Shown here one piece after another: positions 1 to 64,000 of a stretch of 64,000 nucleotides of DNA. The stretch comes from Xiamenia xianingshaonis. GTDB taxonomy: Bacteria; Actinomycetota; Coriobacteriia; Coriobacteriales; Eggerthellaceae. The translations under genes and the position numbers were made by a program. The notes beneath the pieces were generated by a model. It did no database searches and was not told the origin of the DNA. It saw nothing but the letters and a program-made list of their open reading frames with translations. Positions within the stretch are counted from its first letter, which is position 1, and every line of letters starts with the position of its first letter. The DNA is taken from positions 124,001 to 188,000 of the forward strand of contig NZ_CP072829.1 of assembly GCF_017945865.1 (NCBI RefSeq), given 5' to 3'.

Positions 1-3000
1 TCGGTGTCCTACCAAGTCGAGCAGACGCCGGCGACGCGAGAGCTGAGCTGCAGCCAGAAAGAGCATGGGCACGGTGATGCTTGCTACACTGACAAGGCGC
101 TGACCTGCCAAGATGCCGAGCACACCCACGACGATAGCTGCTATATAGCCGTTCCGGCCGTCATGGAAACCAAGACGCTGCAAGCTGTCGACGGCCCCAT
201 TGACGTGACCCCCGGCACGGAGCAGACGCTTACGTTCGGCCTGGGTGCCGAGGAAGACGCCGGCACCGTTTCGGTCGAGAAATTCCTGCAGCCGGCCAAG
301 GAAGAGCCTGCTGACCACAGCGTGTCCGTCGCTTCGGACGACCATCTGTGTTCTATCAGATTCTTGACCGGTCCCGAGACCGCTTATGACAAGAAGACGC
401 ACGACGGCAAGGATATTGATCCTGGCCTGACCGCCTACGGCATCAGCGACTGCTACCTGAGCCGCATCGACTTCAACTACAACAACATCGAGCCTTCGTG
501 GTGCCCGGATTACACGGACAACAACAAGATGGCCGCCACCGCCAACAAGAGCCGCGTCGATGCGCCGGGCGACGCCTTGGGCGAGCTGGTCGTCACCGCC
601 ACCGGTCGTACCGACTGGTACAACTCGGTCGGCAACACCGCCTCGTACGGCAATCGCTGGAACGGCACTGCCGGCTACTACGGCTACAACAACGACTCCG
701 GCCATTCCTATGGCACCAACGAAACCCGCACCCCCTGCGTGCTGCCCTATGTGACCACCTATACCTATTACAGCTACAATCGCGGATTCAACTATTACTA
801 TCCGCACACCAATCTGCTGCACGCTCGCTTGGCGCTGCGCCAGGTGGGCGCCTTCGACACGCGCGGCACCATGGACGGCACGGTGAAGGACGTCAACAAC
901 AGCTACGCTACCAACGTGTGGGGCAACGCAGGCGAAACCAACAAGCTGCGCTATTACGATGCCGTGCGCTCCTGCGCCGCGCTGTCGGTGGCGCGTCCGG
1001 CCATGGAAACGCACGCCTACGTGCGTTACGGCAACGTGGACAATTACACCGGTGCCAAAGTCAGCGACTCCACGGTCAACGACGGTGATCGCGCCGAGGT
1101 CACCGTGCCTTATGGCAAGACGTTCAACTTCTGGACCACGCTGCGCAACCAAAGCAGCGTCTCCAAGCTGGACGACACCGACGTGACCATCGACTTCCCG
1201 GTCGAATGGGAAGTCGACATCAAGGCCGACAAGACTCTGGGCGAGAAGCAGCTCAACGGCGCCAAGATCGTCAATGGCAAGATCAGCACGTACACGGGCT
1301 TCCACGCTATCGACTATCGCATTTCCGGTGCCTATATCGCCACGTTCCCGGCCGACAAGATCGGCAAGATTCGCATCTTCGGCTACTCGCCGAAGCAGAT
1401 CAGCGCGGGGGTTCGGCAGGAGAATCCTGGTGCGAAGCTGAACGTGCGCAAGCTGGTGCTGAAGCCGTACTACGAAGGCGACCGTCTGGCCGGCTTCGAG
1501 CTGGACTACACGACCGGCAAGCAGGCCCTCGACCCCACGACCGTGCGCAGGTTCCCGCTGGAAGCCAACGGCGACTTCCACCTGACCGAGCGGCAGGTGG
1601 TGCAGCTGGGCATTCAGGTGCCTACGCAGTTCCAGCTGTGGGGTTGGAAGGACATGCAGGAAGACCTGTTCCAGGGCGACATTCCGCAGGCCACTGAGAC
1701 GACCACCGTCCTGTCTCCATCCATTGAGAACCAGAAGATCCACATCAAGGGCTTTACCGACAATTACTTCGAGTCGCAGCGCACCATCACGGTGACCACG
1801 GCCAACCATTTGGATTGCTTCCGCGATGCTCCTCTTGACCTGCCGTCCATTTCCGAAGGCGGCAAGTTCTCGAACGGCGAGTACATTTTCAACAACGCGG
1901 AGGACGACTACACCATCTCTCGGCGGGATCGTTCGCTCTACTTCGTGTCGAAGATGTACTACGACGTGGTGGCTCGTTCGGCATACGCTGACGTGTTGAG
2001 CGGCACGCCCGTTGAAGAACCCGACAGCAAGGTGGACGAGCGCCCGGTGACCGAGCGCGCCGTCACTGACCTGAAAGGCAATCCGGTGGTGTTCGAAATC
2101 GGTCCCGATCCGGACGTCATCAAGGAAGGCGACGTCGATTCCGACGGCAACCGGCTTGAACCGACCGTGTTCTACAAGCGCGAACTGGACGTGAAGCCGG
2201 CCCAGCTGAAGGTCACGGAAAAGAACCTCGAAGACCCGACGAAGCCCGACAGGGTGTATGTCTCCGAGATCGAATTCAAGCGCAACGACGAAGGCGCCGT
2301 TGCCGCCATCCAGTACATGGACGTCGTCTATAACGAACAAGGCGAAGTCGTGGCGAAGACCGCGAAGGGCGAGTTCATCGACGTTGTGCAGTCGGTGGAC
2401 GAGCACGGCGTCATCACGCTGACCAGAGCCGCCGATCCCCACGAGGTGCTGGGCGTGTTCCTGCTCACCGAAGAGAGCGGCAGCAGCGATAGCGTGTACA
2501 AATATATCGAGATCCCGCAGGCAGACGCGTTGTCTGCGCAGAATAGCGGCACGCAGCTGTACATCAAGAAGGACGACAAGTTCCTAGAGGTCAAGCTGGT
2601 CGAATACACCGAAGCGGTCGCCGGCGAGAAGGAGGACGAAGAAACCGACGACAACGAGACCGATCCCAAGTCGAAGACCACGTTGCGCTACTGGATCAGC
2701 GACAAGCTCGTCATGGACCAAATCGCCAACGAGACGTCGACAGACGCGAACAACAAGCCTCTGGTCGACGAACATGGCAAAGTCATACTCTTCGAGAAGA
2801 ACACCGCGAAATGGATGCTGCGCAACGAAGGCTATGACGTCATTGTCAGTTACGCCAGCAGCGATCCGGTGTACGACTCCGATGCGTATGACGCGGACGG
2901 CAACTTGAAGGAAGACGCGAAGCCTTTGAGCGCGGCCGTGCCCGAGGGCTGCGTCATCAGCGTGACGCCTCAGTCCAACGGCGGCGAGAGCAGCAGCAAT

Positions 3001-6000
3001 GCGGTGAGCGTGGTCGTTTCCACTGGTCCGACCGTTGTCAAGCCCGAAGTCGACCCGAAGGATCCGCAGCAGGTCGTGGGCATGCTTGCCACCGAGGCCA
3101 CTGCGAAGCTGGTCGAATGCGACTACGAGGTGAAGGCCGACGGCATTACGTACGTGTACAGCGACGAGGTTGAGCAGAACAAGGTCATTTCGATTAAAGT
3201 GATTATGAAGCCCACCTATGAGCCTACCGTGAACGGCGGTGAAACGGTTCTGGACGACAAGGGCCAGCCCGTCATGCAGAAGGTCTCCAACGGTCAGGTG
3301 GAGTTGGTCGTGTCGCTGGGCAAGGATCACTTCAAGGACATCCGCGCGCTTATTGAGAACGATGCGAGCACGGCCGATATCAAGAAGGCGCTGAATGAAG
3401 CCGGCTACAACATCAGCACCGTTGAAGAGGTGTACAGCGACGAGGTCGAAGCGGGCCGGGTGCTCGAGGTTGGCTTTGACGACAATGGCGCGAAGGCTCC
3501 CTATGTCATCGATGCGATCGCCGGTGTTCCGTTCGGCTTGGATCAAGGCAAGAAGAGCGAGTACGAAGCGGCGGTCGAAGCTTACGAAACAGCTGAGCGA
3601 GAATATGCGGAGTGGTTCGAACGCACGCCTGCGGATGGCCTGTTCGAGGGGCCGGTCGACCCGACTGGAGCGCTAGTACCAGAAAACGACTTGGTACTGT
3701 ATGTGAAGCGCGGTACGTCGCTGGTGAAGCTCGTCGAAGTTACCGACGAGTACGGTGCGGCGTACCTTGTGGCCGAAGACACCCTGCAGGACAACAACGA
3801 CCTGCCGCATGCCGTCCAAGTGAAGCACAAGGTGAACGGCGTCGACACCCCGGCGTTTGTCGATTCCACCAAGCTGCAAGACAAGAACAACGCCGACAAC
3901 ACGTTGATCGCCGTGACGCAGCACGTTGTGGAAGACGCCACGGGCTACGTGGATCAGAGCAGGCTGGAGGCTTCCCCCGCCGATACGACCGGCAAGTGCG
4001 AAGTGACCGTCAGCGAAAGCGGCGTGGACAAGACCTACTACGTCGGCCAGACCGACATCCTGGACACGATTCCTCAAGGCGCTGTCGGCGTCACCTTCGT
4101 CGAGGTGTCCTATGTGGACGAGTATGACGTGACGCGCTATGTCGACGGCGTCGACCTGCGCCTGGACGCCACTGACGGCAACTTGTTTGCTGTGACGGTG
4201 CCCGGCGGCGCCAGGAAGTACGTCAGCTATCAGGACGCCGACCTGTCCACCTTCGACAAGGACGACGAAGGCGTGCTGTTCTTCGACAAGAACGGCAATC
4301 GCGTCGAGGCTGGCAAGGGCACGCTGTTCGCAACGGTCACGTTGCCGGTCGACAAGGTCGACAAGGACGGCCAGACGGCCTACGAAGCGACGGTGGCCGA
4401 CGGCGGCGCCGGCCAGAAGAAGATCATCGCCCTTGAAAGCGACGAAAACGGCCGCAAGGTGTATCGTGGCGAGGACGGCCGCTTCATCGTGGAGGTTGAA
4501 ACGAGCATCGACGGCACGACGTCGGTGTGCTACGACAAAGACGGCGTTCCGACGTACTTCGCCGGTCCGAGCAAGAAAACGAAGGTCCAGGGGATCACCT
4601 ACAAGCTGGCAGACGGCACGGTGATGGTCAAGGACGTCGACTTCCGCATCGACGGCGACAGCAACACGGACGGCAAACCCATTTACACCGACATCCGCGT
4701 GGGCTCTTCAACGGAGAACCAGACGATCGAGCTTGTCCCTGAAATCGAGACGCGCGACGAATATTCGTTCACCCTGCCGGTCGAGGTGACCGTGCAGGTT
4801 GGCGGCGGCGTGCGCACCTATGTCGACGCCGAGGGCAATCCGGTGACCATCGAAACCGACGCCGAGGGCGACTGCCTGTACGACTCGAAGGGCAACCGCG
4901 TGAGCGCCGCCGGCTATTTTGCGAGCCGCGACGAGAACGGCCGCATGATCGTGCGCTCCGACGACGGCACGCGCGTCTATTACGACAAATACGGCGAGCT
5001 GGTCACCATGGCGGACGAGGAAGCGGGCACGTGGTCTGAAAACGCGCCGGAGGAAGTTGGCGACAGGCCGGAAAACACGCTGTACCACCAGGCCGGATCG
5101 AACCGCTGGTACGACTACCGTTCTGATGGTTCGGTGGTGCTGGGCGACGACGGCCTGCCGGCCAAGCTGGACGTTCCGGGCACGTACGACGGCACCGAGC
5201 CTATCCTGTATCAGTACAAAGACAATGGCGAGTTGGAGCTTGACGCCAACAACAATCCCATCCCGAGGTACACCTATGTCTACACCAGCGCCACCGGAGA
5301 CAAGGCGCTGTACACGACCGATCTGACGGGGCCCTTCTTCGTGAAGACCGATGCGGGCGCGTTTGAGCAATACGACTCCACGAAGCACGGCGACTTCGTG
5401 ACGAAGTGGCAGGTTGAGCCGTCGCCGTCGCGCCTGGTCGCCGGCGACGTGAAGCTGGTTGTTTCGAAGGGCCGCCACCCGGGCAGCATTGAAGCCGACG
5501 AGTTGGCGAGCGACTACCGGGGCAAGACGCTGGACGAAGCGGTGCGGGCTTTGCAGGAAAAGGGCTATGAGGTGAACTTCACCTATACGGGTGAAATGCC
5601 CGATGGCAAGTCTGTTGAGAAGCAGGTACTGACAAAGGACTTGGTAGAGTATGCGTCTGAGGATCAGAAAGCCCAGATGCTGGAAGTCACCGCCACGGTA
5701 AACGACGTCAAGAGCACGTTTTATGTGGACCTTAACGGCGTTGTGAAGGATTACCCGGTCGCCATGTACGACGTCGGCAAGCTGCCCGAAGGCGCGAAGC
5801 CGCAAGACTACACGACGGTCACGTATGCCGAAAAACTGGTCGCCCAGCCAGGCGAGATTCCTGCAGGCGTCACGCTGACGATGGACAACGTCGAAGGCGA
5901 CGGCGTGCGCGGCGAGCTGTGCGACGACGATTCGCTGTACACGCGCGTCCCCGCCGGCGACGGTGCGGAAGAGAAGCTGGTCGGCCTGGTCGTGCGCGTC

Positions 6001-9000
6001 GAGCGCAACGGCGCATACAACGAGGAAGACCGCGACCATCCCGGCGCCGTGACCATTTACGTGGCCGCTGGCAACACTGAAGAAAAGATTCGCGCCGACC
6101 TGTTCAACTCGGTCATCGGCATGTCCAAGGACGAAGCCGTTGCCGTTCTGGAAGACGGCGGCTACGAGGTCGACGCCGTGTTCGACTACAGCGACAGCCC
6201 GGCTGCCGAAGGCGGCGCGGCTCCGCTGTATGCGGCAGACACGGTCATGGCGGTTTCGATCGTTGAAACCGCCACGGTCGTCGACCAGAAGAACAACGAA
6301 ACCACCAACGAGAGCTTGGTGAGCGGCGACCAGGTGAGCACGCAGCTGAAGAAGGTCCGTCTGCAGCTTTCGACCGGCAACGTGTCGGGCGGCAGCGGCG
6401 ACAACGCCATCACGCTGGTGGTGACCCAAGGCACGGGCGATGCCGCCACGACTTCTGAGGTGAATTACACCACCAAGAAGGATGAGAACGGCACCATCGT
6501 TGCGGTCATCGCGCCGAACAGCGTGAACGAAATCCCGGTCACCATCGTCAACACGGACGCCGGCACCGAGGTGCGCGACATGAATGGGTATCTGATCGGC
6601 ATTGTGAGGGGCACCGAACCGGACAAGCCGAAGCTCGTTGCCGATACCTCTCAGGTGCTGAAAGCGCCGGCGGAGCCCACGCGCTTCACCAACTACACGG
6701 CAGGTTCGAACGATTCGCATCATTCGGGCCATAGCGCTTGCTGGGGCAACTCGGGGAACCCGGAAGGTTCGGGCACGCTGTCCATCGGCTACAAGGGCCA
6801 GGGCTCGTACCTGATGGACTTCCGTCAGGTTGACACCACGCCCAGTTCGCTTGGCGCGGTCACTCCCGCCTATCCGGAGGACACCTACTTCATGGAGCAG
6901 GGCAACTCCACCTATTACTACAACCGTTGCACCACCTGCTATTCCAACTGGTGCTACCACGACAAGACCACGCACTGGATCTACGGCATGCCGTTCGGCA
7001 TTGGCACCGGCCGCTACACCGACCAAGGCACGGCGCTGTCCTACATCAATGCGAATCGCAATGCGCTGGGCAACATCAACAAGACCATCGCTCCGGCCAA
7101 CGGGTCTACCTTCGACCAGAAGAACAACATTCGCAGCATCTATCACTATCACTGGGGCTACTACAACCAGTACCACAATCACTTCGACTACCCGGGCGGC
7201 ATGGAACGCTACAACACGGTGGGTTCCTATGGCTACAACACCGGCGCTCGTTTGGAGATGGTGCAGGACCTGTCGAACGCTTCCAACAACGGGTTTGACG
7301 CCTACTACCTGAAGATCAAGCAGCAGGCGCTGCCATACCTGAACAAGCTGACGGTGAACTACAGCGACGGCGCCAAGCTGGAGCTGACGGGCGACCAGGT
7401 GCGTAAGGCGTACATGGACGCTCTGCCGAAGAACCGCGAGCTTGAAGACGGCAAGCTTCCCCAAGACCTGAAGCCGGGCATGTCGGTGCAGGTCGACAAC
7501 GAGGGCTTCTACTACTTCCGCATGAACCTCATGAAGACGCAGAAGACCGAGCAGGCGGACGGCAGTAAGGTCGAGGTGCGCATGCCCTCCAAGGGCGAAG
7601 GCAATGACGCCTACGGCCTCACGCCTGAAAACAACTATCGCATCCATGAGGTCAGCTACGGCGACATGTCCGACGACGCTTACCGCGACACGTTCAACGA
7701 CTACTCCATTGGCACGCCCGAGTTCAAGGTGACGCAGATCATCTACGACGTGACCATCAACCAGGGCACGCTGGGCGACAGCGGCATGCCGCTGCGTCCG
7801 GACTATGGCCAGTGGATTCCCGACAACCTCAGCCCGGGTTACGGCAACGACTGGAACAATGCGTTGTCCTATGAGGTGACCGGCCGCTTCACGAAGAACA
7901 GCGTGGAACCCACTTCGACCACGCGCGTGAGCATGACCATCGGCGGCGAGTACTCCAAGTTCTCCGACGAGAACAAGATGTACGAGCATCAGCCCGTTCA
8001 GCGCTACGATGCGCCGGGCGCCGCTGGCAACTATGCCAGCCAGGATGACAAGACGCGCGGCTCGTTCGGCTACCGCAGCTTTCACCGCACCGGCGGTTGC
8101 TGCGACACGCGTTGGTGGCACAGCGGTTGCGGCTGGCACGGACATCACGTGCACTACTACACCTTCGACGAAGGCAAGATGCGCCACCTGCAGACGTCTT
8201 CGGCCTTCAACGTGGTGGAAAGCCGCAACTACCTTCAGAAGTCCGTCGAGCGCGACCTTGGCTCGCTGGGCGTGAACGGCCAGCATCACAGCAACGACAA
8301 CAATTCCGACCAGAAGATCTATGGCGGCGACGAGGGCTACTTCATGTCGCTGTACCGCTACCCGGCGGGTTCAAACAGCACGGGCTATTCCGACCATGAC
8401 TACCGTCCGTGGGGCAACTACATTTCCGCGGCTGATCACATGCGCGTCAAGGACGAGCTGCCTACCGTGTTCCCGCACAAGGACCTGGAATACTACGGTT
8501 ATGTGGGTACCGGCCTGAAGTTCTATCGCACGCAGGGAGACAAGTACGTCAAGAATGGCAACCCTGATTTGACCAGCGGCATGGCTCAGCTGACGAAGTC
8601 GAACATCTGGGCTCACTTGAACCCGATGACCAACTACGCCAAGGCCGAACGCAACGACAACTACCAGAACGTGTTCATCACGCTGCAAACTACCAAGTGG
8701 AAGGAAAGCGCCGACCTGATCAACAACCCGAACGGTTGGATGAAAGATCCTACGCCGTGGACGCTGACGGACGCGAGTCCGAAGGGCTATGTGGACGGCA
8801 CGAAGACCATCCGCATCCGCCCCGACGGCATGTACATGGTCACGTCCGAAGTGCTGGCGGCCGACTACACGATCAATGAGCAGACTGACATCGAGGTGAA
8901 GTACCTGACCGCCAACGGCCTGGAGAACGGTTTGTCGTTGCTGAAGAGCGGAGGCTACAAGGCCAACGCTGCCCAGTACAAGACCTACAAGTACTACAAG

Positions 9001-12000
9001 GCCGACGGCACGCCCATGCTGGAAGGCAAGGCGGGCGAGAAGGCCTATGTCGAAACGAAGATCAACCAGCACTTGGAGCCCATTACCGACCAAACGCCGG
9101 ACAAGCACAGCCCCGGCCTGTACTATCTTTTCACGAAGGGCTTGGACGCCAACGGCGACGCGGTCATCTACTTCAAGCGTCCGTACGACTACACGCCTGA
9201 ATTCATGGAGGCCCAGTACTGGACAAAGGCTCCTGTCTACACCTATACGAAGAACGTTGTCACCGGCGGCTCGGCGGATCTGACGCTGGCGAGCGATGCA
9301 GACGATCCGGCGACTGCGGACGAAATCGAGCTGGAAACCGACCACCAGCCCATCACGCTGTACTTCCCGGATGGCGAATTCGTGACCAGCTATACGCTGG
9401 ATCTGGGCCCCTACGGCGGCGACGCCGACGCCACGTCCGAGACCATGCGCGCCTACGACGGCGACGCCGGATCGGGCCAGCAGGTCTCTGACTACGTGGT
9501 GCTGGGCCGTCCTTACCTCTTCAAGGGCCAGTCCAACCCGCTGTACAAGGCGAACAGCACGGCCAAGGAAACCAAGGACCAGTCCTACATCGACAACGCG
9601 CTGTCCATCGGTCGCGTGCTGTACAGCCACTACTACGACGCTGCCGACACCGCCACGGGCGCCAGCACCAATCAGCTGAAGGAAATCGCCAGCTCTGACA
9701 AGTCGCTGTACAGCTATAACAACTGGACGATCTCCCCTGGCGCGCGCAAGGAATGGAACTATCACGGCTATGCGTACCGTTGGGTGCCGCGCAACTCCGC
9801 CGTTGATACGGCCTGGCAGGTGGGCTACAAGGTGGCCTACGGCTACAAGGCCAGCATCCAGACCGAGAACAACGGCCAGATGACGCCGAACGCGCGCGGC
9901 GTCAATCCTGAAAACTATCGCAGCCGCAGCTACTACAACGGCGGCTGGTATACCGTGTATGGCAGCACGTCCACTCCGGAAGAGAGCACGTACAACTACG
10001 AAACCACGACGACCACGCGCAACTACGAATCGAAGACCGACGTCAAGAGCATTTGGGACTACGGCAACGGCGATGCCGACGACAACTTGACGCCCACGCG
10101 CGCGACGTACGAAGTTCGCTTCCAGAACCGCAAGGACATGACGAGCAGCGACATCGACCATCAGCGCGCCGCTCACTTGACTCGCGTAACGCTGAAGTCC
10201 ACGTTCAACGACCCCAACAATTGGCAGAACTCGGGAAATCCGACGTATCTGGTGCCGACGGGCGACATCTTCCGTCTGCAGAACGTGTACGTGCCGGCCT
10301 ACCTGGTGAAGAATCCGAAAGATCTCGAGGTGTGCGAGCACCACGACGACCGCACGTGCATCAGCTACGAATACACGCCCATGGTGAAGAAGACCACCAA
10401 CGAGGGTGGCGTGACGGTTGAAACCTGGGAAGAGTGGGACGGCGATCGCCAGATTATTCGCGGCGATGACGGCGTCGACTACCAGTACACGGTCGAGCCG
10501 GACAAACCGGGTCGTCAGATCTTCCTGACCGTTGCGCAGGACAACTACACCAAGGACGACAACCAGTATATTCCGGCGCTTGCCTGCTCCGACAACCATG
10601 CCCGCATCGGAGAGAATGAAAAGGCGTTCGTGCGGGTGCTGAACGAAAAAACGGTTGATGAAACGACGAATCGCCCGATCGAGCGTTGGGAATACATACC
10701 GTATGTCGGCGAGTACAAGATCGACAATCAAAACCATTTGCTGGCTGCTTCTGGTGAGTACAAGGATTACCGGATTTTCACGGCGCCAAAATCGCTGGTC
10801 GACAAGTATGATCGGTTCACGGACGATTTCGTACTTGAGAGCGAGAGGATCGGTACGGTCTATACCGAAGCCACGGGCTATACGTACCCCGCCACCTATG
10901 TGGACGACGACGTGTACACCGTATACACGCGCACTGAGAAGCAGCCGGCTGAAAACGGAGAGGTCGATCCGAACGCTCCGAAACAGTATGAATATCACTC
11001 ATACTCCGGCAAGCGCCAGGTGATCAACGGCATGCAATACACCGTGCCCGAGCCTGTTGAGTCGACGGACGGAAATCCGAATCCGCCGATGCCCGAAGCC
11101 GAACCGCTGTACTATGCGCACGAAAATGCCGATGCGCAGGCAAATGCCAAGCCGCTCAAGGCATACCAGGCCAAGGAATGCGAGCAGTGCATGAACTGCA
11201 ACGGCAACTGGTTCCGCGCCACCACGTTCACCTTCGCCTACCTCAACCACAAGGGCGAGAAGAAGACCTTCGAAACGACGTGGGACGCGCTGGTGGGCGA
11301 TGGCTCCAATGGCCGCGTGCATGGTCCCTACAGGATCGACGACAGGGCAAACATCGTGTACGAATCTGGCCAGCCCGTGTACGATCCGAAGGGCGACTAC
11401 GTCATCGACTTTGAAAGCTTCTTCCGTGAGTGCACGGTAGAGAAGTTCCAGTGGGTCGATGCGAACGGCGCCTACAAGGGCGAGGCTTCGTCTGCCGATG
11501 CCACGGACAAGCCGGAGGGTGCCGTCAAGGTTATGCCGTATTACGAGCATCCGACCATCCAGAGCACGCCGAAGGAACCGGGCGAGCAGGCCGAGCCGCT
11601 GTCCTTTGCTACCTACAAGGCCACCGACTCCACCAACACGAATACCATTTCGGGCTTCGCCAACGTGCAAGAGGTTGACCACACCTACGCCAAGCCGGTG
11701 TTTGTCAGCATGGAGCTCACGTTCGTTGCCCCGAACGCCAGCCGTCGCTTCCCGGCGACCATGCTCGACTCTGGCCAGTGGCTGACACGCGCCTCCGAAG
11801 TGAACCTCAACCGCGACGCCGACAGCCGCATTCCGATTGACGAGAACAACAACCTGAACTATGCCTGGAAGTACGACGGCGTCTTCGCCGACCGCGTGTA
11901 CGACACCTATCAGAGCGCAAAGGCCGCAACGCACACCTTGACCAGCGACAACGTGCTGCCGGCCGGCGCGGAGGGCAAGGAAAACGCCGGCAAGTGGGAT

Positions 12001-15000
12001 TACTATTCCACGCCCACGTTCGGCAAGCAAGCCGGTCGCTATGACGGCGCCGACTCGCGTCACGTGCTGGATGTTTCTGTCAGCTCGAAGGATCCCAACA
12101 CCAACAAACTGAGCGAGTACCTGGACGAGACGGCCGCCTATCGAATCGCTCACAAGATCGGCACCATGGACGTGTCCATGGTGCGTGGCCGCAAGCTGTA
12201 CGAGCCCAATGAGCCGCTGCAGTACGGCACGAGGACGGTGGACAACGCGAGCCAGCCTGTCGAGAAGGACACCGTGTTCGCCTATGACGCCGACGAAGTG
12301 TCCATGACCAGTCCGTTCAGCTACAGCACCGACCCGGTCACCGGCAAGCCCATCAACGCGAGCCACGACATTCCGGACGGCGCGCTGTACGCCGGCGACT
12401 ATGTGGAATACCAGCTGTATGTGGGCGCCGCGCTGAATTCCATGCTGCCGCTGCAGCACGTGGACGCGCGCTTCAAGGTCGAAAAAGGCCAGCGCATCGT
12501 CGGGTGGGAAGTGCTGACGGACCCGAACAAGGCTGAACACGAGTTCACCGATGCGAAGAACGGCACGCACAACTCGTCTGACGGCCAGCTGAACACCGTG
12601 GGCACCACCGTGAACGCGGTGACCCTCGGCGTGACCGCTGACGACGGCAGCGTAATCTACAACACCATCAAGGACGAAGGCACCGTTGAGGCCACGCTGA
12701 AGAAGAGCGACGACGGGATCACCGGCTTCACCTACCAGCAGGACGGCAAATCGGTGTCGGTTGTCGTGAATAAGTCGAAGAAGCTTAAACCATCGGGCCT
12801 GACCATGCTGTTCGACGCAGCTGACAAGGTGGTTGGTATGTTCGGTAAACCTACTTGGTCGCAAGACAATACCGAATTGCCGACGCCGGTTGTGCTTGAG
12901 ACTGAAGGTGACGCCAACACCGTGTACATGGTCATACCCGGCGTCACGGCCGACCCTGAGGAGAAGGCTGCCGTCACTGCTACGTTGCTCGACGGCGACA
13001 ACAAGATCACGATGCAGGATGCGCCGGCGTCCACCGACTTGACTCGGATTGAGCACAACCCGCTGAAAGAATACAACGACAGCCTGTCCGACGACGACAA
13101 ACGCCTGGCCACGAAGGCCGTTGCCGAAGACAAGAATCGCAACGACGGCGAATACAAGGTTTCCAACCGCCAGCTGGTGTTCTCGGTCGGTTCTCAGACG
13201 CAGCAAATCGCTGCCGGCGAAGGCGTGTACATCCGCGTCATCACGCAGATGACCGACGAGTGGGAAGCTGCCGACTACAGCTCCAAGAAGAACAACGCCT
13301 TCACGGACCAGCTCGACGCGGACGCGCCGACGTCCCGCGGAAAGCAGGTAAGCGCCGAATTCACGGCAACCGCTTCGCCGCGCCACGGCTACACGCAGTA
13401 CTACGTGGAGCAGCGCGACAACAGAAACGACAACAGCGAGGAAGGCGAGTACAAGACGCTGTACGACGAAGGCTTGTACGGCCTGGTGTACCACCATCCG
13501 CTGAAGATGACCGCCAATCTGACGAACCGTCAGCAGTACGGTGCGAAGATCACGTCGAAGGTGCAGTTCTACCAGCACCGTGGCGGCAGGCACAACGAGC
13601 AGTACACCACCGCAGCGCCGGCGCTCGATGTGGTGCGCAGCGACCGTTCTCCGGTCGTAGGCCACGACGACACGGCCGGCCGTTTGGGCGGCCTGGCCGA
13701 CGGCACTGCCATGGTGGCGCTCGGCAGCAAGACGGCCCATGCCTATGACGGCAGCAACTGCCTGGCCGGCAAGATGGGCAACTGCTCCAGCAGCGGCCTC
13801 CGCATGGAGAGCAAGCTTGACAACCACGACACCGTGGCCATCAGACTCGCCTTCAAGCAGCATTCGGTGACGCGTTCCTATGCCGGCGCCGTGGACGCCG
13901 ACCAGGACGGCAACCCCATGACTGCCACCATTACCGGTCTGCGCAACCCCACGTGGCACACCAACGACATCACGGTGACGACGCGCTTTACGGAAAGCTT
14001 CGACGCCACGAACCAAATTCCTACGGGCCGCCGCATCTTCGAGGTGTATGGCCACAACATCGCTTACCCGGACAATCTGCTGGAAAACACCACGAGCGGC
14101 ATTGTTCATGACCCGCTGCAGCAGAACCAGACGACGCTGGACGATCTGAAGGGCAACGAAAAACCGGCGACCAGCCAGGGCCGCAAGAACATCAAGATCG
14201 AGTACTACGTCCCGTTCACCGAAGACCATATGAACACGGTGAACTACTCTGGTGAGGAAAAGGCCATGCGCCGCACGCAGGCCAAGAAGGCCATTGCCGA
14301 TGCGTGGAATGCTGCCCTTGAGGCGCTGAAGAAGGAAGTCGACAAGTCGTATCCGGGCAAGGATGCGTCTGAGGCGTTGCTGAACTACGCCTCCGCCAAG
14401 CGCGCCTGCACCGAAGCGGAGCAAGCCAAAAAGGCTGCCGAAACCGCAGAGAAAGACGCTCGAATCGCAGCGAGTGACGCTGCCGAGGCAGTGACCGACG
14501 CTGAAGGGGACAACGAAGAAAAGCTGACGCTGAAAGGCCAGAAGGCCGACGCTGCCACGGAGGCGAAGACGGCACAGACCGATGCTGAAAATGCGGTGCG
14601 GAAAGCGCTGCAGGATAAGAAAAACCTTGATCGCGACGCTGATCCTGAACTCTACACGCAGGCGGAAGACGATATTAAAAAAGCCGATGAGGCTTTGAAG
14701 CTGGCCGACGCCAACTGGAAGAAGGCGGAAGAGGAATCCAAGCAAGCCGATGCGGACAGCCGGCAGGCGACGGACGCTCTGACTGCCGCCCAAACGGCGA
14801 AGACCACCGCCAAGACCGCGCTGACGAATGCTGCCAAAGCGCTTGAAGACGCCGAGAGAAACCTCGAAGAGAAGCAGAGGGAGCTCACGGAGGCCCAAGA
14901 CGCCCTGAAAACGGCAATGGACACGGCGAAGGACGAAGCGCAAAGGGAATATGGTGACAAGGCAGGGGCTTCTGGTGGGAGTGAGCTGGCGAACGAGGTT

Positions 15001-18000
15001 GACAATACTCTGAGCCTCAAGAATGCCGCCGAAGAGGCGTACAATGCGGCGCTTGCTACAAGCGAAGCAGACCTGCGCGAGTGGAACGAAGCCAAGAAGG
15101 CCATCACCACGGCCATGGCAACCTTGAAGGCGGCGCAGGAAGCGCTCGACAACCTGGGCACCTCTGCCACCAAGACGCAGCAGTACGACGCCGAAAAGCG
15201 TGTGAAGGAAGCCAAGAAGGCGCTGACCGAAGCTGAAACTGACGCCCGCGCGAAAGGCACCGAATACGCTGGCACGCAGGCGCTTACTGATAGTAAGAAG
15301 GGCGACCTCGACACCGCGACAACGAGCTACAACGACGCGGTGACTGCGAAGGAGAACTACGACAACGGCGTGACTACCGCGCAAGAGGCGCTGGACATCG
15401 CGACTGAAGCGCGCAGCAAAGTCGTCAATGCCCTGGCAGACACGACCGCCTACAACAAGGCTATCGAGACCGTCGAGGCAAAGATCGCCGACGAAGAGGA
15501 TTACGTCGTCAGAGGCAGCGGCGAGCCGATAAATGACGAGGCGCTGGCCCAGCGCGCCGCCGATCTGATGAACAAGTACGAAGATGCCGTGCAGATCGTC
15601 GAAATCGACGGCAAGGCCGTCGGCGCCTGGTTCCGCGAAGACCAAGACTGCCGGGCTCTGGCCGTGTTCATGTCTTCGCGTGACCATCTGGTTGCCGGCA
15701 CCGACAACGTCTACGACATCAACCTGTTCCGCGAGGTCACCGGCATGCGCTGGACCTACTACGACATTCCGGCCACGCAAAACGGCCGTACGCCGTATGA
15801 GTTGAACGACGTGCAGCTCAATGGCGTCATCCGTTTCAACGACACGCGCACCAGGACTACGAGTCTGACCGACATCAACAACAAATATTCCGGCGGAACG
15901 GCAGTGGACGTGGCGTTTACGCATTACCACAAGGAAAAGACCACGCTCGACTTCCGGAATCCGCTCTATACGAACGAGCATTTGAGGGTTGAGGCCAACT
16001 ACAACGCTTCGCGGGACGTCGAGCATGGCACGTGGCTGACGAAGCAAAACGATGCACACGCATCCAACCCCATGACCGCCTTCCGTCGCGTGCCGAACGC
16101 GCAGTTCCAAAACCAGGTGTTCCAGACGCACGACGAAGCGGTGAGCACCTACAATTCCAACGCTCCTCAGAAGACCGGCTATGTGGCGGGCGAGACGTTC
16201 TGGTACCGCAACACGCTGACCAACGCGCGCATGGAATTCGTCCAGCGCGAAGGCTCGGGCACCTGGAGCATCGCCAAGGGCACGTTGACGTCCACCAACC
16301 ACGGTCCCAGATCGGTTTCTTCGCAGCAGTACGACGTGGATCTCGCGAGAAATAATTCGCTGCACTGGAACTGGCGCGTGTCGTCCGAGGGCAACTACGA
16401 CTACTTCACCTGGAACATCAAGCGTCAAAACCCGGACGATTCCTGGACCAGCGTTCACAGCTATGCCCTCAGCGGGTATGCCAACACGTCCTTCTCCATC
16501 AACCTGGAAGCGGGAAGATATCGCGTTACGTACGCCTATAGCAAGGACGGCAGCGTGAACACGGGCGAAGACTTGGCGCAGGTGTGGAACATTCACCTGG
16601 GCGACGGCAGCGATGGCTACATCCACGGTGGCGTCACCTACAACCCGGGCGAGGGCGGCTCAACCGTTCCGGGCGCTCCCACCGGTGGTATCGACGCCAT
16701 CCCGGACAATGCCGGCACGACGCTTTCCATCCCGAACACCAACGAAGAGTCTGCGGGCGAGGGCGAAATCTACAATGTGGTGTTCTACGAGCGCATTCCG
16801 CTGGAATACTTGAAGCAGGCGGATCCGACTGCGTATTCGACCGATGCTGCAAACAACCCGGTCTCGAACGGCGGCTCTATGAAAGCCGGCGCCGACATTG
16901 ACGAAGACTACCTGGAGAAGGTGATCGCCGACAATACCAAGTGGATCGACCGCTACGGCCACGACGTGCTTGAGCGCCGCACGCGCAACCTGAAAGTGCA
17001 GGTGACGATGATCGGCACCGAGCAAGGCGAAGCGCCCGACCTGAAGCCGAAAGACAAAGACTATGGCGGTTCGATGAACTACGTGTCCGAGCCGCGAGGC
17101 ATCTGCACGTGGACCGACGTCAATACGCCGTGCCGCGACGGCGGAAGCAGCAAGTACACCTTCGGCAAGACCTACAACGACCTTGTCCCGACAGGGAACG
17201 GCGTGTCGAACACCACGACGTATGGCCTGTTCAAGATCGAGTGGGTGCGCGACGAAACCAAGGCTGCCCAGACCGATCCGCGCGACACGCGCTTCTTGCT
17301 CCTAAACGAGTTGCAGAGCGGTTCTCAGCTTTCGACGTACGACACGCTGCTGCGTCCGACCGACCGTCCGAACGCCGGTTCCACCGTCATGGAAGTGGGC
17401 GACATCGTGTCCATCGCGTTCCCGGTGCGTGCGTCTGAGCACAAACTGCCGCAGGTGTACAAGAACCTGACCGATTCCACTACCACGGCCAAGGATGCCG
17501 ACGGCAACCCGAACACCACCGGATTCAAGCCGGCGTACCTGCCGCGCATGGGCGAGTACTACTTCAGCAGCTACCACCTGCACTGCGGGCATCCCGGCTG
17601 TGCGGCGGGCAGCTTCTTCACGTTCCCCGGACCGGGCGTTTCCGATTTCGGCCTGTCCAACTATCTGCACGACACCATGCGCGTGCAGACGCAAAACGTG
17701 CTGATGGACATGGATTCGCTCATCCACGAGTCTGCCTTTACGTCCGACAAGCCCAAGCATGTCGACACCTACGACATGTACAACCATGCCTACACGTTCA
17801 TTCCGGGCACGGCGTCCAACACGAAGAACGCCTCCTACATCCACGAGACTGCGACCGATACCGCTGGCTGGGAGAACGCCACCGACTATGGCTCGTCCGG
17901 TTCGAACAACCAGTTCATGGACGCCGACGTCATTACGGCCAACAACAAGCAGAAGGTCAGCTACCTGATCACCGGCAAGCCGGGCGGCGCGACGGGCACC

Positions 18001-21000
18001 GCCTTCGACCAGCTTCCGACGAAGTACTCGTTCGTCACGCCCGACAAGACCACGCTTTCCAGCTACGGCGACACCGCGTCGGGCCTGTGGGCGCGCGACT
18101 ACTTCAAGTTCGTCACGGCCAGCCGCATCGCCGACGCGCTGTATGCGAAACAGGCGGCAAGCGCTCCGGCGCAAAACGACGGCCAAGTGAGCGTGGCTCA
18201 GAATGTTGCCGAAGAGGTCAGCGAGACGCCGCTCGTGTGGTCGCAGACGCGCCTGCACATGCAGAAGGCGTGGCTGGCAACCAGTTCCGAAATGGTCAGC
18301 GACTTTGACAACAAAGTGCGGGGCGACAACGTCAACGACGACTACCAGGCCGCTCGCCGCTACAATTCCGTGACCACGCTTTCGACGGGATCGATCGGCA
18401 GCTTGGCCACCAACACGACCTTCCCGCTGTACGCCGACGTAAACTACACCGATCCGAACAAGCGGGCGGCCATCGGATGGACCACGAACAGCCTGGTCAA
18501 CCACCAGTTCGGTGCGCCTACCATCGAATGGGGCCAGTATGAAGACGCGCTGGAAGTCGGACAGACCTACACGAGCCAGCTGACCGCGTACAACTACGGC
18601 GACCGCAACCTCGACGGCGTGGAATTCATCTACATCATGCCGCGCGGCGTCGAGCCGGCCCTGACCGAAGACGACAAGCTGCAAGTGGACGCCTTCCTGC
18701 TGGACGGCGTGAAGGGCTTCAGCAACGGCGCGGGCGACGACTGGAACAACGGCGCCCCGTACGTGGACGAGTCGTATCAGAAGATTTCAGAAGATTTGGT
18801 CGACGTCGAAATCGTGCAGACGCCGTACGGCCTGTACAAGGGCTATGACGCGCCGTCTGCCAGCCAGGATCCGGCGACGTATCGCACGGGCAACAAGACG
18901 AATGCCGGCATCGACTATTCTTCCGAGATCGACCAGTCTACGTACGAGTCGTTCAACGCGACGACGGGCGAGAAGTCTACGCTGGAGAACCGTTCGAAGT
19001 TCTTGGTGAGCAAAGACAGCCCACTGTACAATGTGGGCGACCCGCGACAGAAGCTCACCCCGAACGACAGGATCGTCGACGGCAAGGTCGTGCCCGACCC
19101 GACGAAGATGGTCGGCAAGACCTACACCCAAAGCTCACAGCCGTGGGTGCTGAAGATCATCGTCAAGCAGGACCTGGGCAAGTGGTTCGGCCGTAACATC
19201 GACTCCAACCGTTCGTATGATGCTGCCGACCCCGATCCGTCGAGCATGACCGGGGCGTACCAGCCCACAGCTGCCAACGGCAACATCGCCGGCGGCTACA
19301 AGATCCGCGTGAACGTGCGCAGCCGCATCTTCGGCAACAACGACAACGAAGGCTGGTACGACCGCGTGCTCACCGCGCCGTGGGACGACGAAGCCAGCAT
19401 CGAGCCTGCTCGCAGCAAGACCGAAGCCGGCCAGACGAAGACCGTCAATACGCCAGACCCGAACAATCCTGGAGCGTCGATAGAGAAGGTAGAGACCTAC
19501 GACGCCAAGCCGTTCAATGCGAGCGCCTTCTACCAGATCTACGACACCGATACGTACGAAGGCAATGCTGCTCTCGTCACGCGCCGCCAGAACGTCCAGC
19601 CCTACGGCATGGACTACAGCTGGACGCTTATCGGGAAGAGTCGCATCGGCGTGCATGCCCCGTTGTACGGCCAGTTCTACGGTTCGCCGAACTTCCCGGC
19701 CGTGAACGGTTACACGGTGCTGAACAACACTGTCATGCAGGACGCCTCCCTTGCTGCTGCCGACAACGATACGCAGGAAGGTTTGTACAAGAACGGTCTG
19801 CGGGTGAAGGACAGCAACTTCGTCGAGCATGGCGATGCGCTGAAACGCAAGATGACGTCGCTTCGCGATCCTTATTCACTACGTATTGAATCAGTACTTA
19901 CTCCACAAAAAGTATATGCTCAAACCGGTTCGCATGCCATCATGCGCAAGCCGTTCGTGCGCGTGTGGAACACCATCAGCAAGTACGAGCCCGAGGCGGG
20001 CAAGACGTCCGAGGCCATCCAGGTGGAGAACCCGGACTACTTCGTGAACACCGAAGCCGACGTGCGCCAGCTGAACGTCCACGTAGAAAACCGCTATTGG
20101 CTGAACGACCAGCCCTTCACGTGGCGCGACTACAACTGGGGCACGTTCACCAGCAAGTACCACAACAACTATGCGGTCGACGGCGGCCAGAAGGGCACGC
20201 TCATGCTGCCCGTGGTCACGGTCGTGCTGCCGTACGGCGTGGCGCCGTATTCCAAGACCACCAAGCTGCCGTATTACACCGACAAGGTCTACAAGCTCGA
20301 AAACGGCGATTGGGACCTGTCGTACGTGTCCGGCGCCGACTTCGGCATGACGACGGATTCCGCCGGCAAGTGGGTGCACCGCTACGAATACACGGGCAAC
20401 GAGACCGACCTGAATGGCAACAAGGCGTTGACCAGCGTCAATGACAACTTTGGCAACACCGTCAAGGACCTGTGGAGCGCAACGGTTTCTTATGAGCCGG
20501 TATCGACCGACTCGTACACGGTCACCTGGCAGGAAGAAGATCCCAGCGACCCGGCGAAGATGGTCCAGCACAGCGAAGACCGCGTTGGCGCCGAATACCG
20601 CTACGTCGTTCGCTTCGAACCGAAGGCCGACGGCTACAACACGCGCGACGACGAAACGGGCGCCTACAACGACCTGATGACCTCCATCGCGTCGAACGGC
20701 TTGGACACCTTCAAGCTGAACGTGATGACCTATGCCGAGCCGAAGGCCGGCCTGGATCCCGTCATGAAGAAGGCCTATGACAACGTGCGCGTGTTCGTGA
20801 CGTCGAAGCTGGACGGCTTCAAATACATCAACGACGAGGACATCACCGTTGCCAACGCCAACAGGTACAACCGCCTTTACCAGTCCCACGGCGACAAGAT
20901 TCCCGGCTCCATCAGCGTGGTCAACACCACGCAGTACAACCCGTTCACGCCGGGCGCCGAGGCGCAGTTGCACCGCGACAAGAAGTACTCGTGGCTGCTG

Positions 21001-24000
21001 TACCGTGGTCGGAACACGTATTGGAGTTCTATCACCAATGCCTCGGCCAACAACACGGCCGACGCTGCCGGCTGGTACAACGAGGACCTTCGTCTCGACT
21101 CGACGCAGAGCACGTATTACACCTACAGCAACGATTGCGAAGGATGTGGGCACGAATACACCGGTTGGTCGCATACCGAGGGCGTTATTCCTGCGAAGTA
21201 TATTTCAAGTGGGAACAATACGGTCGAAGTGGTTCCGAAAAACTACTTGGTAGGGTTTAATGGCACCTATCGCGAGAACGCCGATCCGGCGCCGCGCAAC
21301 CTGGATGTCAACGGCTTGTATCAGCCGCGCACGCTGCCGGCGGCCTATGACGGGCGTTACGCCTTGAAGCGTGCCGACCACGTGATGGGCGGCCTGTCCG
21401 GCGCCGAACTCGGCGTGCGCGTCACCAACAAGCCGCTGTACGGCAACGCCACCGTCGCCGTCGATCCTGACGGCAATGCGCTGCAGTCGCCGGTCGTCCA
21501 GGGCAAGGGCGTGCCGGTCGCCGACTACGACTACGAAAACACGCGCTTCGGCTTGTCCGACGCTGCGACGAAGTCGCTCAGCCGCCGCGGCCCGTTCGGC
21601 TTCGCTGGCGGCAAGCGGGTCTTCACCGATGTGGACGCCGCCGCCACGCACGAGACGACGTACGTCGACCGCAAGACAGATGAGCATGACACCTTCGTTG
21701 ACAACGGCGTGTACGCCACGGTGAAGCTGCGCACGCGCATGCCGACCCTGAACGTCGATTACGAGGTTGAAGCCAACCCGGCCGATCGTCCGGACGACGT
21801 CAAGGCCATTGAGCATCTTGACGAAACCGGCACCATGGAAACGGGCAAGGGCGCGGGCAAGGACGCCATCATCGCGACTGACGGCTCGATCGTCATGGCG
21901 CCGAAGACGGAATGGACAGGCACCAGCAAGGTGGTCACGCGCGTGAAGAAAGACGCGCAGGGCCAGCCTATGATCGAAGTGACGGAAAAGACCTATAGCG
22001 GCGGTCGCGTGGAAACGTCCATGATCGAGTACCAGAACTACGGCGACGGCCTCGTCCTGACGAAGAGCAAGGCCAAGCGCGTGAAGTCCGCCGACGGCAA
22101 GAACATCACGCTGACGCTTGAGTCGCACGACCTGAGCAGGACTGCAGAAAAGGTTGAAGGCGACGTGGATTGGATCGCATGGGCCAAGCAATACACCCAC
22201 GATAAAAACCTGCTTGCGCAGGCCACGGAAAGCCTTAACAACCTGACGCTTGATTGGACGCTCGTGAAGGCGTTCCAGTGCTCGCAGCTGACCGGCGAAA
22301 TAGACGAATCGAAGGCTTATCTGTTCAACCACACCCCGTACAAAGACGGTAACACGCAAATCAAGTCGAATCCCACGCACATCCTGACCGAGAACTTCAA
22401 GCGCACGAAGAAGATCACGCTGACCACGGCGACCGACGAGCAGCAGAAGCTCCAGCCTGCCGTGGGCCGCACGTTCTACGAGCGTGTTGACAAGTACGTG
22501 TTGGCGGATCCTTCCGACATTGGCGACCGCTATGTGCTGCGCGGCACGAAGTACGTGCTGGAAAGCTTGTCTGAGGCCGATCCGGTTACGGCGACGGAGC
22601 CGCGTTATGTAAAGAGCAACGCCGACGACGCGTTCCAGGCCATCAATTACGACGCCGACGACTTGTTGGCTGCAGTGGTTCTGCAGAACAGCAGCAAGAA
22701 GCAGATCTACATGGGCGACGGCGACGCCTACGTGCCGGTGACGGTGAAGTACAACCCGCCGACGGCGACCGTGGCCGACGACCCGTACAGCTACTTTGGC
22801 TTCAACCTGCAGGCCATGGGCGGATTCGACGTTGCGGGCGGCACGTTCTTCGAGGTCAAGCACAACCCGGTTACGGCCCAAGACGAATACGTGCCGTACG
22901 AAGTGACCGAAGGGCGCTTGCCCCACCTGGTGGCCGGCAGCGCCGACACTCCGCAGGTCTACACCGCGCTGCAGGTGAACGGCGAGGTCGTCTACGTTCC
23001 TGTCACCTTCCAGAAGAAGGATTATGACATTCGCGACGATTACACCTACACCATCGACGCGCCTGCGCCCGAGCCGGTCGTGACCTATGAGCCTGCTCCG
23101 GCCGGTACGACCGAGACCACGTACGTGCTGCGTGGCGACGACTATGTGCGGTCCGATTCCGCCGAAGCCGGCACGGTCGGCCAAAACGAGCAGCTGTACG
23201 TGCAGGTGACCACGACGCCCGCCGCCACGCCGAGCGCCGGCGGTGAAGTGAACGGCGCTTCGTTCTTCACCTGTAGCGAAAGCAAAGAAACCATCAAAGA
23301 CATGAGCACCGCCGTCGAGATGTATGCAGAAGACGTGTCGTATGACGACGTCATGGCAGCAGGAAGCACGGCCACTTCGGTGAAGGTGCCGGTGAACCGC
23401 GACGCCGAAGGCAGGATCACCGAAGTTGTCGTCACGCAAGAAGTCGACGGCGAGCAGGTCGACGCGACGCGGTCGGTGACGCTGGAGTCTGACGGCGACG
23501 GCCGCACGCACCTGGTGTACTCTGTCGACGGCGTGTCTGCACCCACCAGGCAAGGCTGGTTCATCCCCGTGCCTGACGAAGAGAAGACCATCTACACCTA
23601 TGCGCCCATCTACATCACCTCCGACCAGGTTGCCGACTATGCCGGCGAGGTGACCGACCCGACGAAGAAGCTCTACGTTGCCGTGACCGAGACGGTCGGC
23701 GGCGAAGCCGTGACCGTGTACAAGGGCGTCACGCTGCGCAAGAAGGCGATCGACGAGCGCGAGCACTACACCTATGCCTTCTCCGACGTGTCCGAGAAGC
23801 ACCCCGCCTTGAACGCCATGTTCTACTACGACAAGGAAGAAGAGAAGGAAGTTCCGCTGTTTGACGCCGGCGGCAATGCGGTGTGGAAGCTTGACGGAAA
23901 CGGCCAACAAATCCTCGAAGGCGGCCAACCGGTCCAGCAGACCAAGACGGAAATCACCAAGGTGAAGACGCCGATCCGGACCGACTTCTCGCCCACTGCG

Positions 24001-27000
24001 AGCAACATTCCCAACCTTGAGGAATACATGGCAGCCGATGCCGCGCAGCTCTACCTGAAGGTGACCGTGAACGGTTCTGAGACCTATGTGCCGGTGACCA
24101 TCGACCGCACGAAGGAAGAGCCGCCGGCGGTCGTTCCTGACGAATACGACAACTTCGAATTCCGTTACGACTCTGTGCTCAGCGAGCTGCGCACGTACAC
24201 CACGCGTTCGGTCGTGTTCAACGTGTGGCTGCACGACAAGGAGATCGAAGCCATCACGGGCAAAGATTCGTTTATCAAGGACTACTACATCGACAGCTTC
24301 ACGCTGGACTACGTATCGAAGAACGACAAGTACTTCCTCACGAACAACATCCACTACGATTCCGACTTCCAGAAGTCCTTCGACATAGACAACGACTGGG
24401 TCAACCACGAAACGCTGTTCAATCCGTCGCGCGAAGAAGACGCGTGGCAGTACAACGAAGAGCCGTGGTTTGCGGCCACCATCACCAACAGCGCCGAAAT
24501 GACTGACGAGGACGGCAACCCGCGCCTGTCGCCTGCCGAGTACGAAGACATCGAGCAGGCCAAGGGCGACGTGAAGCATGCCAAGCTGGTCTATGCGTTG
24601 CACCTGCCCAGCCAGGTCACGTTCTATGACGGCGCCATGCTTACCGACGACAAGCAGAAGGCTGACACCGACAGCGCCTACACCTATATTGGCGATTACG
24701 AAGGCGCCGACTATCCGTTCTATGTCGAGCGCAAGTACAAGACGCGCACGGCCTTTGGTCCGTACAAGGCGGGCGACATGGTCACCGAGCGCCTGACGCC
24801 GAAGCAGTTGCTGGCGCAAGGCTGGACAGTGAAGATCAGCTACCAGTCCGATTACGGCGATGACACGTATGCCACCGAAGGCACGCTTGCTCTTCGCGGC
24901 AACGACGACAACGCCCACTACGGAAAGCCCGACGTTGACGACCCGGCCGACACCATGGTCGCGCGCGAATTGGCTCACACCAAGCTGGCTGGGCGTCTGG
25001 ACGACGGTACGAAGATGCCGCTGGAAACGGGCAGCCTTGAAACCATCAAGCCCGACGACCACGGTCGCGAAATCGTCGTGTTCGAAATCGCGCCGCCTGA
25101 CGACGCCACCGACGAGGAATACGAAGCCTCCGAATCGCTGCTGAACGCTTACTACGGCGGCGTGAACGCCAACGGCTATCTGGGCTACGGCGACTCTCTG
25201 ACGCTGAAGATCAAGACGCGCCTGGACAACCTGGGTGACATTGACACGGCCATGGACGACAGCCTGTACGTTGACGGCATGCTGGTCAACTACAAGGACC
25301 AGATGGAAGCCATCAACGCATGGAACGGCGACGACTCCGTCGTCTATGCGACGGCGCATCAGACCGCGCTTGACTGGATGAAGAACGCCGGCGATTCCTG
25401 GAAGCACTACACCAAGGACGTCACGGAGCGCTACTTTGCCGATGGCCAGCATCTGTATGCCATCTACGATGTGCCGGCTGACAATCCCTATACGACAAAG
25501 CAGCTGGCCGAGACAGAGACTCAAAAACCCAAGTGTTCCCTGCTGGGCAAGACTCCTCAACAAATCTGCGAGGAGCTGGGCCAGACGTACGTCGACGCGA
25601 AGGGCAACCCGGTCTACGGCGAGCTTGTTTCTGTGACCATGCCCGAGCCGCCGAGCTATCCGTACTTCTACTTCACCGGCCTGGACCAGCAAGGCAAAAA
25701 GGTCGATCCGAATGACATGAGCGCCGTGCAGGGCGTCAACTTCCGCTTCGTCATGCGGTTCCCGAAGGACGTGAGGTTCGTTGCTGCGCAGGAGGGCGAT
25801 GGAAAGCCGAAGATTACCGAACTGCCGCAGAGCCTGCCATCCTTCGTGGGCCAGCGCTTCAACAAGCAGTCCGTCGACCGCTTCTTCCGTGCCGGCACGA
25901 AGGCCGCTGACCAGCCTGGCGATACGGACAACCCGGTGGGCGTGAACTACGACCGCGATTCTGCCTACAACGACCTGTACGTGTCCGAGCGTTCCGGCTG
26001 GTTCAACGTGCGCAAGCCGTCTGCCAGCGTGCGCGCCGACACCGAGAAGCTTCGCACGATGATCGCCGACCTCGAAATGGGTACCTACTCTGGTATCGAT
26101 ACTCAGCTGCGCGGCGACAACGGCTTCTACCTGACGCAGGCCATCAACACCGGCGGTGCGGTGAACTCCTTCGTCGTCGACTGGCAGGTGCCGTTCTGGG
26201 GCACTGCGGTGGACGACGTCACCATGTCGCCGCAGACGAACTACAACGCGCCGTTCAGCCCAAGCAAGTACTACATCGGCCGCGTCGACTCCAGCTTCAA
26301 AGAAGTGTCCACCGGCGTGTGGGAGGTGCCCCACGCTGAATACGGAACACGTCTGACCTACTTCCTGCGTGATGGCGATGGCAACGTACGCTTCGACGAA
26401 AACGGCTATCCGGAGACGTTTAAGGGCACCATCGATTGGGCTAAAGTGCCAACGGGTAGTAAGATCACCACTGATCCGCCTGTCTGGACCGAAGAGGTTC
26501 CGGTCGAGCCCGAGCCTGGCGAAGAGGACGCCGCCGAAGAAGGGGAAGAAGATGCGCAGCCCGAAACGAAGACGGTGACGCATTACACGAAAGACTACTT
26601 CTACGCGCCCGACTACAGCAATCCGCTCAACGAAGAGGCTGAAACCGAATCGCAGCTCGTGCTGTACATGTTCGCCCGCATCGGCTCGCTTGACGTGGAC
26701 GAGTCCAGCAACGTTTACCGTGAGCAGAACGGCATGGCCACGCAGATGGCCGAGAACTTCGCGCTGCCCGGCATGGATGCCGACCGCGACTACTGGTATG
26801 GCGAAGACGACTTCGACGCAGTCGGGTTCAACAGCGACGGCAACACGGCCGACAACCTGTCCGACAACACCCGTTGGGTGCAGATTGGCGACAAACAGGG
26901 CTACAAGATCACCGACAAGAAGAACGTCAAGATCGATGCCGAGTCGTTCTTGGAGCAATATCCCGGCTGCGAAGTGCGTCAGATCCGCTGGGTCGTGAAG

Positions 27001-30000
27001 GCCGTGCCGCAAGACGGTCTGATTTCTGCACAAGTGGTCGGCAACGACCGTCTGGCAAAGCAGGTGGCCGTGCCGCATGGCTTCCGCCTGGACGTTGACG
27101 CCATGGACGACAGCAAGACCGGCCGTCTTGACGTGAATGGCAAGCAGGTCCCGGCTGCCGGCAAGCAGGAAGCCGACGACGTCGACCCGCTGCGCCTGAA
27201 TGCCGGTTGGGACTACCTCACCAACTTGCAGGGACAAGTGCGCACGCTCGACAGCAAGGGCAAGTACTACTACCCCGATGCTGCGCATACGCTGCCGGAA
27301 GGCATCACGAAGAACGCGCCGGTCATCCGCTTCTCCACTGCCAAGGTGACCGAGCCGACGTACAACCAGTACCTGGAAGGCTCCGAGCGCAAGCCCGGAG
27401 AAGGAGAGACCGACCTCGACGTGCACTTGAACCACTTCGTCAGCGCTGTGCCGCGCTACGATGACACGAAGTACGTGGAAACCGAGCGCAGCCGTGCCGG
27501 CTTCACGCGCATCAAAGAATCGCCGGTCATCGGCGTTGAGATCACGCAAGGCTATCTGTCCGGCAACCCGACCACGGGTTACAAATGGGCTGAAGGCGTG
27601 TCGGTGATCAACAAGGACGCGTCGCGCATGATGCGCTATCGCATCCTGCTGTCGAACTTGTCGCGCGAACAGATGGACACGCTGGGCTATGGCGACGACT
27701 ACGAACAAGACGTTGCCGGCAACCCGCAAATTTCGCAGATTCTGCCCTTCATTGAAGGCTTCGGCTCGGCTGAAGAGCTTACTGACGATAAGTTCCAGTA
27801 TGTCAACTATGACAACATCTATGAACCGTACACGGCCTACGCGCCGACGATGACCTACGTCAACAATCGCGTCTCGGAGCAGCGTGCTGCCTACGATGGC
27901 GCGTTCGTGAAGTATGGCGATACGAACATGCAGGGCTGCACGCCCGAGGGCGTCGCGAAGAACACGCTTGTCGTGCTGAACGGCGCCAATGGCAAGCCGG
28001 CGTATTGGTTCGAGGGTTCCGACCGTACCGTCTCGCTGGGGATGAAAGATTCGCTCGACGACGGCGGCAGTCTGTTGATCACGACCGATCCGGATACTCG
28101 CGAAATGGTCGTCTCCGACCTCATGCGCCAGTACTCGTTCATCGCTGACCTGCGCGAACCTACGAACCCGAAGTATTACGACGCTGCCGGTTACTTGGCA
28201 AGGACAACGCTCAACCCGATGCTCATCGACGCCACCAATTCGAACGACCTGAAGTATTCTGATCTGAATGGGTCGCTGACCGTTTTGACGAAGATCACCA
28301 ACAACGAAGGCTTGCTGGTGTTTGGTGACGGCAGCATCAACGCGCACATCGAGTCGACAAAGACCGAAGATGGCGCGACCGAGTCCACCATCAAATACGA
28401 TGGCAAGGTCGACGAGGCGCACTACGACGAAAGCAACCCGCACTTCTACAAAGCGCTCATGAAGGAATTCGACGAAGTGAGCGAGGAGACTTACTACACC
28501 GATGCACACGGCGTCGAGCTGTACCCGACCAATGACGATCTCAATGAGTTCACCTACGAAAACGGCACTTCGTTTAACTATGACTTGATCGTGACCACTA
28601 CGCACAAAGGCGACGGCACGACGCATACCATCTACGAGGACCCGCGCGGCAAACGCTTCGACGCCTTTGTCGAAGGCGACACCGTCATCACGCATGGCCG
28701 CAAGGCGGTCAAGGCCTACGACTACTTTGATTGGGACTACGCGTCGAAGCGGGTCGGTGGCAAATCGCATGCCAACCTCAACTCCACGACCCCCATTTGG
28801 ACCTACTACGTGGTCGATCTTGACGAGCGCCTCAACGTCGGCGACGTCATTTCCGAAGGCGCCGACTCGCGCGTGCCGCGCCTGAACACGGCGTCCATCT
28901 ACAAGAACACCGACCAGGTCCAAAACCTGGCGGGCGCTCTGCGCATCGAAGACAAGGCTGCCGGCATCAACACCGACAACAGCCATCCGCGCAAGATGTT
29001 GAACTGGCGCTTCACGGGCAAGCGTGCCGAAAAAGTCGAAGGCGACAAGACCATTGTCGAGCAGAGCCGCGGCGTGCTTGAGCCGGGCCAAGGCATCATC
29101 ATCGAACTGATGATGCCCATCGACAAGAACTCTTCTGACATGATTGCCGAAGAGCTGTTGACCACGGCTGCTTATGCCTACAAGCCGGGCAACTTCAAGC
29201 CCTACATCCCGACGGACGCCGAGTCTGACGGCTCTACGCACGGCCTTATTTCCGACACGCGCGACGTCAACCTCGACAGCGTGTACAGCCAGCCGATGGT
29301 CATGCACCAGACCAAAGCGCTCAGCTTTGAATCCGTGTCTGGCATCGGCGACGAGAAGCACGTCAGCACCCAGCTCGAATCGCTGTCGACCCACCTGGTC
29401 AACGGCCCGGCTGCCGTCCCCGAAGGCACGTCGTACACCTACCTGTCCGACATGGTGAACGCCGACAAGGATACGGTGAACGCCGTCAAGTACAAAGAAA
29501 TGATGTTCTACGACATCCTGCCGTTCGAAAAAGACAAGTACGCGTCGAAGAACGACAACCGCGAGCCCTTCGATCGCGAATCGAAGTGGAACGGCTTCTT
29601 GGAAGACCTCGACTCCATCAAGGTCATCCGCTACAGCTCCGGCCTTGGCGGCGCTGCGTCGCGCACCGAAACGCTGACCAACGGATCCACCGTCGAAGTG
29701 TGGGTTGGTCCGTTCGTCACGAAGTCCATTGACGACGATGGTTTCGTCGACATGGAAGTCGGCAACGAAGACAACATGAAATGGCTGTACAAGTACGCGC
29801 AGCACGTGAACGAAGAAGGCGTGGAATTCCCCGAGCCGACGCTTGACGCCCTTGGCAACGAAATTGACGGCGGCGGCGCCGATCGCGTGTACGAGCAGAT
29901 GGAAATGGCCCGCGTGGGTGAAAAGAAGATGGTCTGCGTCATCAGCGGCGCAAACAACGAGGACAAGATCATCACCGAACAAGACCCCGAGTGGAGCGAT

Positions 30001-33000
30001 CCGTCCATTGAGAAGGTCACGAAGGAAGAACAGGTGCGCACGGCAGACGAAGTGAAGCGCTCCTGGAACATGGTCAAGCTGAGCGAATTGAAGAATTACC
30101 TGCAGGTGTACCCGGAGAAGACCGAAGAGTTCACCCGCGCCATCCGCGCCATCCTGGCTCAGCCCCTTGCCTCGACATACGTTCCGGCTCGCGGCTACGT
30201 GCGTCTGTCGTATGACTTGGTGGCTCCGCTCAACCTGCCCAAGTTCGTCGGTTCCAAGACCGGCAACCCGGCGGTCGACCTGTTCACGAGCGGCGAGGCC
30301 GCTGGCGGTGCCGGCACGGACGCGCAGCTGCTGCCCACGCCGATCACCGACACCGGAGACGAGCCGGAGACCTCTGGGATGACTGACGATCAGAAGTCCA
30401 ACCGCGCCAAGCAGATGCGCAGCGTCATGCAGGTCAACTCGTTCGTGCCATTCGTGCGCCAAAACGCTGGCGGCGGCGCCCACAACACCTATTACCGTGA
30501 GAACAATCAGGCGTCGGCCTTCGTGGACGCTCCTGACGATCGCGGCTACATCGGCGACTATGTCTGGCTGGACAGCGACTGGTCCACCGTGCCGTGGGAC
30601 GACGTGTACTCCGGCGTCGACCTGTCTGACGAAGACTTCGAGAACAACAACTGGAACCCCATTGACCGCAAAGACAAGTACGGGGCTTTCACCAACTGGA
30701 CCGGCTTGCGCAAGGGCGACACGTACAAGACGAGCGCCAACGGCCGTCCGCTGCTGAAGGGCGTCGATCCCGATACCGGCAAGCGATTCGACCGTACGGT
30801 CACCTATGAGCAGGAAGTCCTCAATGAGCAATCCGGCACCTACAAGGTGGTCAAGAAGTCTGCGTACAAAGACCTTGACTTCGACGGCAAAGAGGAAGAC
30901 CCCGGCTTGAACGACGTCAAGATCGAGCTGCTGAACGAATACGGCATTCCGGTCAATCGCGACGGCGAAGCCTCTGTGCGCATCAAGAACGACAAGACCA
31001 GCGACGAATGGCGCTGGGTCGTATGCAACGCCCGCACCGGCGAGCCCGAGCTCGACATGTACAACAACTACATCAATGCCGACGCTGGTGAACCTTACGT
31101 CACGTACACCAAGACCGACTACTACGGCAACCCGGGCTACTACGTCTTCTCCAACCTGGCGCCGGGCAACTACCGCCTGCGCTTCACCTTCCCGGAGGAG
31201 TATTACAACTGGTCGCCCACGTCGACCACTATCGGCAAGCCTGAGCTCTACGCGCTGGCCAACGACACCGAGCTCACCGTTGAGCGTGTCGAACGCGAGA
31301 AGAACAGCAAGGGCGAGGTCACCCAAGAGGCTGCGCTGGTGGTTACCACGGCCGCCATCAAAGTGGAGCCGGTGCAGTACGACGACAGCGTGAAGGATTC
31401 GTCGGGCGACCCGATGTTCACCGACGAGAAGCATCGCGCCTATGACGAGAAGATGACGTCGATGAAGCTCGGCATCGCCCAGGGCGTCACGTTCGAGGGC
31501 GTCGCCTTCCGCGACGACGTGTACGAAGACGGCACCGTCATGGACACGAGCCTCATCAACTCGCTGCTCGATTCGGTCGGCACGGGCAAAGGCCTGGAAT
31601 ACACGAAGGACGACGGCAGCCTGTCCAACATGCCCATCAGCTCGGAACAGCAGATGCAGGGCGCCACGCCGGCCAAGGAAAAGCGCCTCGAAGGCATCCG
31701 GGTGAACGTGTACGAATACGATCCTGAAACGAAGAGCACGATGTCGACCCTCGCGGAAGACGCCGACGGCCAGTCCGCCACGGTCGTCACCGGCGACGAC
31801 GGCTTCTTCCGCTTCCGTCTGAAGAGCGGCAAGCAGTACATCTTCCGCACGTCGGACACGGTGTCCACGCGTCTCATCAAGCCGACGCTGGCTACCTGGA
31901 CTGAAGATCCGCTGAAGTACAAGAACGACGGCTTCTGTTATCTGCAGGAAAACTCGTTCCCGGATGGCTTCGACCCGGCCAGCGACGTCTACCTTGATGC
32001 CGTAGATTCGGAGAACCCGAACAACCGGTTGACCGACATTCCGGTCAACCCGAACGACTTGCTGTACAAGTCTGGCTCGTCGCGCACCTACCCGGTCGTC
32101 GCCGAACTGCCGCTTGACGAAAACGGCGTGGCCATCTACGAAGACGAAGCCAACAAGTGGCTCGGCTTTGAGCGTCGCGACAAGCTGGCCTTTGGCTTCA
32201 TCGACGGCACGAAGGGCTATTTGGGCAACAACGTGTGGAACGACGAAAACTACGACGGCATCCAGCAGGTTGGCGAGCCGGGCATCGGCTCGGGCGTCAA
32301 TTCCGGCATCCGCGTGAAGCTGGAAACGTGGTACTACGCGCCGAAGAACGCTGAAGTGAAGGAACGCGCGAAGCTTGACGAGGACGGTTGCCCGATCACC
32401 GAGATGGACAAGGATGGCACTCAGGTTCCGGTCAAGGAAGAGTACCTTGAGGACAGCGGAGAGTACGAGTGGAAGCTCATGCCGGGCTCCTATCAGCCCG
32501 TGTTCAACGAGGACGGCACGCCGGTCTTCGAAGGCGGCAAGCAGGCGGTGGAATGGACCGACGGCCTGCGCGAGGCGTGGACCGGCGATGCCGCTGAAAT
32601 CGGCATGTACATGTTCCGTGACGTGAGCAGCTATGTGATCGACCCGCGCGACACGCGTGAAGTGAACGACAACTACAAGGTGAAGCGCCTGGCCGGCTAT
32701 CGTTTGCGCATTGACCAGGAAGACCTGATGGGCCAGGAGGAAGACTACTCCATCACCATCCGCGACGCCTTGAAGCGCAACGACGTGACCGGCGAGATCG
32801 AAGGCATGTCCATCGACTCCGATTCCGACCTGAAGACGCAGGCTGAGAAGACCACCGTGCTGTCGCAGGCGCGCATCGCTGAAACCAAGCAGTCCGAAGA
32901 CAATGGCGGCACGCCGGTAACGACCTATACCAACGAGCAGCTCGAAGACGGCAAGCGCACCGACGACGAGTACGTTATGACGTACTACCTCAACGAGCCG

Positions 33001-36000
33001 GTGACGTCGCAGACTGAAGCGGGCACGTTCCTTGACGACGGCAAGCGCTTCATCGTGATGGCCAACATCGGCCAGCAGACGTCGAAGGGCGAAATCGTCG
33101 AAAAGCCCGGCACTCTTGGCTACGACGCGGAGAAGCTGACCAATCTTAATCCCTACGCGAACCTTGAGCAGGGCAAGTACGCGGAAGTCACTTTCAAGAC
33201 GACGTATCGCAACGAAACCGAAGGTTCGCAGAACCTGGTCATTGCCGATCCGTATCCGACCGGCGACAACGTGCGCGTTCTGACCGTGAAGGCGACAGTT
33301 GACGAGGATCTGCTGAAGTGGAACAACCCGGTGGGCAACTCGACCGAGACGTGGACCGTGAAGAGGCCTGACGGTGAGCTGGTGAACAAAGATCGTCCGA
33401 CGCTGCGCGGCTGGAAGCAGGCCGAGGGCGAAACGACGCATCGCAGCCTCACGTGCAAGGTGGACGACACCGACGCGTCGGGCAACCCTCAGGTCACGTT
33501 CTCGGGCCTGACGCTGGCCCCGGGCCAGTCGGTGACGCTTGAGGTGACCTACTACTTCAAGGCCACCAAGACGGTCGCGCACGTCGTGTCCATCACCGAC
33601 AAGAACGATTCCGCGAACAACATGGAAACGAACGTCGTCAGCTACAAGGTCTTCCGTGACCCAGAGGCGCTCAAGCCGCCGCTGCCGTTCTGCGTGGGCA
33701 CTGTCGACGCCGATGCCGACGTTGAAACGTATAATCCGGCCACCGACGAGATGGATACCAAGATCGAGGCCAACGCGATAACGCCCGACGTGATGAATCA
33801 GTCGTACCAGACGGCGCTTGAGATGATTCACGGCATCGGGAATGGTAACCCGTTCAAGGTTGGCCGCGTGACGTTTGATCCTACTAGTGCGAAAGACCCT
33901 GGTATCGTCATTGCCCAGCAGCCGCAGCCGGGCGAAAAGAAGCTTCCGGGCGCTGCCGTCAACCTGGTCGTCAGCGGTTCCATTGCCGCTGTGAAAACCT
34001 ATGATTCCGATGCTCTTGGCAACGAAATTGTCGAGACGCCGGCTTACGACAAGTACCTGCCGGAAAACAGCGTTGTGCAGTCAGTTCCAGAGGATCAGAA
34101 GAAGTACGAGAATCTGAAGGAAACCGAATACCTGGTGACGGCGGGCGATGAGAACACGGTGCCGCGCAAGGGTTTGATAGTCACGACCAACTACATTGGC
34201 GTCGATCGCTATGGAACCGAGGCGGAGGTCGAAGACGCTATCAGTCGTCTGTGGCGCGAAGCGTCGCATTACAAGCAGAAGATTCCGCAAGCTCCTGTTC
34301 CCGTACCTGATCCTGAAACGTACAATCCCGATCCTGAGAGCAATCCGGACTCCAAGTACTTCTGGCAGAAGTTCCTGGCCAAGAACGTTGACCCGAGCAG
34401 CGTGTCCGATGCCCAGAAGCAAAAAGCCATTGAACGCTCCGGCGAGCAATGGGAAAAGGACTGGACCAGTTTCGTCGAGAAATACGCCAACGTGCTTGGC
34501 TTTGCGTACCGCGACTACAACAAGACGATCATCGAATGCAACAAGCCGGCATCTGCGAACGGCAAGGTCTACAGCCAGCCGTACACCATGTTCAATCTGA
34601 TGTTGGAAGGCGACGAGCCTGAGGTGTGCTACGAGGCGTACAAGAGCCTCTATAAGGGCACAGGTTCGCCCTACATCCTGACGGACGGAAAGGGTGAAAT
34701 TCGCATCGACGTTGAGGGCGGCAGGCAGAAGGATCGCTTCGAGCTCGCAGCTGAGAAGTTCCCCGGGTTCGAAGCCATCTACAACAAGCTGCGCGAGAAC
34801 TACGAGACGGCCGTTGCCAAGTACAACGAGGTCATGATCCTGTACACCCAGCTGAACGACGCCTACAACTCCTACAAGGCCGACTATAAGGAGTATCAGC
34901 AGGAGAGGCTTGAATACGGCGCAGAGATCGAATACGGCGCCAACAAGATGCTGTTCGGCGACGTGGTGTACGACCTGGGCGACGCTGTGCGCCTGAACAA
35001 CTGGGACGTGGGTTTGGTCGCCGTACCGCGTTCGACCATCACCGGCAAGGTGTGGGACGACGGCTACTACAAGAACTCCGACAAGCCCGAAGACCGCCAA
35101 GGCACCACCGCCGACGGCCGCGACGTCTCCGAGCTGTCCGAGGCCGAAGTCGCCGCGCTGGCCTACAACGGCGCGCAGGACGGCAACGAGTCTGGCATCG
35201 CCAACCAGCTGATGTACCTGACGCAGTGGTACTACCTGCCCGTCAATGTTGAAAAGCCGGCCGAGAGCAACATCACGGTCCAGAATGCAGAGGCGACGGG
35301 TCTGACGTTGCCGAAGGCTACGGACGGGGCCGGTGCTGCGGGCTCCGGAGGCCCTGCCACGGAAGACGACGGCGCACCGAAGGACATGGTGCCGTACTAC
35401 ACCACCGTTCAGAATTGGGACACGCTGTCCGACGACGACAAGCTGAAGAAGCTCGCCGAGCAGGCCGGCCTGAAAGTCAAGGGCCTTACCACTGTTCAGC
35501 CGAGTGACGACGCCTATGGCAAGCTTGCCAAGAAAGACGTCGAGCTGTCCTCCGACGATGCTGGCCTGTGGGTGCGCAACGTCTACTTCGGCGCCGACGC
35601 CCAGACAGCCAAGTGGAAGGCCATCAACGCCACGTCCTACTACGAGTGGGATGACGAGAAGAACACCTACGTCGACTTCGAGGACTACGTCGACATCATC
35701 AAGACCGTCCCGGGCGACAACGGCGCCACTGTCAAGACGGTTGGCAAATACTATCCCGAGACGCAGACGTTCCGCGTTGACGCCGACACGGCAGCGCACC
35801 TGAAACTCAACAGCGACAAGCTGGTCATCAACGACTCGTTCATCAAGGTTGACAAATCTTGGGAGGACGGCGGCATCACGCTGAGCCTTGGCGAAGACCG
35901 CATGATTCGCAACGACGACGGCACCGTGAAGACGTTCGCCAACGGTCGCGTGATGACCATCGATCCGGCCGCTCGCGTTTATCGCGGTTCGGACATCCTG

Positions 36001-39000
36001 AAGCGCATCGCCAACGAGGCCACCGACACAGACGAAGTGCAGCTAGCCAGCGACAAGTACACGACCGTCAACACCTTCGGCACCGACGCGGCAACGCTTG
36101 GCGCCGTGGCCCGCGACGACGACGGCACGCTGAAGTTCATGGTTCGCCCGCGCACCGACAACAGCTGGATCGTCGGCAACCTGAATGCCGAGGGCAAGGA
36201 AATCGCCGGCTTCGACACGCATGGCAATCTGGTCGACGCCAGCAAGGCGAAATGGGCCGACATCGTCGACAACGACCCGTGCCTCGCGAAGGACGAGTTG
36301 GACAACATCATTGTCAAAGACGGCTACGCCGAAACCACCGACGGCTCCATCGTTCGCGTGGTGTCCGACGGCGATGCCACGAAGCTGCAGAGGCTCGAAC
36401 GTCCGCAGGTCATGACGGGCGTTTTGGGCGTGCTCACCGGCGACGTGGAAAAGACCGTCACCGTCGACGGCCAAGGCAACCCGAAGGTCGAATACGACCG
36501 CAGCAAGCTGGGCGTGTACGACTTCGACAACCTGCCGGCCGCCTACACCGCTCCGGACGGCGCCCACTACCTGGCGTCCTACCGCGTCGAGCTGGCTGAC
36601 CTGTACCACAACGACACCGACGAAGCCTCGCTGGCCGACAACGCCGACTGGCTGATGGCGCCCTTCCACACGGCAGGAGACGCGCCGCTGAAGGGCGTGG
36701 ACGAAGGCACCTATGCCGACATGGCGCAAGACTCCGACACCAACGACAACCGCGGCGTGGCCGGCGGCTATGCCGTGACCGCGCAAGACACGCTGGTCAC
36801 CGTGGGAGACAACGTGGTGTCGGGCCTGCGCGCCCACAGCGGCCACATCATCCTGGCCGGCACCAGCACCACGTTCCAAGGCGTTTCGGGCCACGACACG
36901 TCCGAGGGCGCCAACATTCAAATGTCGAAGGTGGCCGTGCCCATCGGCGACGTGTTCAGCAACATGGCCAGCTACAAGCCGGTCGCGGCCGAAGAGCGGT
37001 TCTCGGTGCATGCCTTCATTGAGGAGTACAAGACTAAGCATCCGGGAGCTTCGGCCGAAGGTGTGAAGAACGCAGCCAAAGACGAAGCCGTGAAGGCGCA
37101 TACCGCGGCGCTCAAGGCCGATGCCGCCAATGCTGGCAAGACCGAGGCTGAAATTGAAAACATGGCGAAAACTGCCGCTGAAGCCGACATTGCCGCCTAT
37201 GAGGACCTTGTCGCCAAGGAAGAGACGCGTCAGCAGCACATCGCGAGCTACGAGGGCGAATACCGCACTGCGCACGGCTATGAGGCTGCTGGCAAGACTG
37301 AAGAGGAAAAGGCTGCCATCGACGTTGCCGCGAAGGCCTACGCCGAAGGCAAGGAAAACATCGTCGAGCTGTACATGGCCGACAAGGGCATGTCTTACGA
37401 AGATGCCGTGGCGCAGGCCGACGCAGACATCGCACGCAACGACTACTACGCCACGCGTGACGACGAGATGAAGAAGTGCGTTGCCGAGCTCATCACGAAC
37501 GAACACATGGAAGAGGCCGACGCCGAAGCGCAGGCCGAGAAGGAATTCGACCAGCACGATTACGAGACCGAGTATCGCTACGATAATCGGGAGGCCACGG
37601 ATGCCGGGGTCGCGGCTGCTTGGACCGCCGAGCAGACCAGGCGCACGGACGAATACAACGATAGCGTCGCTGCCAAGAAAGCGGCTCTGATGGCCAACGG
37701 CAATCTGACCGAAGAGGAAGCCCAAGCGGCCGCTGTGCAGGCGATCGCCCTTGAAGACAAAGAAGCCGCTCAGAAAGAGCGCGACCGGGTGCTGGCCGAA
37801 AAGGCCAAGGCCGACGCCGAGGCTGCAGCCCGTCGCAAGGCTGCTGAATTGACTCAAGTTCGTGCCGAAGAGAACATCCAAGAGACCTTCGTCGTGTTCG
37901 ACTACCTGTCCTACCGCTACCAGGAGCGTCCGGTCGAAAAGACCGACCCGCTGGGCAACAAGTACATGGCGCTCGAACCGGTGTACGAAGAAAGCCCGGT
38001 CGCCGAGGCCGGGGCGGGCGAGCCCGTTTCCGCTGGGTCCCAGGAAGACCAGGCTCAGGCCTCGAGCCAGAGAACCAAGATCAAGCGCATCGGCGGCGGC
38101 GACGCCGGCGAGCTGGGTCCGACCACGCAGAGCATTTCCGGCGTGGTGTGGGATGACGCGCAGGACGGAAAGAACGACGGCACATACGATGCTGTCTCTG
38201 GCGGCGCCGAGAACGGCCTGCCGGGCAAGCAGCTGACGGTCGAGCGCTACTACCAGGTGGCGCGCACTAGCGAGACGAACATGGGCAGCTGGACCTACGA
38301 CACCACGTGGGCTACGCCAGCTTCCGGAGACAAGGTCAGCAGCGACGACGCCTATGCCATCGACCCGACGCTCGGCCTGGAAGGCAACGACACCTATGGC
38401 GCCAGCGTGCCGAACCTGGGCAAAACCATGGCAGCGGTGGGCTCCAAGCACACTGCCTTCGAAGGATACGACGACGATGTGTACAAGGCGCTTCAAGCTG
38501 CGCTGGAGTCCTCCAACGACGCTCTGGACAAAGCCCGGGAGGATTACGACGCCATAATGGCGGATACCACGGCGTCGGCAATTGACAAGGAACTGGCGGA
38601 CAAGGTCGTCAAGGATCTGGAAGCCAGGATTGACACCATCGAAGCGAAGCAGAAAGAGCTGGATGAGCTGAAAGCTGCTGAAGGCAAGTCGCTGGCGCAG
38701 CGCGCCGATGACGTGGTCTCGGCCGTGAAGAAGGATCACGTGCTTGCTGCCGATTTGAACTTGAGCTATACCGACGCGCTGCGCCTGCTGAACGAAGACC
38801 TCATGGTCGCGAAGACAGACCTGGCCGACCTTGAGAGCAAGCAGAGATATGCCCAAGCGTGGACGAAGGAACTGAAGGAAGCGCAAGAGAACTCGCCGCA
38901 GACGACGGCCGCCGACCTCATCGCCTTCCTTGAAGACCGTGTAAATAACCTCAAGATTCCGCTGACCGAAAATCAGCAGATGGCGCTCACTGTCTTCAAT

Positions 39001-42000
39001 GGGCTTGCGGCTGGCGATGACGCTGCAGGCGCGATCGCTACTGCGCTTGCCGGCGCACAGGCCGATGAAACAGCTCTGCAGACGGAGATTGATGTCGCTG
39101 CCGCGCGCGTCGAAACCGTTTCTGCGAACATCGACATCCTTGAGCAGGTCGTCCACAACACCTTCACGAACGAATCCGGCGCATACGAATTCGACAATCT
39201 GAAGACGCAGGGCTTCCTGCCGCTTGGCACGGACGATAACATCGACGCTGAGAACGGCACGCCGACGCTCGTCGTCTTCGCGTACAAGGTGCGCCTGACC
39301 GACGAGGATTGGTGGAACCGCTACCTCGGCACCGCGAAGTACCTGCAGGGCGCGTCCTACGCCATCGATTCAGAGGATTACAAGACCGACTCCGACCTGA
39401 TCCACGACACCGGCTATCTGATGCATGACGGCGTCAAAGAACAGAATATCGCGAGCGAATACACCGTGCTGCTGGACGTCGCCAACCAGGACACCGACCC
39501 GACGTCGCCCACGACGCTCAACGTGAACCGTCGCTATGCGCCCAACCCGAACAACCCGAACCAGAACACGGCAGACCGCTATGGCCGGGGCATCGACAAT
39601 TACGCGTTCTTGAAGACCTCGACCGATCCGGCGCAGCTGGCGGGCGATCTGAAGCAACAGCTGGTCTACACGCAGCAGGCCGCCGACATCGACGCGACCG
39701 AGCGCGGCGAGTTGACTGGCGGTAATGCCGTTCCGGGCATCGAGCCGCTGACCGAGAACGAGAAGGACCAAGCCAAGCAGAACATCGCCGACTTCGCGAT
39801 GGGACGCGGCCTGGCCGAAGATTCTGCCGCTGTGGCTGCCGATGCGGTGTACGGCGTGAACACCAACTACGTCAGCGCCCCGATTTACGACCTGGCCCGC
39901 GGCGCCGACCGCGCGTCCAACGACGCCGGCGTGCTGACCCCGGTGCGCGAGTCCATCGGTGGCACGCTGTTCAACGACAACGGCACCGACAACAATAAGG
40001 CCGACGGTTACAACGGCTTGCTTGACGAATCGGACGCACGTCTGGGCGGCAAGCGAGTCATTCTAAAGCAGTGGTACTACATCCCGGCTGAATATGAAGT
40101 GGCTGACGAGTCCGGTAACAGTACTAACTCCGAAAACAAGAATAAAGTCAAGGAAGGCACCGGTGTCTGGGTGCAGAACGAGGACTTCGGCAACGACGTC
40201 TACACCTGGGCCGAGAAAGAATACGTCGGCGACACGGTCAAGAATCGCACCCTGCCGACCAACCAGACCGCCGGGGCAGAGCCGGCCGAAATCGGCACTA
40301 ACGACCTCGGCCCCGCGCATCCCTACGTCATTGAAAACAGCTTCTATGACGAGAGCATCGACGGCGTGTTCACCTTCACTGGCAATGATTCCGAGAACGT
40401 CGACGCCTTCGGCGTGTACAACTTCTCCGAACTGCCGACGCGCGTGACCATCCGGCGTGAGTTCGGCCAGCTGGCGAAGGCAGCGGTTGAGGCCGACTCA
40501 GCCAACGGCATCGAAGCTGTTCCGGCCCAGGAAGCCAAGACCGCCTCTCCGGCAACCGAGTACCTGGCCGGCTACACGGTCGAGGTGCTGGGCGGCCCGG
40601 TGGCCGAAGGCGACGCGGATGCCGTGAACGGTCTGCCGGCCACGCCGCTGCAGGTGAAATCCATCGAAGAGGACGCCCGCAACTCCAAGGTCGTCAGCAA
40701 CTTCGAGGCCAAGAACCTGCGCAGCGCTGACGCTGACAAGAGCGTCACCACCAACCCGTTCGACCGCTATGAGACGGGCAACTACCCGATCATCTGGAAC
40801 GAGCGCACGGTCCAGAACGTCGGCGAGGACGCTGCCGCCGGCACGGTGACGAAGTCCACGCTCGACGGCATGATCGTCCTGGCTGGCCGCGCTTCGACGC
40901 GCGAAGCCGATGCGGGCGAAACCCAGCTGACTGGCCCGGTGGCCGCCAACGCGACGCCTGCCACGGCTGGCCAGAAGAAGGCCCAGGGCACGCAGGACTG
41001 GTACTTCAGCGCCTTCACGCGTAAGGGCGACGAGGCTCGCGGCAAGGCCGTGACCGACGTCGAGGCGTTCAAGCCGTATCAGGCCGCCGCTGAGGCAAAT
41101 GGCGAGACCTCGGCCAAGGAGCTCATCAACTACGCTGACCAGGACGTGTACTTCGACTGGTCTGTGGGTCTGAACAACACCGTCAGCGGTGCCGGCGAGC
41201 TGCGCATGAACGCCGGCTTCGGCGAGTTCGGCCTGTCCAACATCTCCGGCAAGGTCTGGCAAGACCAGAACTTCGACGGCGTCCTCAACCCGGGCGAGCC
41301 CGTCATGACCGACGCCACGCTGTCCATCAGCCAGTGGTTCTTCGTGCCGAAGGATGCGAAGGACGCCGACGGCACGTACCTTGTCCAGAAGCTGAAGAGC
41401 GCTAAAGACGGCGACGGCAAACCGTATTACGAATGGGATGAGAAGAACACCGTCAAACTCGGCGACGACAAGTATGTCAACGCCATGAAGACCAACAGCG
41501 GCAACGGCGTGTGGTTCCATGCTCTCAACGCCGAGCGCGTCAAGACGAAGGCAAGCCAGTTCAACGATCAGAGCAACGTGAACATCTCTGACGGTCGCAA
41601 GGCTGAGCTGGCTCCCAGCTCGGGCAAGACTGATAAGAACTTCCTGAACGAAGCTGCCGACGTCTATGAATGGAAGCTGGTCGCCAACTCGGTGTCCACG
41701 TTCCTGCGCCAGGACGCCAAGCCCAACGCAACGACCGGCGTGTACGAGTTCTCCGGCCTGCCGAGCTATGTGTATCTGGCCGCCGATGAAGACAACGCCG
41801 TCAAGGTCATCCAGCCGAACGACGTGGCGAACTACGGCACCGATACGTACCTGCGCGAAGCCAACCCGCTCACCTACGACCATATCTTCATGACGGGCTA
41901 CCGCATCGAGATGGAAGAGGTCGCGCCCAACTACGGCGTCACCTCGGTCCATGTCGGCGTGAACCTGGAGCAGAAAAAGTTCACGAACACTGCGACGCTG

Positions 42001-45000
42001 TTCGACGTCTATAACAAGGACACTGCCAAGACCGACAAGAACTGGACTGCGGTTTCCGACATCGAACGTCCCGAAGACGCCGACTCCGACGCGTCGACGA
42101 AGCTTGAGCATGGCGACAAGGCCGATCAGGACAAGGTGACCGGCTCGAAGATCCAGCTGACGCAGGAGTTCTTCGACGGCTCGTTCGACGTGTCCGAAGA
42201 CGGCAAGAGCCTGTCGATCAACAAGGACACGCACCAGTCCACGAGCAACAGTGATTGGCGCACCGACGGCTACGTCATCGTAGCCAAGCAGGGCGACGAC
42301 GACCGCGACGGCCTGCGCAACAACGACTTCCAGTACGAGCAGCTCTACAACGGCATTCTGTACGACTTTGCTCGTCCGGTCGCCGCGCAGCGCGGCGGCG
42401 ACGTGGGCCTGGTCGATATTCCGCGCGGCGCCATCACCGGCGACGTCTGGGACGACACCGGCACGCGCGAGTGGGCCAATAACGCCACCGACAAGACGTT
42501 TGCCAGCAACAAGTTCACCTACGACTTCTCGACCGGCTACAATGGCGTGTTCGACGCCGGCGAAGCGGGCATCCCGGACCAGACGCTGTACGTGACGCAG
42601 TGGTACTGGGTGCCGACGTCTGGCCAGTGGGTGCGCAACACCGACTTCGGTTCCGACCGCTACACGTCCGACCTGGTGGCGCGCAGCTACAACAAGGCTG
42701 AGACCACGCCGTACATCTACGACGGCAACCGCAAGGCTACGGGCGATCCGGCCGACTTCACGACCATCCGCTATGCCGAGAACGACAAGAAGCTGATGCC
42801 GCTTGCGTATTACGACGAGGCCAACGGCGTGCTGCAAGTGCAGACGAACGACAAGGGCAACTATCTCGTTGAAAACCTGCCGACCGTGTACGTCGACAAC
42901 TCTGACAACTACTACCTGGCGGCGTACCGCGTCGAGCTGGCCGACCTCTACAGCGAGGCCGGCGGCAACGAGGTCGACGGCACCACGAACACGTGGGTGT
43001 TCTCGCGCTACCACAACACTGTGGCCGAAGGCGAAGCGGTGTCCGAGCATTGCTATGCGGCGGAGCTGACCGCCGACAACGGCATGGCCTCGGTCGTCAA
43101 CGATTCCGACGTGCCCAACGGCGTGAAGACCGTCGCGATGAACGTCGCCGGCTCCAATGACGACGTGAAGACCGCGCCGGGCATGGGCGGCTACGTGGTG
43201 AGCAGCCGCGTGAGCGCCGAAACCATCGGCGAAGCGTCTGACGGCAAGAACGGCGCCGCGAAGAAGACCACGCGCAACAACAACGGCCAGATCATCCTGG
43301 CGCAGAAGGTGACGCCGGCTGCTGCAGATGCTGCGGCTGGCACGGTCGGCACCGTGAATGCAGGGGAGACGAAGGATGTCGGCACCACGCCGACCGCGCC
43401 GACTTCCATCAACGCCAACGTCACGCTGCCCGAAGGCCAGGGCATGGGCCAGGAAGCTGAAACCTACGACTTCATGGCCGAGCCGTACGACGTGGTCGAG
43501 GCCGGCGACGTGGGCGAGGTCGAGCAGCCCAAGCAGTCCATCACGGGCGTCATTTGGGAAGACGAGAACAACAATGGCGTGCAGGACTACCTGAACGACA
43601 CCAACAACAATGGCGAGCCGGGCGTGAAGGACATCGACGTCGTGCTCGAGCGCTACACACTGACCGCCGAGCGCCAGAAGGAAGATAGCAGCTGGAAGGT
43701 TACCAACAACGCCTGGCAGCGCGACACGAGCAAGTGGGCCACCAACTGGAACAACGCGGCGGGTTCGAGCGCCTACGACAACGACCCGGCTTCCTATGCG
43801 GCTAACGAGGATGCTGACGCTTCGACCACTGCTGACCACAAGATCAGCTTGCAGGCCAAGACCGAGGCCAGCGACAACCAGGTCGCAAAGGATATGAAGC
43901 AGTCGGCGCGTCAGACCACGACGGACGCCAACGGCGCCTTCGCCTTCAACAACCTGCCGGCGTACTGCTACGTCCCGGCGGCTGGCGATCAGCCTGAGAA
44001 GATCATCCTGTACGGCTACCGTGCGCGCGTCGTCTCGCTCGAGTACTTCGACCGCGCGTTCTCCGTGGCCAAGAAGCTGCAGGGCGACAACTACAAGGTC
44101 GACTCCAACCTGCAATGGTCCGACGTCATGGCGGCTGACGGCTACCTGATGAGCACTGATGCGAGGACTGGCGAGCCCGTCGAGATGGACGTGCTGCTCA
44201 ACGTGATCGAGGCCAACGACGGCACCTACGAGTCGCCGAAGTCCAATCACCTGGTTGCGGTGAACCCGCGCAATATGAACCAGAACACCATTGATCGCTA
44301 TGAGGCAGGAAAAGAAGCCAAAGATGGTATGTCTGCGTATAATCCGGTTATGTCGAAGGAACTTATCGGTACGGTTATAGAACCTGGTACTGGTAACACT
44401 TCTACGAAAAAGGTTGGCGTTGTCACTGACTGGAACAAGAAGACTATCGACGGCGAAGAGGTCAACGTCACGCCGAACACGGTGGACGTCAACGCCACCC
44501 TCACCTACGACCTGGGCCTGGGCGCCGACCGTGCCTTCAACGACGGCGGCATCCGCAAGCCGGCCTCGGCCGACATCGCCGGCATCGTGTTCAACGACGC
44601 CGACTACAACGGCCTGTACGAGTCTGGCAAGACGGGCGAAAAGGCTGACAAGCCGTTCGCTGGCAAGCGCGTCTACCTGAAGCAGTGGCACTGGGCTGAA
44701 GCTGAGGGAAGCACCGCCGAGAATCCCAAGTACGAGTGGGTTGAGTCCGAGAACTTCGGCAACGACTTCTACGTGCAGACGTCGAAGGTCGCCTCCGGCC
44801 AGACGAAGCCTGCCAAGAGCGCGTGGGGCATGGAAATCTACGGCGCCACGTTTGACGGCGGCTATGGCGACGCCGACAACACCGGCCGCGTCTACATCGA
44901 CACGTTCAACGGCGCCGACACGCTGAAGGATGCCAGCGGCAACGACGTCTCAGATGAGAGCAATAACGCCATCAAGCCTGCTGCCGGCCAGTACCTGTTC

Positions 45001-48000
45001 ACCGAGCTGCCGGCCCGCTACGTCGAGCGTTCCAAGCTGGTCGATGGCAAACGCCAGGCCGGCAAGGAATTCCTCGCGGGCTACACGGTCGAGGTCGACG
45101 GCACTGCCGAGGGCGACATTTCGATGCACGGCCTGCCGGCCACCCGCAAGCAGGTCAACGCCAACGGCTTCGAAGTCACCGGCACCGAGGAAGCCGGAGA
45201 GCTGTCCTCCATCAAGGATGACGTCAACTCCAACGCGTTCAAGACGTCCAAGGTCGATCCGGACTATACCGACGGCAACTACCCGGTGCGCTGGAACGAG
45301 TACACCACGCAGCTTGCCGCCGGTGAGAAGACGGTAAAGGAAAACAACATTGACGTCGAGAAGTCTTACGACGCCAAGTCGACGCTCGACGGCCGCATCA
45401 TCCTGTCCGCCAAGAAGACGGTCGCTGCCGACAATGAGGCCGACAAGAACGCCAACGCCAGCCAGCCGCAGTATGTAACTGAGGCCACGGGCAGCAAGGT
45501 GAAGGGCGCCGAGAAGAATTATCCCGTCACGTTCGACTTCTCCGTCGGCCAGGACGAGAAGCGCATGAACGCCGGCTTCGGCCTGTTCGGCACCACGACC
45601 GTTTCCGGCAAGGTGTGGCAAGACGAAGACTTCGACGGCATCTACGAGCCGACGAGCGAGAACGGCACGAAGGAAGAGAAGGGCGTGCCGGGTCAGACCG
45701 TCCGCCTGGAGCAGTACTTCTATCTGGATGACGTTAATGGCGACAATGGGACGTTCGAGCCGAACCCGGGCGACGCCGATGCGAAGTCTGCGGGCGACAA
45801 AGTTGTTCCGGTCACGCGCGACATGAAGGTCGTGGGAGCGTGGATCCGCGTGAAGGCTGAAGAGTTCATCGTGCCGGGTCAGAACGAGACGAACCAGCGG
45901 TTGGTCGACAACAACAAGAGCCACTTCTGCGTCACCGACGGCAACGGCGACTACACATTTGAAAACCTGCCCAGCTACGTCTATGTCGAGGGGTCGGAGG
46001 TCATCCAGCCTGGCATGGTCGATGACGACTTTGACGCGACGAGGAACAGCAACGCCGTGACCACCGACAAGCTGTATATGACGTCCTATCGCCTGACGCT
46101 CGACGAGGTCGCGCCTGACTACTCGCTGATGCGCCTGCACGTGGGCATCAACACGGAAAAGACGGAGGTCACCTTCGGCGGCACCAACGGAAACGACGCA
46201 AGCATCACGGTTAAACAGACCATCGAGCCTCGCGCCACGCAGAACGACACCGCCTTTACGGGCGAAGCTGCCATCGGCGACAGCAAGCCCACGAGCGACT
46301 TCCGTCCGACGCAGGTTGAAGAAGAGCGCGTGGACGAAGGCACGAGCGACAACCCGAACGACAGGGTCAAGGGCGACTCCGACGTGTCGCGCGACAATGA
46401 CGGCACGATCCACTTCAGCGAAGAGTTCTACGACGACGTGCTGGCAGGCACCGCCGCTAACGGCAACAGCCCGTGGCGCACCGACGGCTACGTGCTGACG
46501 TCCGACTACGCTGACGCGGGCGACGGCCACCAGTATCCGCAGAACTACGGCTCCGGCATCACGAGGGACGTCACTTACGACGTGCCCGATCCGCTGATTG
46601 CGCAGTCCGGTGGCGACGCCGGCCTGTACAAGGTGCCGCGCGCTTCCATCGAAGGCATCGTGTGGAACGACGGCAAGTACGGCTCTACCGATTACCGCAC
46701 TTACAACGGCCAGCAGGATGACGGCGAGCCGGGCATTGGCAACGAGGTCGTGTACCTGACGCAGTGGTATTGGGATCCCGAGAAGGTTGTCAAGCAAGGT
46801 TCTGATACAGAACCTGCTACTGAAGCAGTTAAGGGTGCCTGGGTGCAGAACACCTCCTTCGGCACCGACCGCTACACCGCCAGCCGCGAAACCGTCGGCA
46901 CGAACATCCTGCTCGACGGCGCTGCGGGCGGCAGCTTGAAGTACGTCACCACCGACGGCCGCATGGTCACGAAGACCACGGTCAAGGAAGGGGTTACGTA
47001 TGCCAATGTCGTGAGATACGACCGCAACGGCGATCCGATTTACAACGACGACGGCAGCGGCTCCTTCGAGACCGATGAGATCAAAGTGGCCAAGGATGCC
47101 AGCGCCAGCACCGTGGCCCTGAAGCCCGGCGTGCTGGCTGCTGTGACCGCCAACGCCGCGCAGGCGGAGGCGAGCATCTCGGCTGGGACCACCGGCCCGG
47201 CGCTTGAGCAGGGCATGTACTCCTTCAACAACCTGCCGACCGCCTACGTCACCGACGATGACAAGTACTACCTGGCCGCCTACCGCGTTGAGCTGGCCGA
47301 CGTGCAGCACACGACCAGCCTTGACGGCGAAGACAACGAATGGCTGCTCACGCGTTACCATGCCGAGCAAGACCAGGATGAGAACAAGTCGGTCATCGGG
47401 TGCGCCGAGGACTCCGACGCCAAAGACGTCACCGAAACGGGCGTCGCCGGCGGCATCAAGATCATGGGCTCCTACGACATGAAGAATGTCGGCACGAAGG
47501 CCGTCCGCGCCAACGACGGCCAGATCATCCTGGCAAAGGTGGTTGCGAACCGCGACAACAACAAGAGCGACAGCGCCAACTACCAGAACGCCGTGAATAC
47601 CGTCAACACCGACGGCGTCCACTCCGACGCCGCGCACGTCGTCATCCCGAAGACCGGCGAAGCGACCGTCGATGGCGAGACCGTCGAAACCGGCGGCGCC
47701 ATGGACACCACGGGCGAGATCGTCTACGACTGGACCGCAGCTGAAGAGCCGAGCCAGAAGGGCGGCGACGTCGGCGAGGTGCAGGCGCCCATCCAGACCA
47801 TCTCCGGCCAGGTGTGGTTCGACGACGACAACGACGGCCGGTATCCGGTGACCGGAGAAAACGGCGAGCTGAAGATCTCCTTCGAGGGTGAGAACGGGAA
47901 TCATACGAAGGACCACCCGGCGGCGAACTACAAACTGACGCTCGAGCGCTTCTATACGCTGCCCGACAGCACCAAATGGATCAGCGACCCCGCTTGGGCC

Positions 48001-51000
48001 GACGAACCCGCAAGCAACAACCCGAGCACCACCGCCTGGGACGCCTACCAGCTCGACCCGACGCGCGGCCTGTCCGACGCCAACACGAAGACCACGTATA
48101 ACGCGAAGCCTGACGACAACCTCACCTATACCGAGGTTACCGAAAACGGCACGCCGCAATACACCGCCGAGGTGCTTCGCTCCACAGAGACCAACGACAA
48201 GGGCGAATTCACCTTCCCGAACCTCATGTCGCAGGAATACCGCTACTTCAAGAAGATTTCGGGCGGCAGCGAGCCTAACACCGCGCAGCCGGCGTTGTCC
48301 TACGACGATCTCGCCGAGGCTGCCAAAGACGGCAACACCACCTTCGAGGCTGTTGCCGCGAACTACGTGAAGCGGCTCGTCATCTATGGCTACAAGGTGC
48401 GCGTCACCGACGAGCGCTGGTGGAACCGCTACGACGGCACCGCGAAGTACCAGGTGGACAAGGGCAAGGACGCATACGCCGACACCTACACGCACGACTC
48501 CGACCTCGTGTACGAGAACGGCTACCTGATGGCTGAAGACGAGTACGACGTGCTGCTGCAGCAGGTCAACGGCGCGTCGCCCATTTCGAACCGCAAGTGG
48601 GCGCTCGACTCCAACAACATGAACAGCGAAGTGAACAAGACGCTGCCTGATGCCTACCAGGCCGCGACCGAGGCCACGGCGGCCACGGAAACCGGACCGG
48701 CCGTCCCGGCCGAACCCGCCAAGGTGCTCTACGACCTGGCGCTTGGCAAGGATCGTGCGTCCAACGACGCCGGCCTGCGCGAGCAGGTGTTCAAGAGCAT
48801 CAGCGGCATCGTCTGGCAGGATGCGGACGGTTCGTTTACCGAACTTAATACGGAAACAGATTACAATGGCCTGCAGAACAAGCTGAACGAGACGAACGGC
48901 GAGCAAGGCATCGCCGGCAAGCGCGTCGTCCTGAAGCAGTGGTACTTCGTGCCAGAAAAGGGCGCTTGGTATCAAAATGAGAACTTCGGCAACGACCTGT
49001 ACACGAAGGCCGCCACAGGCTTCACCACCGAGAAGGTGTCCGAAAACATTCAAGCCATCGAGAATGCCACGTTCTACACAAGCAACGCTGGCAAGGGCGT
49101 CTACACCGCCACGTCCGCCGGCGATGCGACCCTCGCAAAGGGCCAGTATCTGTTCAACAACCTGCCGACCCGCTACACCGAGCCTTACCAGCCCGGCACG
49201 GTGGCAGCCAACGGCGACAAGACCAAGCCGGTCATCGGCAAGGAATACCTGGCCGGCTACACGGTGGAGATCGAAGGCGGCAACGAGTCTTACCAGATGC
49301 AGGGCCTGCCGGCCACGCAGCTGGAGCCCAGCGCGAGCGCGACTGACGAAGCCATCAACTCCAAGGTAACGAGCGCCCAGCGCACGCTTGGCATCGCGAA
49401 CGCCAAGGTGAAGGGCATTGGCGGCGCATCCGATACCGATGCGACGGTCTACGCCGAAACCAACTACCCGGTGCGTTGGAAGGACGCCACCGCCCAGTAC
49501 GTCTACAACGAGACGACCGAAGGCGAAAAGAGCATCACCGACAGCAAGCACACGATGGACTCGATGATCGTGCTCGCCGGCAAGGCCGACGACGACAAGG
49601 CAACCCAGCGGTCCATCACGGACACGACGGGCAAGACCGGCTACGCCGCCGAAACTGCGAACAGCGACATCTCCTTCGACTGGTCGCTCGGCGTCGACGC
49701 GCTCGACATGCACGCCGGCTTCGGCCAGTTCGGCACGGCCAGCATCAAGGGCTTCGTGTTCCAGGACAAGGACATCAACGGCTACTACAATCCGGCTTCG
49801 GGCGATCTGCTCGATGGCGCATTCAACCTTGACAAGATCGACGAGGCTGAAAACGACAAGCCGTTGAAGGATCAGACGCTCAGCATTCAGCAGTGGTTCT
49901 ATGTGCCGGATGAGGTTGGCGAGGATGGGTCCGGTAACACGACTTACTCCTATAACAAGATCATCACCGACCTGGTGAAGGCCGGCTACAACAAGGTCTA
50001 CATCGGCGGCGAAACCGATCCGGCGAAGATGGCAGACAAGTACCAGCTGCCTGAGCTGACCCCCGTCTCCTACAGCAACAGCGAGCCCGCTGCTGGTCAG
50101 TACATGCTGGTCAACAAGATCTCGAAGGCCGACATCGACCTGACCGCCACCGACGAAGGCGTGTGGGTGCGCGCGAGGTCGTTCGACTACACGAGCGAGC
50201 GCGACGTCACGAAAGACGGCAAGACCGAGAAGACCGCCTACACCGGCACCATGTCCGACGAGAACGGCGACTACGAATTCTCCGAGCTGCCCACGTTCGT
50301 TTATGTGGACACCGTCAAGCGTGAAGTCGCTGCCGACGAGGCCGACAACGAGGGCGGCGAGCCGAAACTTGCCGAAACCGCAACGTTCGGCGACGTGCAG
50401 CCGTACTATCCGGATCCGCAGCATGTAAAGAACTCCGCTGCCGAGGCGGCGCAGGTGACTGCCGACCGGATCTTCCTGGCCGGCTACCGCATCACCGTCG
50501 GCCGCACCGAGCCGGCATACGGCTTGGCCTATCCGCACAAGGGCGAGAACATTGCAGCCGCTGCCGACGATCCGACCACGCCTGACGTGGACGAATCGAA
50601 GGACGGGGCTACCCGTACAAACGACTCCGACGCGCTGCGTGAATCTGAGAACTCTGCGGTCGTGAACCTGTTCGAAGAGGTTCAGGGCGAAGGCAAGCCG
50701 GTTGAAACGGACGCGCTCGACGCTGCCGGCAACCCGTTGACGGGTTCCTACGCCGACCGCACCGACGGCTACGTCATCGTGTCTGCCGAACTGAAGGATG
50801 GCGACAGCTCCATCAAGGGCCAGCTCTACGACGGCACCGAGACGCCGCTCAGTGGCGCGGCCAACAAGAACACGCTCGCCGGCGGCCAGTACCAGTACGG
50901 CGACTCCAAGACTGACCACGAATACAGCACGGTTGCCTTCTACAACCACAAGTACTACGACATCCCGCGCCCGGTGAAGAGCGTCCGCGGCGGCGACCTG

Positions 51001-54000
51001 GGCCTTGTTGAGCTGAAGTATGCCGACGTTGCCGGCACCATCTTCAACGACGAGAACTACGACGGCATCCAGGCCAATGGCGAACGCGGCATTCCGGGCG
51101 AGAAGGTCATGATCACCCAGTGGTACTGGAAGATCACGAAGACCGAACCGAACGCGCAGGGCGATGACGTCACGGTGGAAGGCGAATGGGTGCGCAACCC
51201 GAACTTCGGCTACGACGTCCACACTGGCAACTGGGATATGAAGACCGACGAGGTCAAAGAACCTGACAACTGGAAGTGGACCGACTTCCGCAACGGCATC
51301 GTGTCCGTTACCACCGACGCGAACGGCGAATACCGCTTCAAGAACCTGCCGGCGGTTGCCACTATCAACACCGCTGACTCGACGGCTGACGATCCGTCCT
51401 ACGAGTACTACCTGGCCGCGTATCGCGTGACGCTGCCCGACACGAAGACTGACCCGGATACGGATCAGAATACTGGCACGCAGCGCGAGAACCAGTGGCT
51501 GCTTACCCGCTACGACGCCAACGCTAATGACTGGTCTGGCGACGGGAACAACTTCAACTCCGACGTGAAGTCTGAAGACGATGTGTGGACCTATGAAGGC
51601 ACGGTTGACGGCAAACCTGTCAAGTACTCCGGCATGAAGGTGGCCGGCCATGCGTCCACGACCGAGGTGCTTGCAGGCAGCCTCGAGAACGACGTCAACG
51701 GCAAGAAGCGCGCCAAGGTTCACGAGCGTCCGAACGACGGTCAGATCATCCTGGCGAAGCAGAAGACGAAGGACGGCAACTCGAACAATGTGGTGACGGT
51801 TGTGAACTCTTCGCCCGACCCCGCCGACACGACGAAGTCGATCGAGAAGCAGAACACCGTCAGCGAGCTCGATACGAGCGTCACCTACGACTGGATGACC
51901 ATCGACACCGAGCTTGATAAGAACGGTCAAGAAGTTCTCGACGCGAACGGCAAGCCCGTCGCCAAGACGTTCTGGGCTGGCAACATCGGCGAGGTCGAGC
52001 CGAACCAGGGCAACACCATTACGGGTGTTGTCTGGGAGGACGTTGACGTTCGCAACAACGGTATCCAGGATGTTGATGAGTTCGGTAACACTACTAACTC
52101 CGGAAATGGAACCAACCCGGTCAAGGACCTGAAGGTCTCGCTCGAGCGCTACTACACCGTGGTGGAAGACACTGCGGCTGGCGATTGGGACAAGGCTGCC
52201 GTTCCGACGAACAAGGTTGCCGAGAACAACAGCGGCATCGAAACCGCTGCACTGACCGAAGACCAGGCGGAGGCCGCCACGTGGGTCTACGACGCCGATT
52301 GGTCTGACGACAACCGCATCATGGACAACGCGGACGTTACCAACAAGGGCGACCGGTACAACAACGCGACCAACTGGACCATCCCCGGCGTGGGCAAGAC
52401 TGACGTCGAGGATCCCAATGATGACACCAAGCTGGTGTGGGGCGACAAGACCTACGCCAACACCGAGACCGCGAACAACGGCACGTTCACGTTCAGCGGC
52501 CTGCGCACGCACGACTACCGTGACGTGGACGGCGACGGCGTCGACGAGCTCGTCATCTACGGCTACAAGGTGCGCGTCACCGATGATAAGTTCCGCAGCC
52601 GTAACCTCGCGAGCACGGTCTACAAGACGCGCATCAACAGCGCCACGTACACGACCGACTCCGACCTGGTCCACCAGACCGGCTATCTCATGGGCAAGGA
52701 CGAGTACGCCGTGCTGCTGAACACGTCCGAGAGCCAGACCTACGCTACCGACTGGTTCAATACGAAGGAATACCAGAACGAAGGCGATCGCATCGTTCTG
52801 GAGAATCAGGCGAAGCGGTCGCAGCCGAGCAACGTGAAGCTGGCGCTGGCCTCGCAGAACAAGAACCAAGACACCGAAGACAAGCACGGTCGCACGCCGG
52901 CCGCCACCTATACCGCCGACGAAGAGAGCGTCTACGCCGACGCGCAGGCCACGACGAACGCCAAGCCCGCGAAGCTGTTCTACGACCTGGCGAGGCCTGC
53001 CGACCGCGCTCACAACGACGCGGGCGTCATGCCCATCAAGACGCAGAAGATCAGCGGCTACGTCTGGCGCGACGCCGACTACGACGGCAAGATCGGCGAC
53101 TACGGCTCCGCCAGGTTCTCCGTCAATACGATGGACGACATGATGAAGGACGACTTCAAGGAAGAAGGCCTCGTCGGCAAGACCGTCACGCTGAAGCAGT
53201 GGTACTACGTGCCCGCTGAAGACGGCACGGGCGAGTGGATCCTCAATCCGACGCCGACCACCAAGAACGATGCCGCTTACATTACCGACGGCGTTGCGAC
53301 CACGACGACGCAGCCTGCCAACGACGCTGCCAACACGAAGGACGGCTACTACGAGTTCGCCGACCTGCCGGTGTACATCCCCGTGGACGGCCACGAATAC
53401 CTGGCCGGCTACACGGTCGAGGTCAAGGGCGGCTCGATGGTCGGCGAATCCGACGCTGTCAGCTACCCGGTCACGAAGAACGAAGCGACGAAGGGCCAGA
53501 CCGATTCCGAGGTGCGCGTCATCGGCACGACGCTGACGGCGGGCAATTTCAACCGCCTCAATGGGGCCACCCTTGAGAAGATCCGCGTCCACGACGAAAC
53601 GAACTACCCGCTCATCTGGAACGCCACGACTGGCCAGGCCGCTGCGGAAGACGACGAAACGCAGAACATAGTGGCCGGCTATCGCGTGTCCGGCACGAAC
53701 ACGTCGAACAGCACGGTCGACGGCATGATCGTCCTGGCGGGCAACGCCACCGACGACGAGGCAGCCAAGGCTGCCGAGCAGCAGCTGACCGAGACGGACT
53801 ACCGTCGCGACATCACGCGCGGCACGACGAGCGTGCACTTCGACCTGGCTACTGGCCGCGACGAAGACGCCTTGAACGCCGGCTACGGCTTCTTCGGCAG
53901 CACTGCCATCGACGGCGTCGTCTGGCGCGACACCGACTTCGACGGCATCTTGAATGCCGAGAACAACAAGGACGAGCGCATTGCCAACCAACCGGTCCGC

Positions 54001-57000
54001 CTGACCCAGTGGTACTACCTGCCGGGCAATGGTGGGGAAGATGACACGAACGCTGCTGGTCAGAAGACCTACTGCTTCGAATCCACGCCGCAGTATCGCC
54101 ACGAAGGCACTGGCCTGGTGGTCGAAGTCCTGCCGGCCATGACGTTCGCCGGCCTGACGAACGAAGACATCGAGCTGGTCTACAGCGGCTCCAATGCCGT
54201 CAAGGGCGCCTGGATCCGCAACAAGAGCTTTGGCAAGACCATGACGTGGTACAAGCTGCCTGGCACGGTGTCCACCGATGGCAGCGGAACCACGTTCACG
54301 GTTGATGCGGCGGCTGGCCTTGTGCTGACCGGCACGACGTTCGACGTGCCCAACGACAACGTCGAGCTGGTGTACGACGAAAACGTCTCAATGGGGGTTG
54401 TCGCTGCTTGGGTTGCCAAGAGCGAGCTCGACATCAACGACGTCGCCGCTCTTGCGAGCACCAGAGTTGAAACCAAGACTCAGTGGCTCGGCTACCAGGA
54501 ACTGACGACGAATGACGGCGGCGGATACTCCTTCGCCGGCCTGCTGCCGTCCGTCCAGTTCCATGCCGAAAACGGAACGGCCGTGTCGGTACATCCGGCC
54601 AATATGACGCCGCAAAACGACGTCGTGGCCCTGGCCGCCTACCGCGTCTCCTTGCCCACGATGCCCGAGAACCACGTGCTGACCGCCTACCACACGAGCG
54701 AGGAAGATCCGTCGGCCGGCGCCATGAACGCCGACTCCGACGCCAAGCGCGACCTGCTGCGCGGTCCGCAAGACATGACGAGTGCTGCGGCATATCCGCA
54801 GTTCAAGGCTGAGGGCGAGCAGTCCGACAACGACTACGCGCACGCCACCGGCTTCATCGTGGTGGCGAACAGCGACACCGACAACAGCAGCTCCTATCTC
54901 GGTACCACGCAGACCGACGGCCTGAACGCGCGTTACGTCACCGGTGACGGCGTGAGCAAGGTCCATACCAGCAACCCCGAAGCTGCTGCTGGCCTCGCCA
55001 ACACTGCCTACGACGCCGTCTACCAGACTGCTCGCCCGGACGTGAACCTGGGCCTGTACAAGGTGCCCACGAGCGCCATCAAGGGCTACATCTGGGACGA
55101 CACCGTCTACGACGAAGAGAAGGCCTCCGACGGCATCCAGAACAAGCTGAATCAGGACGGCCAAGAAGGCTCTGAGCCCGGCCTGGCCAACCAGCCCGTG
55201 GCCGCCACCCAGTGGTACTACGTCCCGGCCGACCACCCGTCCTTCGAAGACATCACGGGCAATGCGCCTGCCGGCACCGTCGAGCGCGTCTACGCAAACG
55301 GCGAACTGCCCAAGAAGTCCCTGGCCCAGCTGGTGACGAAGGTCGACAGGGTCGAGGTCAACGCGGCCGACAACCTGATCGCAAAGACCAAGGCCACGGT
55401 CAATGCTCGCAACGAAGTGCTCCGCACGCAAAACGTTGTCGAAGGCCTGAACAATGCCGTTATCGACGCCTATGCTGCGCTGAATGAGGCCAAGCACATT
55501 CTTGCAACTGGTCGCAGCGCCGATGACGACCTTGAACCGGCGACGCAGACGCTGGATGACGCCGCGACGGGCGATAACGCCAATGACGCTCTCGAGCAAG
55601 CGCAAGGCACGCTGGACACTGCTGCGAAGGCTTTGGACGAGCTGAAGAATCTCGCCGCCGATCAGACGATCGAGGGCGTCATCGCCAGCCTGAACATTGA
55701 GACGCAGCAGGATGACGTGGATCGGCTGCAGGCATCCATCCGGACGCTCGACGAGAAGAAGAAAGCTGCCGAAGATGCTCAAAAAGCCTTCACGCAGGCT
55801 GAAACGGCGCTCCAGAACAAGAAGGCCGACGTCGATTACGACAGCATGGAGCAGGCGTTCGAGACCGCAAAGCAGAACAACAACTACGACCAGGCGGTCA
55901 CGAACAAGAAGAACGCCGAAACTGCGGCTTCGAATGCCGAGTCTGCCTACACCCAGGCAATGGAAGCCCTTGAGGGCTATGAGGCAGCGAAGCAAGCCTT
56001 GGATGCTGCCAACGCGGCTCTGGAAAGTGCAAGCGATGACGAAAAGGCTGATAAGGAAAAAGCCGTTGCCGATGCCCAAACTGCGCTCGATAACATCGTG
56101 AACGCCGAGCTTGCCAAGAACGAGGGCTTCAAGACCTTGAGCGATGCCGCCAACACCGCCAAGACCAACCTCGAAAACGCTAAGACCGCGCTCGAAACCG
56201 CCGAAAACGCCATCAAGACCGCGAAGGAGAACTTCGAGGGGGCTAAGCAGGCAATTGCCACCGAGCAGGAGGCCTACAACAACGCGGCCAAGCAGAAGAC
56301 CGAAACCGAGAACGCTTACAACAGTGCTCTTGCCACTGCTAACCTGCCCGGCTACGACGGCGGCAAGGACCTCGACAAGATCAAAGCGCATTACGAAACC
56401 GCGAGTCAGAACCTCGCTGCTGCTGAAGCCAGGCTTGCAGTGCTTAACGTCGCCAAGGATCTTCCGACGCTGCAGACTGCGATCAATGCGGCCAAGGCGG
56501 CCCTTGACAACAACGATGAGTCCGAAGCCGTCAAGGCGCTGAACGACGGTCTGGATGCGGCGGCTGCCATCATCTCCGGCAAGAGCGATCTGGAGACAGC
56601 TGCTACTGACTTGAGCGAGGCGCAGCAAGCCCTTGCCTCGGCCTACAACGAGCTCGATACCGCCAACAGCGACCTGGCCAACGCCGTCAAGCAACTGGTG
56701 AAAAGCTGGATCGCGCAGGCCGACAACGCCGAGCTGACCAAGGCGAACACCACGAAGAACAGCGTCATCAAGATCATTGCGGCCGATGGCGAACTGAAGT
56801 CGCAGTTCGACAATCGGATCGAGACCACCAAGGTTTCCGATGACGCCGAGTCTGTTGTTGGCGCCTGGGTCCAAAACGTCACGTTCGGCAGCGACTTCGT
56901 CACCACCACGGGCTTTGGCACCGGAAACCAGAAGCCGGTCGTCACAAACGGCACGTCGCAGACGGACGTTCGCCACGCGCACAGCGTCGTCGGTGTGGAG

Positions 57001-60000
57001 ACCGCCGACGCCATCTACGAGATGGAGGGCGGCAAGGTCAAACTCAACGAAAACAAGGAACCTGTTGTCGAAGATGCCAGCAAACGCGGCCTGTATACCT
57101 TCGACAACCTGCCCACGGCGGTCGTCCGCACCAGCGCGAGCGGCCAGGACGAATACTTCCTTGCCGCCTACCGGGTGGAACTGGAAGACGTGAAGAGGGA
57201 GATCGGCCTTGGCCCGTGGCACCTGACCACGATGTATCAGGGCGGCGCGCGCGAAACCGATTCCGATTCCTACAAGTTCAACAAGGGCATTGCCGGCAAG
57301 AATGCCGACGGCAAAAAGATCGTCGGCAAGTACCAGATCATCAGCCGCTATCCGGTTGGTGACAAGAGCTATGATGCGACCAATCTTGACGACGGCATGC
57401 TTATGCGTGCCAACAGCGGCCAGGTCATCCTTGCCGACGCGGTTAAGAACGCGAACGGCTATCAGGGTCGTTACCTCAGCCTGACCGGCGACCAAGCCTT
57501 CGAGTCCACCGATGCCAACACGTCGGTCACCTACCAGTGGGCCAATCTGCATGAGAACGACGATGCCAACCCCTTGCCGAGCGAAAAGACCGCTGGCGAC
57601 GTCGGCGAGATCATGCCGGCTACCAGCTCCATCAGCGGCTACGTCTGGCAGGAAAACAAGCGTGACGGCTTCTACAACCACGCTGATTCGTGCGACTACG
57701 AACGTCAGGAAAACAAGATCGAGAACGATCCGAACTCCGACAAGCATGAAGCGCCCGGTTTCGATGAAATCCTGCGCGACGACGACAACAACCTTATCGA
57801 GCAAATCCATTGGGACACCGAAATCGGCTACTACCAGGCCGAAGGCGTGGATGCGAAGAAAGTGTTGCTGCGTCAGTGGTACTTCGTGCCGGCCGACGAC
57901 GAGAAGTTCGATGGCATCCTGAAGGCGTACAACGAAAAGACGCTGCATGACACGATCGAATGGGTCACCGAAGATGGCGAGCCGGTCGATGACACGGTTC
58001 TCGCTTCGGACAGCCCCACTGGCGTCACCGGCGTGTGGGTGCAGGTGAAGAACTTCGGTGACGACGAAGCTTCTGAAAGCTTCCGCGGCACCGAAAGCGA
58101 TCCGTACCATGTGAATGACCGGAACGCCCGTGTGACGATCTCCTTGCCTGCAAATGAAGACCAGGGCTTGCTGGCTGGCAACTATTCCTTCAAGAATCTG
58201 CCGGTGCGCATCGTCGATGCTGACGACAACGAGTACATCGCCGGCTACACGGTTTCGGTGCTGGGCGATCCGGGTCTGAAGGTGACGGCCACCCAGGCTC
58301 AGCTGGAAGACACGCCCGATCCGTTCTTCGATCCCAAAGAGGATGGCGAGAGCGTCGATCCGGACGATTGGAACTCCAATGCGCGCGCCAGGAACACACT
58401 GGGCACGACGCGCTATGACAGCAGGAACTTCCCGCTGGTGTGGAACAAGAAGTATTCCGACGACGGCGCCAAGCACACGATGGACCAGATGCTCGTGCTG
58501 GCCGGCAAGAATGCTGGCAGCCAGTACACGGCGGGCACGTCCTACACGGAAACGATCGGCACCGAAAAGCGGACCGGTTCGGTGAAGTTCGACCTGACCT
58601 ACGGCAAGCGCGAACGTCGTTTGAATGCTGGCTTCATGGACGTGCCGAAGGCGCCCATCAGCGGCATCATTTGGAACGACGCCAACTATGACGGCATCCG
58701 CCAGACCGATGACGGCGCCGAAGAAGGCGTGCCGAACGTATACGTGCGCGTGAAGGCATACTACTGGGCACCGGTCGCCAAGGACGAGAACGGCGAAAAG
58801 AAGTGGGCCTGGGTCAGCTATCCGGAGCTGGGTGACTACGACTACTGCTTCACGACGTCCGACGGCTATACGGCCGAATACGGCATCGACGACGACGGCA
58901 ACCCGGTCAAGATTCTGAAATACAGCGCCAAAAACATCGGTTGCTACACTACGGCCAAGATGCCGACCAGCTTCAACATCGATGGTGTCGACCGCTTGGC
59001 TGGTTATCAGATCGAAGTTATGGACACCGAAGACTATCCGCTGCCGAAGGGTGCCACGCTTACTAAGATTCACGTGGCCGATCCGAATGCGGCGACTTTC
59101 ACCAAGGACATTAGGTCCGAGTCCGACCTGTTCCATACGCAGAGCAACGCTACGTACTTGATGGTCAACCGCGTCGACGACAGCGAAGACGCCGTGACGC
59201 CGAAGTCCGAGCAGATCGAGGGCGTAGACGTGTTGGTGCATCCCGGCGGCGGCATGCGCTACCGCGCCGACGGCATGATTCTCACGGCAGAGCCGTGGGA
59301 TGGCAGAGAGATTGAAGACCAATACAAGTCGGTGTACAACGGCTTGACCTACGACATGCACCTGAACGTTACGGGTTCGACGGGAGCGTCGGGCGGCGAC
59401 GGCGGCCTGATCTTCGTGCCCGCCACGAACCTTGAAGGCATCGTGTGGGACGACGGCTCGCATGACGAGAACGATTCGCTGCTGCCGCGCGCCAACCGCA
59501 AGGACTACAACGGCCTGCAGGACAAAGACGAGAAGGGCCTGGCCGGTCGCGAGCTGTTGCTGACCCAGTGGAAGTACGACAACGCTCAGAAGACGTGGGA
59601 AAAGGTCGACGCGTTCGGCGACGATCTGACGCAAAACGTCAGCTACACGGTGGCGCGTGCGGCCCGCTTGGGCGAGCGCGTGCTTGCCACCGGACATGTG
59701 TCTGCCGCAGCGGTCGAGGGCTACATCATGATGCAGATGGCCGCCGACTACCTGGAGGAAGTCGCTGCTGACGAATCGCTCACTGCCAACAAGCGCGAAG
59801 CGGCTGCCATCGTGCTGTCCGTCGTGCGCAAGGCCGTGGCCGAAGCCGAAGGCACCACCGAGGTGCTGCCGGTCGAGCTGCTGACCATCGCCAACAATGA
59901 CATCCAGGCTCTGGCGACGAGCGATTCTCTCAAGCAGGAGGCGCTTGCCATGGCGAAGGATGCCGTTGCCAAGGCGCTGACCGACACCGTGAACGGCGAC

Positions 60001-63000
60001 ATGGCCGTCTTCGGCGTCACCCCGGAGCCCAATGTGCTCGACCAGGCGTTCCTGAGCGCCAAAGCCGACGCGAAGGCCGCTTCGGTGCTGGTGGTTACCG
60101 ACGACATCGCCAAGCGCAACGCTCTGAACGCTGCCATCGAATGGCTGGCCGCTTACGACGAGGAGCAGGGCATCAGCGAGGCCATGCACAATACGCAGGC
60201 TTACGGTTCTGACGTGACTGACGCCTTGAAGGCCTACCTCACGGTCGAGCTTGGCTTTACTGACGATCGCGCTTCCTGGGCGATGGGCCAACTGCTCGAT
60301 CACGAAGGCAAACGCAGGAATGTCCATATCCAGAAGGCCGACGACGAGATCCGCACCGGCGTTCTGAACGTCAACAAGGACAACGGCGTCGTGTCTACCT
60401 ACACGGGCGACGTGTTCACCAGCGTGGTGACCGACACGGACGGCAGGCTGTCTTACGAGACTGAAATCGTCGGCGACGTGGAGACGCCCGTGACCGACGC
60501 CTATGGCAACAAGGTGCTCAAGACGAACGTCAACGAAACCAACCTGGGCAAGTACTCCTTCAACGACTTGCCGAGCGCCATTGTTTCGCAGGTCGAACAT
60601 GAGCAGGCGGCCGGCGACGCGCAGCTGCCGACCTTCTATGATGCCGTGAAGGGCGAAGAGGGTCAGGTTGAAAGCTATGCTCCGGCCGACGAAGCCGAGA
60701 AGGTCGAGCTGTTTGGCGACACGTATTCGCTCGTGTCCTACCAGCTTGAGATCAACGGCCTTGAAAGCAATGCGGAAGACGGCAACTACGTGCTGACGCG
60801 TTACCATGCGCAGCCCAAGTCTGCTGCCGAGGAGAAGCACTTCGACACCGATTCCGACACGGCCACGTCGGCGCGCTCTGGCTATGCCGGCGGCATGGTC
60901 GTGAGCGATCAGACCACGGCTACCGAGATCAAGGACAACGCAGCCGGCAAACCGACGCTCACCAGCACGCGTGCCAACACGGCGCTGGAGGAAGAGTCCG
61001 ATCCGGCCGACGCGGTTGCCGATCGCCTGAACACAAAGGGCGCCCGCATCATCTTGGCGAGCGAGGGCGTTGCCAAGCCGACTGAGGGCGAGCCTGACGC
61101 TGCGGTGAAATACACGCATCTGGCCGACACCGACGACTATGCCGTGGTGCCCGTCGACCATGTGCTGGCGACCGACTACGTCAGCGACGTGACCGGCGCC
61201 ATCGGGTACGACTGGCTGACCATCGACACCGAAGCGAAGAAGGTCAAGGTCGACAAGCCGGTCATCAAGGGAGACACAACCGGCAAGGCCACCTTCGGCG
61301 AGGTCGAGAAGATCGAAACGGTCGAGGTCGACAAGCCGGCAACCGTGAACGTCAACGGCGGCGACACCGGCATGGTCACCCCGACGAAGCAGAAGATCAC
61401 CGGCATTCTGTGGAACGACAAGAACAACGACGGCCTGCAGACGTTCAAGGTCGAGAACGGCAAACGCGAAAGCGAAGAGGCCCGTAACGGTTACGACGTG
61501 GCCCTGGAGCGCTACTACTTCCTGCCGAACGAGGACGGCACGGGCGAGTGGGTGCTCGACCGCGAGTTCACGCTGGCCACGACCACGGACAAAACGAGCG
61601 GCACGACCGCTTACACCGACGAATACAACAACACGACCGAGACCGGCAAGATCGCACTCGGCCCGGCCACCGGCGCCAGCGCTCTGCTGGGCTTTGGCCA
61701 GGAACTGAGCGCCGACAATCAGACCGTTCTGCAGAACGGCGCCTACGAGTTCGACGACCTTGATCCCGCAGGCCGCATCGACCTGAAAGAGGCGCGCTAC
61801 GACGCCTACCTGCAGAAGAAGGCCGCCTATGACAGCGACAAGGCTGCCTACGATGCCGCTGAGGCGGCTGGAGAATCCGGCCTCGTCGAGCCGACCGCCC
61901 CGACTGCGGTCGAGGCTCCTGCCGAAGGCGCCGAGCCCGACCTGCGGTGGGTCGTCTACGGCTACAAGGTGAAGGTCACCGACTCCCGCGTCGCAACGGG
62001 CCTGCAGCTCAAGTCAAAGTACCAGGTACGGGGACAGAACGGCACGTATGAGAACGACTCCGACTTGGCCGATGATTGCTACCTGACCGCCGACAGCGAG
62101 TACATCGTTCTGCTCGACGTGGTCAACGAAGAAGGCCGCACGGTCGACGGCGAGCTGTCCAACGCCTCCAACATTGTCTTCGCTCCGGCGTCCAACAACG
62201 CCGACCAGCCGGCCGCCTACGTGGCGCCCGCCGAAGAAGGCGAGGAGCAGGGCGAACCCAAGGCCATGACGAAGAACGTCGGCGACTCGGCCCAGACGCT
62301 CGTGGCCTACGACCTGGCCTTCGCCAGCGACCGCGATGGCAACGACGGCGGCATCATCGACCTGCCCACCTACAAGATCGACGGCTACGTCTGGCAGGAC
62401 TTCGACTACAACGGCCTGTACGACTTCGATGACCGCTTCGTCTTCAACTACGTGCGCGACATCTCCGGCGATTTCGTCCGCTGCGACGACAAGGGCAACT
62501 ACTCCTTCATCAAGGGCATCGAAGACGGCCAGCCGGTTACCGTGACTGGCACCGCGGTGCTCCCCACGCTCGAGCATGATCTTGACGCGCTGGCCGGAGA
62601 AGCCACCGAAGAAAGTCCGCTCTATGTCCGCAACACCGACACCGGCTACCTTATGGTGTCGAGCAAGGCCCATGAAGACGGCTACAACGGCAAGGAAGTC
62701 ATCCTGAAGAAATGGTACTTCGATCCGGAGGTCGTGCATCAGGAGCCCGTGAAGGACGAGGAAGGGGTCACCCAGCGAGACGATGCCGACAACATCCTGT
62801 ACAAGGACGTCCAGGGCACCTGGCTGCTGTGGGAGAACGACTACGTGCCGGTCGACTCCACGGTTGCGGCTCCGACCGAGGCCGACGCCAACGCGACGAA
62901 GACCACCGAGTACGGCGACTGGACGACGCCCGAGAAGGTCGAGGTTGAAAAAGCGGACGGCACCAAGGAGAAGGTCAACGCCACGGTTGCCATCCCTGAA

Positions 63001-64000: not shown

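Follow-up and report, generated by a model that had tools for sequence, protein, structure and literature searches.

Does an open reading frame without end in 64 kb of bacterial DNA belong to one real gene, and if it does, what might its product be? The window analyzed here comprises 64,000 nucleotides (G000:C1:124001-188000) and is internal to a single-contig genome of 2,263,463 bases that is 97% complete. The original prediction that one frame, coding for more than 21,333 residues, crosses the whole window is borne out by a six-frame stop count, which gave 0 stops in the 21,333 codons of frame +1 and 594, 547, 788, 21, and 860 stops in the other five frames. The gene is even longer than predicted. 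Extension of the frame in both directions, as had been proposed, located its start and stop, and the complete frame (gene A) runs from GTG to stop at G000:C1:102356-194272 (30,638 codons). A candidate ATG at position 102479 lies behind AAGGAGGAACC / AAGGAGG and is conserved as a start in the relative G002C12; judged by this context it is likely a better start than the GTG at 102356, and would give a product of 30,597 aa. In window coordinates, the ATG is at -21,521 and the stop at 70,272, both outside the window on the plus strand, and the window itself (1..64000, plus strand) is the internal part of gene A, corresponding to codons 7,216-28,548 of the GTG-numbered frame. For the GTG-numbered version of the product, the mass is 3.37 MDa and the pI 4.5.

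Long spurious frames are typical of GC-rich genomes, and here ORFs on the minus strand of the window reach 4,208 aa. These antisense ORFs are a by-product, as their register mirrors the GC-rich third codon position of frame +1 (GC1/GC2/GC3 of 58/41/82%). Could gene A itself be an artefact, created by an assembly or frame error that joins genes, or a frame left open by chance in GC-rich DNA? At the GC content of the window, a stop-free run of 30,598 codons has a chance probability of ~10^-423, whereas gene A has 0 stops in 30,638 codons. Codon usage is even along the gene, with RSCU correlations to the neighbouring ORFs of at least 0.91 in each 2,000-codon window, compared to 0.36 and -0.09 for the shifted frames. 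Moreover, dN/dS is below 1 in every window tested, separately assembled relatives keep an identical collinear order, and the signal segment and sorting signal are confined to the two ends of gene A. We therefore rejected the artefact reading, which the relatives already refute and whose probability we consider close to nil. A chimeric assembly of separate genes in particular is very unlikely, because the gene lies on one contig, both flanks of the locus are syntenic with G002:C12, gene A shares a collinear protein order with relatives from seven other genomes, and dN/dS remains below 1 everywhere tested.

The surroundings of the locus were annotated by eye. Genes resembling tatA/tatC are found upstream of gene A, and hypE-, nikR-, and dnaK-grpE-dnaJ-like genes downstream (G000:C1:194449-206000, L015-L016); the gene order flanking A is identical in G002:C12, and no convincing flank synteny was found outside G002. 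A long inverted repeat, TGCCAATTCGGGC..GCCCGGGTTGGCA, is present in the leader of gene A (G000:C1 ~102240-102290) and has no Rfam match. Around gene A, Rfam identified tRNAs only; near the start, at E up to 5, its single hit was a chance one to Acido-1 on the opposite strand. Scans for promoters and terminators gave nothing in the right orientation. An ORF of 2,309 aa whose N-terminus resembles a signal segment (G000:C1:218745-225674, L016-L017) has transposase-like ORFs on both sides and is missing from the syntenic region of G002:C12, resembling an insertion.

The N-terminus of the gene A product contains a hydrophobic signal segment, MKLPSKVLAIVLSILIGLTSWNSISIAEA, and its C-terminus consists of LPQTSD, a hydrophobic stretch, and RRRR. 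The latter is an LPXTG-like sorting signal, with LPQTSD as a variant at position 5. The whole product was found to contain a single signal segment and a single sorting signal. The expectation of a giant extracellular protein, among the largest of bacteria, was supported. Similar signal segments occur in nearly all of the ~35 family members examined, and all complete family ORFs terminate in a signal of the form (L/F)Pxx(G/S)D-hydrophobic-positive tail, such as the LPQTGD of paralogue B (see below). In the usage profile of the giant LPXTG proteins of Adlercreutzia / Eggerthellaceae, D, E, T, S, and N are abundant and K, R, and C scarce; in the gene A product, D makes up 8.8%, E 7.2%, T 8.7%, S 5.6%, N 6.0%, R 3.6%, and C 0.3%, but K 5.8%. 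Sortase genes are located in the source genome near positions 2176100, 1887529, and 600634, the latter two being sortase-like ORFs. The region near G000:C1 2176100 (L053) has the appearance of a pilus-type cluster, with a sortase-like ORF and pilin-like proteins, one of which ends in LPSTGG. From these signals, the gene A protein is probably anchored to the wall by sortase; as LPQTSD is a non-canonical LPXTG motif, anchoring could be inefficient or require a special sortase.

To describe the domain anatomy, the gene A product was divided into 40 overlapping pieces and scanned with Pfam (all features below are on the plus strand). Almost all pieces were without a match. Apart from three matches to PASTA and several to SdrD_B, the hits were weak. 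The PASTA domains (PF03793) are located at 3367..3468 (E 1.5e-5), 5512..5625 (E 2.4e-8), and 33784..33975 (E 7.6e-6), that is, with E values of 2e-8 to 2e-5. SdrD_B (PF17210) was matched at 31099..31209, and SdrD_B-like domains at 43537..43686 (weak in Pfam, E 0.004, and strong with a family profile) and 58663..58875 (E 5.7e-4). A scan for 50-residue runs without P or G identified a helix-rich, coiled-coil-like stretch at 14647..15144, and similar stretches between stalk domains at 37390..38835. Of the mixture of parts originally predicted in the chain, PASTA, SdrD_B, and coiled-coil-like helix-rich segments were thus recovered, while DUF11 had no Pfam match at E ≤ 0.01. Neither an N2-N3 ligand-binding region nor SD repeats were matched by Pfam in the gene A product, and none of its parts was identified as a binding domain with a known function.

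Two regions can be distinguished along the chain. The first, the head (residues ~130-17,960), is collinear with paralogue B and the relatives, and the C-proximal part of this non-repetitive region occupies 1..32232 of the window. Most of its 400-residue blocks lack self-similarity, and by this comparison the ~18,000 residues of the head are for the most part single-copy segments. It includes the conserved blocks H1 (17203..20715, residues 12,950-14,120) and H2 (28933..32445, residues 16,860-18,030, including the SdrD_B match). The core sub-domain of H1 (residues 13,390-13,509) is single copy in 16 of 17 giants and present twice in the remaining one, and that of H2 (residues 17,000-17,120) is single copy in 17/17. 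A sequence search of the PDB matched the H2 profile to a SdrD chain (E 3e-9) and to nothing else. AlphaFold models of one head block and one stalk block had mean pLDDT values of 40 and 43, too poor for use, and Foldseek searches with these low-pLDDT models returned matches to pilins, integrins, and MSCRAMMs, none of which was significant.

The second region, the stalk, contains 28 SdrD_B-like domains from residue ~17,960 onward according to a family-specific profile. The first 23-24 of these lie in the window (32233..64000), and the array runs on to residue ~30,450 outside it. The domains have a median spacing of 348 residues and a super-period of ~1,400 residues.

The same genome encodes a paralogue, B (G000:C1 1308645-1375538, minus strand), of 22,297 residues. 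Together A and B measure 158.8 kb, or 7% of the genome; they are collinear with a mean identity of ~35%, the best blocks reaching 35-42%. A search of relatives with a head segment turned up further giants. The H1 profile matched 18/138 Eggerthellaceae genomes (5/48 genera), and among 298 genomes sampled across the class it matched no other family. Placement in the Eggerthellaceae rests on the named Adlercreutzia carriers in the same family group: Adlercreutzia muris, A. caecimuris B7, and A. equolifaciens DFI.6.87. The matched frames, all without internal stops, range from ~4,000 to 34,927 codons, the short ones possibly being cut by contig ends. Of the 15 frames assembled from relatives, 14 are complete and one is cut off by its contig on either side. 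The longest relative (G002:C39:9969-114752, L056-L061) has 34,927 codons, and one relative carries three giant genes that take up ~9% of its genome.

Comparison of the giants suggests how such length arose. In each of nine long giants, with lengths of 22,174-34,927, the number of stalk domains is 27-28, where counts vary with the profile threshold and one or two domains may have been missed or split. Alignment of the domain strings gave 26-28 collinear pairs with gene A, nearly all of which are best overall matches, and the median domain spacing across the long giants is 310-502 residues. Short relatives (~8,000-13,000 codons) have 5-9 SdrD_B-like domains, or 19 in the case of G026. Because 27-28 collinear domains are retained despite the differing lengths, the stalk array was probably already fixed in an ancestor common to them, and length would have been gained inside and between domains without the addition of repeats. 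A constant, near 1:1 collinear stalk of 27-28 domains in the long giants is apparently a new observation. It also bears on whether the product works as one fibre or is processed into numerous fragments that make up a coat or matrix. In favour of cleavage, full-length export would be demanding at such a size, and one chain mixes PASTA, SdrD_B, and helix-rich parts; yet the chain has a single signal segment and a single sorting signal, and the constant number of stalk domains suggests one working object. We consider cleavage into many pieces improbable.

Selection was estimated from synonymous and non-synonymous divergence. For B and its orthologue, dN/dS is 0.24-0.36 per 2,000-codon window (0.20 in the final, shorter one), and for A it is 0.30-0.69, which at the level of codon substitution demonstrates purifying selection along gene A. 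Synonymous divergence itself is uneven. Flanking genes of the same genome pair have a dS of 0.18; the stalk is mostly at 0.25-0.6, with high dS also at residues ~26,400-27,600 of the A stalk, and the head is at ~0.7-1.2 in A and 0.8-2.1 in B. The synonymous divergence of the heads is therefore ~4-7x that of the neighbouring genes, to be read as "much larger", as head dS is near saturation and the exact values are soft. At the gene ends of the two giants, dS is near background (0.31 and 0.26 in the first ~600 codons, 0.21 and 0.13 in the last ~600). In the H1 tree, A groups with G002C39 (support 90/92), and in the stalk and C-terminus trees with G002C12 (100/100 and 91/91). Because head dS is far above that of the flanks and the gene ends are near background, intragenic recombination is the simplest account, by which the present heads would be older, divergent alleles that either came in by replacement or were retained. 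Head divergence with near-background gene ends, read as allele replacement, is apparently new.

The starts of several giants have a second peculiarity. In G002C39, 13 consecutive G separate the signal segment from the long frame, and the two are not in the same frame; the out-of-frame segment upstream of this G13 reflects an OFF phase or else a mistake in the assembly. Among the giants whose starts could be read, the start zones (30.7 kb) contain 11 runs of at least 8 G/C and the gene bodies (1.12 Mb) contain 5, an enrichment (odds ratio 80, p 2e-14) for which the test is partly post hoc, as the start zones were defined after G002C39 had been seen, and in which related sequences are not independent. 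The runs in the start zones are all poly-G on the coding strand, 8-13 long, where draft assemblies can miscount such lengths, and some precede the likely start codon. Poly-G tracts of 9-11 close to likely start codons were seen in L142, L143, L139, L081, and others (G064, G061, G003). Neither A nor B of the source genome carries a poly-G tract. Because the effect size is large, chance clustering of poly-G at gene starts is unlikely despite the post hoc zones. We propose that these tracts are a putative signature of slipped-strand phase variation in relatives, which would be new.

Taken together, we favour, with a probability of roughly 70%, the reading in which the window covers the central part of a single functional gene, whose product of ~30,600 residues would be a head-exchanging surface fibre, exported by Sec and probably anchored by sortase. 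In the mechanism suggested by these features, the product would be exported by Sec, its C-terminal stalk linked to the wall by sortase, and the stalk would project the distal head off the wall as a long fibre. The head may bind mucus, host, or other cells in adhesion or recognition. Phage, host, or partner recognition would put pressure on the head to differ, and divergent head alleles would be swapped between species by recombination within the conserved gene ends. In several relatives, slippage in a poly-G tract at the gene start can probably turn the giants on or off, a tract that gene A does not have. Instead of a mucus or host adhesin, the protein might mainly serve in defence, as a shield from phage or the immune system or as a decoy for them, or in kin recognition. 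Its head alleles are replaced and diversified as in antigens exposed to phage or antibodies, putative poly-G switches are present in several relatives, and a preprint reports reversible inversions of capsule gene clusters by which E. lenta evades phage (PMC13174815); adhesins under antigenic selection would, however, show an equal pattern, and we regard the shield reading as rather unlikely. More tentatively, at somewhat less than even odds, the giants could form a class of single-polypeptide organelle that swaps heads, is phase-variable in several relatives, and combines a stalk fixed at 27-28 domains in at least 4 genera, lengthened by insertions and not by extra domains, with heads of up to ~18,000-20,000 residues.

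Few bacterial proteins on record reach the size of the gene A product, which comes from a single-contig genome and a group with cultured species that is open to experiment. The family shows that recent repeat expansion is not required for bacterial giants, and makes head exchange and on/off switching of giant proteins directly testable. In size, gene A is comparable to the Chlorobium protein of 36,806 residues. A giant ORF of the Omnitrophota, in Velamenicoccus, encodes 39,678 aa with 42 predicted TM helices and is poorly conserved (PMC10066038); it, too, is comparable to the gene A product in size. Gene A shares SdrD_B-like domains with the B-repeats of Staphylococcus aureus SdrD, and differs in having 28 such domains with long insertions, and in that the SD repeat and MSCRAMM A-region were not found.

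Giant1-5 of Apilactobacillus kunkeei (3,000-8,000 aa; PMC12863079) are likewise giant extracellular proteins that take up ~6% of a small genome and undergo intragenic recombination; unlike gene A, they have an N-terminal beta-solenoid, form a tandem cluster, and belong to lactic acid bacteria. The giant adhesin of Mobiluncus mulieris, with 7,651 residues and 51 Ig-like domains that are every one cross-linked (PMC10619420), is also an actinobacterial giant surface protein of beta-domains, but is four times shorter than the gene A product. Closest are the two giant LPXTG genes of A. equolifaciens DSM 19450 (Toh et al., 2013; PMC3778203), which have homologues of 37,689 and 61,890 bp in A. equolifaciens subsp. 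celatus (PMC8142583) and are absent from a swine isolate (PMC4599084). The announcements of these genes (PMC3778203, PMC8142583) do not describe domain order, head exchange, or poly-G tracts. Gene A differs from the Adlercreutzia giants in being in another genus according to the genome grouping used, longer (30,597 aa), and terminated by LPQTSD instead of LPXTG. They have in common giant single frames, two per genome, a C-terminal LPXTG-type signal, and the same family, where homology is tied through the DFI.6.87, B7, and A. muris genomes and not through AEQU_0093/1251 themselves. Because the A. equolifaciens genes were published in 2013 (PMC3778203), this kind of protein is already known, and gene A is a larger new member of the known, hardly studied giant surface proteins of the Eggerthellaceae.

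Follow-up and report, generated by a model that had tools for sequence, protein, structure and literature searches.

The question raised by this locus is how a long Ala-rich helical segment is accommodated in a surface fibre made of beta domains, and whether it continues the fibre or branches from it. The window analysed, 64 kb corresponding to positions 124001-188000 of the 2.26 Mb single-contig genome of Xiamenia xianingshaonis, is a single open frame throughout. It forms part (window 1-63999, plus strand, as all window features below unless indicated) of a giant ORF of 30,639 codons (genome C1:102353-194272, first ATG at codon 43) encoding a surface protein of about 30,600 amino acids. A hydrophobic stretch, VLAIVLSILIGLTSW, is located about 60 residues past the ATG, and direct inspection of the C terminus revealed LPQTSDP followed by a hydrophobic stretch and RRRR, resembling a wall-sorting signal. 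A search of the giant protein with anchor profiles gave no match. The product is a giant, probably sortase-anchored surface fibre. Giant ORFs of this kind, of about 20,000 to 35,000 codons, recur across the family, and because of this recurrence the ORF is regarded as real and conserved; a match to the coil-bearing unit was found in 20 of 138 genomes and 5 of 48 genera. The antisense ORFs on the minus strand opposite the giant gene, of up to 4,208 codons (window 21205-33831 and others), are therefore best read as shadows of codon usage, which is their most likely origin.

The same genome encodes a second giant ORF (G000:C1:1308645-1375550, minus strand, 22,301 codons) with a C-terminal LPQTGD and hydrophobic stretch, whose counterpart in Slackia sp. 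ZJ119 (G002:C2) has 22,174 codons. The sorting motif LPQTS is common to the giant ORF studied here, its orthologue in Slackia sp. ZJ119 and a second giant of that strain (G002:C39), while the second Xiamenia giant and the relatives G002:C2, G007 and G008 carry LPQTG instead. Upstream of the giant ORF (G000:C1:95751-100145) there are look-alikes of TatC and TatA on the minus strand and of a Mur-ligase/glutaminase fusion on the plus strand, likenesses noted by visual inspection of their translated sequences.

The unit that hosts the coil (55069-57621) spans 851 residues and comprises two beta halves, both with homologous halves in relatives. Half 1 (IKGYIWDD...TQWYYVP...TVERVYANGE) occupies 55069-55305 and half 2 (SDDAESVVGAWVQN...YTFDNLPTAV...EYFLAAYRVEL...) 56836-57621; the insert, 508 residues long (55312-56835, unit residues 82-589), lies between them. 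In relatives devoid of the coil the alignment covers unit residues 1-79 and resumes from about 592 to 851, with only a few residues in between, and the boundaries of the insert are thereby fixed independently. The pre-coil motif SFEDI...GTVERVYANGE matches the entire short loop FEQIETGEAAGIVEWVAADGS of a coil-free unit; the coil therefore begins downstream of that loop and is followed by the GAWVQN strand. The graft point would be a surface loop preceded by the TQWYYVP/VERVY strands and closed by GAWVQN. AlphaFold2 predicted a strand at unit residues 44-53 (TQWYYVP region, 55198-55227) before the insert and another at 596-602 (56854-56874) after it, with helices between. Two motifs mark the base of the arm, LPxK[ST]LAQ[LI]V at its N-terminal side (55294-55335) and WxxxADxxELxKAxxTxNxV..I..AD at its C-terminal side (56704-56784); among the giant ORFs examined, LPxK[ST]LAQ[LI]V and WxxxADxxELxKAxxTxNxV occur only at three homologous coils, where they are conserved.

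The units of the giant follow the repeated pattern GxxWDDxxxDGI...GxYxFxNLPT...EYxLAAYRVEL, a pattern shared with the SdrD B-like, CnaB-type domains (PF17210). The last, C-terminal unit passes the PF17210 cut-off (39.2 versus 29.7 bits); the host unit itself gave no match to this profile, and the region downstream scored a sub-threshold 16.4 bits. By its pattern the host unit may be described as SdrD_B-like, although it differs from SdrD B-like domains in having extra strands and long loops.

The insert contains 21.7% Ala, 3 Pro and 14 Gly, compared with 9.6% Ala in the whole protein. Its heptad score, obtained by a Viterbi procedure, lies at z = 11.2 against full shuffles and at z = 11.1 against shuffles of 20-residue blocks that keep the local composition, none of 300 reaching the score of the insert, while a beta control stretch of the giant protein gave z = -0.9. 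Across the three homologous coils z was 11.2, 14.0 and 6.7. Position a is occupied by large hydrophobic residues in 79% of the heptads of the Xiamenia insert and in 79-82% of those of both orthologues, and position d by Ala in 58% and 58-59%, figures that describe the pattern and do not test it independently, as the register was picked by the same score. A hydrophobic a position combined with an Ala d position is the arrangement of Ala-cored antiparallel coils (Alacoil). Probabilities from our re-implementation of COILS are indicative only; the shuffle tests are independent of its calibration. A search of PDB sequences with the coil returned chance-level matches only, and Pfam only sub-threshold matches to helices of the ATP-synthase epsilon type. 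Relatives of the coil were also sought in phage records and viral contigs and none was found; by that test, import of the coil from a phage was rejected.

The antiparallel arrangement is predicted with more confidence for the orthologue. A contig scan identified Slackia sp. ZJ119 as the nearest, and sole, named relative; its giant G002:C12 is colinear with the Xiamenia ORF over 13 blocks with a mean identity of 44%. The orthologous coil has 347 residues versus 508. The identity between orthologues is 32-36% in the arms and 63-80% in the flanks. The arms measure 239 and 222 residues in Xiamenia and 176 and 171 in the orthologue, so that the two have been resized in concert, which is what a hairpin demands. 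In the AlphaFold2 model of the orthologous unit (600 residues, alignment of 7 rows), two unbroken antiparallel helices of 175 residues (85-259 and 262-436) are joined by a turn at 260-261 and flanked by strands 43-53 and 487-493. Over the outer half of the rod pLDDT values are for the most part 85-95, with up to 95 around the tip, and closer to the base they fall to 66-79. Given that a straight helix extends 0.1485 nm per residue, the orthologous arm would measure about 26 nm as a simple rod. Structural comparison of this model with VIA-align 2 placed PrgA (6z9l) first (Z 17.5, 343 residues, rmsd 11.7), followed by hairpins of SMC, a chemoreceptor, RipA and colicin, an order to be read bearing in mind that Ala-rich coils match many unrelated coils.

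These results bear out a good part of the first-pass annotation, which had proposed that a 508-residue Ala-rich coil at 55312-56835 is nested in a beta domain and forms an antiparallel hairpin projecting sideways from a closed base. The coil lies in open frame with the composition and heptads given above, its flanking strands are predicted on both sides, and the orthologue is modelled as two paired helices whose structural matches are antiparallel hairpins. Because both ends of the insert join the same domain, the chain returning to where it left, the insert must branch off the fibre rather than continue it in line. We thus consider it quite probable that it constitutes a lateral arm, an Ala-cored antiparallel coiled-coil hairpin set in a surface loop of one SdrD_B-like domain of the giant fibre; the tip, according to the models, would be at the middle of the insert.

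The shape of the Xiamenia arm is a separate matter. Coiled-coil and structure prediction of 55069-57621, suggested as a check by the same annotation, yielded strongly heptad-patterned helices in a model of low confidence: the alignment for the 851 residues was shallow (7 rows), mean pLDDT was 55 and pTM 0.31, with loops below 50 and the beta domain hardly modelled. In unit numbering, arm 1 (55321-56028) is predicted as helices 85-147, 157-198, 214-254, 257-270 and 273-320, and arm 2 (56044-56718) as helices 326-424, 433-462, 465-480, 484-503 and 505-550, connected by SASDD (residues 321-325, 56029-56043), which is the predicted tip and the midpoint of the insert. The main breaks in arm 1, 148-156 and 199-213, face those in arm 2, 481-484 and 425-432. 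NLPGYDGG (56341-56364), which had been proposed as the central turn, does not hold that place: it has 343 residues of the insert before it and 157 after, two thirds of the way through. Being off-centre, it was rejected as the hairpin tip, and in the model it is a loop of arm 2 opposite the arm-1 loop 199-213. The packing of the arms was deduced from DSSP and structural alignments of the models. Region 211-431 of the Xiamenia model aligns with hairpins, while for residues 113-198 and 433-513 taken together the matches are four-helix bundles (7x8v, Z 15.6, 160 residues, 3.2 Å; talin); the aligned range and length suggest that the distal hairpin was skipped in the latter match. The proximal helices probably fold back to form a bundle. 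On it would stand, in this low-confidence model, a distal hairpin whose arms have about 100-107 residues each and a length of about 15-16 nm, for a total of perhaps 19-20 nm.

The two arms of about 250 residues reaching more than 30 nm that had been envisaged do not agree with this broken model. A related reading, close to the first-pass annotation, is that the arms of about 222-239 residues are unbroken and straight with a reach of 33-35 nm, the breaks being bulges or hinges. Counted from the tip, the four main breaks fall at approximately matching positions in the two arms (102-124 and 158-175 residues away), and the orthologous rod is unbroken in its AlphaFold2 model, both of which speak for a straight hairpin. 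However, the alignment of the proximal part to 7x8v and talin is not what would be expected from a straight two-helix rod, and the breaks include loops such as GRSADDDLEP and NLPGYDGG. We regard the straight hairpin as unlikely, though it deserves serious weight, and favour the folded-back arm for the Xiamenia copy.

Several Gram-positive surface proteins offer points of comparison. Enterococcal PrgA, of the SEC10/PgrA surface exclusion family (6z9l; TIGR04320), likewise displays a long antiparallel coiled-coil hairpin, and this stalk of about 40 nm carries a protease domain (PMC10588982). As PrgA is also the best structural match to the orthologue, it could be thought that the arm is a stalk of this sort, with a tip that offers a surface for specific binding. 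Against it, no domain is placed between the arms, the CAP protease domain being absent from the tip in both the Xiamenia and orthologue models, where linkers of 2-5 residues join the arms (SASDD and two residues, respectively), and the tips differ among the three coils (SASDDEKADK, NAGEGATEEQ and LQADSDKTT). A tip-bound adhesin is thus improbable in our estimation. The coil of PrgA is its main stalk with a protease domain at the tip, whereas the coil described here has a bare tip and interrupts a single beta domain among the many that make up a much larger fibre. The TIGR04320 profile scored 17.8 bits with the Xiamenia unit and 53.7 with the orthologue, below the whole-protein cut-off of 70; the long antiparallel stalk of that family is predicted for the orthologue and, with lower confidence, for the Xiamenia copy. 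With the score below cut-off and the tip domain lacking, the coil is not filed as a SEC10/PgrA member; by analogy it may work like the PrgA/SEC10 stalk from outside that family.

Antigen I/II and M-like proteins also place helical rods on Gram-positive surfaces, the former pairing a helix with a polyproline stretch and the latter forming parallel dimers, and in both the rod is the main stalk, whereas the coil described here is a side insert. The predicted intramolecular hairpin would argue against a parallel dimeric rod of M-like type. Giant fibrillar adhesins are likewise very long multi-domain Gram-positive surface proteins; that of Mobiluncus mulieris has 7651 residues (PMC10619420), and among the giant adhesins Giant1-5 of Apilactobacillus, Giant5 has a long helix beside beta domains (PMC12863079). 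The present fibre differs from them in its size, about 30,600 residues, and in that its helices would be hairpins within beta domains and not in-line segments. In the open-access literature searched, no description was found of Slackia giant adhesins or of coils inserted in such domains.

Long regular heptads and the presence of several arms per molecule could also be accommodated if arms from neighbouring fibres paired with each other, the coil then bundling fibres or cells instead of projecting as a free rod. This pairing between fibres has, to our judgement, a low probability, taking into account that: (i) the entry and exit points of the chain coincide; (ii) the orthologue is predicted as a self-paired hairpin, and (iii) the three coils are all acidic, with net charges of -37, -31 and -35, which disfavours bundling of like with like unless cations intervene. 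The low identity of the arms and their variable presence might, on the other hand, suggest a functionless low-complexity expansion tolerated in the loop. Yet the heptad register is held in all three homologues despite an identity of about 34% between the orthologous arms, and the base motifs are conserved, which makes such an expansion highly improbable. Returning to the lateral arm, we infer a rigid, acidic rod at the side of the fibre, in which length rather than exact sequence is what matters, because conservation is seen in the base motifs whereas the arms have diverged and been resized and the tips are unlike and lack a domain. The arm would likely widen the fibre and set its spacing or the contacts it makes with cells, matrix or other fibres nearby.

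The distribution of the arm was followed through the spacing between TQWYY and GxWVxN, which is 30-67 residues in at least eight relatives (G003, G007, G008, G020, G060, G064, G101 and G116) and 561, 452 and 374 in the three coil bearers, namely Xiamenia, the ZJ119 orthologue and G002:C39. Where checked, the coil-free units adjoin the same preceding unit as the Xiamenia coil unit. The ORF of G002:C39 (G002:C39:9969-114752), with 34,927 codons, exceeds the Xiamenia giant in length and contains at least five long coil stretches.

A second coil site was located in the window at 14197-15639 (ORF positions 11949-12429), where IEYYVPF and VGAWFRE are separated by 467 residues, mostly coil, with a block-shuffle z of about 7. 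The loop with the same flanking motifs has 42 residues in the colinear orthologue and 572 in the paralogue G002:C39, whose coil gave z 8.3. The likeness of the YYVP/GAW motifs suggests that this second coil occupies the equivalent loop of a different domain. More helical inserts are present at about 36970-37900 and 38440-39160 of the window; that at 38440-39160 is within another WDD unit, before a GAYEFDNL strand, and hence in a different loop.

Arms in these giants appear to have been repeatedly gained, lost and resized at loops. It is conceivable, and we advance it only tentatively, that the giant fibre is a modular branched rod in which one beta-domain loop docks arms of freely variable length, producing a species-specific pattern of side arms. 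The customary picture of a Gram-positive surface fibre is a linear string of beta domains. In the present proteins, at two separate sites and in a loop that looks equivalent, relatives differ in whether they bear a helical arm of about 235-570 residues and in how long it is. The comparison provides a clear rule to find comparable arms in other giant adhesins, and the natural series formed by relatives with no arm, with an arm of a predicted 26 nm and with a probably folded-back arm could be used to probe the role of side arms in adhesion, spacing and biofilm.
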